Made by a program: the position numbers and the translations under genes. Shown here piece after piece: positions 1-64,000 of a stretch of 64,000 nt of DNA (its first letter is position 1; each line of letters starts with the position of its first letter). The notes under the pieces were generated by a model, which worked only from the letters and a program-made list of their open reading frames with translations, had not been told where the DNA came from and searched no databases. The DNA comes from Scenedesmus sp. ARA3 (lineage: Eukaryota; Chlorophyta; Chlorophyceae; Sphaeropleales; Scenedesmaceae): contig RWJK01001039.1 in assembly GCA_004335835.1 (NCBI GenBank), positions 6,569-70,568 on the forward strand, in the 5' to 3' direction.

Positions 1-1539
1 CGGCCGCCCCTGCTGCCGCTGCTGCTCCTAAAGCCACCGCCGCCGCCGCCATTGCGGCCGCCGCCGCCGCCGTAGCGGTGCTTGCTGGCCGCAGGCTTGC
101 GCACGCGAGCGGCAACAGCCTCCAGCTCTGGAGGCACGACCTGCCCCGCATCGCGCATTATCTGCACCAGCACAGGCGTCACTGCAGCATCCTGCGGCAC
201 GAGCAGAGTCAGGCTCTCGCCCTTGCGCCCGGCACGGCCAGTGCGGCCGATCCTGTGCACGTACATCTCGTGGTCACTCGGGAAGTCGTAGTTCACGACA
301 GCAGTGACGCCTGGAATGTCCAATCCGCGCGCCGCAACGTCTGTGGCGACAAGCACGGGGACAATGCCGCGGCGGAAGGCTGACAGCGCCGAGTCGCGCT
401 CGTACTGGGACTTGTCGCCGTGCACGGTGATCGCGCGGATGCCGGAGCGCGTCAGCTCGTGTGAAAGCCGGTCGCAGTCGCGCTTGGTGCTTGCAAACAC
501 CACCACCCGCGGCTGTGGGTTGGGAAGGTCATCCTGCGCGTAAGGATCCTCCGCAGTGCCGCTCACACCGCCCCTGCTGCCGCGCCGGCTGCTGCTGCTG
601 CTGCTGCTGCCGCTGCTTGATGTGTTGTTGCTTGTCAGCTCAGCGCCATGCAGGTGGTCGTGCAAATAGTCGCGCAGCGCTGGCAGCCTGTCCTCGGCAT
701 CTCCCAGCATGGCAACTAGCTGCGTGACGTCCTTGTTGGCCACCAGCTTCTCCTGCGGGCAGAAACAACAGATAAATAACAGAAATATAACACTATGTTC
801 AGGAGACGCACCAGAGCGTGATCAGATGCAGGCATGCAGCAATTCATGTAGGGCCAGATAATAAAGTGGGTAATGTGGGTGTGGAATGCTTTGATATGAA
901 AGCCAGCATCTCCTATGCGCAGCAGCAGCAAGCAGTTCAACAGCAAGCACCATGCTGTCATGACAACACTACATCTTATTCACCAATGCCGCACCTGCAC
1001 GTTGCCCACAAACACACGCACGGGGTCGTTCCTGCACAGCTGCCGTGCGATGTGCTGCACCTCCTTGGGCCAGGTGGCACTGAAGAACAGCGTCTGGCGC
1101 TGAGGGGGCGCCGGCTCGCCCTGCTTCAGCGGCTGCGCTGCCTCGCCGCCTGCGGCACAGCAGATGGCAGAGCAGCAGCAGCAGCAGCAGCGGCGTTGGC
1201 GTTGAGTGTGAACGATTGGGTCTTTTTGCACGTGTGATGAAAGCACGCACAGCACCGCACGCGCGCCTGCATGCATGTGTGCGTACTGTGGTCTGTGCAG
1301 ACGATGTGGCGGCGCCAACCAAACGAAGGGCGCTGCTTGCTGTTTGCACAGTGTCAGAGCAGCAACCTGGCCCTTTTCTGAGTGCTGCACAGCTCGCATG
1401 TGCCTAGTTTACACTGCAATCTGAGAGCCGCATGCCCCTTCCACCAGCATACCTGGCATGTGGCTGAGCAGCTCCCTGATCTGGGGTTCAAAGCCCATGT
1501 CCAGCATGCGGTCAGCCTCATCAAGCACCAACATCGACA

Positions 1540-1574
<35 letters not shown>

Positions 1575-2611
1575 GTATGGTCATCGCAGCGCTCCAACAA
1601 CAAACAAAGAGCATGGTGATGTGCGACGACTGCCTGCTGCGCAGACCAGCCCTGCCCCATCCATGCTCCTGCTCATGCGCTCTGCACCACCAGCAAGCCA
1701 AGCAAGCAATAGCACTGCTGCACACCTCCCCAAACAACTGCAGCCCAACCGCACCCCTGCTGCAGCTCAACTGCGCCCCCTCTTGCAGCTGAGCTCCCCC
1801 AGAGTCAGCTGTCCACCAACTCAACGCAATTGCTGCACTGCTCAACTCACCCTGTTGAGGCTGAGCTCGCCCGAGGTCACAAAGTCCAGCAGCCGGCCAG
1901 GCGTGGCAATGATCAGCTGCGGTGCACGCGAGAGGCTGCGGCCCTGCGGCCCGCGCGATGCGCCGCCATACAGGCACCTGCAGGCACGCGCAGACACGCA
2001 CACAATATAAGGCAGGTTGTTGCACACATTGCTGCAACCGCTGTCCATCAGGAGCGCTTGCAAGAACGACAGCCACACGCGCACGATGTAAGTCAGCTTG
2101 TTGCACGCATTGCTGCAACCGCCACACATCAGCAACGCTTGCAGGAACAGCAGGTGTGCTCCTTTGAAATGACGGCAAGCGTGTTGACCAGCATGCTTAG
2201 AGGGGAAGGTAGGCTGCTGCAAAGTGACAACATGCAGCTGCAACATGCCGAGGGTGCTGACAGGCACTCAAGGCCGTGCAACAACCTCCAGGCCAGCAGG
2301 TGCGCACTCACACGCGGCGTATCCTGAAAACCGCCCCTAGGTGCTCCGCCTCGTGCTGGATCTGCAACCCAGGTAGCCCAACAACACTGCCACTGACAGC
2401 AACCTTGGGACATGCAGCTGGCAAGCAGGTGAACACTCACGCGTTGCGAATCTTGAAGGGCGCCCCGAGCCGCTCCGCCTCGTGCTGGATCTGCTGCGCC
2501 AGCTCGCGCGTGGGCGCCAGCACCAGCGCAAATGGCGGAGCCTTGCCGGCCCCTCCCCAGCTCTGTGGCTGGTTCCATTTGCTCTGCCAGCCGCCGCGCT
2601 GCTGCTGCCGG

Positions 2612-2644
<33 letters not shown>

Positions 2645-4256
2645 GGGTGCTGCGCTGCGTGCTGCTGCAGCGCTGCTGTCTGCTCTTGGATGTGCAGGAA
2701 CGCGGGCACCAGGAAGCCGGCTGTCTTGCCTGATCCTGTGGATGCGATGGCCACTAGGTCTCTGCCTTGCATTGCAATAGGCCAGGCCTGTGCTTGGATG
2801 TATGAGGGCGCTGTGAAGCCGTGGCGCAGCAGCTGCGAGCAGGTGCAAGAGCATACGAAAGCAGCAGACAAAGAAGGCACAGCACGCAAAGCAGCGACAG
2901 CCAGGAAGCACGGGATGAGGTTTGCCACATGAGGAAATCCAGTAGCTGCTTCGGGCAGTCCGGTTGCTGCATCAGGACAGCTGCCCAATGCAGCAGCTGC
3001 GGTAGCCCTGGTTTGCCCCCTGCAGCTGATGCATTGTGTTGCAGTATACTACCACCAAGCAGACGAGTCCTGACACAGCCGTGCGCGGCTGCAGAGGCAG
3101 CCCAGCAGCACACATTCCCCTGCCTTAAACAATCATGCCAGACCATTACAGGGGCAGCTGCACAACACACCACAGACCTACAAACGTCTGCAGCATGACT
3201 GAAGTACAGTGCATTTGTATAAAGGGTTGCAGCCAGCCTTCACACTCACCGCATTCAGCAGCGCTGCAGGCAGCTCAGCCTGCTCAAAGGTCTGGCAGGG
3301 GTCTGGAGCATCAGCAGCATCAACGTACATCTGGAACTTGCGCCGGTACTGTGTTGGGCTCAGCTGCTCCGGCTGCAGCGCTGCTGCTGCTGCTGCTGCT
3401 GGCTGTTGCTCGCTGTCGCTCTCAGACTGGTCCTCTGCTGCTGCCTGCAGCACCAAGATTTTGCAGGCCAAGATGGTTTGATGATTGAGTATCGGATGGT
3501 TTGAGGATTGGGTATGGAGGCGCTTGATGGAGGCAGGTGCGATGTGGATGCATGTTTGAGGTGCTGGGGTGGATATGCAGGTGCGATTGAGTAGTGCTGG
3601 TGAAAACAACAACGCTGATTGCTAGATTCGAGATGTAAACTGCTTCTGCTGGCGGTAGTAATCAGCAAGCTGTTGGAAATTCGTATAAATGTTGGTTTGC
3701 CTTGCTGCTGTCAACCGTTCTGCTTGGTGGGCCGCATTGTGCAGCATGCCAATCCCTGACAGCCAGGCTGGCAGAAAGCAATGACAGAATGTGGCTGCAG
3801 CTGCTGCGGCTGCGCACAGCACAGAACAGACACTGCCACCAACAGCAGTCCCTTCTCACCAGCATGCTTGATTGCCACCTGACAGGCTGCAGCTGCCCTG
3901 GATACTGCCAGTGCTGCTGCCGCAGCAACAGCTGCGCTCCATGGCTTGACGATCGCTGCTCCTTGCCATGTGTCTGCCGCAGCTGCGCTGACAAGCAGCT
4001 GAGAGTGCTGAGAGAGCATGCACCTGGAACACACAAGCACAGTGCAGCAAAAAACATCACTCAGCCTCAAGTGTGCCTGCAGGTCCTGATACAGCAGCAG
4101 CAGCAGCAGTCAGGTCCGGCACGTCAGAGTGCGTGGAGCCTTACCAGCAGCGGCAGGCAGCTGCTGAAACCCGCAGGTAATGCCAAGGGCAGCTCCAGGC
4201 CGGGTGCAAAGAGCTCCAAGCACGCGAGCTAGCCTCATCGAAGCAGGCGGTGCCAT
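1..4256 (-). CDS. DEAD-box ATP-dependent RNA helicase, DDX5/DBP2-like core, probably organelle-targeted (3' end off window)
   Basis: Eight exons on the minus strand: 4256-4145, 4023-3860, 3444-3250, 2832-2441, 1977-1851, 1540-1453, 1149-995 and 752-<1; all junction phases agree. At least 661 residues. Seen motifs in order: Q-motif region ([12 protein letters not shown]), Walker A (ASTGSGKT), [16 protein letters not shown] ([16 protein letters not shown]), SAT (LFFSATWPK), motif V ([13 protein letters not shown]), motif VI ([13 protein letters not shown]), then a Gly/Arg-rich tail that runs off the window. Most like plant RH14/RH46 and yeast Dbp2. The first ~92 residues are rich in Arg, Ala, Ser and Leu with almost no acidic residues, which suggests a mitochondrial or plastid presequence; this is inference. 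ATP-dependent unwinding or remodelling of RNA. Divergent from the Maf gene. Intron 6 ends in a long CTG run before its acceptor. Confidence 0.9.
2007..2155. repeat. Two-copy tandem repeat inside a helicase intron
   Basis: Two diverged copies of a roughly 75-80 bp unit (2007-2072 and 2086-2150), each with the core TTGTTGCACxCATTGCTGCA and a following CGCTTGCA. It lies in the intron between helicase exons 4 and 5 and has no evident coding content. Confidence 0.6.
2300..2370 (-). repeat. Echo of helicase exon 4 end plus donor
   Basis: A diverged copy of the last ~60 bp of helicase exon 4 and its GTGAGT donor (true junction 2441/2440), placed about 129 bp further into the intron. The copied segment would read as a corrupted version of the exon's GAPFKIRN end. 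The donor is preserved. Confidence 0.7.
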
Positions 4257-4958
4257 GCTGTGGCTGTACGCCTGGGCGTCCCTTCAAGGGCGCGACAGAG
4301 TTTTATGAGGCTCAGTAAAAGCTCAGACTGCTCACACCGCCCATGCACTGCTTACAAACACCACTGTGAGGAGAGGCGGGCGGGTGCGGATCTCAGCTGG
4401 AAACAGCAGCAGCACAAGAACAGCAGATCAGCACTTTCTTGCAAGCACCGTAGCGCATAGGGCTCCCGTGTCAGTCGTAACCAGGGTTAGTGACCAGTGT
4501 GAGTTTCACATCACGGTCACCAGACTTCTCTGAGCTTGCAGTTGCGCGTTTATTGTTATCTGTAGTTCGTGTAGGACTCAATACTTCTAGAACAGGATGC
4601 TGTCTGGCCTTGCTGCTGCCTTGCTCGGCCCACCATGTTGAGCATCCTGCTGATCCTGTTCATTGTATGCACGATCATTGCTTCAGTCGCCATTGAACAG
4701 TCGCGTATGTGGCCGTTGCTGTGACGCCTGCCCACGCACCTGCAGCACAGGCCCCTCAGGCCTTGACTGGTAGCACAGCAATAGCAGCACGCAACAGCCA
4801 TACTAGCCAAGGCTTAAGCAGGCTTCGTGGACGCGCAGCAGTGCCCAGCAGTCTGAATTTGCCTCAATTTGGCGACAAAGCTTTAGTGGTAGCTAGATAG
4901 TAGCTGGAGCAGGCGCTGGGTCACTTGCAGGAAACACTGCAGGAAAGGAGAGTGAAAC
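4257..4958. promoter_or_regulatory. Divergent intergenic region, helicase/Maf
   Basis: 702 bp between the start codons of the minus-strand helicase and the plus-strand Maf gene, so it should hold both 5' UTRs and both promoters. I see no clear TATA box or other named element, and no supported coding exon. Confidence 0.45.
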
Positions 4959-5965
4959 ATGAGTAGCCTGACAGCACGCTTTGCCAGCTTTGTAGCTTCA
5001 AACCCACGCATAGTGCTGGGCACTGCGTCGTCATCCAGGCGGCAGATTATGGACAGCCTGGCATCACAGTACAGCTTCAAGTACGAAGTCCTGAAAGCAG
5101 ACATAGATGAGAAAGCCATTCGGCACGACACTCCCAGGGACCTAGTGCTGGCACTTGCACATGCCAAGGCAGATGCTCTGCTGCAAAAGCTAGCTGTAGC
5201 AGACAGCAGCAGCAACAGCAGCAGTGCAGCAGCAGGGAATGCAGCAGACAGCGGCAGCAGCAGCAGCGGCACGTTCCTGATAACATGTGATCAAGTCGTG
5301 GTGCATGAGGGCCAGATGCGTGAGAAGCCTGAAGATGTGGAAGAGGCGCACAGGTGGGGCCATGGCTGGCTTGCTACATGAGTCTGTAGCAGTAGTGCTG
5401 ACAGTCTGCCGTTTTTTGAAGCGCACAGCGTACTGGAGAGTAGATGTGGATGATGCCACATGCCCGTAGTAGCAGCAGCAGTGTAAGGCCAGGCATGAAT
5501 CCTGCGCCTGCTTGCACACATGCAATTATGCAGCTGAGTTGAGGCACGCTGGCAAACCCCCAACTTCAGATCGTACACTGAAGTGCTCATCTGTTTCCTT
5601 GCCCCTGCTGCGCATCAACTTGGATGGCCACCCTGCAACAACAAACAATTAACTGCTGCAGGTTCATCCACAGCTACAGCAGGAGCCCTGCTCAGACAGT
5701 CGGCTCAGTGCTGTGCACCAATGTAGCCACTGGCAGCCGCCACCAGACTGTCGAGGTGTGCACCATCCACATGAATGACATGCCGGATGACGTCATTGAT
5801 CAGCTGATCGCCGAGGGTGACGTGCTGTGGTGTGCTGGCGGGCTCATGGTAGAGCACCCGCTGGTGGTGCCATACATAACACAAATAGAGGGCAGCCAGG
5901 AGAGCGTGATGGGGCTGGGGAAAGAGGCGGTGATGAGCGTGCTAGTGGCTGCTGCAGGCCTGTGA
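4959..5965 (+). CDS. Maf-like nucleoside triphosphate pyrophosphatase
   Basis: Two exons, 4959-5353 and 5662-5965, joined in phase 2; 232 residues, close to the usual ~200 of the Maf/HAM1-like family. Seen: N-terminal VLGTASSSRRQIM, equivalent to the family's substrate-binding S-x-R-R segment; ITCDQVV with the catalytic Asp; REKP; and the second half with a SYS segment and ITQIEGSQESVMGLG, the family's G-x-x-x-x-VMGLP-type end. Maf proteins hydrolyse dTTP, UTP or modified NTPs to the monophosphate and pyrophosphate and act as house-cleaning enzymes. A low-complexity Ser/Ala insert of about 30 residues precedes the catalytic Asp and comes from CAG/AGC repeats. The start chosen is the first Met before the conserved segment. 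Confidence 0.9.
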
Positions 5966-5975
5966 CGCAGCAGCA

Positions 5976-6008
<33 letters not shown>

Positions 6009-7227
6009 TATCTGTCTGATGATCAATATATTCACAGGACAGGTCAGTCGCAGTCGCATGGTGTGCGGCGCATGTTTGATGCGTGCAGCGCGTGTATGCA
6101 CACAGCCCGCAAGGGCGCCGTGGCCTGACAATCACGCTACAACGGTGCGCTTGCAACGCTGGAATGTTTTGCGGGACAGGCGTCCCAGTGCGCGGGTGCC
6201 CTCTGGATTGGCGCTCGACTGCAGCAGCATGACGTTTAGCTTGACTGCAGCAGCAGGAACCACCTGTTGCTGCCAGGTGACGTGTGGTGCGGTCTGGTGC
6301 CACACGATGCGATCAGCGCGCAGCATTCGCCTGCACATTGCACTGTTGCAGCTGAGCCACCTGAGGTTGCTGCTTTTTCTGTGCATGTTGGTGAGCACAG
6401 TGGGTGCTGTGAAATGGCGTGGGACAAGCTTTGTCTGCGCTGTTGACAGCATGCACAATCCATGGTGCTGATACGTTCATGACATGCTATGCTGTTCCTG
6501 TCGCAAAACATGCAGTCATAACCACTGTCAGCTGGTGTTGATGCCATGCCCTGATCGTGCATGTCTGCTTGGCATGCCTGGCTGCCCATCATGAGCCACT
6601 ATGGCATCAAGAGCGACTATGGTGGCCAGGTGTTGCTGCTCGGGGGTTCCCATGGTGATTCCTATGCATATCCATATGGTGAGGTTGCATGCCACACAGG
6701 GCTATGGTGACTGAGCAGTACAGAGCTGTCTGCAGGCGCGACGTGTCGATGTGGTGAAGTGAACAGTCTACGTTGGTGCTCGTCGCGAAGCTGGACAGCT
6801 TCTGTTTTGTCTTGTCAGGAAACTCAACGGTTCAGCGGTCAAGGCGCATCGTTTGCCCTGATCATCCGACAATTCAGCTCTACGTGCCACATAGCGACAC
6901 ATCACGGCGTTCTCTGCCCACTCAGGTGGCAAGGAGTCCCCAGGTACGCACCGGTGCGAGATGACCTTCAACCTTCTTATGACACTTTCCCCTGACACGT
7001 TCTCGTTTCATCAGCAGCAGAATGTATTTATGCTGAAACATCTAGCACAACGAAACACAACAACCGATTACAGATGCCTCTTTCTTCTCTGTCACAGCAG
7101 CGACGTGCTTGACTACCTGTAGCTGTGTGCACTTGATCAGTCCCAGGACGTGTCTGTGCTCAGCTGTAGTGCTCATTTAGCTTTAACACCCCTTGTAATA
7201 GTCTCAACTCCAAGTCGCGCCGAGGTC
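5966..7227. other. Intergenic region between Maf and GT2 copy A
   Basis: Begins with a CAG microsatellite (about 5968-6006), probably in the Maf 3' UTR. The rest holds only short open frames in conflicting directions with no recognisable protein similarity or consistent splice sites. I see no gene here. Confidence 0.5.
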
Positions 7228-7508
7228 GCTCGGGTGAGTGCCAGCAAGCACTCATTATGCCAGGTTCCCAGCCATCTTCCAAGTCATTATGGCACTGCAA
7301 ATCGGCCAGTTGCTATGAACTCCATTTACACCAGTTCAACGAGTTTTCCTATGATGCACGTTGATCATGCAGTGCTGGGTTGCGCACTGACGAACCGTAC
7401 CTTCCGGTGCGGCTGCGTTCCCTTTCGCTGCTGCTAGGCTTCGACGCCAGCAACTGCAAGAACTTGAGACAAGCAAGCCGCGGCAACTATCTGACAGAAA
7501 AAGCGCCC
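7228..7508 (+). promoter_or_regulatory. Duplicated 5' flank of GT2 copy A
   Basis: About 280 bp upstream of the start codon of copy A, recognisably related to 15964-16234 before copy B. Both begin with GGTGAGTGCCAGCA followed by CCAGGTTCCCAGCC and CTTCCAAG. The shared GGTGAGT could be a donor of a 5' UTR intron or just part of the duplicated promoter/leader. Confidence 0.5.
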
Positions 7509-10500
7509 ATGAGCGGCAATGGGGCCTTGCCCAAGTCTATGAAGGACCCCCAGGTCATGTCAGCTCCAGCTCCCAAGCTGCGTGCCAAGAGATCCTGGGT
7601 GGCAACTGGCTTCTTCGCGTCGTACATGGTGGCCCTGATCATCTACTTCGCCATTCGCTGCATGGGGATTGCCAAAGGCATGACCAACTGGCGTGATCGC
7701 GGGTGAGATATGGTCATAGTCACTATGATAACAACCCTGCGCAACACCTTCCTGCATGGCAGCCGTTGCCTGTGCAAAAGCTGCCGCTGCTCTCCAACTC
7801 CAAGATCCGTCAACCATCATCATAGAGAACCATTTGCCATGACTGTAGCTGTACTGCTGATGGGAGGCTGCATTGCAATAGCTGAGGTGCAACTGTGTCC
7901 CGACTAGTACCCCGGCCGATGGTCCCACTCTGCATTCCTGGTGAAAAGGTCTGGCCGACGAGGAACCATTGACGATGAGGTCTGGCATGGAAAGGTGCCG
8001 TGCGCATCTGACTTGCACAGCAAGCAGCCATTTTGCACAATCTAACAGGTGCTGCTGCTGCTGCTGCCGCCAAACCAACATCACGCCTCGCATCCCCACC
8101 CACAGGTACAGCATTGCTGTGCTGGTGGTTGAGGCCATCGGCGTGAGCGCCTTGATTCCCTATGCCTTTGCCAACCTGAGGCCCACGCTGCCGGTTGAGG
8201 AGCCAGAGCGCAAAGAAAATGAGGATCCCATTACGTGGGCGGAGTTTGGAGTTCGCGACAAGTGAGTGGCATGGAAGTTGCCTGGACAGCACAAACCAGG
8301 CAAAAGCTGTCCTGAGCTGAATGGGCAGGCTGGCACTGCAGCTACTCTGCTGACACTGCTGCTGCTTGAGCGTTCTAGCAGCTCTTGTTGCACTTGGCTG
8401 CATGCAGCAGTAGCGGGCAAAGCTACATCGCATCCCGCAGTGCAGCTGCAGCTGTCACGTGCTGCTGTGCATCACATGCACTGTTGGCAGTATGCCTGCG
8501 CACTGCACATGTTGTACCAGCCTTCTGCCCTGGTTGCTGCCCGGCTGCTGCGCTGCCCTGCCTGTGTCCTGCGCAGCTTTGACGTGTTCATCCTGGTGCC
8601 CTGCTACAAGGAGAGCTGGGCCACCATCAAGCGCACGCTGATGTGCGCCATGTTTGCGCGCGTGCCGCCCGGCTGCCGCAAGCACATCATCCTGGGCAAC
8701 GACGGCCACGACGTGGTGCGTGAGGCGCAGCGCTGCGCCTGCTGCTGAACTGCTTTGCTGATTGGAATACCTGCTGGCAGTTGTGCTTGTTTAATTGGTT
8801 ATATTCTGTACACAAAGCATTGATCATGATGCAGCCTTGCTGCAACAGATCCATGGCTCAGCTGCCTCACCAGCGTGGCTTGTCAGCAGCGCCGAACAGC
8901 AGAATACGGGCACCTTACTTGCCCTGCTGCACATGTGTGCTGTGTGATGCAGGACAACGCAAACTGCCAAAGGCGTCGTCAGTTGGTGGAAGATCTGCAG
9001 CTTGCCATGCGCGGTGTTTACAGAGGTGCGACAGATCAGGTCATGATGCTGCTGGTTTACTTTCAACGCTGGGGCTGTTATAACAGCCTAAGCACAAGCA
9101 TGGCTGCATCTGGCGGCCTCGCTGGCAGTTACGGCTGCCGCCCTTTCCTGGAAGCTTATGTAGTGAATGGTTTCAAGTCAACTGGTTGTGCTAGGCAGGC
9201 CACTTTTTCATTTTCACCTGGCTTTTGCAAGCAGCTGTAGATTCCGCAGATCCCAGCAGAAAGAATTGCAGAGACAGTCGGTAGCCATGCCACAAGCAAG
9301 AGAAACTGCCAGCGTTGGCAGCTTGTAGGCCTGTAACAGCGCTCGGCCTGACTTTTGCACACATTATGCAACCGCTGCTGCGCAGACCAACCCGACTGGT
9401 TCTATGCCATCCACCAAAGCAACCGCTTCAAGGTGCGCTGTGACCAAGACAACAAAAAGTTCACTGGCGAAGACAAGCGCATCGCAGGCAATGCCAAGTC
9501 ACTCAACCTGAACCACTGTGAGTGCTGGTGCAGTGCAACGCAGCAGCTGCTGCTGCTGCTGCTGCTGCTCCTTCGGCTAGCTTTCTGCGTTCCGTGCGAA
9601 CAGGCATGCACAAGTTGTCTGCACTGTTGCGCCAGGCAACAGGCAGAATCAGCAGGACTATGGCTTATTGCCGTCCACTGTTTGCAAATCATAACATGGA
9701 ACACATCACAGGTAGCGCCAGCTGCTTAGGCATGGCCTGTGGTCACAATGCCGCGCCGGAGGCAGAGCTCAAGAGCAGCACCATTTACTTGTTTCTTCAC
9801 CATGCTCATATCGCCATAATGTGCAGGCATCAAGATCGTCATCCCCAACATCTTGGCACGCCACCACCAGCGCGAGCGCAACGCGAGCAGTGCAGAGCCC
9901 CGCCTGTGTGACTTCAGCGATGCCGTGCTGCGCCGCAGCGTGGTTGTGGTGCTGGACTGCGACATGGCCATCACCAACGACCCCAACGAAGTCATGTTGG
10001 CTAACACCCCGCCCAGGAACGGAGACGGTGTCGGCTTCCTGCCTAAGGTGCGGCGCTGTTGCGAGTGGGTTTCCTGCAGGCGTGTCCATGTGTGCGCATC
10101 CCAGCACGCACCCTTCCTGGTCTGAAGTCGAGTGTCTGCCGAGTTCTCCTGCAGCTGGTACTCACGCCATGCACAGCCACCGCTGCAGCACCTTGCTGCA
10201 GGCCTGCCAGACTAGCTGGCTTACTTATGAGTTATGGCTCTCACTGCCCTGCGCCTGCTGCTGCTGCAGGTCCTGCGCGTGCTGCAAGATGACCGCTTCG
10301 ACTTGGTGCTGACGCCACAGTACTTCACCAATGTGACGTCCTACGCGGACGTGTTCAACCACCTCAACCCGCAGTTCTGGTGAGGCAGCGCTACCCTCAC
10401 TCTATAACCATTGACCATGCTGTGAAGCATGTCTTGCCTGCCATGCGATGCTTGCGCTTCGTCGCCCTGCCTGTAGTATCAGCAGCTTGTGGGTTGTCTG

Positions 10501-12187
10501 CTGTGGGTTGGAGTGTGCGGCTTCCGCTGCTGACCTGCTTGCTGCTGCTTGCTGCCTGCTGCTGCAGGGAGTACATCCTGCCAGGGCTGACCACGCTGGG
10601 CTACGTGGCCTGCACAGGTGGGTGTAGTGCAGCTTGCGGTAATGCTGTACATGTGCACACCGCTGTTGACGAGTTGTATGTTTGAAGCAGGTGCTGCTGC
10701 TGTCCTTGACTAGCTTCAAGTTGGGTTGTCCCAAAAGCATGCTCTGTCCTGCAAGCTGTCATAACTGCACCTGGCAGGTATGGTGAGAGCACGAGGCTAG
10801 CCTGCGACTGACAGACAGTGCTGTCCGCCCTGCTGCTGCGGCTTGCAGGCACAAACATGGGCCTGCGCCTATCCATGCTGCACAACCACAGCAGCACAAA
10901 CGACAGGAATGAGAACCAGGCAGTGAAGGAGTTTGCAGAGGGCCAGGGCGGTCCCTCTGCCCGCTACGAGGCTGCCATGCAGGGCCCCTTCCCTGTATAC
11001 AGCGTGACAGAGGACTACGCACTGTCCCTGGAGCTGAAGAAGGCGGGCGTCAAGGTGAGCACTGCAGCAGCGGGGCGTTGACCATGTTTGACCATGTTTG
11101 ACCAGAGCTGATGGTTCATGTGTGAAAGCCCCCAGTGCTATGCCTGCTGCAGCAACGCACTCCTGTGCTGCTTATCAAGCACTTTGTGTGTGCAAGCAGC
11201 ATCCTGACGGCTGTGTGCGTTCTTGCGTGTCTGCTGCATGCTGCTGCAGGGCACGTACATCAAAGAGTACCTGGTGAAGGGTGCTGCTCCCCCAGGCATC
11301 ACAGCAGTAGACACCCAGCGTGGCCGCTGGACAGAGGGTCACTACCAGGTGAGCAGCAAAGTCCCATTGTTAGTGATACGCATGCTGGTTTTACGGTTCA
11401 CGTATCACCGTTACTGCAGGCTGCAGATGCTGCCAGCTTGCAGGATGCGCCTGTCCTGCAGGCTGCAGATGCTGCCAGCTTGCAGGAAGTGCATATGCTG
11501 TAAGCTGACCCCATCACGATGCAGACATCTACAGATGGCATGGTTGCAGGTTGGTGGTGCCAAATGTGCTGAATGGAGCTCTGCACGCCGTCAGCCTTTC
11601 AACCTTTGCGCTTGCCCGCCTGCCTGCCTGGCCCTTGGCATGCTGCACACCCCCTGCAGATCTTCTTCAGCCGCAAGAACCCCTTCTTCCACCCCTTCAA
11701 GCTGGGTCCGATGGGAGCCATCTACTACAACTACGGCACGCTGTGAGTGGCAGGCATGCGCAGCTGAGCGCAGGAGAGGATGGATATCACAGACAGCATT
11801 GTTGAACAGAGCATTGCTGACAGGCAGCTGAACACTAACAGCTACAAGAAACACCTCAACAGCTGGCAGTACGCTGGAACGTCTTTACCTCTGGTGCCAC
11901 CAGAGGTGTCAGTGACACTGGGAGCCATTGCCATGTGTGTCCCACTCGGAGGGGAACACTGCTTGTGTCTGACAGCTGCCAGCTGCCTGCCTGCCTGCCT
12001 GTCTGCCCTCCTGCAGCGCCTACCTGGCCAACATCATCACCATCTGGGTTTACCAGTTTGTGCCGCTGCTCAGCGCGCTGGACTTGCAGCCTGTGGCCTT
12101 CAGCTCAGAATTCCGCTATGTGAGCAACGCTGCTGCCAGCTGACCTTGCACAGCACAGCACAAAAGCGGTGGCTGGTGGTTGCTTAC

Positions 12188-12244
<57 letters not shown>

Positions 12245-13530
12245 GCACGCACGTCATAGTGCAGATGTTGCTGGTTTGCTTGCTTGCTTGCTGCACGCAC
12301 GTCATAGTGCAGATGTTGCTAGCAACAATGAAACACGCAACTGACATGAGTCGCGCTGTTGCCCGTTGCTGCTGCCAGGCTGCCACTGCATACCTGGTGC
12401 TCACCACATTCGTGCAGTACTACGTGCGCGAGGCGCCTCACTACTATGGCATGTGGCGTGCCAACATGAGCAACATTGTGCTGAGCTGGACCTACACCAA
12501 GGCCATTTTCCGTGCAGCACTGGGCACCAAGAGCGGTTTTGCCACACACACTGAGGCAGAGGACGCTCCGGCTGATGACCTCATGCCCAACCCGCCAATG
12601 CCTGACAAGCCAGACGATAGTGAGTTGCTGCTGATCTCTCACGGATGTGCAGTGGGAGGGTTGGCGTTGGGCGCTGGTTGCTGCTAGTGCTTCTGCGTGC
12701 GTGGTTCTCGGTCCTGCTGCAGGCTGGGTGGGGCCACAGGGGCATGCGGTGGCCTAGCTGCACACACGCATCACCTGTAGTTTGCACATGCTGCCATACT
12801 GTGGGGCCGCAGCTGCTGGCAGCGTTCAATCAGCGGCTCTTGCTCCGTTTTTATGTTGTCCTGACGTGTTGCTGACTGCTGCCTGCTGTCCTGTGCTGCT
12901 CTGCCTGCAGACCTGGTGCAGGAGAAGGTCACCGGGATCACGGGGCAGCTGCTGTACTTCACGCTGCTGCTGCTGCTGTCGCTTGCCACCATCGCCATCT
13001 GCGTGACCAAGACAATCAAGTCTGGCAAATTCCACTCGCGCTTCTTCCTGCCAGCGGCGTGGGCGGCGTACAACGCTGTGGGCCCTCTGCTGTTCTTCTG
13101 TGCTGCCCTGATGAAGAAGACCAAGAGCCTTGAGATGGCCATGCACTCGCTATGCACTGTGAGTGGCAGCTGGCATGAGCCTGTGCAGCTGTACTTGCCC
13201 AGTGATGCTGTGGCAGTTGCTTTTGCAATGTCGCTATGTCATGTTGCATGCCGGCATCTCTTTGCGTGAGTGTAAAGCCGAAATATAGCTCATTCAGGGT
13301 CAGTGTGGAAAACAGCTGCAATCGAACGGACGCTGGCAGCAACGGTTGGAATGAGGGGCCTGCGCAGCGGGGCAGAATATGCCGCTGTCTAACGCTGCTG
13401 CTATGCTGCTGCCGCTGCTGCCTTGTTTTTGCAGCTGCACTCAGTGATGGCAGTTGCTGCGCTGGCGGCAATGTGGTTTGTCAACAGCGCCCTCTCCATC
13501 GGCTACATGGATTCCACCCAGCAGAAGTAA
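7509..13530 (+). CDS. Cellulose-synthase-like processive glycosyltransferase family 2, copy A
   Basis: Fifteen exons: 7509-7702, 8106-8261, 8577-8715, 8953-9025, 9386-9517, 9827-10047, 10270-10379, 10568-10617, 10849-11054, 11250-11348, 11660-11742, 12017-12119, 12379-12619, 12911-13158, 13435-13530; 716 residues, all phases consistent. Two N-terminal membrane segments (about residues 30-50 and 66-88), a cytosolic GT2 domain, then about five C-terminal membrane segments. The D,D,D,Q-x-x-R-W signature is complete: LGNDG (~158), VVVLDCDMA (~277), VTEDYALSLEL (~413) and TQRGRW (~450). The order and KSLNLNH segment resemble bacterial BcsA; there is no PilZ domain and no plant CesA zinc finger. 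It should polymerise a beta-glycan from a UDP-sugar at a membrane, perhaps for the cell wall; the product cannot be told from sequence. Tandem partner of copy B. Confidence 0.9.
12187..12320. repeat. (CTTG)n microsatellite with duplicated flank
   Basis: About 13 units of CTTG/TGCT followed by two copies of a ~40 bp unit ending CACGTCATAGTGCAGATG. It sits in the intron between exons 12 and 13 of GT2 copy A and is absent from the matching intron of copy B, so it arose after the duplication. Confidence 0.85.
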
Positions 13531-15963
13531 AGCAAGCGCAGCTGTTGGCACAGCTGCCGCGGCCTGCTAAGCAGCACTCCTGCAAGCGCTGCACAGTGGT
13601 TAGCTTGGGGCCGCGCGTGCGATGATGTGATTGGCGACAGCCAGTGCGGAGCTGCTGCTATTGTTCATGGCGACTAAATCTGCAGTCAAGTGAGGGCCAG
13701 GTGTTTGGTGCAGCAGATGTGGGCTGCGGTGGTCTGTGCTGCCGCGGTTCCTCGGGCCTTTTGCGTCTTAACCCATTGCAGCACAGAACCCATTGATCTG
13801 TTCAAGGTTGTTGCTTGCACAGATGGTGAGTGTGACGCGCATCATGCAAGAGTCTTGCAGCATGTTCCACAGAGACTGAGGTGGGCTGCACACATGCAAG
13901 GGCTTGCTGATGCACTGCCTGCAGCGCCTGTCAGTGCTGAGCCAGTGTGGTTGATTTCTGTAGTTGGCTTGTACAGGCTGGTTATAGGCATGCAGCCAAT
14001 GCTGTTTAGGTGAGTATGAACATGATGGTTTGTGCGGCAAGCGATGCGGCTACCTTTTCAAAGGGTTTGGCCATGTGAAGCTGCAGTCATATCGCCAGCT
14101 CAACTGCTGCAGCACCCCTGCTGCATGCAGTGACTGGGTCTTGTCTGCAGCAGAGTCTGTGGCCTTGGCAGCGGTTTCAGCAGGATTGAAGAACGTCATA
14201 CAAATTGAGCTAGTGAGGCAGGATTGCGCTGCTGAGCCGCTGCTGCTCTTTCAGGACTTGTAGCGCCTTACTTTGTTATGCATGTCGGGCATGACCAGCT
14301 GCAGCAGTTGCAGAATAGCAGCATGGTGAAGTTTTCTGGGTACGCATGGTTACCCATTAGTAGTGTGGAGCACTGTTAAGCTGTTTAGTTGTGTCTATAT
14401 GCAGCGTTGTTGTGTAGGAGGTCAGATGCATGGTACCCTGGCGAATGTCTGCTGCATGCCTGTTGTGCTGATGCGGCCTCTTTGCAAAGAGCTGCCCAAT
14501 GGCATGTTGACTGCGCATGGTCAATCTGCAGTGCAACAGCTGCTGTTGCATCGTCCTTCGGTGTGCTGCACTTTCCGCTGAATAGGCGGCACTTCAGTTT
14601 TTAGCCACTCAGTGCACAATGGTTATTGTTGAAAGTTCTCCAAGTTGAAAAGGTGCAAAACGTCGGAGGTGCATGCACATTATGTTGCACTAGTGCAGGA
14701 TGCGCATGCTGGGTTTAATATCGCTTAGAATGGGTGAATAGTTTGCATGCAGCTGCTTGCTAGGCAGGCGGCTGCAGCTGCCGCTATGCACGGCTGCCGC
14801 TGTATCAAGCAAACCAGGACAGGGTGCAGTGCAGCAGCTTCTGCAGGCACCAGGAGCCCAATATGAGCTGCACAAGTTCAAGCAGCATACTTTCTAGTGT
14901 GTAGTACAGTGTGGGTAGACCAGAGCAAGCGTACTGGGTGCAGCGTTTACATTTCTCCAATGCCAGTGCTGACAAGCCTGGTTCTGTATACCATGCTGTA
15001 GCTGAGGGCGGAATGTTCAGTTGCACAGATCTCTGGGGAGCGCATATGCCAACATTAGTGTCTGCCGCTGCTGGTGCCTACCAGTACAGTGCAGTTTGGT
15101 CAATACGTGTGCAGCAATCAGTGCTGCCTGTTATCATGTAAGCATTGCACACACATGAATTGTACGTTCTTTGGGGCGGCCCGTGACCTAATCATTAGGT
15201 CAAGCAGCAGTCTGTTGTGCTGGTTGTGCACCCTGGAGGTTGTAACACATTGTCTGCACATACTGCAAGTCTCAGGTCGGTCATAGGTGTGGGTGTGACG
15301 CACAGCAGTGGCCACGCCAGGACGTATGCAGTGGCACTGCTGAGCAGTGCCCTTGGTGCTACATGACAGTCACCGTGACGTGACGTGGTGTTTGACATCA
15401 GCACCGCCATCACGGACAGCTGCTGGTGGTGCCATGGCGTGATGTGCTGCCTTCCCAGCAGAGCTGGATGCGTGTCTTTCCATGGCTAGCAGCTGCAGAT
15501 GTCTTGCTAATTTGATGTCTGTTGGGTGCCACACTTGGCAGTGGTGCTGAGCAGTGCACAGCTACTACGTTGCCAAAGGCTGCATATTTTCATGCCTATA
15601 TTGTTGGAAACCCACCTCAAGGTTGTCCAGCCCGCCATCGTCGCATCACCCATGTGCGAGGCGCCTGGCACTGCAAGGGTTGCAGCTGCAGTGACTGCAG
15701 TGACTCCACCTCCCTGTGACACATTCGTGTAACACGTTCCTTCCGCAGCGCAGGCAGTGCTGGTTGCAAGCAGTGTTGGTATATCATGCAAACACATTCA
15801 AGGCAGATGATCACGGCTGTCTGACACGTCTCATCACAGTGGCGAGACCGGCTATTCGGAGCACTTCTTGACTAGTCTCAGATCGTGTCTTTGGTCAGCA
15901 CCGACGTGTATAACACGCTTACAGGTAGCTTAGTTAAAGTATTAAGGGGCCTAAGTGACGCTT
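13531..15963. other. Spacer between the two GT2 copies
   Basis: About 2.4 kb with no supported coding exon. It holds the 3' UTR of copy A and a region (about 14150-15000) related to the sequence downstream of copy B. The remainder (about 15000-15960) shows no clear match and no gene. Confidence 0.5.
14150..15000 (+). repeat. Duplicated 3' flank, copy A side
   Basis: Diverged but collinear with about 22800-23550 downstream of GT2 copy B. Matching landmarks include CCTTGGCAGC, TTCAGCAGGA, AATTGAGCT, TAGCAG..GCATGGTG, CTGTGCTGATGCGG-like and CACAAGTTCA..CAGCAT segments in the same order. No open frame is conserved between the two, so the homology looks non-coding. Confidence 0.55.
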
Positions 15964-16234
15964 AGGTGAGTGCCAGCATGCCAGGTTCCCAGCCAGCTTC
16001 CAAGGCTTCAAGGTGCTGTCAGGTTTGCCTCGTGCATCCGAAACAGCCTCCAAACATATATACAGCGATCAAATGTTGTGAGCAAGGAATCAGCCGGCGG
16101 TTGTTGGAAAAACAATAAGGAACAGGACCTGCCGGTGCTACTGCGTTCCTTCCGCTGCTGCCAGGCCTCGAGGCCAGCAACTGCCAGCGTCTGAGCAGCT
16201 TGGGCTCTGAAATACATCTGTCTCTGGGCCACTC
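15964..16234 (+). promoter_or_regulatory. Duplicated 5' flank of GT2 copy B
   Basis: The counterpart of 7228-7508, about 271 bp ahead of the copy B start codon, with the shared GGTGAGTGCCAGCA and CCAGGTTCCCAGCC landmarks. It marks the 5' edge of the duplicated unit. Confidence 0.5.
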
Positions 16235-19200
16235 ATGAACAGCAATGGAGCTGCCAAAGGGGCACCTTTGCCTAGGTCAGCAAGGGACCCTCAGGTCATG
16301 TCAGCTCCACCGCCAAAGCTGCGCTCCAAGACCTCCAAGCCAGCAACTGCCTTCTTCGTGCTGTACATGGCGGCACTCATCGCCTACCTGGTGATTCGCT
16401 GCATCGGCATCGCAAGGGGCATGACCAACTGGGGCGAGCGCGGGTGAGATGATGGCCAGGACCAATGCTATAGCTATGATTAAGCTACTGCTGCCTGCCC
16501 GCACGCAGCGGCTCACGAGGGAAGTGAATAAAGCTATGCTAAAGTCACAGCTGCGCAGCATAGCTGTTATCGCTGAGCCTGTTGCGTGAGGTTCTTTGAT
16601 AGGGTTGTCAGCAGTGACTCAATGCTGCTTGGCTGGGCGCCACGCGCAAGATAGGCGCAGCATCTAATTAGCATGCACAGGCTGCCCCCTGCACCTGCTG
16701 CTGCCGCTGTTCCTGACATTGTCACGCCACACATTCGCTCACGCTCGCACATCACCGCCCACAGGTACAGCATTGCTGTGCTGATAGTCGAGGTCATTGG
16801 AGTGAGCGCCCTGGTGCCCTACGCCTTTGCTAACCTAAAGCCTACCCTGCCCATTGAAGAGCCAGAAAAGGATGCACCAACGACATGGAAGGAGTTTGGA
16901 GTCTCGGACAAGTAAGTGCCACGCGCAAACAAACCAGCGACAGCCTCTTCCACCTGATCATACGGCAGGCTTGTACCTGTCTGTTGGCAGTGCTGCTGAC
17001 TTTGCCTGTTCCAGCAGCTGTTGTTGTATACATTTGCACTTGGCTGCATGCAGAGCAAGATGTGCTGGATGGAGCAGGGGGCTTCCTGCAACTTGCTGCC
17101 ATATATCAGCTGCTGGCAGCTTTGTATGCAGCTGTGGCAAAGCACCAATGCTACAACCCAAAGTATTCAACTCAGCTGCTCAAGCTGGCTGTCAGACGCT
17201 GCTTGTGTGCTGCCCTGCCCTGCCTGCTTCCTGCGCAGCTTTGACGTGTTCATCCTGGTGCCCTGCTACAAGGAGAGCTGGGCCACCATCAAGCGCACGC
17301 TGATGTGCGCCATGTTTGCGCGCGTGCCGCCCGGCTGCCGCAAGCACATCATCCTGGGCAACGACGGTCACGACGTGGTGCGCGTGGTTCAGCGCTAAGC
17401 CTGCTGCTGCTGATTGTGCACACTACGGAACTGTGAAAGTTTGCATGTTTAGAGCAACCTACTTCATGCACAGACAGCGATGATGGTAGCCTGTTGCAGC
17501 ACCAGACGAATAAATCCGTGTATCTTCATGGGTCGGCCTGTTGCAGCAGGGCAGCTTAGCCGACGCATTATGCCTGACTTAACACGTGGATCATGCTGCA
17601 TACGTATATTGTATGCTGCAGAGCAACCCAAACTGCCAGGCACGCCCCGAACTGGTGAAGAAGCTGCAGCATGACATGCGCAGGATGTACCCAGGTGGGC
17701 GGCACACCAGGCAGCGTTGCTCCAGACATAGGTGGTGCTGCAGTCAGCATAGGCGTAAGCATGGCTGTTGCCGGCAGCTTCCGGTGCAGGGTACTGGCTG
17801 TGTGTAGTTGTTGCAGGAATAAACAAGCATGCTCAATACAGGATAGGACAGCGCAGTCGCCAACAACTGCGCTTGCTCTGACAGTGCCATGAAATGTCTG
17901 CTGCGCTGCACAGGCCGCGAGGACTGGTTCTATGCGATCCATGAAAGCCGCCGGCCTAAAGTGCGCTTTGACCCAAACAACAACACGTTCACCGGCGACA
18001 ACAAGCGCATCGCCGGCAATGCCAAGTCGCTCAACCTGAACCACTGTGAGTGCCGCCGCATGGCAAGGCAGCAGCAGCTGCTGCTGCTTTGGCTAGGCAC
18101 CTGAGGTCGGTTTTTCCAACCAGCATCGGCCGCGTGTAGCTCTGTCGCCAAACCGGTGAAGCTAGCAGTGGATCACGCTCATTCCTCTGGTGCCTTGCAG
18201 GCATCAAGATCGTCATCCCCAAGATTCTGGCGCACCATCACCCACACCACAACACCACTGATCCCAATGAGCCTCGTCTGGCCGACTTTGATGAGGCAGT
18301 GCTGCGCCGCAGCGTGGTTGTAGTGCTGGACTGTGACATGGCCATTGCAAACGACCCCAACGAGTTCATGCTGGTCGACAGGCCACCCAGGAACGGAGAT
18401 GGTGTGGGCTTCTTGCCCAAGGTGCGGCGCTGTTGCAAGTGTGCTGCCAGCAACATCGCCAGGCCCTGCATCGTGTGTTGTTGCTGTCGTGTGTCATTTC
18501 TGAAGAGTGGCGGTTGCTGTCACGGGTGGCAGTATGCTTGCACCATACTAAAAGCTTGCAGGACTGGCGCGCGCTCTGCACAGCGCTGTCATCTTCACAG
18601 CCCACTCATCCTTTTTTACAGGCTTCTTTATTTCCTGTCTTGCTGCTGCTGCTGCTGCAGATCCTGCGCGTGCTGTCTGATGACCGCTGGGACCTGGTGC
18701 TCACCCCGCAGTACTTCACCAACATCTCGCCTTATGCGGATGCCTTCAACCACCTCAACCCGCAGTTCTGGTGAGGCTCTGTTGCATTTCAAAGAATGAA
18801 CGTATGTTTTGAGTGGTTGCTGTCTAGCACCAAGCTGTGCACGCACATGCCGGCCCTGCTCATAGTCACAGCAGCTTATCCTTGCGTCTGGTGCTGTGCG
18901 GTTGGTTGGATCAAGTGAGCATGTCCAACTGCTGACCTGCTGCTGTTGCTTGCTGCCTGCTGCTGCAGGGAGTACATCCTGCCAGGGCTGACCACGCTGG
19001 GCTATGTGGCCTGCACAGGTGAGCAGGCAGCCTGTTGCAACGCTGTGCCTTTGCTCGTGCTTCTGTGGGGTGCAATGCTTGCAGCAGGTGCAGTCCTGTA
19101 GGTGTCCAGGTAAGCAACCGGATTCCAGCCAGCATGCACAATGGTTTCCTGCAAGCTGCCATCACAAGTTGCAGCCTTTCGCTGATGATGGAATGGCTTG

Positions 19201-21926
19201 GTAGTGTCTACTGTGCCCTTTTGCTTCACACTGCTGCTCATGTTACTGCTGCGACTTGCAGGCACCAACATGGGCCTGCGCCTGTCCATGCTGCACAACC
19301 ACAGCAGCACAAACGACAGGAATGAGAACCAGGCAGTGAAGGAATTTGCAAAGGGCCAGGGTATTGTGTCAGCCCGCTACGAGGCTGCCATGCAGGGCCC
19401 CTTCCCTGTGTACAGTGTGACAGAGGACTACGCACTGTCCCTGGAGCTGAAGAAGGCAGGCGTCAAGGTGAGCACTGCCCAGAAGCGGGGCGCTGGCCAT
19501 GTTTGACCAGAGCGGACTGGCGTTGACCGGGTTTGACCATAGGTTGCAGCCACAGCAGTGACAGACATTCCCTGCTATGCTTGTTGCAGTAATAAAACAT
19601 TGCTTGTCAGCGAGTGTATGCGTGCGAGATGACAATACAACTTGCATGCTGACAGCCGCGTGCCTTTTTGCCTGTCTGCTGCATGCTGCTGCAGGGCACA
19701 TACCATGCTGAGTACCTGGTCAGGGGTGCTGCGCCCTCAGGCATCACAGCAGTAGACATCCAGCGTGGCCGCTGGACTGAGGGCCACTACCAGGTAAGTC
19801 ACAGGGGTGTGCTGAACATGCAAGCTCAGCTTGCCCAAGAGATGCTTGTGTCTGCTTTCCTGCAAGCTGCAAATGCTACCAGCTTGCAGGAACTGCCTGT
19901 CCTGCAAGGTGCTACCTGTGCAGACAGTCCAAAATGGCATGTGTGCAGGGTGTGGGTGCCGGCAACATGTCACACAGCTCACCATCAAGCTTTGCACATC
20001 GCTCACTTGCCTGACATGCTGCACCCCCTCTCTGCAGATCTTCTTCAGCCGCAAGAACCCCGCCTTCTACCCGCACAAGCTGGGCCTGATGGGAGCTATT
20101 TACTACAACTACGGCACGCTGTGAGTGGTTGAGAGAAGCTGCTGAGTGCAGAATGAGCCGAACAATGTAGCAAGCACTGCTAAAGATTGAATGGGCTGAG
20201 TGGCAGCTGCAGTTGGGTGGGCAGCAGGCACCTGCTTGACGGTGAGCCTTGATTTTTGACTTGTGTGCTGTACGTGCTGTCAACGGCTGCGTGCACCATC
20301 GCCTGTGCCTGACAGCTGGCCCCTGCCTGTCCACATGTCTGCTTGCCTGCCTGCAGCGCCTACCTGGCCAACATCATCACCATCTGGGTGTACCAGTTTG
20401 TGCCGCTGCTCAGCGCACTGGGCATCCAGCCTGTGGCCTTCAGCCCAGCCTTCCGCTACGTGAGTGGCCTGCAGCATGGCTTTCCGCGGCTGGAAGCTGT
20501 TTCTTTTGTCAGCTTGCGCAGCAAGGTATTGCCTTCTTGCAGCTTTGATGCTTCGTATGACCAAATCACATAACACCGTGCATATACTGCAGGCAGGCTA
20601 TACAAGCTAAACGATGCCACCGCACTCACGTGTTACGCACTGCTGTTTCTCTGCTGCTGCCAGGCTGCCACTGCCTACCTGCTGCTGACGGTAGCCGTGC
20701 AGTACTACGTGCGCGAGGCGCCCCACTACTTTGGCATGTGGCGCGCCAACATGAGCAACATCCTGCTCAGCTGGACCTACACCAAGGCCATCGCCCGCGC
20801 AGCGCTGGGCACAAAGAGCGGCTTTGCCACGCACACAGCAGCTGAGGACGCTCCGGCTGATGACATCATGCCCAACCCACCAATGCCTGACAAGCAGGAG
20901 GACAGTGAGTTGCTGCTGCTGCTGGCTTTCCCAACTGGCAGCTGCTGCTGGGGGCACTGCATGCATCATGCGGTTTGGCTTGCTGTATGCAGGGTTGGGC
21001 ATCATGGCACCTGCAGCCATGCACCCAGTTATGTTCTGCAGAGTCGCTGATGGGTATGTGCCATCACATTGCGGCTTTGTGCTGGCGGTTTTGCTGTATG
21101 CAGGGCTGGGCAGCATGGGACCTGCAGCCATGCACCCAGTTCTGTTCTGCAGAGTCGCTGATGGCTATGTGCCACAACACGTTCAGCTTTGTTGCTGAGT
21201 GCTGCCTGCTGTTACTTTCTGCTCTGACTGCAGGCCTGGCACAAGAGAGCGTGCGTGATGTGGTGGGGCAGCTGCTGTACTTTGCGCTGCTGCTGCTGCT
21301 GTCCTTCGCCACCATCGTCATCTGCATCGCCAAGACAGTACAGGGCGGCAGGCTGCACTCGCGCTTCCTGCTGCCGGCAGCCTGGGCGCTGTACAACGCT
21401 GTGGGGCCTGTGCTGTTCTTCTGTGCTGCCACACTGAAGAAGAGCAAGAGCCTGGAGCTTGCCATGTACCTGCTGAGCATGGTGAGCGCTGAGCAGGGCT
21501 GCTACTGTGCATGTCAGGTTTCATGTTGGGTGGTGTTTTTCTTAGTGTTACTGATTGTGTGACATCTTGAGCGTAATGACAGGTGGCTGCATGCACCCAG
21601 GAACAGCTGGTATACTGCATTTCCTTACATGTGCCGCTTCGCTTCATGTTCACGCTTCACTAGTGACACTGACAACTGCTGCTGTGATGCTGAGCATGGC
21701 AAGCTGCCGCATCTTGGTGGCATCCTGCTTTGATGCACTTTGTAAGTGACATCAGTCACAAGGGATAGGGGGGCCCGGTGCTCATTGCATGGTACACAAC
21801 GATGCTGCTGCTGCTGCTGTTCTGCTGCAGATGCACACGCTGATGTCCTTCACTGCGCTGGTGGCGATGTGGTTTGTCAACAGCGCGCTCTCAATCGGCT
21901 ACATCGACCCAACCCAGCAGAAGTAA
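16235..21926 (+). CDS. Cellulose-synthase-like processive glycosyltransferase family 2, copy B
   Basis: Fifteen exons at exactly the same positions and phases as copy A: 16235-16443, 16765-16911, 17239-17377, 17622-17694, 17914-18045, 18201-18421, 18661-18770, 18969-19018, 19262-19467, 19695-19793, 20038-20120, 20357-20459, 20664-20904, 21234-21481, 21831-21926; 718 residues. Same topology and same catalytic set (NDG, DCD, TED, QRGRW). Exons 4 and 6 differ clearly from copy A (for example SNPNCQARPE against DNANCQRRRQ), while exon 3 is nearly identical at the DNA level. All residues expected for catalysis are kept, so both copies should be active. It may have a different partner, substrate or expression; that cannot be read here. 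Confidence 0.9.
20983..21172. repeat. Two-copy 109-bp tandem repeat in a GT2 copy B intron
   Basis: Copies at about 20983-21063 and 21092-21172 share ATGCAGGG, CACCTGCAGCCATGCACC and CTGCAGAGTCGCTGATGG. It lies between exons 13 and 14 and does not copy exon sequence, unlike the echo repeats elsewhere. Confidence 0.8.
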
Positions 21927-22079
21927 AGTGGCGCAGCTGCTGGCACAGCTGCTGTGGGCAAATACATACTGTGCTTCAAGCACACTTGAGTGTGCTGCGC
22001 TGTGCAGTGCGTGCAGCCAGTGCAAAGGCATTTTGTCTGGTTTTCTTGACTTCACTGTCCGAGTATGAGTAGGACGCTT

Positions 22080-22650
22080 GTGGTGCTTCTTCGTTTGCTT
22101 GTGGCAGGTTCATTGCAGCGGCAACTCTTCTTTCTCTCTGTTGGTCAGCATGCCCTGGGCATGTTCACCCATGTGCCCTGCACTCTTGGTGCAAGTGAAT
22201 CACCCATGCAGCCTAGTGTACTGAGGATGAGTAGGGACGTACCTGCGGTTGGCTGTTTCAGCAGCAGCAGCGCCTGGCAGTTGTGAGGGGGTTGCTGATG
22301 GCATCTCTGGAGTTGACTGGTGACGGGCATGACAGCAGAACGTTGGTAGGCAACGGGGCTGTGTATGAGTGAGATGGTTGCAGTGCCTTTTTGTGGTTTT
22401 GTGACTGGTTCATTGCAGGCCAAGTCCTCTCTCTCTTTCTCTCTGTTTGTTACCATGCCCTGGGCACGTTCATCCACGTGCCCTGCACTCTTTGTGCATG
22501 CGATGCGCACAGGCAGCCTGTTTTACTGAGGATACGCGGGGACGTGCCTGTGGTTGGCTGTTGTAGCAGCGGCAGTTGTGAGGCAGTTGCTGGTGGTATC
22601 TCTGGAAATGGCTGGTGACGGGCATGACAGCAGAATGTTGGTTGAATGAG
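22080..22650. repeat. Two-copy tandem repeat downstream of GT2 copy B
   Basis: Two diverged copies of a unit of about 250-320 bp (about 22081-22365 and 22400-22650). Each has a GGTTCATTGCAG start, a CATGCCCTGGGCA core, GGTTGGCTGTTxxAGCAGC and a GGTGACGGGCATGACAGCAG end. No counterpart is obvious behind copy A. No coding potential is evident. Confidence 0.75.
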
Positions 22651-22799
22651 CCGGGTACCTGTTTTTTTGGGGAGGAGGTAATGCGCCAATCGGTGCTGCT
22701 TGACAATGTGAGCATGCATGGCTGCACAAGCCTGGCTGCTTGCATTGTCTGCAGCATCTTCAAGCTGCGGTTGCACTGCTTTGTTAGTTGGCTGCAGCA

Positions 22800-23550
22800 A
22801 GGACCGTGGCCTTGGCAGCTACTTCAGCAGGACTGATTTCGACACAGAATTGAGCTGCTGAGGCAACATTGCAGCATGCTGTGGACCGGCTGCTGCTGTT
22901 GCTCTTGCAGGAGTTGCTGCTGCATGATTTGTTCTTCTGGTTGAGCATGGTACCGTTGCAGCAGCTGCTAGATAGCAGGCATGGTGGCGCTTTCCATGGA
23001 TTGGAGCTGAGTTGTGTGCAGCTGTCTATGCATGTCCATGTGACTGGGTTCAGCAGGAATTGCATGGCACCCCAGTTGACAGCCGCCCTTGCCTGTGCTG
23101 ATGCGGTTCTTTCACAATGGACGGCATGCCCTCCAAGTGCATGCTGTTTACAAACAAACTACAATGGTTCTTTCACCCTTTTCTTTCAAGCTGAAAAGCT
23201 TTACTGCATGCATGCATGCTGTCATCATTCTAGTGCATGCTGCTATGCCTCTTGTATATACCATAACACCACAGCATGCCCAGCTGCTTTGAGCAGCTTT
23301 GCCTGCCATGACACTTCAGCAAGGTGCGGTTCTTGCAGGCAGCCAGCTGCAGCTGCAGCTGAAGCCATCAGGCACTTGGTTTCAAACAGAAGCAGCACAG
23401 GTGCAAGTTGCTGCTCAACGTAGCGCATTGCGTGCATCAGTATCACACATTCCAGGCCCACACAAGTTCAGACAGCATGTGGCTGGGTCTGCAAGTGCAA
23501 GTGGTGGAGTGTCAATGCCAGTACCCACTTGTCTTTTGTCAGACCCCCAC
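22800..23550 (+). repeat. Duplicated 3' flank, copy B side
   Basis: Partner of 14150-15000. The rest of the GT2 copy B to eEFSec spacer (23551-24013) shows no gene; it should contain the eEFSec promoter and 5' UTR. Confidence 0.55.
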
Positions 23551-24013
23551 GCTGTTGCTGTTGCTCTTTGTCATTGAGCTGTACAGGCTGTAGGAGGCCA
23601 AGTGTGCAGAGATACGTTTTTCGATATGTATCGGGGATGGTAATGTTGCTAGCCTTTGCAGCCAACAGTGCTGCTTTTTTGTCGCATATGCATTGCACGC
23701 ATGTGTGCTTGCACTTTTCTTGTGCATGCCCTTGACTAAAGCTTGCGGCATGCAATTTGCTGTGCAGGGCCAAAACCTTTATGAGGCAGCTGACCGACTT
23801 TTACACTTTGTAACATCTGCTACGATGGGGAGTACTGCAGTTGTGCGTGAGCCCTGGGATTAAACCATTTCTGTCACTGACACTGACATGTTGCTGGCAG
23901 TTGCACTGCAATGCAGGCATACTGTGCGATGAGCCTGTGGAAGCTGTAACTTACGATTTGCCTGCTCATATTGTTGTCAGGAATGTTACTGGCAGCAACT
24001 ATTATTCATAGCC

Positions 24014-24852
24014 ATGCCTGAGAAGACGCTGAATGTCAATGTGGGGGTGCTGGGCCATGTGGACTGTGGCAAGACCAGTCTGGGTGCGCATACAGCCGAT
24101 TGCGGATGTTTTGAAAAAAATAAACACAGTGATTGATTGATATTTGCGTTGTTGCAGTGGCTGCCATGTCCAGCGTGCTGTCTACTGCTGCTCTGGACAA
24201 GCACCCCCAAAGCAAAGAACGGGGCATCACGCTCGATCTCGGCTTTTCCTCCTTTTCGGTAAGGCGGTTGTTACGTATATACTTTCAGCGAATGTATACA
24301 GTCGGCCCGCAGGCATAACCCGGGAACAGCTGGAGCAGTGCAGTGGACAGCAGCAGCAGCAGCAGCAGCAGGAGCAGAACATTGCCCAGACGAGCACATG
24401 ACAGCAACATCCATTGCACCCCCATGTTTTTCATTAAGATAAACTCGAACCACGTCATCCTGCTGCTGTGTTTCCTGCAGGTGCCCATGCCAGAGCCGCT
24501 GCAGCACCTGCCATATGATGAGCTGCAGTTCACGCTGGTCGACTGCCCAGGCCATGCCTCACTCATCCGCACCATCATCGGTGGAGCACAGATCATTGAC
24601 ATGATGGTGCTGGTCATTGATGTCACAAAAGGCAAGCAGCAGCTGCCAAAGTAGCAGCTGAACAAGCATTTCCAGCGCATTGACCACATGGCTGCAGTTG
24701 CGGCATTGCAACTGGGATTTGCTGCATGTAGTGCCTAGCTATGGCTAAGCAGCAGTACATTGTCACAGTGCTGCCTTGCAGCTGCGGAAACTGGTTTTGT
24801 AGGGCCTCTTAAGGTGCTGCAGACGTGTACGTATGCGGCGTGCAGTCTTGTC

Positions 24853-24893
<41 letters not shown>

Positions 24894-27800
24894 CTGGGCT
24901 CACCAGTCTGCAGAGCAGGCCCAGCTGTGTCATCTGCCCTCACCCTCTCCTGCAAGTGACCTGCAAGCGTTCCTGCAAGTGACCTGCAAGCGTTCCTGCA
25001 AGTGACCTGCAAGCGTTCCTGCAAGGCAGCTGTTGTGCATCCACACCAGCAGCAAATATATGGTCTGTGCATGCACTTGCGCCTGTGCGTGGGCTCACAA
25101 TCTCTGTACTGTACCGTACTTTGCTGTTCAACAACAAACATGCATACGCAGGCTTCCAGGCACAAACAGCAGAGTGCCTCGTAGTGGGTGAGATTGCAGC
25201 ACGCAGCATGGTTGTGGCTCTCAACAAGACAGACCTGCTGCCTGAGGCGCTGCGGCCCAAGGCAGTGAAGAAAGCCACAAAGCTGATCCGGGAGACGCTC
25301 GCCGCCACAAAGTTTGCAGGAGCGGCGGTGATCCCAGTCGCCGCAAAGCCAAGTGAGCGACAGGAGGTTGCAGGAGCTGGCTTGCGCAGTCACAGCACAT
25401 ATGCTGCGTGCTGGCAGATACTCAGGGCAGGAAGTTGCAGGACTGAAACTGTTTTATGCACATGTGTCAGACAACTTGACTTGCCGGCAAGAGCTGCAAG
25501 CCTGTTGCATTTTACTGGTGCACTGCTGCATCATGCATGCACTGCATCGGCAATGCTAGGTGACCAGTCAAACTTGTGCATTGATCTGTTGTTTTTTGCT
25601 ATTCCTGCAGCCCCCAGTGGCATCTCAGAGCTGCAGGCCTGGCTGGTGGCAGCAGCAGTGCAGCAGCATGCAGACCCGGCAGCAGCACAGGCAGCCGCTG
25701 CAGCAGCAGCGCGGCCCTTCCTGTTCTCCATTGACCACTGCTTCCCGCTGAAAGGTCAGGGCACAATTCTCACTGGCACAGTCCTGCAGGTGAGATTTGC
25801 ATCTGCTAGTACACGTGCTGCAAATTGGTGTGCTGCACAATGTCCTTCGGCCAGGATAGATGCTAGGGCTGGCAGCAGCTTCACATGCCTCACAACATGC
25901 CAAAAAAAGAATGAACCAGCCAGCATTGCCAGCCACTCTATCTGTCCTGCACTGCTTATGCCCCCACAGCTAGCGGCTGCAATTGCATAGCTCTATGGCG
26001 CACTTTCTTTCACCTACATTTGAGACACTTGTGTTTTGCCTTGCTTGCTGTACACATGTGCTGCAGGGCAGCTGCCAGGTCAATGACACAGTTGAGCTGC
26101 CAGCGCTGAAGCTGACCAAGCAGGTCAAGTCAATTCAAATGTTCAAACGCCCTGTAACGTCAGTAACGCGCGGCGACAGAGCTGCCCTCTGCGTCACGCA
26201 GCTCAACGCCAAGCTGCTTGAGAGAGGCCTGGCAGCAGCACCTGGCACAGTGCCTACCTTTGCTGCTGCTGTGGCTGCAGTCGATAAGGTTAGGTTTTAC
26301 GGAGGGCCTGTGCCAAGCAAGGGCAAGTACCACATGAGCATTGGGCATGCCACAGTGATGGCTGAGGCGACATTCTTTGGGCTGCCGGACGCGCCAGGCA
26401 GCAGCCAGGCAGGTGCGTGTCATTTTACGGCAGCATCACAGCTGATGCAATGTGGTTGCTGAGATGCAGTGGCTGCTGGGGTTTCTGCAGCTTGAATACA
26501 TTGAGGGTGCATCAATGCCAGTTTACTTGGCGGCAGGAACTGTATGTTGCTGTTGCTGTGAAGTGGAGCCATAATGTGTTGATGGCTGCAGCACGTTGAA
26601 GACCAGACACCTGTGGTGCAGCTGCGCTGAGGTTTTACGTTTTTTGAAGACTAAACCACTGGTTTTCTGCAGATGCGCTGCGGCTGATGATTGACGCCCT
26701 CAGCAAGACCTCCCTGCACACTCAAGCTGACGCGTTTGACTGGTCAAAGCAGTACCTCTACCAGGAGGAGCTCTATGGCCTGGAGGGACGCCCCATCACC
26801 AGCAGCAGCAGCAGCAGCAGTACGGTGGCAGCAGCAGGTGGTGCAGGAGCAGTGGGCGCAGCTTGCAGCAGCGGTCAACAGCAGCACTTTGGGCCGCAGT
26901 GGGTGCTGCTCAAGTTTGACCAGCCTGTCACAGCACCAGAGGTGAGGCCCAATTTTTTGAACAGTTGTGCTGCAGTGGCAGGCTAGCAAAAACTGCCTGC
27001 TGCTGCACCTTCAGCACAGGTGGTGGGCTTTGCTGAGCTTGCCACTGCAGCAGAACCTGCATCCAGTTGTGCAGTGGCAACAGCATGCATCCCACTCACA
27101 TGGGCGGTGGCAGTTGTCGGGGGCCCAATGGAGAATATGCATGCTGCTGGTGCTGTTTGTCACCCCGTGCGTCTCATGTGCAGTCTGAGGCAATGGCTTC
27201 TGTTTGTCGTGCTTGCCATGTGCGCTCCTTGTCACAACCCTATCGTCATCTGCTATCCTGCCTGTCTGCACACTGCGCTGCTTGCAGGATTCTGTGGTGA
27301 TCGGCGCACGCTTTGACGTTGACGCGGCTGGCGAGGCATGCCGGCTGGCCTTCTATGGACGGCTGACTGGCAGCTTGGCAGAGGGCGGGCCGCAGCAGCT
27401 GAGGAAGCTGCAGGTGTACAAGGTGCGGCGGCAGCCTGTCTGCACCGTTTGCAGTGACTGCAAATGCCTTTTTTTTAGTGGTTGGCTGGCAGCTTGGCAG
27501 AGGGTGGGCCGCAACAGCCAAAGTAGCTGTGGGTGTTCAAGGTGCGGTGGCAGCCTGTCTGCACTGCCAGCACTGCCTGCCCTTTTTGCAGTCTGTCTGC
27601 ACTGCTTGCACTGTCTGCAATGCATGTCTTCTAGGGACTGGCTGGCAGTTTGGCAGAGGGTGGGCCGCAGCAGCTGAAGAAGCTGCAGGGGTACGCCACA
27701 AAAATTGCGTCTGCGCATTGCATCTGCGCCTGAACCATCACACATATCCATGTGCTGACTGACTGTCGTGTTACAACTTGTTATTTTTCTGCTTGTCCAC

Positions 27801-28115
27801 CTGCAGCCCAAGGAGCGCCAGGGACTCGTCTCCCGCATAGCGCCAGACGCCACGTCAGCAGTTTGCAGCGGCCTGTTCAAAAAGGAAACAGACATCAGCA
27901 TCTTCCAAGGCGCGCGTGTTGTAACAGGCAGGGGCGAGTGGGGCAGCATAGAGGGGAGGTTTGGCACCAGTGGGAAGTTCAAGGTGCAGTTTGATGCACC
28001 GCTGTGGGGTGTGGGCGAAGGGCAGCAGCAGCAGCGCAGCGCAGCAGACAACGTGCTGCTGCTGCGCTACAAGCGCTTTGTGTTTGACGCAGACAAGCAC
28101 AGCATTCGGCAGTGA
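24014..28115 (+). CDS. EEFSEC: Selenocysteine-specific elongation factor eEFSec
   Basis: Nine exons: 24014-24083, 24158-24258, 24481-24631, 25152-25352, 25611-25789, 26067-26412, 26673-26941, 27288-27422, 27807-28115; 586 residues, near the 596 of human EEFSEC. GTPase motifs: GHVDCGKTSL (residue ~14), VDCPGH (~78), ALNKTDLLP (~130), then IPVAAKP. The beta-barrel domains and the SelB/eEFSec-specific C-terminal domain follow (LFKKETDISIF, SGKFKVQF, LRYKRFVFD), matching animal eEFSec in order. It delivers Sec-tRNA(Sec) to the ribosome at UGA codons with SECIS/SBP2, so this organism should make selenoproteins. Intron 3 starts with GC rather than GT (AAAAG|GCAAGC), and only this junction keeps VTKG-FQAQTAEC in frame. 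A Ser/Ala/Gly-rich insert lies in exon 7. Confidence 0.94.
24948..25024. repeat. 23-bp tandem repeat in the eEFSec GC-AG intron
   Basis: Three full units and one partial unit of TCCTGCAAGTGACCTGCAAG plus three bases, starting at 24948, 24971, 24994 and 25017. It lies in intron 3, just after CTG and ATG microsatellites (about 24851-24892). Confidence 0.9.
27483..27695 (+). repeat. Two echoes of eEFSec exon 8 end plus donor
   Basis: The end of exon 8 (LTGSLAEGGPQQLRKLQ region) and its GTGCGG donor are copied twice into intron 8. One copy ends at 27541|GTGCGG, 119 bp after the true donor at 27422/27423; another ends near 27691. Both have lost the frame or gained stops, but GT donors remain. Confidence 0.85.
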
Positions 28116-29991
28116 TGGCAATACGGCTGATTTGCTGCTGCTGCTGGCAGCAAGCAGCAGGTGCTCCGAATGCAGCACCAGCAGCCGTTGCTGCTTCTTG
28201 CAGCAGTGCTGCATTTGCTTGCCACAGCGGTGGCTAGCTTGGCCAGCACCGTACTGCCAGCAGCTGCAACAGTAGCTGCAAAATTTGGCCAAGCCGCATG
28301 GCAGGCAGCCAGGTGAATTGCTGGCGACTGGTGGGACCTACACATGCGGTGCAGCACTGTGCAGGCGAGTTGCTCACAAGTAATACTGTGTTGGGCAGAG
28401 GTTGATGGCCCAATGCGTGCCTGTCCAATGTTTTCTCGGCGCAGACCTTTGTTACCACTGTTGATATCCAGCCCAGCCCTGCTTGTTTGCACCAGTCTTG
28501 CTGCAGGAACCAATGTCCGCATCCAGCACAGATAGCTCATACAAGTTGCCAGTGGTATCACCCCAGTACATTCTTTCACATGCAGGCCAGCATTCTTTGC
28601 GTTCCACACCAGCACAAGCTGCCGCAGTGCCTGCCTGTAGCCCTGACACGATGCAGCGTTGCCGTAGCTGAACCGCTGCTGCTGCTGTCGCTGCTGCTGG
28701 GCCTGCCGTCTGCAGGTTGCTGCTGTGGCAGCAGCGCTCTGAAGTGGCACTAGGGTGTGCCGGTTCCCGGGTGACTGGCAAGACGACAGCTGTGGCGGTT
28801 AACAGCAACACGCAAGTATCAGAATTGTTGCAGAGGTCGTTATCAGCATGCCCACGGCGGCACCTTTGCGGCAAGGTCTTGATTGCGCCCTGCACTGCAT
28901 CTCATACAGTGTGTGAAGGGCGCGCAGCTGGCGCAGCTCCCATTTTGCGGCTTGCAACAAACCGACCAGCTGGTTGTTGTCTGAGCGAAGGTCACATTGT
29001 TGATCTGATGAGTGCTGATGGCATGCTGCTGATGTAACACAGTCGATTTCTTTGAAAGGTTGCAGGAAATGCATTTTGCAAAAAAAGCTGAATGCAACAT
29101 AGTGCTCACTCAGATGAAACTGTGTTGGTTACACGGACGCCCATTTATGAACTGGAGCAGGAGCAGGCCCTTGAGCCATCGCAACATTCAACCCCAACGC
29201 TGAAAGCATGCGCGACAACTCATGTTGTGTTGACCACCAATCTGCTCAGCTGGAACAGCTGCGCATCCACATCTTGCAATTGCACATATGCGCCACAACC
29301 GGCACAGAAGCGCTGGAACCTGAAAAGTCCTGCAGCACCCACTGCCAGCGGCTTTATGAGTTCAGTGTACATCAGCCACAAAGCAGTGTGCCACCACAGC
29401 GCCTGCTGCTGGGCAGCCTCTGCAGCACAACAAGACGAAGCACCAGCACACACCCAATGACACCAGCCGAGCCTTCAACTGTATGAGCTGCATCCTGTAC
29501 CGTGTACCCTGCCTGTGTCGTTGTGTAAAGGAAGCAGCTCTGCACATCACCCCTGTGAACCGATCCTTGACAATAGCACCCCCAAATGACCTGAGCTGAA
29601 GCCAACACTTGACAGCGCCACATCTGAACAGCTGATTACACCTCATCCCCAGCTGCACACATTCAGCCGTACCTACTCGTAGTATAGCAGGAAAACAGCT
29701 GCAACCCTCTCCGTCAAATACCTGTTGAAAGCACTGATCGATACCTGTGTCTCAAGGTAGCAATCAAATTGAATTCACTACACACAGCGTGCTCTGCAGC
29801 AGAGGCGCACCTCTCGCTGCACCCTGCTGCAGCACAGCTGCACAACTCCCAACACCGCGGCTGCACAACAGGGCCTGCACACTGTTAGCTGCAGCAGACA
29901 AGGCCACTGCTATCCTAACACTTGACACTGCCCAATGTAGCAGGCAGGCATTTGCAGCCACCTCTTTTCCAGTATGCTTATGGCTCTGCGC
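28116..29991. other. Convergent intergenic region, eEFSec/LACS
   Basis: 1.9 kb between the stop codons of two converging genes. It should contain both 3' UTRs. A TTACA at about 29636 would be the algal TGTAA polyadenylation signal on the LACS strand, and TGTAA at about 29034 could serve eEFSec. No supported coding exon. Confidence 0.45.
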
Positions 29992-31931
29992 TTATGCCTT
30001 TGCGCCCTTGGGTGCCTTGGCCTTTGCGTGCTCCTCAGCCTCCAGCTTGTCATACAGCGCGTCAATCTTGGCCTGCAGCAGCAGCAGCAGCGACATAGGA
30101 AAATGTTTACCCCAGGGCGAGTACTATGCCGGCTTGTGGCAGCAGTTGCAGGTCGTGCGAGCTCCAAATCACCAGGCTTCAGGCATCATACGGATACTAT
30201 GGTCGTGTGCAGCCAGCTAGAAGCGGCTGCCTTGAATGGATGAACAACCACACGCACGGCGATGCAACGGAAGGCAGTGCTGCGCGCGTGAAAAGCTAAG
30301 CAACTCATCCGCATCAGCTGCCGAGTACGAGTGATTGCACAGTGCCGCGCCGCACCTGGTAGCGCTTCTGCAGCTGCGGGCGCTTGAACTTGAAGGTAGG
30401 CGTGAGGCAGTCGTTGTCCACGCTGAACTGCTCAGGCTCCAGCAGCACGCCCTTGATGGCCTCAAAGCCCTGGACGCAGCAGCAGCAGCAGCAGCAGGGG
30501 CAGCAGCAGCAGCAGCGAACACAGGTTACTGTGAGGTGACAGCTTTGCTGGTTTGCCTTCTGTGTGTGTTAATGCAAAAGCGCCTCAGCAGGACCAGCAC
30601 AGCACAATGTATGTGCTGCAGGCAGTTGCTGTGCACCGCAACGTGTTGCGCATGTGCACCGCCATGATTCTTAGAGCAACAACACAACCATGTGCATGTG
30701 AATGTGCACCACCCGCATATATTTGCAGCGCACCTTGGTCTTGTTCTCCTTTCCTGTGGCCTGCAGCTCCGCCAGCAGCCACGCCTCTGCTGCAGGGTCC
30801 TTGCATAGCTCAGCAACACTGCCTGCAAGGTGGCACAGCAGCACAGCACAGCAGCAACAGCACAACTGTCAGCAGTTGGGAAAAGCACTAGGTGGCTGCT
30901 GGGTCCTTGCACAGCTCAGCAACACTGCCTGCGGGGCAGCACAGCAGCACAGCAGCACAGCGACACAACACCGCAATCACATCTCGCAGAGTATGCTTGC
31001 TTGTCTATCACTGCAACTGCTGCCAAGAGTGACCTGCTGTTGAAGCACAGCGGCGTGCAGTGCTGCTCCGCATGCAGCAGAGGCACCAGTTGCGTTACCT
31101 CCTGCTACTTTGCCATTCCTTGCTCGAGAAAAAGTACAAACACTTAAAAACGCCTGAGCATAAGCGCTTTCCGCTCACCGCTCTTGCCGTTTGCTGCTGC
31201 CCATGCCTTGATGGCATCATCCTTGGGCACCACCACTGCCACCAGCACGCTCTTGAAGCTGTTGCCATACACCCACACCTGCAGACAGACGGTGACGTAA
31301 TCGACACAAGCGGCACTGAGCATGTGCATCTGGGCATCTGGTCAGTGCGTCATCTTTGAACTGACAGAGTGATTACAACTCAACTGCACGCATCTGCTCA
31401 GCATCCCTTGCACATCTTTGCCCCTCAAGTGTTGCTGCTGCTATGCCTCTGTGCTGCATATACAGCTTCGTCCTCCAACCCCTCCTCAGCACTGGGGCAG
31501 CATCCACCAACAACTAAATACATGAGACTGCTGTGCATCTGTGCAAGTGGGCTACGTACACGCCGCTGTGCCCCTGCCCACCTGCTCCACGCTGGGGCTC
31601 TTCTTGTAGATGGCCTCCAGCTTCTCCACGGCAATGTACTCGCCCTGAGGGGGCAGCAGCAGCAGCACCAGCAGCGGCAGCAGCAGGGTTTGTGTCAGCA
31701 GGCTGATGCATGGAGCCAGCTGCCTGTGTCAGCAGCGCGCCACAGCCCAAAGACTGGTGCATGGCAGCAATGCTGCTTGTTGGTGCTGTACCTAAGGCGC
31801 ATTCGCAAGCGCTGAACTGCACTGAATGCGCCCGGCCACGTGTCAAACCTTGCCGCAACGCGCAGCAGCACACAGCCACATATAACCTTGCCTTCGCAGC
31901 AGCTGCCCAAAGCTGCAAATCCCAACAAGCT

Positions 31932-31962
<31 letters not shown>

Positions 31963-34900
31963 TAGCACTTCTTGTCTCACCTGGCTCAGCTTGAAGATGT
32001 TCTTCTTGCGGTCCACAATCTTGAGCCCGCCCTCCTTGGTGATGGTGCCGATGTCGCCAGTGTGGAACCAGCCGTCAGCGTCCAGCACCTCCGTGGTCTT
32101 CTCAGGCTGCAGGACAGGTCAGAACAGCAAGCAACAGACATCGTGTTACAGCCAGGCAGCAGGTGGAACCAACCGTCAGCGTCCAGCACCTCCGCCGTCT
32201 TCTCAGGCTGCAGCGCAGATGACAACAAAGGGAGTTAGATGTTCGTGTCAGAGCGTGTTGGAGATGGGGGTGCAGGCCACGATTGATGTTGCAAGGCCGC
32301 CAGCCGCACACCAGGCACATGCAAGCGCAGCTTCGTGATGACACAGATTTCAGCAAGCGGTTGTGCAGAAGTATGCACTTACCGAGCTCAGCAGTACCTT
32401 GACACGCAGTCCGGACTGCCAAGAGATGCAACCAGTACAACAAGCACAGCAGCACCAGACAGCAACACCAGCACACACGCCACCCCTGGCCCCACCTGCT
32501 TGTAGTAGCCTGAGAAGAGCTGCGGGCCCCTCAGCAGCACCTCGCCTGCTGGCTCAGCCTCATTCAGCGCGTCATAGTTCATCTCTGCAGCAGGACACAC
32601 AGCAGCACAGTAAGGCTACAGCCACCAGGATCACGCAACTGCAGCATTCCCTTGCACAGATGTGCTGCTGCTGCTGCTGCTGCTGAACACGATGGTAAAC
32701 ATCAAGTATGTTTGTAGACTGTAACATGGGCTGTGTCATCTGCTGCCAACAGCTGCAGAAGAGACTGCCATTCAATCAAACCAGAACAACCAGAACAGCT
32801 GGTCAACCGCCTCCCAGGCTGGGCTTGCCATTGCTATTGTTGTCATTCGCTAATACTTTTGCACGCACCTGGCACGCTCTCCAGGCGCAGCTCAGTGCAG
32901 GGCGTGCAGGGGCCATTCGTGGTGTGCATAGCCCAGGAGTCAGGCACAGCGATGCAGCTGGCGGCGCACGTCTCTGTCAGGCCGTAGCCCTGCATTGGGG
33001 TGACATGCGGCGGGAAACACACAGCTTGTCAAATGCAGGCACTTTGCCGATACTTGGCAGTACCTGTCAGCAACCTCAGCACAGGCCAAAGAGCAGCATG
33101 CGATTGTGTTGGGGGTACACACACAGCTCGCGCACGCCCCACAGAACAACTTGTAGTATACAACGCTGCTTGCTTTCACATGCCGCACCTGCACCACGGG
33201 CGCGCACACGGCCACCTTGGAGGAACTCCTCCACGTGTGGCGCCAGGGGCGCGCCCCAACCACAAAACCTTTTCTTTGCACAAGGTATAACCAGCATCAC
33301 AATCAATTGCTGTCGGGTCGGCATCGCACCTGCACCACGGGCGCGCACATGGCCACCTTCAAAAACTCCTCCACGTGTGGCGCCAGGGGCGCGCCGCCGC
33401 TCACGATGAGCTTCACGTTGCCGCCCAGCCGCTGCTTGACCTTGCTGAACACCAGCTTGTCGAAGAAGGGCGCGGCCTGCGGCAATAGATGGTAAGACAT
33501 TTGGCAGGTGAGGAAAAGGTTGGCGCGCAGAAACACTTCAGGAATGGAGGGTTCAGCAGGTTCATGAAAGAGTGGAGTTGTTTACAACATGGTACAGCGC
33601 ATCTTGTTGTGCTGCAGAGAGGTGCACCAGAACCACCGTGTAGCTAGCAGCAGCAGCGCCAGCACTGCGCGCACCTTGTCCTGCTCCAGTCCCTTCTTGA
33701 TGTAGAACAGCTTGCGCGCAAAGCCCCAGTTGAACAGCAGCTTCTTCACGCCGCCAGCCTCGTTGATCTGCACAAGTGTTCGGAATGTTTGGCAGAGGCA
33801 ACAGAGGAAAGATTGTTATGGTTAGCGGCTCCGCACAGGGAGGCAGCACACACATGAACAGTCAAGGGGTACGCTGCATGCACACAAGTTATGGCATGCA
33901 GCATTGCAGGATGTATGTGGAAGGGGTGCATCACTGAGCATGCGCCCTTCTGCAGGCTCGCCAACAGTTCCAGAACGCAACCTGCACTCGGCAGGGCCGC
34001 TGCACTGCAACCTGCACAACCCCTGGCCTCTCATCTGGCCTGTCACGCGATTGTAGAGCGGTCAAACATGCAAAACAAGCAGCAGCCGTCCCAGCATATA
34101 TCATGCAGCATGTGACCTCTCCGCCTCCGTAAGCACACCTGGTCTGTCACGCGGTTGTAGATGCGGTCAAACACGCGCGGCACGCCGATGAAGATGCTGG
34201 GCTTGAGCGCGCCGATGTCGTCCACCAGCGTGTTCACATTGCCCTGCCAGTAGCCGATGCTGCCGCCCAGCGCGATGAACATCTCCTCAGCAGTCCTGCG
34301 AGCAGCAGCGGGTGCAGCAGTTGGTACAGCAGCTGTGCATAGCGATGAGCATCTCCTCAGCAGTCCTGCAAGCAGCAGCAGGGGATGCAGGTAAAATAGG
34401 TGCAAGAGGTGAAAAAGCAGCTGTGCAGCACGATGAACATCTCCTCAGCCGTCCTGCGAGCAGCATTGTGGGTGAATGGTCAGCACAACAGCTGTGAACA
34501 GCGAGGGTAGGCAGCAGCAGGCTGTCGCCCCCTGTTCCTCGAACGCCTGTCACCAGCGTTATCACACAACCTGCCATGGCTGCGCAGGCTGTCTCCTGCT
34601 CACCTGTCGAAATGTGTGCCAGGGGCAGGTAGGACAGCTGGCCGTCGCCTACTGTTGCTCATACACCTGTCACTATTCCATACCACACAACCTGCGTGGC
34701 TACGCAGGCTGTGCCCTGCTCACCTGTCAAAAATGTGTGCCAGGGGCAGGTAGCTCAGCAGGCTGTCCCAATGTTGCTTGCAAGCTGTCCATACACCTGT
34801 CGCTTTCCAACTCAACACAATCGGCGTGGCCGCGCAGGCTGTCTCCTAATCACCTGTCGAAGATGTGTGCCAGGGGCAGGTCGGACAGCAGGCTGTCGCC

Positions 34901-37325
34901 CACTGTTGCTTGCATGCTGTCCATACACCTGTCGCTTTCCAACACAACGCATCTTGTCCCAGCTGTGCTGATCACTCTCTGCTCACCTGTCAAAAATGTG
35001 TGCCAGGGGCAGGTAGGACAGCAGGCTGTCTCCCACGCCAATGGCCTCCCCTGCCACCTCCTTGAGGAAGGAGATGAGGCTGGCCAAAGTGGCCACCACT
35101 GCACTGTGCTTGAGCAGCACACCCTTGGGGTCACCTGTTTCACAGAAACAAGAGGAGCGGCAAGGCACATCAAGCTGAGAAGGCATGGCAGCACCACGAT
35201 GGTGCAGTAGTCATCGGGCATGAGTGCACTAGTGTGCACAGGTGTGCTGCAGCCTCCCGATCCTGTCTACATGTGGCCCCTGATGTGCACATGCTTCACA
35301 TGCACCATGTGTATGTGCGCACCTGTGTTGCCACTGGTGTGCATGATGGTGCAGTAGTCATCACAGGTGTGCTGCAGCCTCCCAATCCTGTCTACATTTG
35401 GCCCCTGAGATGCATTAGTGTATGTGCGCACCTGTGGCGCCGCTCGTGTACATGATGGTGCAGTAGTCGTCAGGCTTTGGCGCCACTGCTGCTGCTGCTG
35501 CTGTGCTTGACACACCACAGTCCAGCACATTGTGCAGCGCGCACTCACCTGTGGTGCCGCTCGTGTACATGATGGTGCAGTAGTCGTCAGGCTTTGGCGC
35601 CACTGCTGCCACCGGCTTGGCTGCGCCTGCCTGCGCCAGTGCCTCAAAGCTCATCACGCTCACGCCAGCAGCTGTCAGCACCTGCAGAAACACGAGGTAT
35701 TTGACAGCATATGGTTTTTGGGTGACAGCAAAGCATTACATGCTTTCGCATGGCCAGCAGCAAGGCGATTGCAGTGGACATGCACCTGCATGCTGGCGTG
35801 CTGCGCAGCGCCATGCACTGCTGGTGCGTTGTATGAGCTGCATACACTAGCAGATGCAATGTACGCCAGCCACCATTGCGGTGCGCTGCAAGGACCCAAC
35901 TGCTGCCACAAACCCAAGGATGCAACACAGGCCACACACAAACGCCCACCTGTGCAACTGCTGCATCCTCCTGCCGAACATACACACCATGCTTCACCCC
36001 AAGCATGCAGCACATGCAAGACATGCCCAGACTCCCCACCTGCACTGCTGCAGCGTCCTCCTGTCCCCAGTACACCACATTCTTGAACTGCGCCGTGTTG
36101 ATGCCCTTTATGGCTCCTGCAAGGCTGCCCAGCTTGCGGCCGTCCAGCACAGTCACAACCGCCTCGCTGTGGTTCACAATGAACTCCACCGCATTCTCTC
36201 CCAGCGTGTCGTACAGCGGCACGCACTCGTAGCTCATGCGGTTGCAGGCCTGCAGGAAAGTTTGCAGGAAGGTTTGCAGGAGAGTTTGCAGGAAAGCTTT
36301 GCAGGAAAGTGAACATACCATATTATGCTGCATGGTGGTCATGCCAGCAATGGTATTCAGCAGAGAACGCAGACAACGCAGATGCTGCAAGGACAGTGCA
36401 CAAGCGTAGTGCAAGAACACAGGCCCAGGCTTGCAGACAGCATTAGGAAACGTGTCCCATGTCATGGCAGGCAGCAGGAGCAGCGCATGCAGTGTGACAT
36501 GGCAGTTATGCAATGCCTAGCTGCCACCATTGTATGCTTGCATAAGCTGTGACGTTGTGGGTATGCACAGAAGAGATGTGCTCAGGTGCTGATGCAGCAA
36601 ATGCTAGTGTAACAGCCGCAGCATGTTGCGGCGGTAACCATGGCAACAGCTGCCTACAGCAACCTGGTCACCCTGTGACCAGACAGCTAATAGCTGAGTT
36701 ACAGGCAAATACTACTGCTTTTCAATGTGCCATACAGCAATGGCGCAGGCTGCAGCTGTGTGTGTTGCACACAAAACACAGCAGTAGCTGCGCTGGCCAG
36801 GTCAGCAGGTCCCACAGGGTACTGCTCAGGCTGAAGCAGATGCTGTGTACACTGTAAACACATATCAACCAACATTACACAACGCTTTGCTTCTGCCTCG
36901 CAGGGCACGTGACCAGCTCTGCCCGTTCTGCTGCTGTTTTGGGCGCCAAGCGCCCCTGCACCCACCTGCATGGTCATCATCCACTCGCAGCAGTTGACTC
37001 CATAGACGCCCACACGATCCCCAGCTTTCACGCCGAGGCCTGCAAGGCCAGAAGCGATCGCCTGCACCTTCTCATTCACCTCCCCGTAGGTCAGCCACTC
37101 ATACGGGCCTGCCTTGCCGGTGGCAGCATCAATTGGCCTCCAACCCAGCAGTTTCTCGCCGGAGTATTTGGCCACGCTGTTCTGAAAGAGCTCGTGCAGT
37201 GTGGTGGCCTCGATGGTGGGGAAACCATCCTTTGCCACTACATTTCTGTAGATCCTGCTAGCCGAGGGTGTATCCCCGCTTGCAGCGCGGGTTTCACCCG
37301 TAGGAACAAGCCAGCTTGTGACCAT
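29992..37325 (-). CDS. Long-chain acyl-CoA synthetase (AMP-forming)
   Basis: Fifteen exons: 37325-36966, 36249-36040, 35681-35549, 35134-34987, 34295-34139, 33767-33675, 33476-33330, 32989-32869, 32584-32496, 32106-31981, 31644-31582, 31278-31179, 30822-30734, 30469-30356, 30072-29992; 676 residues, phases all consistent. ANL-superfamily motifs: P-loop YTSGTTGDPKG (~228), [29 protein letters not shown] (~417), GWFHTGD (~498), [14 protein letters not shown] (~518) and LLTPTFK-like [13 protein letters not shown] near the end. Closest to plant LACS proteins. It activates C16-C18 fatty acids to acyl-CoA with ATP for lipid synthesis, export from the plastid or beta-oxidation. The C-terminus (KGAKA) is not a peroxisomal PTS1. 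The start at 37325 is the first in-frame Met and gives a plausible length. Seven of its exon edges have intronic echoes. Confidence 0.94.
30893..30945 (-). repeat. Echo of LACS exon 13 start plus acceptor
   Basis: A copy of the exon 13 acceptor (CAG) and its first ~35 bp ([11 protein letters not shown] region), 106 bp upstream of the true acceptor at 30823-30825. The acceptor AG is intact (CCCGCAG). Confidence 0.8.
32160..32218 (-). repeat. Echo of LACS exon 10 start plus acceptor
   Basis: A copy of acceptor CTGCAG and the first ~48 bp of exon 10 ([15 protein letters not shown]), 101 bp upstream of the true acceptor at 32107-32109. It is in frame and nearly intact, then runs into unrelated intron sequence with no donor. 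Confidence 0.85.
33183..33250 (-). repeat. Echo of LACS exon 7 end plus donor
   Basis: A copy of the last ~60 bp of exon 7 (HVEEFL..AxCAPVVQ) and its GTGCGG donor, 141 bp past the true donor at 33330/33329. Confidence 0.85.
34272..34464 (-). repeat. LACS exon 5 start with two upstream echoes
   Basis: The true exon 5 start (34295, TAEEMFIA) is preceded by copies at about 34342-34375 and 34431-34464. Each has the CAG acceptor and the TAEEM coding start, then a different continuation. Acceptors are intact in both. Confidence 0.85.
34598..35034 (-). repeat. LACS exon 4 end with three downstream echoes
   Basis: Four copies of a ~55 bp segment coding [14 protein letters not shown] and ending in a GTGA-type donor: true copy 34981-35034, echoes about 34847-34912, 34718-34770 and 34598-34650, spaced about 120-130 bp. 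The first echo reads GTGATTAG at its donor, the other two GTGAGCAG. Confidence 0.9.
35188..35612 (-). repeat. LACS exon 3 end (ATP P-loop) with three downstream echoes
   Basis: The segment coding [14 protein letters not shown] and its donor occurs at 35543-35612 (true), about 35426-35495 (donor GTGCGC), 35316-35364 (GTGCGC) and, degenerate, 35188-35221. The AMP-binding P-loop is therefore encoded up to four times in a row, with only the first placed in the mature frame. Confidence 0.9.
35943..35990 (-). repeat. Echo of LACS exon 2 end plus donor
   Basis: A copy of the QEDAAxxQ-coding end of exon 2 with a GTGGGC donor, 90 bp past the true donor at 36040/36039. Confidence 0.75.
36250..36312 (-). 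repeat. 12-13 bp repeat of the acceptor of LACS exon 2
   Basis: Five near-copies of CTTTCCTGCAA/G in a row directly upstream of exon 2; on the plus strand TTTGCAGGAAAG. Several copies present a CAG that could act as an acceptor. Confidence 0.85.
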
Positions 37326-38212
37326 GTTGCTCTGGCTGCCTCGCAGTGCTCGTGAGGATGGGAGTGAGTAGTAGCACTGCTGCTGTAGCAGCTGGGATCA
37401 CTGCAAATGTTATCAGCGACAGCAAACAGTAACAAGGCAACTGTCTTACAAGCAACTTGCTCGTGCTTTCCCCTGGGAGCTGCAGTGCAATGTAACTCGC
37501 GGTGTGGAGCCACCTGTAACGTCCACAGCAGCTTCTTGTGTATGCGACTAAGCAAGCTGTAAGCAGCACTTGAAAATATTACTACATACCAAAAAGTATG
37601 TTTCAGGCAGAACTCAACGATTCACTGCCTGCCGGCAACCCTGGACAACACACTGCTTGCTCAATCTAGAGCAACCGGACTGCGCACCCGTCAACGCGTC
37701 ACAACTCACTTTAATTTGACTTGAGCTTGCTGCTGGCTGACCGCAGCACTGCCACATGCCCTACATTGCCGTGCAGCTGGGCCAGCAGCTGGGCCTGGGC
37801 CTCAGGGCCAGTGCAGCGCACCAGATGCACGCGCACAAGCGCAGCAGAGCATGCACACCATAATCGCCTCTAGCAAGCGCTCACTACGGCGCACATGGTG
37901 CATGACAATGGTTAGGGCTGCACGCTTGAAAGCGCACGCACCGCAATTCACAGTCTGAATCGGTGCCACACTGTGGCACTGTGACCGGTGCATTCTGTTG
38001 GAAGGTCCAGGTTCATCAGAATTGCAACCAGTAACCACTTGTAGACCGTCTTTAACTTGTTGCTCTGCAATGCAATCATGCACACAGCTGCACAACACAA
38101 TGCTACCAGGAAAGGCATCTGCAGTTTCACACGTCTCCCAACAACCTAGGACCTGCAGTGCCCACATACCAGGCACTGTGCAGCACTCTGCCCTGACTTC
38201 TCATAGCTGCAG
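37326..38212. other. Spacer between LACS start and ASCC1-like stop
   Basis: 887 bp on the minus strand between two genes in the same orientation; it should hold the ASCC1-like 3' UTR and the LACS promoter. A minus-strand open frame of about 50 codons without Met (about 37868-37711, ending LKSN-stop) has gene-like codons but no clear acceptor. Confidence 0.4.
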
Positions 38213-41204
38213 CTACTGGCCACTGGGCTTCAAACTCAGCGCAGCAGCACACGCATAGTACCCACTGGCATCATACTGGCCCCGCAGTGACAGGTGCACA
38301 GCTGGAACCTCAAACTGCCCAAGGTCGAAGCCAGACCAGTCCTCCAGCAGCTGCCGACCATTAACCCCTATGCGCTGCTGCTGCTGCTGCCTGTCACTGC
38401 CGCCACCCCTGGCTCCTTGCCTCTGGCCTGAGACAGCGGCTGCTGCAGCGGCTGCTGCTGCAGCAGCACTGCTTGCTGGCGTGCTGCGCCTGTAGCGCGT
38501 GTTGATGACTGTGGCGTGCAGCTTGACAGACTCCAGTTGGCCCTGCATGTGCATGCGTGCATGCAGGATGTAGCGCAGCACAGCGACCTGTTGCACAGCC
38601 GTGGACAAGCACTTGCATGTACAGCAATCCCCTATGGCAGCAGCGCGTGCAGGTTGTGTGCATACGCCAGCAAGCGGCCCTGCCAAATAATGTGCAGCTG
38701 CCAGAAGGCAGTAAATAACAGTCCAGTTGCTGCCTCAGCACAATGCATGCATGCAGTATGTAGCGCAGCACAACACTGGTGAGCAAGCACGGTAGGTACA
38801 GCAATCCCCTCAGCACAACTCTGGTGAGCAAGCACTTGCAGGTACAGCAATCTCATGTGCCAGCAGCACATCTGCAGGTTGCGCCCAACCATGCGCAACC
38901 TATTTGGCAACAGCATGCGACCAAACAATGCGCAGCTGCCACCAAACAATGACTGAACACATATTCAGTGCAGCCTGAGCGCAACGCATATACAGCAGAC
39001 AGGCTAGCCGCATTGCTGCAGCACACACAACTGAGCTGCCCCCTCACCGGCACTGTCAGCCCTGCCTGCTTGAAGGCCTGCAGCAGCATGTCACACAGCT
39101 GCGACAGACGGTTGCCAGAGCCCAGCTCTTTCACCTGCAGGGCACGAATCACTTATGCATCGGATGACAAACTAGAATCATGCAGTGTCAAAAACACATG
39201 AGCAACACAGTGGCAGTTGCTCGTGACTGTAGCAGGAGGGCACAGGCACTTGCTGCTGGGCAGTGCACAGGTTGCAGAGCACACCACATTTTGGCATGTT
39301 TATGATATGAGATTGCCTCAATTCTCACACCTTGAGGTAGGCCACATGCATGTCGCTGGGATCATCACTCATGTGGTCCAGCCCAGCTAGCTGCAGCAGC
39401 AGCGGCTGCCCACCCAGCAGTGCCTGCACCTGCACCACACAGGCATCAGGTTTATGGCTTTAGGGTTTGTGTAGCTGTTAACAGCAGTAGCAGGGGAAAC
39501 ATTCAGCACAGATGCCACAAGAACAGGCAGCTCTGCAAAAGTCCTCTCCGGTGGTGTACCTCTGTGCAGGTCCCTGCCCAGCGTCGAGTTGCCTGTTGCA
39601 CTGTTCAACTTAAGCTGCCCTCTGCTCACACTACACTGCAACCCTTTGACATTCTCACGTGCTCACATACACTACATTCAAATCGCGCCTCACCTGTGGA
39701 GCCAGGCCCTGCAGTACCGTGCCCTCCTTGTACCGCGCATCGTCATCGTACAGTACAGCTTCCTGCCACCTCGAGCATACCCACTTATTGTAGAATCACA
39801 TTCTGCCTTTACTGCGGCGCCAGGCCTTGCAGCACAGTGGCCGTCTTGTGCCGCGCCTTTCATATCACAGCTGCACGCCACCCTCACGTGCACACGTAAA
39901 CTATGTGTGCATTCAAACCCTAGCTCACCTGCGGCGCCAGGCCCTGCAGCACAGTGGCTGCTTTGTCCCTCGCCTCATCACTGTACAGCTTGAGCATGAG
40001 CAGCGTGAGGTGCAGCGAGGCGGCGTCCACAAAGATGGACGGCTCAAAGCCCTTCTCTTGAGCCCCAGGCTGCGCCAGCACCTGCAGATGGTGAAGCGCA
40101 GCAAACAAACAGCGTGAGGTACAGCGTGGCGGGGTCAAAACAATGATTGACCCGGTCAAAGCCCTTTTCCTGGGCCCCAGGCTGCAGCACCCGCAGATGG
40201 TGAAGCGCAGCAGACAAACAGCGTGAGGTGCAGCGAGGCCGGGTCCACAAAGATAGATGGCTCAAAGCCCTTTTCCTGGGCCCCAGGCTGTGCCAGCACC
40301 TGCAGATGGTGACACCGCCAGTATCAAACAGCGTGAGGTGCAGCGCGGCTAAGTCAACCAAGACCGACACGTAAAGCCCTTCTAATGAGCCCCAGGCTGC
40401 ACCAGTACCTGTGTGGGGATACGGTGAAGCGCAAGCAGAAAACCAGCGTGAGGTGCAGCGAGGCGGGATCCACAAACAATGACTGGGTCAAAGCCCTTCT
40501 CTTGAGCCCCAGGCTGCGCCAGTACCTGCAGATTGTGACACCGCCAGTATCAAACAGCGTGAGGTGCAGCGCGGCTAAGTCAACAAAGGCCGACGCGTCA
40601 AAGCCCTGATCTGCAGCCCCAGGCTGCGCCAGCACCTGCAGCTGGCAGCAGCAAGCAGATGGCCTCAGCACAGCAGCTGGAGCTGCACTGCGCACGGGCG
40701 CTGCCACTTTGTTGTCGCCTAAAACAGTGTTGTAAACCCTGTTTGACCATTACATGCAGCTGAACAACGAGGGATGCTCCCTCCTGCATGATTATTGCTA
40801 CCGCTTCTGCCACGGCTGGGTGCAGGCAAACACACTCGCACACGGCTGCAAGCTGCGCGGCGTGCCCTGAGCAGCATGACGGCGGGGACAGCAGCTAGTG
40901 TGCGTCCAAAGCCCTGCTTGTGCCAGCGGTGCAATGCGCTGGATACGTCAACATCTGCCGCTTAAAAAAGCTCATGCCAGGTCAGCAGCAGCCTACCTGC
41001 TGCTGGAACTCCTTCAGCTTGGCAGCAGTCTGCTTGTTGCTCAGCGGCAGCGACAGAAAGTGGGTGTAGTCAAGGGTACGGCCGCTGAGCATGGTAGCAA
41101 TGACCACCTCCACGCGCTTGTGTGCAGCGCTCAGCGCCTGCTTGCTCGGGGCCTTTATGGTGATGGTCTCACCCTTGCTGCTGCCCAGCAGGGGAGCGCT
41201 GCCT

Positions 41205-41235
<31 letters not shown>

Positions 41236-42050
41236 GACTGCTGCCGCTTGAGCGCTGGCCTGCATGGTGACAGTGATGTGGCACATTGTGGACAACACGT
41301 CAGTAATTAGAACGGGCCTGCTGCACAGATGAACTTGCAGCATATATAGGCGGCATCACAGCAGACACACAAATGCAACTAGTAATCACTAACTAAGTAA
41401 CTTGCTTGGCGCACACCCTTGTGGTTGCTGCTGCCATCCCTGGTAGGGCTGCTGTGCTGTTGCTTTACCTGTTCGTTGTATCTGCAGTGTTGCCCCTGTT
41501 GCGCCCTCAATTTCCTTCTGCTTACGGCGCTCCTTGCCTATGATATGAGGAATCAACTGGCAGGTTGACAGAATACAAGTGGACGGCGTTGCAGCAGATG
41601 TGACATCAACAAAGTGCGCGTGTGAAGTGCTGCATATTGCGCACTCTGCTGATTCTGCTGCAGTGTCAGCATTGCCAACATGCAGTCCCTGTGTAATGCG
41701 CAGTAACCAGCCAGCGGGCAGCGAAATAACCGAATGGCCCAGCTGGCTGCGCAGGCATGCTGGAACACTGCTGATGCGAACAACAGGTGAACAGGGATAA
41801 CATCTAGCAAGCTCAGCATTACAGCCACCGTCCTCAATTCAACAAGACACTGTTGCAGCACGTGTGCCCTGCAACAATAATGTATGCATGTTTCACCTGT
41901 GGGTCCACACTGATGCGTGTCACATAGTTGCCGCCATCCTGGCTGATCAGTGAATCATCAACCAACTCGTCTTCTGCTGCATCAACAGCCTCTCCCTTAT
42001 GTTGTCGCTCCTTCCAAGCAGCTGCTGCTGCCTCCTCCTCATCTTCGTAG

Positions 42051-42083
<33 letters not shown>

Positions 42084-42175
42084 TGCCGTTGCGGCTTGCC
42101 ATCAATTGTCTGTGTGCGCTGCCTATAGGTGTGGCCGTCCACTTGCAGCAGATGCACGTTGACCACGTTAGCCAT
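38213..42175 (-). CDS. ASCC1: ASCC1-like protein: KH domain plus AKAP7/2H phosphoesterase domain
   Basis: Seven exons: 42175-41897, 41556-41469, 41259-40997, 40081-39929, 39423-39331, 39134-39048, 38542-38213; 430 residues. A Gln-rich, acidic N-terminus is followed by a KH-type RNA-binding segment (IPHIIGKERRKQKEIE, about 94-122), then YTHFLSLPLS and the two 2H motifs LHLTL (H ~234) and KLHATVIN (H ~330). The intervening DHMSDDP and the C-terminal VHLSLRGQYD...YYACAAAL match human ASCC1 in order. Human ASCC1 is part of the ASCC complex, linked to alkylation repair and transcription. An Ala/Gln-rich insert lies before the last ~60 residues. Exon 4 could begin at any of six tandem acceptor copies; only the most downstream reads through to a donor. 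Divergent from APC4. Confidence 0.88.
38565..38860. repeat. Diverged tandem repeat in the last ASCC1-like intron
   Basis: Three related segments (about 38565-38640, 38750-38805 and 38806-38860) share GTAGCGCAGCACA, GAGCAAGCACTTGCA or GGTACAGCAATC. None copies an exon edge that I can recognise. Confidence 0.6.
39687..39935 (-). repeat. ASCC1 exon 4 end with two downstream echoes
   Basis: The true end (TVLQGLAPQ, donor at 39929/39928) is followed by a copy at about 39808-39870, with donor shifted to CA|GTAAAG, and one at about 39687-39745 with donor GTGAGG after position 39694. Confidence 0.8.
40010..40645 (-). repeat. ASCC1 exon 4 start with five upstream echoes
   Basis: Six tandem units of about 105-125 bp. 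Each has an acceptor, the coding start VLAQPGAxxxGF and the catalytic LHLTL motif, then a CACCATCTG-type intron stretch. The unit nearest the exon body (start 40081) continues into the true exon. The next one upstream has lost its acceptor (CTGCGG for CTGCAG); the other four keep AG. Reading through the most distal unit hits a stop before any donor. Confidence 0.92.
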
Positions 42176-42780
42176 GTTCTGTGAAGCAGGTGTGCTGTGG
42201 GAGCCAGTGGTGAAGCAGTGGTGACCACCAGCAAGCTTTGCAGGGTGACAGTAAATGCAACAGTACTGCAGGTATTCAAGAGGAGTTCGGTCGACCTGTG
42301 CACCCAGTGTAGCCCTGATCGGTTTGAGATATTAACCGTATCATTTGCGCTGTTGGAAACATGGGGGGAGTGTTGCGGTCGCCTCGTTATCTTCCGTGTC
42401 ACTCTCAGGGCTTGGTTGCCAATGCCCTCTCACAACACGGTGGCACTGCCACAGCTGTTTACGTTGTTTGTATCAGTAAGATCGGGTAACAGCCTTCGGT
42501 AGCTGATGCCGAGACAAGCAGTTGATCGTAACTCTGGATGTCTCCCGCCATCTGCTGTCTTTGAGTTTTATCTGATCTGCAGTATGGTGCACCAATCATC
42601 CACGTGTCTTAATCAATGTGACAAGATATTAAGTTAAGTGTTAGGAAAGCAGCCCGTGTTCAGCACCTCCCAACCACTGCTATACAGTGCAGCAGCAGCG
42701 CATACATTGCCAGCAGCAGCACACCCACAGGCACCTCAAAGCTCGACCAGGACCTGTTGTAGCACACAGCATCAGCAGCA
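42176..42780. promoter_or_regulatory. Divergent intergenic region, ASCC1-like/APC4
   Basis: 605 bp between the two start codons, so a shared bidirectional promoter is likely. It is less CAG-rich than its surroundings, with an AT-richer stretch at about 42560-42650. No specific element recognised. Confidence 0.45.
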
Positions 42781-44344
42781 ATGGAGGATTCAGATGACGG
42801 CAACGGCAGCCATGCAGCAGCGCCATCTGCTGCTGCCTTCACCATCACTACAGAAAAGGCGCTCAGCAGCGATGTTTCCATCGCCTGCTGGTGCCCCACA
42901 ATGGATCTGTGTGCGGTGCTGTCAGCAGATGGCCAGCTGCAGCTGCACAGAATGGACTGGCAGCTGCTGTGGGCTGTGTCGCCTGAGGCGCTCATAACAG
43001 CAGTGGCGTGGCGCCCGGATGGCAAGCAGATTGCGGCAGGGCATGCGAATGGAGCTATATCCGTGCTGGACGTGGAGACAGGTAGATGAACTCAAGGGCA
43101 GAGTAACATGCTGCTATGCATAAAGATCACTTTAAAGTTGCTGGAAGACAAGAGATGCACACATGCAGTTGATGGAGTTGAGGGAACACACATCCGTACG
43201 GGATGTGGAGACAGGTGAATGGCAGGGCACGTGTACATGCAGCTGTGAAGGTTGAAAGTGTACAGAGCTGCTTGAAAGACCAGTGGTGCTCAGCGCCAGC
43301 ACGCTTGCAATTGATAATGGAGTAGAGGGAATGGGAGGGCAGTACAATGTTTTTGCTGGCCACACCTGTTGGCCTGAGCAAGCCGTTCTGCTCTCACTGT
43401 CCTGCAGGTGACACTGTGTCATCGCACAAGGTGCACTATGCAGGCATTAGCAGCATCACTTGGTTTGACCAAGCAGCAACCAACAGCACCAACAGCAGCA
43501 GCAGGGGCAGCCTGTTCTCCCCTCACCACTCCATGCAGCCGCACCAGCGCTACAAGCGGCTGTTTGTGCCACCTGTCTTGGAGCCCCACCCGCCCAGTGG
43601 CACAGAGCCCCTGCCAGACCCTTATGAGCTCTGTATGGAAGCAGTAGGCCCTACAAGCTGGCCTGCAGAGAGGCCTGGCCTGAGCTTGTTAGCTGCTGCT
43701 GATGTGAGGGGCATTGTTAGCTTGTGGCTGCAGGGGCAGGTGCAGATAGCGGAGCTCACTGCAGCAGTTATGCCGAGTGGCGGTGCGGGTGGTGCAGGGG
43801 AGGAAGGCAGCTTGCAGGAACAGCAAGAGGATGAGGAGGAGCGGTACAAGCTGCTGCATGTGAGTGATGGTTTGGGTCAGCAGGCCACTCCTGGCAGAGC
43901 GTGATGCCAAGTATCTAGATGCATGTGAGGGTTGCAGTGTGTGCCTCCTGTAGGGCTGGTAATTTAGGTACAAGCTGCTGCATGTGAGTGAGTGGTGCTT
44001 GAGGTTCGTCGCGCACTGCAGGTTGAGCTGGACGCGGGCATGCTGCATAGCAGGCGTGTTCCTGTGCTGTGCTTGGTTGCGGACGCGCACCAGGCTTGCT
44101 CATTGCAGGCGCTGTCTGCCTTGTGCGATGTGGCTGAGGCCGAAAGAGTGGCAGGATATGCACCCTCACACGCGCTAGTGCATTGCCGACATGTGGTATG
44201 CATGACTGTGAGTTGCTGCTGCTGTGCTGCTGTGCTGCTGTGCCTTGGACCGTGCAGGTGCTGGCCACTAGTCAGCTTGACCAGGTGCTGACAGTCAACC
44301 AGTCGGCATCAGGTGCGCAAACTGCTGGCACGTCGACAGCCCAG

Positions 44345-44385
<41 letters not shown>

Positions 44386-47300
44386 TGTTACCCATCCACT
44401 TTCGGCCGGTGCAATGTCTTCTCAACTGTGGCAAACCTTTTCGGCAGTTGGTGCAACGACCTTGCACACCCTGATATTGACCAAGATCACAGCATGCGCT
44501 AACGCCTGCTTGCCTGCACCCTGCCTCTTGCAGGAGCTGTGGTGGTGGTGTCGCACAGCCTGCAGCTGCTGCAACAGCACCAGCAGCCGCTGCAGCAGTG
44601 CACCACGCTCTTCTCGCAGCTGCAGAGCTTCCTGCAAGGTGAGGCAGCAGATGCACATTTCCTGCAAGCACATAACAAGTGTTAGATACCGATAGGCTGC
44701 CCAGCGATTCCTGCAAGCATGTGACCGTCTTGATGTCGATGTGTCTTAGCCGCTCTTGTGTGTGAGATGCCTGTTGATGGAGAGGACGTCCGCAGCAATG
44801 GCTGCGCTACAAATCACGTGATGCAGACAGCTGCTGGCGCCAGTTTTTCAACATGTGTGGCATTGCTCCTGCAACTCGCCTCCACAACCCGATTGTGCAA
44901 TCACTGTGGCCAACACCCTCTGAAGAGCCGCGCGGCTCATCCCTTCTTTCACACCCAGTGTGAACGTCAATTCACGTTGCCTGTGCCTATGCTGCCTGCT
45001 TTGCGACTGCAGCCGCCGTTAAGTGTGTTGAGGTTGCTGCCACCGCTCTTGAACCCTGATTGTTGACGCTGCATGTGCTGTTGCTGCCTGCCTTTCACCT
45101 GCAGCCGCCGTGAAGTGCGGTGAGGTGGCTGCATCCGGCCTCAAACCCTAATCGTTGACGCTGCCTGTGCTGCTGCTGCCTGCTTTGCATCTGCAGCCGC
45201 CGTGAAGTGTGTTGAGGTGTCTGCCAGCGACTGGGCCAGTGCCATGGGCGACTTCAGGAAGCGATTCGAGATGCAGCTGCAGCAGGAGCTGTCAGACCAC
45301 GGCAGCAGCATCACAGGTGACCGGGGTGATGGCTGCCTGTGTGAGATAGAGATATGCAGTGCTGCTGAGCGTGATTACAGATGTTGGGCTTGCCTTGCAA
45401 CACTTGGGCGCTTGTAGCTGCGTGCTGCGCCTACACACGTGATTTGTTACAGCAGCTGGGCATGCATGCCATGCTTTTTCCTGCATGATCTCCACGCTGC
45501 TTAAACTAAACATCATCACCAACCTGCCGGGCACCTGAACTCCTCCCTGCCTGTTTCTTCCTTCCCTTGTTGCCCCACCGCAGTGCCGCAGCAGGAGCTC
45601 CTACTACTGCTGGCCATCACGATGTCCATGCTGCACACATTAGGCATTACAACAATCCTGCTGTACACCTGTGCCCATGCACACCACCCTGCCCCTGCTG
45701 CCGCAACGCAGTGCCCCAGCAGTAGCCCCTTCTACTGCTCACCACCATGATGTCCGTGCTGCACACATCAGCCATTTTCACAAGCCTGCTGTACACCTGC
45801 TCCATGCACATCACCCTGCCCCTGCTGCCGCAACGCAGTGCCCCAGCAGGAGCCCCTTCTACTGCTCACCACCATGATGTCCGTGCTGCACACATCAGCC
45901 ATTTTCACAAGCCTGCTGTACACCTGCTCCATGCACATCACCCTGCCCCTGCTGCCGGAATGCAGTGCCCCAGCAGGAGCTCCCACTACTGCTGGCCATC
46001 ATAGATGCCCACGCTACAAACATTAGGCATCACAAAATGCACCCTTGCTGAACACCTGCTCCCATGCACACCTCGCTGCCCCTGCTGCCGCAATGCAGTG
46101 CCCCAGCAAGTGCTCCTACTGCTGCTCGCCACCGGCTGCTGCACCTCCCCGCTGCAATCCTTCCTAGCACACACACTTGGCGAGGCAGGGATGCGCCAGC
46201 TGGCCAGGTCACAATATGTCGAATCATAGCAGCAGGGCAGTTGCGCCGTCCCCTCCAATTTGTCTACACCACACAACCTATCCCTAACAGCAATGAGACT
46301 TGCTATGCACAAATGCGCCTGATTACCTTTCTGCCGCTTTTCGCTCCTCTTCCCTGCTGCCGCCACGCAGTGCCCCAGCACGAGCTGCTCCTACTGCTGG
46401 CCACCGGCTGCTGCACCTCCCCGCTGCAATCCTTCCTGGCCCACACGCTAGGCGAGGCAGGGCTGCGGCGGCTGGCCAGGTCATTGGACAGCACAGCATC
46501 AGGCCTGCACACAGCACTGCTTGAGCGGCTGCTGCCACTGCTGGAGCTGGTGCTGTTTCTGCTGGGGGAGCTGAGGGGCTGTGTGGCGTGTGGAGGCGGG
46601 GCGCAGCCGCCTGCAGGGAGCTGGATGGGGCTGCAGGTGCGTTTGATAGCATGTGCAGCAGCAGCAGCAGTGAAGCCGTGGGTGGCAGCGTCACAGCACG
46701 CTGCGGGGGTGCTAGCTCGTCATTTGCACTGTCTTCAGTCAGTGCAGTTTTAGAGCTGGTGCTGTTCCTTCTGAGGGAGCTGAGGTGCTGTGTGGCCTGT
46801 GGAGTCGGGGCGCAGCCGCCGGCAGGCAGCTGGATGGGGCTGCAGGTGGGCCTCGGGAGTGTTGGTAGCAGCAGCAGCAGTTGCAAAGCCGGCGATGGCA
46901 GGTATAAAGGCAAACTGCAGGGCCGGCTTACATCATTCACATTGTCTTTGCCAGCTTTTGTGCGTGTTGCGTGTTTTGCGTGAGTTGGTGCTGTTCCTTG
47001 GGGGAGCTGAGGGGCTGTGTGGCGTGTGGAGGCGGGGCGCAGCCGCCGGCAGGAAGCTGGATGGGGCTGCAAGTGCGCTTGGGAGCGTGTGGTGCAGCAG
47101 CAGCAGCAGATGCAGATGCAGCAGCAGCAGCAGTTGTAAGGCCGGCTGTGGTAGTTGTAACAGCAAGCTGTAGGGCTGGCTCAGATCATACGCACTGCTT
47201 CACCAGCTGTCGTGTGTCTGGCGTGGCCTGGAACAGAACTACGTTTATACTGTCGCTGCGGTGCGTGCTGTGCAAGCTGCAGCTCCACCCACTGCAGCTC

Positions 47301-48725
47301 AGGCACGCCCAGGTGCCGGTGCAGTGCCGCCACCCTGCTTGGCTTCCTGTGCGTCCGTAACATCACATGTCACGCTGTTACGGATGTTACATTGCAGGTC
47401 TCCCAGCTGCAGGTGCTGGAGCTGCACGCCGCTGCGCTGCTGCTGCGCACCGAGCAGCTGCGCCGCAGCCTCACCTCCCTGGCCTGCCAGTACCGGGCCT
47501 TCTTCACATGGCTGCTGAAGGCAGTGCGGCAGCTGGAGGGCCAAGATGCTGCTGCTGCTGGTGGTGCTGCTGCTGCTGGTGGTGATGCTGGCAGCAGCCT
47601 GGCGTCTTGCCAGGAGGTGCTGGCTTTCCTGAAGGGGCAGTTTTTGCATGATGCCATTGCACCTGAGCTGTCGGTGAGTTCGGTTTGACTGATGTTTGAA
47701 AGTTTATGTTTGTCTCCCCTTGATCACCGTGGGGTGTGGCGCTAGATGTGGTGCTCTGCAGCCCTGCAAGCAGTGAGGTGCTGGGGCTGTGTTGTATCAA
47801 GCTTCTGGACGGCCACAGGCAGGCAATGGCAGCTTGCAAAGAGGCAGGATCAATTACTGTTGTAAGTCAGGTAAGTGGACCCGTCTGTTTAGGATCAGCG
47901 CTGGCCTGCCAGTACCGGGCCTTCTTCACATGGCTACTCAAGGCAGTGCGGCAGCTGGAGGGCCAGGATGCTGCTGCTGCTGCTGCTGAGGGTGGGGGTG
48001 GCGGCAGTGCTGGTGGTGACGCTGGCAGCAGCCTGGCGTCATGCCAGGAGGTGCTGGCCTTCCTGAAGGGGCAGTTCCTGCATGACGTTATTGCGCCTGA
48101 GCTGTCGGTGAGTTCAAATTGGATACTGTTCGACAGACAGTTTCTCCGCAAGCGACTTTGGTGTGGCGTCATGTTTGGGGCTGTGTGCGCATTCAACAGG
48201 CTTGCGTGGATGCGGCTGTGTGGCTGTGCTCAAGCACGTACATGCTCCTCTGCTTCTGCTTACACAGTCCAGCATACAAGCCTGATAATCCTGATAAAGC
48301 GCTGTGAATTGCATGCTGCCACACTTGCAGGGCTCCTCCCTCACTCCTGAAGCGCAAGCACGCGCAGAGGCGCTGCTGTACCAGGGCATACGCCCCGCAG
48401 AAACACACCAGCTGCTGGCACTGCTCATGCCTAGTCAGCCTCAAAACTTCGGTGCTACTGCCGCTGCAGCTGCCAACCAACCAGGCAGCAGCAGTGCTGC
48501 CAGTCCAGGGGCCCTGCAAGCAGCCGGCGGTCAGCAGCAGCAGCAGCAGGGGAAGCCGAGAGCAGCAGCAGTTGAGTTGGCAGCTCAAGCTTGCAGCAGG
48601 CCATTGGCGCAGCAGCTGCAGCAGCTGGTGTCGCTGTGTGAAGAGGAGTTTGAGCAGCCAGTGATTGCAATCAGTCCAAGTGTAGTGCCACCTGTTGCGC
48701 AGCTGCAGCTGCTGCCTGGTGGAGG

Positions 48726-48758
<33 letters not shown>

Positions 48759-49726
48759 ATCTGCAGGGCTGCAGCCAGGCAGCAGCAGCAGCAGCAGCAA
48801 GGGGGTGGCAGTTGCGCCACCGCTGCTGCAGCCGCAGCAGTATGCAGACCTCCACAGCTACGTCTGCTGCTCTGTGCCCGCACAGTCAGCTGCATTATCT
48901 GGCGCTGCTGCTGGAGGCAATCTGCTATTGGTTGTCAAACTGCCACGAGAAGGCCTGTCACAGCAGCAGCAGCAGCAGCCTGCAGTGCAAGCTGTGCTGC
49001 TGCAGCTGCCAGAGGGTCAGTCAGCAGTAGCTTGGCAGTTCTACATGGAGCAGCAGCTGGCACTGCTGCTGGGAGGCAGCTCAGCTGTAGGCGGTGATGC
49101 AGCCACAGGTGAGCTGGCTGTTGCCCTCATCAGTTTGATGTATTTGCTACTCTGGCGTTATGGTCAGCCCCGGTCTGGTGTTAACTCTCATTTCTGCATT
49201 GTGCTCTGTTAACTGCACCTGCCAGACTCGTCTTGGCAGAGGCACATCTGGTCGGCCCGTGCAAAATTGTACTGTGTGTTACTGCTAAAGCTCCCAAACC
49301 AGCCTGCATGAATTTGCTGAATTTCTGAAGGTCACATGCTGCTGACATGCTGCTCCTGCAGGTGGCTGGAAACAGCACACCTCAAGCGGCAGCAGCAGCA
49401 GCAGTCTGCACTTGTTGGAGCTGGCAGATGCACCTTGGGTGCCAGTCCAACACCCGGCAGCTAGCGGCGGCAGCAGCAGCAGCGTGCTGCAGCAGTGTCT
49501 GCAGCAGCAGGCTGTGGTGGCGCTGTCTGATCTATCGCAGCGCAGCAGGCAGCTGCAGCATGCCAGCAGTGCAGGCCAGCTGGCAGTGAGCAGGGTCAGG
49601 GGCCTTGCTGGTTTGGTGACAGACATGCAGCACTTGCTGGTGATGGATCTGGAAGATGATGAAGAGGCAGAAGCAGAAGAAGAAGAGGAGGAAGGTGGCA
49701 GTGATGCAGAGATGGCAGAAGATTAG
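42781..49726 (+). CDS. APC4: Anaphase-promoting complex subunit 4 (APC4)
   Basis: Ten exons: 42781-43081, 43408-43859, 44022-44207, 44258-44312, 44534-44638, 45197-45316, 46371-46636, 47398-47673, 48331-49108, 49362-49726; 967 residues, longer than human APC4 (808) because of Gln/Ala/Ser inserts. N-terminal WD40-like segment matches APC4: CWCPTMDLCAVLSADGQL, HRMDW, SPEALITAVAWRPDGK, AAGHANGAISVLDVETG. The middle carries the APC4 long domain (LGEAGLRRLARSLDS; CQYRAFFTWLLKAVRQLEG). The C-terminus is very acidic (DLEDDEEAEAEEEEEEGG). APC4 is a scaffold subunit of the cyclosome ubiquitin ligase. Exons 3 to 5 are the least certain part. Exon 8 also exists as a long second copy in intron 8. Confidence 0.9.
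43196..43216 (+). repeat. Echo of APC4 exon 1 end plus donor
   Basis: GATGTGGAGACAG|GTGAAT repeats the last coding bases of exon 1 and its donor (true junction 43081/43082), 133 bp downstream. Confidence 0.7.
43966..43992 (+). repeat. Echo of APC4 exon 2 end plus donor
   Basis: GTACAAGCTGCTGCAT|GTGAGTGA repeats the exact end of exon 2 and donor (true junction 43859/43860), 124 bp downstream. Confidence 0.85.
45000..45225 (+). repeat. APC4 exon 6 start with two upstream echoes
   Basis: Acceptor CTGCAG plus CCGCCGTxAAGTG coding start at 45012, 45104 and 45196 (true): two exact 92-bp steps. All three acceptors are intact. Confidence 0.92.
45575..46370 (+). repeat. APC4 exon 7 start with five upstream echoes
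   Basis: Acceptor CAG plus TGCCxCAGCAxGAGCTxCTxCT at 45583, 45711, 45838, 45965, 46098 and 46370 (true). The first four steps are 127-133 bp; the fifth is 272 bp because that copy includes more of the exon (to the GEAG segment). All acceptor AGs are present. Confidence 0.93.
46540..47100 (+). repeat. APC4 exon 7 end with two downstream echoes
   Basis: The segment coding ELxxCVACG.GAQPPAGSWMGLQ and its donor occurs with ends at 46636 (true, GTGCGT), 46845 (GTGGGC) and 47072 (GTGCGC). The copies are about 100-120 bp with only a few changes. Confidence 0.92.
47905..48115 (+). repeat. Long echo of APC4 exon 8 end plus donor
   Basis: About 205 bp of exon 8 (LACQYRAFFTWLLKAVRQLE to APELS) with its GTGAGTTC donor is repeated 434 bp downstream (end 48107). 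It stays open and in frame through its whole length, so it is the best candidate in the window for an alternative exon. Confidence 0.92.
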
Positions 49727-49799
49727 TGGTGTGCGAACGTGTCATGTGCAAACTGCCGCAGTGCGCTGGCGCCCGACCATCAGCCTGATATTGATGTCA

Positions 49800-49804
49800 T
49801 GTAA
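49800..49804 (+). terminator. Possible TGTAA polyadenylation signal of APC4
   Basis: TGTAA, the usual polyadenylation signal of chlorophycean algae, lies 74 bp after the APC4 stop codon. The motif is short, so this is only suggestive. The following stretch to 50174 holds no supported exon, though a 5' UTR intron acceptor for the next gene may sit at 50173. Confidence 0.4.
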
Positions 49805-50174
49805 CAGTGTTCTGCTCTTTGATTAAATGTAGGCCTGGTGGGCACGGTGTAGCTGTCGCGGGGGTGCAGCGCTTAGCCGTAAATGGTGCTGGCACCACTG
49901 TACTTCTCTGAAGATCTACCGGTACAGCACACCCGGCAAACGCCATATGCAGTGTGCTTGCAGGCAGGGTCTCCAGAGCTAAAAGTAAGGTTCACACTTC
50001 ACGAACACACATATGGTTTGCTTTCCTGCAAGCTTGCCGCTGCTAATCTTAGCCACTATACCGCGAATCTATGCCCGCGCAGCATGGCCCAGCGTGCTGC
50101 AAGCCTTATTCTCGCTGCAGCCCTTGTTCCATTCCACACTTTTTCGGCGTAACGTACCATTGTACTCTTGCAGG

Positions 50175-52120
50175 ATGGATGCAATTGGTGTAAGCATTTG
50201 GGAGAAGGGCCTTGCCGTGTGCAAGGCGACGAAGCTAGCCGATGAAAGCTACCATGTTGAGTATGAGTATGTCAAAGTACTGCAGGCTACCGACGCAGGC
50301 GATGTGGCTGCTGCTCTCAGCGAGTCCAGACTTGCTTCCGGTGTGAACTCGCTGGTGCGTAAAACGCTGTCCTGCAACCATTTGAAAGCAGAGTCAGACT
50401 GAACCTTAAGTCTTAGTTGGACATGATTGACTAAGCAATGCGCATCGCATCACCACTTTGTTCTCAATGCAGCAGTCCACTCAGCAGCAGGGATCAATTT
50501 CACTCTACCCCCCTCACAGACGCCATTTATCAGCTGAATCTAAATTGCAAAGCAAGCATGAATATACAACAACTATCTTGCGTGTCTCGGACTGCAGTTC
50601 ATCAGCTGGGAGCCCACTGCCACTGACAGGAAGCCAAGCTGGCGGGCACTCAGGGCAGCCATTAGCTCTGCCTGCCCAGGAGCTGAGTTGACCATGCTGA
50701 CGTTTGACCAGCGAGTCAACGCAGTGACAGCTGGCCTGGTTGAGTAGGCTGATGAGCGGGGCTTGGCACCACCAGTTGAATACGTTCACAAAGAAGACTA
50801 TGTTAAAGCGGGAGGTGGTATACAGCACCCTGCCAGTAGTGGCCTGCCAGCTGGCTTTGATCTAGCCCTGCAGTCTAGCAACCTTTGAGCTTGTGCTGGT
50901 CTGGTGGACGTTCCGCTATCAAACCATTTGTGGTTTTCAGGTTGCCCCTACAGCGCCGCTTAGTATGCTTGCGCCTGTCACATTTATGCATGTGCCTGCT
51001 TGCTGATGGCTGCCTGCAACATCTGCGTTTCATCTGCAGGTAGGGACATCAAGACAGAGGCGCTGCAACAGGTGGCTGGCAGCAGCAGCAGCACGGCGTG
51101 GTTTGAGGCGCAGCAGTTTGGCACAGCACTCAACCGGCAGCTGTTCACGCTGCAGAGCAAGCTGATGCGCGAAGCAGCCAAGGCCTTTCTGGCCTCTGTA
51201 CGCTGCTCAAACAGCAAAGAAGCACGCCCTCAGTACGTGTTAGGGCTTGCCAGGCGCGGTGGGGGCTGGTTCTTTGAGGAAGCTTTGTGGATGGCAGTGT
51301 ATGGGACCTCTTGCCACATCAGCAGCAGCAGCAGCTGGCGGCAGCAGCAACATGAACGCGCTCGACAGCAACGCGAGCAGGCACACAGGCAGCAGCAGCG
51401 TGAAGAAGCTCGGCAGCAGCGGAGGGAGCAGGCGCGGCGGCAGCAGGATGAGCGCGCGAGGCAGCAGCACAGGCAGCAGCAGTTCCAGCAGGCCCGTCCG
51501 GCAGCTGCTGCTGAGCTGTCGGCGCCCGAGCCGGATGTCAGGAGCATGTCAGAGGCGGAGCTCAGGGCGTTTCTTGAGACGGTGAGCAGCAGGCAAAAGT
51601 TCAGTGATTTCACTGTCGTCTTTTTGCGGCACAGCATGCCTGCTCAATACGAAGACACACGCAGCAGCAGATGTTCGCCATCTGTAAGGCATTCCCGTTG
51701 CCGTGCTGCTGCAGCTGTGCGGCAGGGGCGCGGTAACCTGCATTTGTTTTGCATCATCCGCCAACCTATGTATCATGTCCTAGCCAAAGTAAGTGCTGCA
51801 CCCGCTCCATGATAACCAACGAATCATGTTCTATGTGTCTTTCAATGATCCTGCTGCTGCCTCTCTGCAATGCAGCTGGGTATGTCAGCTGTGGTGGCGC
51901 ACCTGGACAGCGCAGCACCCTGCAAGCGCAGCAGCAGCGCAGCTGCACTGACAGCTGCTGCAGCTTCCAGCAGCTTGGCTGTGCTGCTGCAGCTGGCACA
52001 GCACTGCTTGCCTTTCTGGGAGGCCCAGCGGCTGGTGCACTGCAGCAAATTCATGTCGTCATCACGCGCAACAGCATGTACGCGCGAGGCTGCTGCACGC
52101 ATGGTGTTCAGGCTGGATAT

Positions 52121-52185
<65 letters not shown>

Positions 52186-52355
52186 TCGTGCAAGTAAGGG
52201 AGGTGCGTAAGCGCTTCAAGGTGCTTGCATTGACAGTGCATCCGGACAAGATCCCAAAGTTTGTGCAGCGGGTCAGCGGGTCTCAGGAGCTGTTCACTGA
52301 AGCATTTAAGGCACTGCAGCAGGCGCATGAGCTGCTGGTGCACTGCTGCAGATGA
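50175..52355 (+). CDS. Protein with C-terminal J domain and central Arg/Gln-rich coil
   Basis: Model: 50175-50340, 51040-51581, 51876-52355; 395 residues. The first junction (G|GTGTGA) is chosen because it matches the phase of the next exon; GTG|GTGCGT at 50354 would not. A 90-bp in-frame stretch 51233-51322 could be a retained intron. The middle is an Arg/Gln/Glu-rich region of about 60 residues, likely a coiled coil. The last exon has a poly-Ser run from a CAG tract, then RKRFKVLALTVHPDKIP with the HPD tripeptide, and FTEAFKALQQAHELL, the helix III/IV side of a J domain. J proteins stimulate Hsp70 ATPase. The N-terminal third is not recognised. Exon edges are less certain than for the other genes. 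Confidence 0.65.
52121..52184 (+). repeat. Pure CAG/AGC tract in coding exon
   Basis: About 21 uninterrupted CAG units, read in the AGC frame as poly-Ser just before the J domain. It is the longest perfect trinucleotide tract seen inside a predicted exon in this window. Confidence 0.9.
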
Positions 52356-53183
52356 GCTGGCAGAGTGTGTCCTGGTGTACAGGCTAGTGTACATTAGATG
52401 ATGCTTTTGCTCAATTGCGGTGTAGCAGTGTTGAGTTTGAAGCACCCCGCAAAGCAGATCTGGATCCTGCTGCTACCAACTGTATTTGGGTTGATTTGGG
52501 CAGCTAACCATTGCCAGTTTGTGGGTTGCTGTGTTTCTGATTGCAAGTCGTACAGCATGCACAGATGCTGTGTTTTTTGTCTGCATTGAGTAGTGTTGTA
52601 CATAGGACGATTCAACGTTGTATTTTAGTCGTCAATCTGGCAGGCAGGTGCTGAGCTCAGTCGTTGCCTGGCAACAGTTGGCATGCGCTCAACTGGTTCA
52701 GCTGCGTCGCTGTGGCTAGCCCTGTGGAGAATTGCCCCCCAGTTTTGGGGCTCAGGAAGTACTTGCTAACTAGATGGTGATGCAAAGTGACGAATTGTAG
52801 ACAAAGCCAGCTGGTCCTGCAAGACGCACGTTGTCAGTCCTGAAGATGTATTGAAATGCTGTACGCGTCGGCCTGGTGGTGGCAACGGTTGCTGGAAGCA
52901 TTTTCTGCATTGTAATGTGCCCTCAAAGCACATTCAACTGTCACAAGGGCACCTGGAGGGGCATTGGTGGTTCAGGTCAGCTGGTGTTGTCAGTAACACT
53001 TTCTGTCAAATTACAGGCAGTGCTATGCGCAGAGTGCGTCATCTCCGGTTTGATCAATACTCAAAGCGCAAACACAGGCAATCCTTACGCAGGCAGCAAG
53101 CTACGTACCGCTCAGGCAGCACCAGCCATATCCTTGCCCCTGCACTGTGGTCCCCTGCACTCCTCACCTCTGCGCAACACACC
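52356..53183. other. Spacer between J-domain gene and PnsB3-like gene
   Basis: 828 bp with no supported exon. The reading frame of the next gene stays open back to about 52851, so an earlier start cannot be excluded, but that part has no transit-peptide or conserved character. Confidence 0.4.
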
Positions 53184-54535
53184 ATGATCACCGGCCGGTC
53201 TTTGCAGTCATCTCTCCATCGAAATGCTAATGTGCGTGTAGCTGGGCACAGCAGCAGCAGCAGCTGCAGCAGAAGGCTACGAGTTCGCGTGCAGGCCGGC
53301 AGCGAGCCCACCATAACAGTGAAGTTTGTGGAGGAGGGGCAGCAGCCAGTCACAATCGAGTGCATCAGCGGAGAAGAGCAGCTACGAGCGGCGATGCTGG
53401 ACAACAAAGGTGAGCAGCAGCTGCCCAGCATGCACCCATGCCAGGCAGCAGTGCACTGGTTGTGCTCTGATGCATCAGATGTATCCTGCAGTTCATGCTG
53501 CAGCTCCTGTTCTGCCTTCTTTGAAAACACCAGTAGCAGCAAGAGGGCATGCAAGTTCCTTGAAGCCTGAGTGCTGGACATGGCTGAAGCACTGCACACT
53601 GCTAGTTGTGCACGCCACCCTGCCGTGGCCACCACAGCTCAAACATGCAATTGCAGGTGCTGATGCATGCATGCCTTGTATGTGTCATGTCCTGCAGTCG
53701 ACCTGTACACCACCTGGGGCAAGCTGTGGCAGTGTGGAGGTGGAGGCCAGTGCGGCACCTGCATAGTGCAGGTGAGCTTCAGCAGCTACAGCAACCAAAG
53801 GACTCTATAGGCATGCATCATGGACTTTGCCTACGCAGGTGACTGGTTGCAGCATGCTGTCACTGCAAAAATCCACCACAACCTTAGCACCAGGTGGAGT
53901 GCAAGCAGCGGTCTGCGTTGGGTGGCCATTGGTGTAGTAGAGGCTCATCAACGGCAGCCAGGCAGCACCACTGCTTAAGCATATGCTGCAACAGCAGCTG
54001 CTACCACTGCCACTGCTACAACAGAGCCACAACGCAGCTAGTGTGTGTTAGCAAGCAACCGTGAAACCGCGGTGTGGCTGTGGCTGCAATATGCATGTGT
54101 CCCTGCAGGTGCAGGAGGGAGCAGAGCTGCTGTCGGAGAGGACTGCCACAGAAGACAAGAAGCTGAACAAGGTGAGGCCACTGGCACATCACGCCGTTGA
54201 GCACTGCTAGGATTATATCATTGTACTTGAACGTTGCGTAGCTGGCAGCGGTTGGCCCGGGTGATGCTTGAGCAGCTGAGCCTGGCAGCCCTCTGCAGCT
54301 GCTTTCTCAGCAGTATGCTTGCACAGCAGCAGCTGAGGGTAAGTGGCGTAGCAGCCAAGCTGCCGCAGGTTCTGCATGCTGGGTTATGCTTGGTCAATGC
54401 TGGGTGTTGATCAACAGTGTGTGCTTGTGTCATGTGTCGCAGAAACCTGAGACATGGCGGCTGGCGTGTCAGACCATTGTGGGTGATGGCACTAACAGCG
54501 GCACTGTCGTCATCCAAACCAAGCCGCAGAAGTAA
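53184..54535 (+). CDS. PnsB3/NDF4-like plastid 2Fe-2S ferredoxin-fold protein
   Basis: Four exons: 53184-53409, 53698-53771, 54109-54171, 54443-54535; 151 residues. The first ~45 residues are Ser/Arg-rich and hydroxylated, with a VRVQA-like cleavage region: a plausible chloroplast transit peptide. The core has [16 protein letters not shown] (cysteines spaced C-x5-C-x2-C) and a later LACQ cysteine, giving four ligands for a 2Fe-2S cluster. The order TIx[44 protein letters not shown] resembles plant PnsB3 (NDF4), a subunit of the plastid NDH complex. Chlorophyte algae studied so far lack plastid ndh genes, so the algal role is probably different and is unknown. Start chosen at the Met that opens the transit peptide. 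Confidence 0.85.
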
Positions 54536-55433
54536 CACAGCACATAGGCAGCTGATGTCTGGTTGTACATTATCAAGGTGCTGTTGTGGGCTGCCATGAG
54601 CTGGGCGCATGACCAGCTTTTGGCTGCGCCCAGCAGTCAGAGGGAGAGAGCGGCAGCATTGCTGCGTGTATGGTTGTATGTTTGGATGGCGTTGTGTTGT
54701 GGACTAGATGTGTTCAAGTGAGTGAGAACTGGGGTGCAGAGCAAGCGCCCAGCGGCGCATGCCGGTGTGTGCCACTGCACCACTGCGATTGACAAGGGGT
54801 CTTCAGGCACCTCATGGTGCAGAAATGCTATGACCAAGGTTGAGGTTGCGGATGAGCCGCTGCCATTGACGCCTGTTGTGGCAGCAGTGCTGCTTGTGCT
54901 CAAGGGGCTTGGTGTGCTGAGCATTTCAACGAGGATTGTAGGCCTGCTATTGTGTTGCTTCGAGCCGTTCAACAGGCTGTACTGAGGGACGCTGGAGTTG
55001 GCACCTGCTGTGTGCATTTGCAGTAAGCACAATCTGAGAAGCCATGCGTGCTTGCCGTATAGCATTGAGCTGCTGCAGTCAGCCTTGCAGCGTGCTTCTT
55101 GTGCTGGGCGTGTGGTTGCTTGCAGGGGCCCTCATGCTCATGCTGTCATGTGACAGTGTTTTTCCTGTCACACCGAGTTAACCCCTCGACATGGCAGGTG
55201 TCACACCTCGAGCTTCCGCAGGCTGATATGCAGCAGTTCCTCATCACCTGAATGTTGCTTGTGCCAGGGACGTTGGCTGGCAAAGCGCAGCAAGCACAGC
55301 AGCAGCAGCAGTAAGCCATACAGGCCTGTGCAGTACATTGCTGCTGCTTGTTGGCACGCACAGCACCCAACAAACACCACCCACGTCGTTTTGCACACAA
55401 TCGAACCATTTTAATACCAAACCGGACGCTGCA
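54536..55433. other. Spacer between PnsB3-like gene and HisRS
   Basis: 898 bp holding the 3' UTR of the first gene and the HisRS promoter and 5' UTR. No supported exon; an open frame at 54722-54985 has no consistent similarity. Confidence 0.4.
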
Positions 55434-58400
55434 ATGTCGCACGTGAAGGCGTACACAGTGGGCGGCATTGGCAGCCAGCCAGGCCTAGACAACGTGGTTA
55501 GCGTGGCGCGTGGGCACCCGATCGCGCTGGATCACGCAGGATCCGAACGCATCAAGAAGGAATCTCCAGCACCCAAGGCATTTCAGGCCGAGGCTGACAG
55601 TGATGGGCAAGCAGTAGCAGCAGCAGCCAGCACTCCCAGCTTGAGTGCCGAGCAGGCACGAGCTGTGCTTATCACGCGGCTACTGTCGCTAATGAACGGG
55701 AAGACCGGCGTGCGGCTACAAGTTGCGGACTTCCTGAAGGAGCTGCTGAACCAGAACATAGTGCCTGCAGTACCAGCAGCAGATGACGCTGCAGCGCTTG
55801 GTGCAGTAGCAGATGCCTGCAAGGGTCTTGGCAGCATAGCAGGCAGCTCCCAGCAGCTGTCTGCTGCCTTGGAGGCTGCAGGAATCACTGCGCCAGGCGT
55901 CAGTGCAGCAGAGCGAGCAGCTATCAGCAGCGGAGCAGCAGCATCTGCTGGCGTGGGCTCACTGGTGATTGTCGGCGGCAAGCAGCTGCTGACAGTCGTC
56001 ACTGCAGTTGCAGCGCTCAGCTGCGAAGCAGCAGGGGCACAGGTGAGGGAGGCAGCAGGGGCACAGGTGAGGGAGGGGCACAGGTGAGGGAGGGGCACAG
56101 GTGAGGGAGGGGCACAGGTGAGGGAGGNNNNNAGGTGAGGGAGGGGCACAGGTGAGGGAGGGGCACAGGTGAGGGAGGGGCACAGGTGAGGGAGGCAGCA
56201 GGGGCACAGGTGAGGGAGGGGCACAGGTGAGGGAGGCAGCAGGGGCACAGGTGAGAGAGGCAGCAGGGGCACAGGTGAGAGAGGGTGCCTCTTTGCTGCT
56301 TTGCAAAGCAAGGAGACCGTACAAACTGCTGCGTTTTGGAGCCTAACACATGTGTGCTGCAACCGCTTCAACCGCCAGCAGTACACGACTCCTGCGTTGG
56401 AGATAGCATGCACAGACACTGCGTCACAGCTCGTGAATTGTGGTGATACTTGCTGCGGTGCAGTATGCTCCTTCTGCGCTGCCTGTGTGTGTTGCCATTC
56501 GTCCCGTCTGCACCTAGCCACACAAGGTGCAAGCACTGTTGCATGTGCTTGCACACCTGCTGGACGGCTTGTTGGTGCTGGACCGCTGGTCACATGCGTT
56601 GTGTTGCACTGCTAAACCTTATCTGCACCTGCAGGTCAAAGCGTTTGAGGCTGATGTGGTGGAGTGCCTTGGCTATAAAGGGGCCATCTCAGCAGCGGAT
56701 GAGCTCAAGGGGCTGCTAAACGGCTGGTTGATGCTGCGATGTGCTGACATGGGTTATGCTGCACTGCTAAACCTAATCTGCACCTGCAGGTCAAAGCCTT
56801 TGAGGCTGATGTGGTGGAGTGCCTTGGCTATAAAGGGGCCATCTCAGCAGCGGATGAGCTCAAGGGGCTGCTGGACGGGCTGGTTGACTTTCACTTGCAG
56901 ACGTACTCACATGCGTTATGTTTCTCTGCTTGATTCATCTGCACCTGCAGGTCAAAGCCTTTGAGGCTGATGTGGTGGAGTGCCTGGGCTATAAAGGGGC
57001 CATCTCAGCAGCAGATGAGCTCAAAGGGCTGCTGGACGGGTCAAAAGCAGCAGGCAGCCGCAAGGGCCTGGCAGCAGAGCAGCAGGCGGTGTTCAGCAAC
57101 CTGCCGCAGGCAAGTTTGACCAAGAGTTGACCAGGAGTTGACCGGACCTTGACTTTTTGCTGCCAGAGGGGTTGCATGCAGGCGGAGTCGGGCAATGTTT
57201 ACAGCACGTTGCAGTGTTGGTGCTGCTTGCAGAGGAGAAATGCAGCACGGCAAGGATAATTTTTGACAAACTCGTGCAGCGATCAATGCAGCAGGCGCTT
57301 GTGTTGCAGGGCTGCAAGAGTTGCCTCTGGCTTGGGAGCAGCTAGCGCGCTGTCTGCTTGCTCATGCTGCTTCGCTGCCTGCTGCTGCAGGTGCTGGGGT
57401 CTGCTGCTGATGCACTTGGTGTGGCTTACAACAATGTGCGGCCGGAGGTGCAGAGCGCTGCACTGCCAGTCAAGGTGCGGCCTGCAGCTGCTGGCAGTCT
57501 TTGTGTTCATGTTTCTAGCGTGCAGTTTGTGTGAGTTGTTCCTGCTGCGGTGCTATTGGCATCACTGCCAGTCAAGGTGCGGCCTGCATCTGCTGGCAGG
57601 CTTTGTGTGCATGTTTATAGCATGCAGTTTGTGTGAGTTGTTCCTGCTGCGGTGCAATGGGCATCACTGGCAGTCAATGTGCGGCCTGCATCTGCTGGCA
57701 GGCTCTGTGTGCATGTTTTTAGCGTGCGGTTTGTGTGAGTTGTTCCTGCTGCGGTGCTATGGGCATCACTGGCAGTCAAGGTGCGGCCTGCATCTGCTGG
57801 CAGGCTTTGTGTTCATGTTTATAGCATCCAGTTTGTGTGAGTTGTTCCTGCTGCGGTGCTATGGGCATCACTGGCAGTCAAGGTGAACGCAACCAAGCAA
57901 AACAAAACCTGAGCACCCTGGTGAAGCCTGCTTTCGCACGTAAGCATATGTAAATAAGCTAAACAGCAGCAAACAGAAAGCCTGTAGCATTTGTCTCCTC
58001 TGTGTGCTTTGCACTGCTCTTGCTCTGGCTGGTGACATGGTATGAGTGCGGTGATGATTTAGCTTACCTTCTGACACCTCTTGTGCGAGGGTGCTTCTGC
58101 ACTCGCTGAACGCAACCAAGCTAAACACAACCTGAGCGCAACTCAACTGAAGTCCTGGGCGTTTAAGATGCATAAACCAGTCATGTTGTTTGCAAAGATG
58201 CATCTGCACATGGTTTGTTATGCTATTGCTTTGCGGTTTTGCTTAGTAGATGCATCAGTGCTGTGATGAGTTAGCTTACCTTCTGACACCTCTTGTGCGA
58301 GGGTGCTTGCACCCGCTGAACGCAACCAAGCTAAACATAACCTGAGCACGACTCAACTGATGTCCTAGTTGTCTAAGATACATGAGTCAGTCATGCTGTT

Positions 58401-61400
58401 TCAAACCCGTTCATCTGCACATTCCATGTTCTGGTATTGCTTTGCGGGTTGCATAGTAGGTGCATCAGTGCGGTGATGATTTAGCTTACCTTCTGACACC
58501 TCTTGTGCGAGGGTGCTTGCACCCGCTGAACGCAACCAAGCTAAATAAAACCTGAGCACTGTTTGATCATGCTTTGAACGTGTGCATAGTGTCAGCGCTG
58601 TGCTTGTTGTTGGTGTGTGCATGTGCGGTGATGATTTAGCTTACCTTCTGACACCTCTTGTGCGAGGGTGCTTCTGCACCCGCTGAACGCAACCAAGCTG
58701 AACACAACCTGAGCACTGCGCCTGCCGTTCCTGCAAGTATGTGCTTCACTTATCTTTGCTATCATCCCATCGAGCCTGGTCCTTTCACAATACCTGCTCA
58801 CAGGAGATTCAAGTGATGCCAGGTGTTGCTGATGTGCATGGTGTGCTGGTCTCGCTGGCGCTGCTGCTGCTGTTGCCCTGCAGGCTGGCGCCAGCCCCAC
58901 CCTACCCAGCCCAACTCTCGCACCAGCCCTGCTGGATGCAGCCCGGGCGCTGCTCAGCGTCGCACACAGCTGCATTGCACGCAGCCAAACCCTCAGCAGC
59001 CTAAACCCAGCTGTCGAGCCGCAGCTGCAGCAGCTGGCAGCAGCAGCACTGTCAGGCCCCCTGGCAGCAGCGCAGCAGCAGCTGGCAGCAGTTGGATCAG
59101 AGCTGCTAAGCCCTGCTGGGGTGCAGTGGGGTTTAGGGGCCGAGGTGCAGCAGCGGGGTTCAGCGCTGCAAGCGGCGCTGGCAGCAGCAGCAGCGCTGGA
59201 TGCGCTGCAGGGGGCAGCAGCAGTGGAGGGCCTTGCTGCTGTGGTGGTGCTGCGACTAGCAGAGGTGAGGAGAGTGTGCAGTAGTGTGTACGTGCAAGTA
59301 GTGCTGCAAGGGTTGGAGCGTTTGAGTTTGGATGTGTGTCGCATGCAGCAATCGTAGCAGCAGTTGCAGCAACGAGTTGCCCGGATAAGCTGCCCTGGAT
59401 GAATGTGATCGAAAGCATTCTGCGACAGCAAAGTCACCTTAGCTACATGTTCCCTTGCTAGCTGTGTTGCTGACCCTGAATCGCGGGCAATTTATTGTCT
59501 GCTGTCGCCTTTTCTGTTGCGGTTTTTAGGGCCCGGCTGCTGAGCCAGCAGCAGCAGCAGAGCAGCAGCAGCAGCAGCAAGACGGCAAAGAGAACAAGAA
59601 GAAGGAGAAAAAAGACAAAAAGGCAGCCGGCCTCACCTTGGGCAAGGGCACTGCAGTGGTGCGGGCACACCTAGAAAAGGCAGTCGCAGAGGCGGCCGCA
59701 GCAGCTGGCACAGCAGCAGGAGCAGCCGGCACCCTGCAGGTGAGCATGGTGTAACACATGTGTATTTGTGTGTGGCTGTACCAGGTGTGGCGCCTTTCCT
59801 GCAGCTGGTGCCGGTTTTTATGAAGACGTGCGGCATATATTGTAAAGATATATGATTCATGTGAATGGCAGGGTGCATTGGCCCGGAGTGTGGCAGTGCA
59901 TGTTGTCGTCTCACGCCCGCAGCTTTGTCAACACAACTGAGCAGCACAGTATCACGACACTCCCAGCAGCACTCACAACTGTTATGACCGCCTTGCCGCA
60001 GAACAAACGGCACACGTGCCTGCTCCGCTGCCCCAACTCGCCACCTCTAAACTGCTGCCTGCTCAACCACCCTTGTTGCAGGTTGTGGATGGCAGCCTTG
60101 CTGCTGCAGCAGCAGTGCTGGGTGGTGGTGCGGGCCTGGCTGCAGTGACGGCAGTCATCACTGCTCATGAGGCCTCAGCTGTGAAGCTGCTGGAGGAGTT
60201 GAAGCTGGTGGTGGAGGCAAACCAGGCGCGCCGCAAGCCCAAGGTGCGTCATTTTGTTGAATTGCTGTTAGCTTCTCAACTCCACAGATTGAAACTTATT
60301 TTGTGTGCTGTGTACATTTGCGCTGTCAGCTGCTGCAACCCTGCCTTGCTGAGTTTGTGTCTCATGCTGTGCACCATGCACCACCGCAACTGCGCGTCTG
60401 CTGCTGCTGCTGCAGGTGGCCAAGGGTGCGCGCGACTTCCTGCCTGATCAGATGGCCATCAGGGAAGCCGCCTTCGGCATCATCACCAGCGTGTTCAAGC
60501 GCCACGGTGAGAGCAGCAGCAGCAGCAGCAGAAGCATGGCCACAGCAGCCGCAGCTGCAGCATCGAGCACTGCCGTTTGCAGTGCCTGCAGCAGCTGTGC
60601 TAGCAGCAGCGTGACATCGAAAGGTTGGGTTGCCACCACCTCAAGCCTGTGGATCACATTGTGGCATCCTGCTGCCGCCGCTGCTGCCGTTAGGTGCCGT
60701 GGCCATCGACACGCCCGTGTTTGAGCTGCGTGAGACGCTGATGGGCAAGTATGGCGAGGACTCCAAGCTGATCTACGACCTGGCTGACCAGGTGCGGTTT
60801 TTCTGGCGCCGTGATACCAATGTATGTGCAATGTTGCTTCGTATGCTGAGTTGCTGTAGCAGCAGCAGCCCGCCCACGACCATTTCCAGGATAGGGAGAC
60901 ACACGCGCATCACGCTTGACGTCTTGAATCATCTACATAGCTCCGCTGGTGTGCCCCTGTCCGCTCGGGCGGCGAGCCCCCGAGACTGCGCTACGACCGT
61001 ATGTACTTCCCACACCCTGAGTCACATTCAGATGTTTCAGCCTGTGCTGTTACTCATTCCTGCCGCCAGGGCGGCGAGCTGCCGAGCCTGCGCTACGACC
61101 TTATGTGCATTTCCATACCCTGAGTCACAAACATATGTTTCTGCCTGTGCTGTTACTTCACCCTACCGCCAGGGCCCCTCCGATACAAGGCACACCCTGA
61201 GTCACAAATGTGGCATTGCTTGTAATTATGCGTGTGCTTGTGCTGTGTGCCCCTGCAGGGCGGCGAGCTGCTGAGCCTGCGCTACGACCTCACTGTGCCG
61301 TTTGCGCGCTACGTGGCGGTCAACGCCATCGGCAACATCAAGCGCTACCACATCGGCAAGGTCTACAGGAGGGACCAGCCGCAGCTGGCGCGCGGCCGCT

Positions 61401-61786
61401 TCAGGTGCGGCTGCCTGTGTTTGCAGGCAGCACAGCGCTGGCCCACAACCGTGTCGGGTAGTGTTGAACGCTGCACCTAGCACAGCCCTGGCTTGCAGTG
61501 CAGCCACACGTGTCTACCGCAGGGATCAGCCGCTGCTGGCGCGCGGGCGCTTCACAGTGTGCATAGTTGTGTCTGCTTGCAGCACAGCCGCACGCTGCAG
61601 CTCAGCCAGAGGGTTTGCTGGACGGCGGCCACATGTTATGCGTGCCTAGGTTGTGCTGCTCGGCCTTCAATGTCCATGGTCTGTCTGTCTGCCAGGCAGC
61701 CTGCGCCGCGCTCAGATGTGGGTGTTCTGCCTGTGGCAGCAATACACAAGCAGCGCAATGCAACGCCGTCTCACGAGTGGTCATGT

Positions 61787-61822
<36 letters not shown>

Positions 61823-61941
61823 AGGGAGTTCTTCCAGTGCGACTTTGACATCGCGGGCAGCTACGCGGCCATGGTGCCTGACGCCGAGGTGCTGGGCGTG
61901 CTGCTGACTCTAAACATGCTGCTGCTGCCGCCTCCGCCACA

Positions 61942-61973
<32 letters not shown>

Positions 61974-62779
61974 AGGGAGTTCTTCCAATGTGACTTTGAC
62001 ATCGCGGGCAGCTATGCGGCCATGGTGCCAGATGCTGAGGTGCTGGGCGTACTGCTGACTCCACAACTGCTGCTGCTGCCGCCTCCGCCACACCTGCCGC
62101 TGCTGCTGCAGGGAGTTCTTCCAGTGTGACTTTGACATCGTGGGCAGCTACGCTGCCATGGTGCCTGACGCCGAGGTGCTGGGGGTGCTGCTGACTCTAC
62201 ACCTGCTGCTGCTCCTGCTGCCTCCGCCACACCTGCTGCTGCTGCTGCTGCAGGGAGTTCTTCCAGTGTGACTTTGACATCGCGGGCAGCTATGCTGCCA
62301 TGGTGCCAGATGCTGAGGTACTGGGCGTGCTGGTGGAGATCCTGCGGGACCTGCGGCTGGGGCAGTTCACTGTGAAGCTCAACCACAGGAAGCTGCTGGA
62401 CGCCATGCTGGCCATTGCTGGGGTGCCGCCACAGAAGTTCCGGCCGATCTGCAGGTGTGAAATCTAAATGGTTTCTGAAGTACATAGTGAAGTTTTGTGG
62501 TTATCTCGGAGGCAGTGGGTGTGCGGAGTGCTGCTAAGCTGCTGGCCATATGCACTGCGGCATTCTTCTGCAGGCTGTCTGTATGTCGTAGGGTTGTCTA
62601 CAAGATGCTTGCGTCTGCAGCCATTCAAGTGCGGTTGTTGCTGCTGCTACTGCTGCTGTTGCTGCTGCCCCTGTCAGTGTCGTTGACAAGCTGGACAAGA
62701 TGTCGTGGGGGGGGTGGTGCCTGCTCATCATGAGAAGCCCTGCTCATCACCTCTGACTCACTGTTCTGTCTGTGCTCTG

Positions 62780-62832
<53 letters not shown>

Positions 62833-64000
62833 CGCTTCCCTCTTCAGTGCCATTGACAAGCTTGACAAGGAGCCGTGGGGGGTGGTGCGCGCTGAGATGG
62901 TGGAGGAGAAGGGGCTGCCCGGTGACGTGGCTGACGCCATCGGCCAGTTCGTGGTGCTGCGGTGAGCATGCTCATGAGGAGCCTTGCATGTGTTGTGTGC
63001 TGTGGCTTTGCTGTCAATGATAGTTATGGCAAGTCCCTGAAAATGCTTTCAGTGGGTTGCTGAAGGAGGGGCGGGGGGAAGGTTGATAAGTGTTTGATTT
63101 GATCCGGTGTGGTATGGTCGGGGCAAGCACATGCCTGGCTGAGATGGTAGAGGAGAAGGGGCTGCCGGGTGACGTAGCTGACGCCATCGGGCAGTTTGTG
63201 GTGCTGCGGTGAGCATAACCACGCGCATGTGGAGTGCTTTCTGTGTTGTATGCTGTGGCCTTGCTGTATTTTGGCTGCTGTTGATGCCGTCAGTGGGTTG
63301 GTGAAGGGTAAATTGGAAGGGTTATGACGTGGCGTGGTGGTGTTGGGGCAAGCACCTGTCTAGTTGCATGGCTGAGATGGTGGAGGAGAAGGGGCTGCTT
63401 GGGGGAGGTGGCGGACGCCATCGGGCAGTTCGTGGTGCTGCGGTGAGTGGCGCATTGCAACAGCCATGGTGCCAGCTGTGGTGCCAGGACGCACAATTAA
63501 CTATCCTCTCATTGTGTAGCACTGCTGGCATGTGGCTCACACAATGCGCTGCGTGCTGTGGTGCTGCTGTTGAACTAGTGAGCTGCAATGTGTGCTTGCG
63601 TTGTGATCCGGCATGCCGGCAGACCGCACGCATGCAGCTAAGCCAACACCTTGCCCCACAACCCACAGTCCTGCTTCTGCTTCTGCATCTTGCTCTGCTG
63701 CTGCTGCTGCTGCTGCTGCAGTGGCGAGCCCCGGCAGCTCCTCGCCACCCTCACTGCATCAGATCACCCTCTGGCGCAGCACCCAGACTCAGCAGCTGCA
63801 CTGGCTGAGCTGTCACAGCTGTTTGACTATCTGGAGGCCTTTGGCGCACTCGGCCCCATCAGCTTTGACCTGAGCTTGGCCCGTGGGCTGGATTACTACA
63901 CGGGTGTCATTTATGAGGCGGTGCTGGAGGGCGGCAATGTGGGCTCCATTGCAGCAGGTGCGCTGGTGTTTGGTGCTGTTGTGGCAGTATGTTGTGTGTG
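55434..64000 (+). CDS. Histidyl-tRNA synthetase, plant-type long N-terminal extension (3' end off window)
   Basis: Twelve exons so far: 55434-56042, 56951-57109, 57391-57474, 58884-59264, 59530-59739, 60082-60243, 60416-60506, 60694-60791, 61259-61404, 62254-62454, 62848-62961, 63722-63957; 830 residues. The class II core starts near residue 536: [68 protein letters not shown] (motif 2), [11 protein letters not shown], and the HisRS signature [12 protein letters not shown]. It charges tRNA(His). The ~530-residue extension has the [11 protein letters not shown] and [11 protein letters not shown] segments seen in plant cytosolic HisRS, and a Lys-rich linker ([13 protein letters not shown]) before the core. 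Intron 2 starts with GC (CCGCAG|GCAAGT). The anticodon-binding domain lies beyond the window. At least eight exon edges have echoes. Confidence 0.92.
56030..56285 (+). repeat. Minisatellite built on the HisRS exon 1 donor, with assembly gap
   Basis: Units of 14-22 bp, GGCACAGGTGAGGGAGG with or without CAGCAGG, repeated about 15 times from the true donor (56042|GTGAGG) onward. Every unit contains CACAG|GTGAG, an intact donor. Five N bases at 56128-56132 mark an unresolved gap, so the true length is unknown. Confidence 0.93.
56622..56960 (+). repeat. HisRS exon 2 start with two upstream echoes
   Basis: CACCTGCAG plus the coding start [18 protein letters not shown] to ELKGLL occurs with acceptors at 56634, 56789 and 56950 (true), in steps of 155 and 161 bp. 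About 100 bp of exon is nearly identical in all three. The two upstream copies depart at the GLLDG position and have no donor. Confidence 0.94.
57455..57892 (+). repeat. HisRS exon 3 end with four downstream echoes, exact 102-bp period
   Basis: The exon end CTGCCAGTCAAG|GTGCGG at 57474 recurs at 57576, 57678, 57780 and 57882, each exactly 102 bp apart. The third reads CAAT|GTGCGG and the last CAAG|GTGAAC; all keep GT. The unit is nearly identical, so the array is recent or homogenised. Confidence 0.95.
57883..58720. repeat. Tandem array in HisRS intron 3 with minus-strand exon-like units
   Basis: Four units (about 58045-58140, 58258-58350, 58470-58560, 58622-58715) plus a fragment at 57883-57915, spaced about 212, 212 and 152 bp. 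On the minus strand each reads an open frame [22 protein letters not shown] followed by GTAAGC, a good donor. On the plus strand each has AACGCAACCAAGCTxAAC. It is not an echo of any HisRS exon that I recognise. Confidence 0.8.
60950..61275 (+). repeat. HisRS exon 9 start with upstream echoes
   Basis: Three degenerate copies (about 60955-60995, 61060-61100, 61160-61180) of the GGCGGCGAGCTGxxGAGCCTGCGCTACGAC exon start, with a CACACCCTGAGTCACA intron landmark after each. The true acceptor is at 61258. The upstream copies have lost clean acceptors (GCTCGG, GCCAGG). Confidence 0.8.
61505..61560 (+). repeat. Echo of HisRS exon 9 end
   Basis: GTCTACCGCAGGGATCAGCC... to GCGCGGGCGCTTCA repeats the motif 2 coding end of exon 9 about 150 bp downstream; the donor side reads TTCACAGTGTGC, so the donor is shifted or lost. 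Confidence 0.8.
61790..62330 (+). repeat. HisRS exon 10 start with three upstream echoes
   Basis: A (CTG)n tract ending in CAG, then the coding start [20 protein letters not shown] to EVLGVL, occurs with acceptors at 61824, 61975, 62111 and 62253 (true). Steps are 151, 136 and 142 bp. Roughly 90 bp of exon is kept at near identity in each. Reading on from the first unit reaches a stop shortly after the second acceptor. Confidence 0.95.
62660..62725 (+). repeat. Echo of HisRS exon 11 start plus acceptor
   Basis: CCTGTCAG|TGTCGTTGACAAGCTGGACAAG repeats the exon 11 acceptor and first ~40 bp, about 180 bp upstream of the true acceptor at 62847. Confidence 0.85.
62890..63455 (+). repeat. HisRS exon 11 end with two downstream echoes
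   Basis: The segment coding [20 protein letters not shown] to VVLR and its donor ends at 62961 (true, GTGAGC), 63208 (GTGAGC) and 63442 (GTGAGT), spaced 247 and 234 bp. The third copy has a 1-bp frameshift (GCTTGGGGGAGG). Confidence 0.94.

Follow-up and report, generated by a model that had tools for sequence, protein, structure and literature searches.

What places copies of exon edges, with their adjoining splice sites, inside the introns of unrelated genes, and why do acceptor-side copies lie upstream of their exon and donor-side copies downstream? The question is raised by a stretch of 64,000 nucleotides from Scenedesmus sp. ARA3, a green alga that is a very near relative of Tetradesmus obliquus; this whole stretch is called the window below. 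An echo is defined here as a copy of an exon edge plus the adjoining splice site, located in the neighbouring intron. Together with 240 kb of the same genome that was self-compared outside the window, the sampled DNA amounts to 304 kb. All junction, exon and intron calls are based on gene models from a home-trained HMM, which often called echoes as exons, and gene names are those of the preliminary description (the eEFSec product, for example, carries a GTP_EFTU domain). Intron-length differences between related species are an open question, and the arrays constitute a mutational record beside the junctions; they span many ages in about one in eleven introns, with the source exon at hand for dating, and their near-identical donors or acceptors in series are natural tests of splice-site choice.

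Echoed boundaries in the window and beyond

We counted 24 echoed boundaries in the window, where about 25 had been described, and all of them fall in six genes: helicase (1), eEFSec (1), LACS (7), ASCC1-like (2), APC4 (5) and HisRS (8). The count combines 21 hand-sorted clusters from the self-comparison, two boundaries found only by the edge scan (LACS donor 34138 and HisRS acceptor 62848) and a HisRS micro-array (donor 56038); APC4 donor 43082, a weak edge-scan match (score 31), was left out. The edge scan used 40-bp exon-edge probes with a score of at least 34 and length-matched other introns as controls, and at least five of its 48 listed probes are misread echoes (window positions 40539, 40215, 40299, 56790 and 62112).

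The helicase gene (minus strand) has a donor-side echo of donor 2441 (2291..2494, exon part 54 bp, period 129) and eEFSec (plus strand) has donor echoes of donor 27423 (27350..27694). In LACS (minus strand), an acceptor echo is found for exon 30734-30822 (30789..30965) and for exon 31981-32106 (32062..32227), and two for exon 34139-34295 (34268..34504). The same exon has a donor echo (34034..34178, edge scan score 54) whose GT is lost (ATGAG), and further donor echoes belong to exon 34987-35134 (three copies, 34505..35036), exon 35549-35681 (35218..35609) and exon 33330-33476 (33184..33395), the last being of a class in which the exon half is alike and the intron half unlike. The ASCC1-like gene (minus strand) carries donor echoes of exon 39929-40081 (39654..39988) and an acceptor array of five echoes with a period of about 109 (40001..40645). 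APC4 (plus strand) carries a donor echo of donor 43860 (43843..43996), two acceptor echoes of exon 45197 (44971..45229), an acceptor array of exon 46461 with a period of about 127 (45560..46483), two donor echoes of donor 46637 (46544..47225) and a donor-type copy with a period of 422 (47479..48115).

HisRS (plus strand) carries the donor micro-array (56028..56284), in which 12 exact copies of CACAGGTGAG occupy 56038-56279 in 17/24-bp units with a gap of 5 N. Further along are two acceptor echoes of exon 56951 (56557..57040), three donor echoes of donor 57475 with a period of 102 (57447..57885), acceptor echoes of exon 61259 (60956..61298), a donor echo of donor 61405 (61361..61588), an acceptor array of three echoes of exon 62254 with an exon part of 82 bp (61792..62335), an acceptor echo of exon 62848 (62678..62890, edge scan score 43) and two donor echoes of the exon ending at 62965 (62891..63447). 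The window self-comparison found no clusters at the junctions of the GT2 pair, PnsB3 and Maf, as had been described. One array lies wholly within an intron of GT2-b (20980..21197); it served as a control with three others, listed like it without a strand, that lie wholly within introns of the helicase gene (1994..2148), the HMM ASCC1-like model (38553..38881) and HisRS (57884..58718).

Across the 304 kb, 37 of 412 introns show the echo pattern, including 22 of the 298 outside the window, which supports the view that one general process acts across unrelated genes. Exon edges were aligned by side, a check proposed in the preliminary description: at 24 of 310 donors the last 40 bp of the exon matched its own downstream intron, as against 0 of 1550 comparisons with other introns, and the first 40 bp matched its own intron at 17 of 320 acceptors (1 of 1600 for other introns). 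Matches to the wrong-side intron were fewer than these right-side ones (6 of 256 and 4 of 259). The idea of junction echoes would be undermined if exon-internal sequence matched as often. In the edge scan it did not (5 of 181 and 0 of 194 probes), whereas a cruder overlap count came near the junction level: of 209 exons of at least 150 bp, 15 have their middle within some local duplication (4 of 49 for the window alone), compared with 27 donors and 23 acceptors out of 319 each, a mid-exon count that also takes in exon-exon repeats.

Probable tandem duplication across splice junctions

Local HSPs (<2 kb) are almost all in direct orientation (window: 60 direct, 0 inverted; 240 kb elsewhere: 130 direct, 2 inverted), and the 190 direct against 2 inverted HSPs are the close, same-orientation copies that tandem duplication leaves. 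The arrays are not an assembly collapse, since the window HSPs are 69-98% identical. Duplications are mostly 70-300 bp long with a median array period of 128, and the 54 periods fall into the three classes modulo 3 as 20, 20 and 14, so no reading frame is kept. Introns with echoes are longer than the others (371 vs 243 bp, P=0.0002), and intron lengthening by tandem duplication across junctions, one of the explanations first proposed, is the best reading. The mean intron of T. obliquus is tabulated as 462 bp, against 230-302 bp in four other algae of the same tabulation (PMC5966456).

We consider it probable that the arrays are tandem duplications that happened to straddle a junction and were nearly neutral once past a purifying filter. 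A duplication, arising presumably through break repair or slippage, would by chance span an exon-intron junction, and the pre-mRNA would then carry at least two copies of one splice site. Where splicing still takes the outermost site (first donor, last acceptor), mRNA and protein would stay unchanged and the duplication would therefore be tolerated; purifying selection would be the filter. The inner copies, as predicted from the genomic sequence, would join the lengthened intron, where echoes may drift near-neutrally, gain or lose whole units and lengthen the intron. The described side rule stands, and it follows from this geometry: in an acceptor-spanning duplication the last copy alone continues into the rest of the exon, which leaves the echoes upstream, and a donor-spanning unit mirrors this and leaves them downstream.

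Among echoes of the same array, aligned from the junction, substitution is 0.143 for the exon-derived half and 0.183 for the intron-derived half (46 pairs, 16 multi-copy arrays), fairly close to the equal values that drift of both halves would give. An apparently strong contrast between the halves (17 of 17 junctions, 15 of 16 arrays) was rejected as mostly an artefact of fixed-window alignment and indels, as unit-anchored alignment reduced it to the values just given. Singletons on echo branches number 48, 31 and 56 at codon positions 1, 2 and 3. Local repeats cover 10,728 of 104,782 bp of HMM exons and 8,911 of 89,532 bp of introns; this equal cover does not look like purging, with the exon figure inflated by protein repeats and misread echoes. 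Other facts also count against neutral duplication. In-frame stops are rare in the exon parts of echoes (2 of 845 codons); differences between source and echo are in excess at third positions (103, 78 and 189 at positions 1, 2 and 3), a bias for which a constrained source accounts only in part; one public protein seems to hold an echo as an exon; and arrays straddle junctions more often than chance placement predicts.

This straddling excess is what would be seen if breakage were targeted to splice junctions, through R-loops or the transcribing spliceosome, and made duplications commoner there than elsewhere in introns. Of the 62 intronic arrays, 54 straddle a junction, about half being expected (0.47-0.54 under naive placement, P ~1e-8), and repeat coverage peaks at junctions, its value for donors being 0.13 on their exonic side and about 0.06 at a distance of 40-70 bp inside the intron. 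When exon-derived similarity was masked, 12 of the 54 straddling and all eight intron-only arrays stayed detectable, a weak test, as a straddling unit offers less intron sequence than a unit lying entirely in an intron. The masked search gave 13 other matches outside both array lists, four of them without an intergenic part. Much of the excess therefore reflects the longer visibility of exon-derived sequence, and we do not take it as a sign of targeting. Moreover, duplications cover mid-intron points at much the same rate as junctions (24 of 319, echoes covering part of the introns), and whole-unit arrays end tens of bases away from the junction. Targeted breakage, an explanation put forward at the outset, is thus unlikely.

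Most echoes in introns appear, as judged from gene models and database proteins, to be spliced out. The echo-free LACS model is 99% identical over 100% of its length to T. obliquus database protein P0001 (676 aa), the echo-free HisRS model is 98% identical to P0121 (100% cover), and echo sequence is absent from both database proteins, which implies that the outermost splice site is used. P0122, by its name a transcript-style record, also lacks the HisRS echoes, and the acceptor array at 61792..62335 is absent from both P0121 and P0122. The exception is P0130, a public protein of the same species that seems to contain one echo of the ASCC1-like acceptor array as an exon; two database proteins disagree with each other over this array (40001-40645). 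Echoes are therefore an annotation hazard: the HMM often calls them exons and P0130 seems to carry one. The claim that no echo has both splice sites may have exceptions. Whole HMM exons lie within repeats in 20 cases, nine of them in the window; we read the window copies as misread echoes, except 47955-48107 in APC4, which may be a real exon, and outside the window whole-exon copies look genuine in places (for example 5878-5983 of locus L019).

GT or AG is retained in 37 of 48 echoes (by side, 20 of 27 at donors and 17 of 21 at acceptors in the edge scan), confirming that most keep the dinucleotide. If echoes were maintained in order to rival the real sites and thereby regulate the transcript, as a decoy or poison splicing layer would predict, sites should outlast their surroundings. 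Acceptors are somewhat better preserved than flanking dinucleotides (84 of 126), and P0130 holds an echo as an exon, but donors are kept about like neighbouring exon dinucleotides (131 of 162), and echoes drift. We know of no common function of the six echo genes, which also counts against such a layer; it appears very improbable.

Echoes of the exon edge alone

One class fits neutral duplication poorly. Of 47 pairs, 25 have a copied unit with sequence from either side of the junction (z>=2.5 for intron-side similarity); in the other 22 no likeness of the intron halves is detectable, and 15 of these have an exon-half identity of at least 0.88. These are 15 of the 28 pairs at that identity, compared with 0.2-0.4 of 28 in neutral simulations under two settings. 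Of the 15, two reach z>=4 when aligned differently and the junction map of a third is doubtful, leaving 12. Against matched neutral simulations, 25 of 44 pairs score no higher on the intron side than the bottom 5% of simulated values. Thus, between a quarter and a third of pairs keep their exon half better than the neutral-duplication model allows, and have an intron half that cannot be aligned past the splice motif. A process acting on the exon edge itself, either exon-to-echo conversion or junction-guided copying, may make or keep copies of the edge and not of the surrounding intron, a proposal we hold tentatively. If true, exons of this alga would be templating intron sequence on a continuing basis, with 12-15 of the 47 pairs, mostly donors, as the products.

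Under gene conversion, these would be old tandem duplications in which divergence has gone on in the intron halves while the real exon has time and again overwritten the echo's copy of its edge. This possibility, of which we are far from confident, is consistent with exon halves that are 0.88-1.00 alike together with a few bp of donor, followed by little or no likeness, with echo-echo differences of 137/905, 112/900 and 236/898 at codon positions 1, 2 and 3, and with synonymous states that by eye are shared in blocks among HisRS copies. No conversion tract was demonstrated, and in multi-copy arrays the exon half and the intron half have diverged to nearly the same extent.

Alternatively, two routes could operate, whole-unit duplication and the making of short exon-edge and donor-motif copies with unrelated filler between them, as in error-prone break repair. 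Ten donor cases have spacers of 54-196 bp with weak or no likeness to the post-echo sequence, and at four loci the spacer or echo segment used as a query matched its own locus alone. Twelve of the 15 exon-edge-only pairs are donors, an excess expected on this reading because an acceptor copy must bring more intron. Against it, most such donors share 3-6 bp of intron, whereas free break points should spread; we regard the two-route reading as possible at low confidence. A break-point hotspot 3-6 bp past donors was considered and set aside, as random donor pairs share about as much (median 3 bp, 90% at most 7 bp). Some echoes might instead be real exons with their own acceptor, that is, tandem alternative exons. 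By eye, an AG lies just upstream of a few exon-edge-only echoes (L004 372, L007 1332, L019 8969) and whole-exon copies exist, but echoes are absent from the LACS and HisRS database proteins and from P0122, making this quite unlikely.

Relation to known systems

Introners (PMC9860276) also have a large effect on intron content, as outlined in that source, but there one element occurs in many genes and the tested arrays here resemble their own exon alone. Five array or spacer queries matched their own locus alone, in a search that skips common words, and an introner or transposon origin was rejected for these five. A mutational route to short head-to-tail duplications is available in mouse and human cells, where CST and Pol alpha-primase are reported to produce small tandem duplications at break ends; the accessible part of that report draws no link to splice junctions (PMC8355091).

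Tandem duplication of AGGT-containing segments is an established idea for intron gain (Rogers 1989, Hellsten 2011; as cited in PMC4974935 and PMC3443670). As summarized there, it shares with the echoes a tandem duplication with splice-site sequence, and most donor echoes end AG|GT; the difference is that an exonic segment becomes a new intron, whereas here an existing intron grows longer. In none of the ten donor cases examined does the downstream exon start at the second copy: all ten have 21-414 bp between the echo and the next HMM exon (in L007 this exon is a further copy), and the LACS and HisRS proteins are consistent with a single long intron. In Drosophila, novel intron positions were attributed to regional tandem duplication with proto-splice sites, a copy turning intronic (PMC2891723). 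The part of that account available to us concerns new intron positions in few cases, and differs in having no multi-copy arrays at existing junctions.

The view that arrays this dense had not been described stands as to density, for which we found no precedent in the open-access literature, mostly at abstract level; the kind is already known, since a tandem duplication across an intron-exon boundary has been published for the potato RdRp gene (PMC4974935). It is thus the frequency of boundary-crossing duplications here that is apparently undescribed. As far as the potato case is set out in the accessible portion of that paper, one event made a new intron; in this alga there are many events, with several copies per array, at both types of boundary, and the LACS and HisRS proteins are unchanged.

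Sampled sequence and gene models

The window lies on contig C730 of an assembly of 87.3 Mb in 1567 contigs. We sampled a further 240 kb (10 kb from the start of each of twenty contigs, with one of them continued over bases 10,001-50,000), giving 304 kb including the window. Two Tetradesmus obliquus proteins closely match gene models of the window: P0001 (OEZ86_003686) shares 99% identity with the entire LACS model, and P0121 (A0A383VD50) shares 98% with the HisRS model, suggesting that the window derives from T. obliquus or a very near relative. Among ten exon pieces compared with Pfam, three exceed the curated cut-off (GTP_EFTU, AKAP7_NLS, and Helicase_C), four have sub-threshold matches (AMP-binding, AKAP7_NLS, ANAPC4, and tRNA-synt_His) and three have no match. 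The name APC4 is based on a single weak Pfam match, and the ASCC1-like name additionally on ASCC1 database entries at 24-28% identity; eEFSec, GT2, PnsB3, and Maf are putative names carried over from the preliminary description.

A small exon-intron HMM trained on the 304 kb predicts 571 exons (median exon 110 bp, median intron 243 bp), with donor motif AG-GTG[A/C]G and acceptor motif CTGCAG-G (hyphens mark the junction). Its models were compared with database proteins in three genes. The LACS exons form a single open frame along the whole of P0001, with 26 read-through residues removed by eye; the HisRS model agrees with P0121 once echoes (tandem copies of an exon edge with its splice site, inside the adjoining intron) are left out; and the ASCC1-like model lacks some pieces present in P0129 (85% identity). 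Because the HMM often takes echoes for exons, it misplaces some junctions, and the counts based on it are approximate.

A LACS4 model from Scenedesmus sp. PABB004 (P0003, 986 aa) has about 300 additional N-terminal residues, and its first part resembles by eye the predicted PnsB3 product of the window, so P0003 may be the product of neighbouring genes fused in annotation. A tRNA-Ala (ggc) predicted by ARAGORN at 33613-33696 (-) overlaps into the LACS exon 33675-33767 and is probably a false call. The two GT2 genes (7392-14336 and 16120-22994) form a tandem pair with closely matching predicted exons and aligned DNA segments that are 70-87% identical. A 300-bp direct duplication (22063-22642, 77% identity) lies just 3' of the last predicted exon of the second gene.

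Echoed junctions and their geometry

Local repeats in the 304 kb comprise 190 direct and 2 inverted HSPs. Hand-sorted clusters, an edge scan and a micro-array together give 24 echoed boundaries in the helicase, eEFSec, LACS, ASCC1-like, APC4, and HisRS genes, in agreement with the roughly 25 first claimed. Scanned against their own intron at score 34, 24/310 donor and 17/320 acceptor edges have a match, compared with 0/1550 and 1/1600 in length-matched other introns. Exon-internal probes gave 5/181 and 0/194 (Fisher P=0.016 and 0.0003 vs edges) and wrong-side probes 6/256 and 4/259 (P=0.003 and 0.012). At least five misread echoes are among the 48 probes that had matches. Outside the window alone, the edge counts are 15/218 and 9/229 (edge vs internal, P=0.09 and 0.012). 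Echoes occur in 37 of 412 introns, 15/114 in the window and 22/298 elsewhere, a scan that overlooks some duplication clusters, for example in L021, a stretch elsewhere in the assembly. The window is thus typical in kind and moderately rich; outside it, echo introns are unevenly spread, with none in 13 of 19 single tiles. A cruder count of any local duplication across a point, which includes protein repeats and the echoes themselves, gives 27/319 and 23/319 at junctions, 24/319 at mid-introns, and 15/209 at exon middles.

The HisRS donor at 56028-56284 is a minisatellite built of donor sites, in which CACAGGTGAG, an exon end with its donor, recurs unchanged twelve times in units of 17/24 bp; a run of N, the only one in the window, interrupts the array. 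Wholly within a HisRS intron, 57884-58718 holds units of about 212 bp with 78-98% identity between copies.

We consider it fairly probable that echoes arise by tandem duplication across junctions with the outermost splice site still used; our confidence is slightly reduced because repeat coverage is equal in exons and introns. If an intron tail and exon head were duplicated, only the last copy would be continuous with the remaining exon, so that acceptor echoes would all lie upstream and the real exon farthest downstream; duplication of an exon tail and intron head would give the reverse geometry, with echoes downstream of the real donor. Leaving the outer site unused would insert residues into the protein, usually out of frame, since array periods are spread over the three frames (20, 20, and 14 of 54). 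The side rule therefore probably reflects geometry plus purifying selection. The claim that no echo carries both sites may hold only in part: 20 whole HMM exon copies are listed in the 304 kb, but many are misread echoes. Those at L014 1464-1803, L019 5402-5990, and L021 4250-4342, outside the window, include both splice sites; they may represent genuine tandem duplication of exons, or alternative exons.

Possible targeting and decoys, and echo decay

The duplication machinery might instead target splice junctions: 54 of 62 intronic arrays extend across a junction, against a fraction of 0.47-0.54 predicted from intron and exon lengths, and local repeat coverage is highest at junctions. However, exon-derived similarity is easier to detect, since its source is under constraint and shows fewer indels. 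When it is masked, 12 of the 54 straddling arrays remain beside 8/8 intron-only arrays, with 13 extra hits outside both lists (4 of them without an intergenic part). This ratio is close to the expected half. Junction targeting is thus not demonstrated, although it may still operate, with low probability.

A decoy splicing layer, also raised in the preliminary description, is not needed: echoes retain the splice dinucleotide in 20/27 and 17/21 cases, compared with 131/162 and 84/126 for nearby exon dinucleotides. Echo peptides are missing from the LACS and HisRS database proteins and from P0122, judged by its name a transcript-style record from a relative. In the ASCC1-like protein P0130 (T. 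obliquus, A0A383VIG8), a 39-residue insertion matches one echo of array 40001-40645, which points either to use of an echo acceptor in this gene or to mis-annotation; another record, P0129, lacks the insertion.

In a unit-anchored alignment (46 pairs, 16 arrays), substitution between echoes is 0.143 for the exon-derived half and 0.183 for the intron-derived half, or 0.134 vs 0.161 in the 33 pairs with clearly alike intron halves; a stronger contrast obtained with fixed windows is discounted as an alignment artefact. Over all pairs, gaps are opened 1.9 times per 100 columns in the exon-derived halves and 6.5 times in the intron-derived halves. Across 15 arrays, echo singletons number 48, 31, and 56 at codon positions 1, 2, and 3, and their codon changes divide into 42 nonsynonymous and 36 synonymous, compared with 9 and 15 on the source branch. 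Coding constraint on echoes thus appears almost, but not completely, absent. Stops are few (2/845 echo codons).

One class fits neutral decay of whole duplicated units poorly. Of the 28 pairs whose exon halves are at least 0.88 identical, 15 have no detectable intron-side similarity, compared with 0.2-0.4 of 28 in simulations. The simulated gaps average 6 bp with a maximum of 40, whereas the units of real arrays can differ in length by as much as 131 bp. Twelve of the 15 are firm: a different alignment gave z of 4.1 for W 32107 and W 43860, and W 35549 has a doubtful junction map; examples of such exon-edge-only echoes are C800 40996, L004 372, L019 1556, L019 2789, and LACS 33330. By a second scoring, 25/44 pairs fall at or under the lowest 5% of neutral simulations. 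Across 27 donor echoes, identity stays near 0.86 as far as the junction, falls to 0.63-0.81 within the five donor bases, and is 0.44 immediately beyond. Candidate sources of this class are exon-to-echo conversion, copying of short units with filler, and large intron indels under-represented in the simulations.

Relation to known intron gain

Searches of open-access literature turned up no description of junction arrays at such density. Tandem duplication across junctions resembles processes described elsewhere: one review states that tandem genomic duplication is the only proposed intron-gain route demonstrated in vivo (PMC3443670), and small tandem duplications are reported as products of break repair (PMC8355091). 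Mean intron length is given as 462 bp in T. obliquus; for four other algae, the tabulated means are 230, 302, 284, and 270 bp (PMC5966456).
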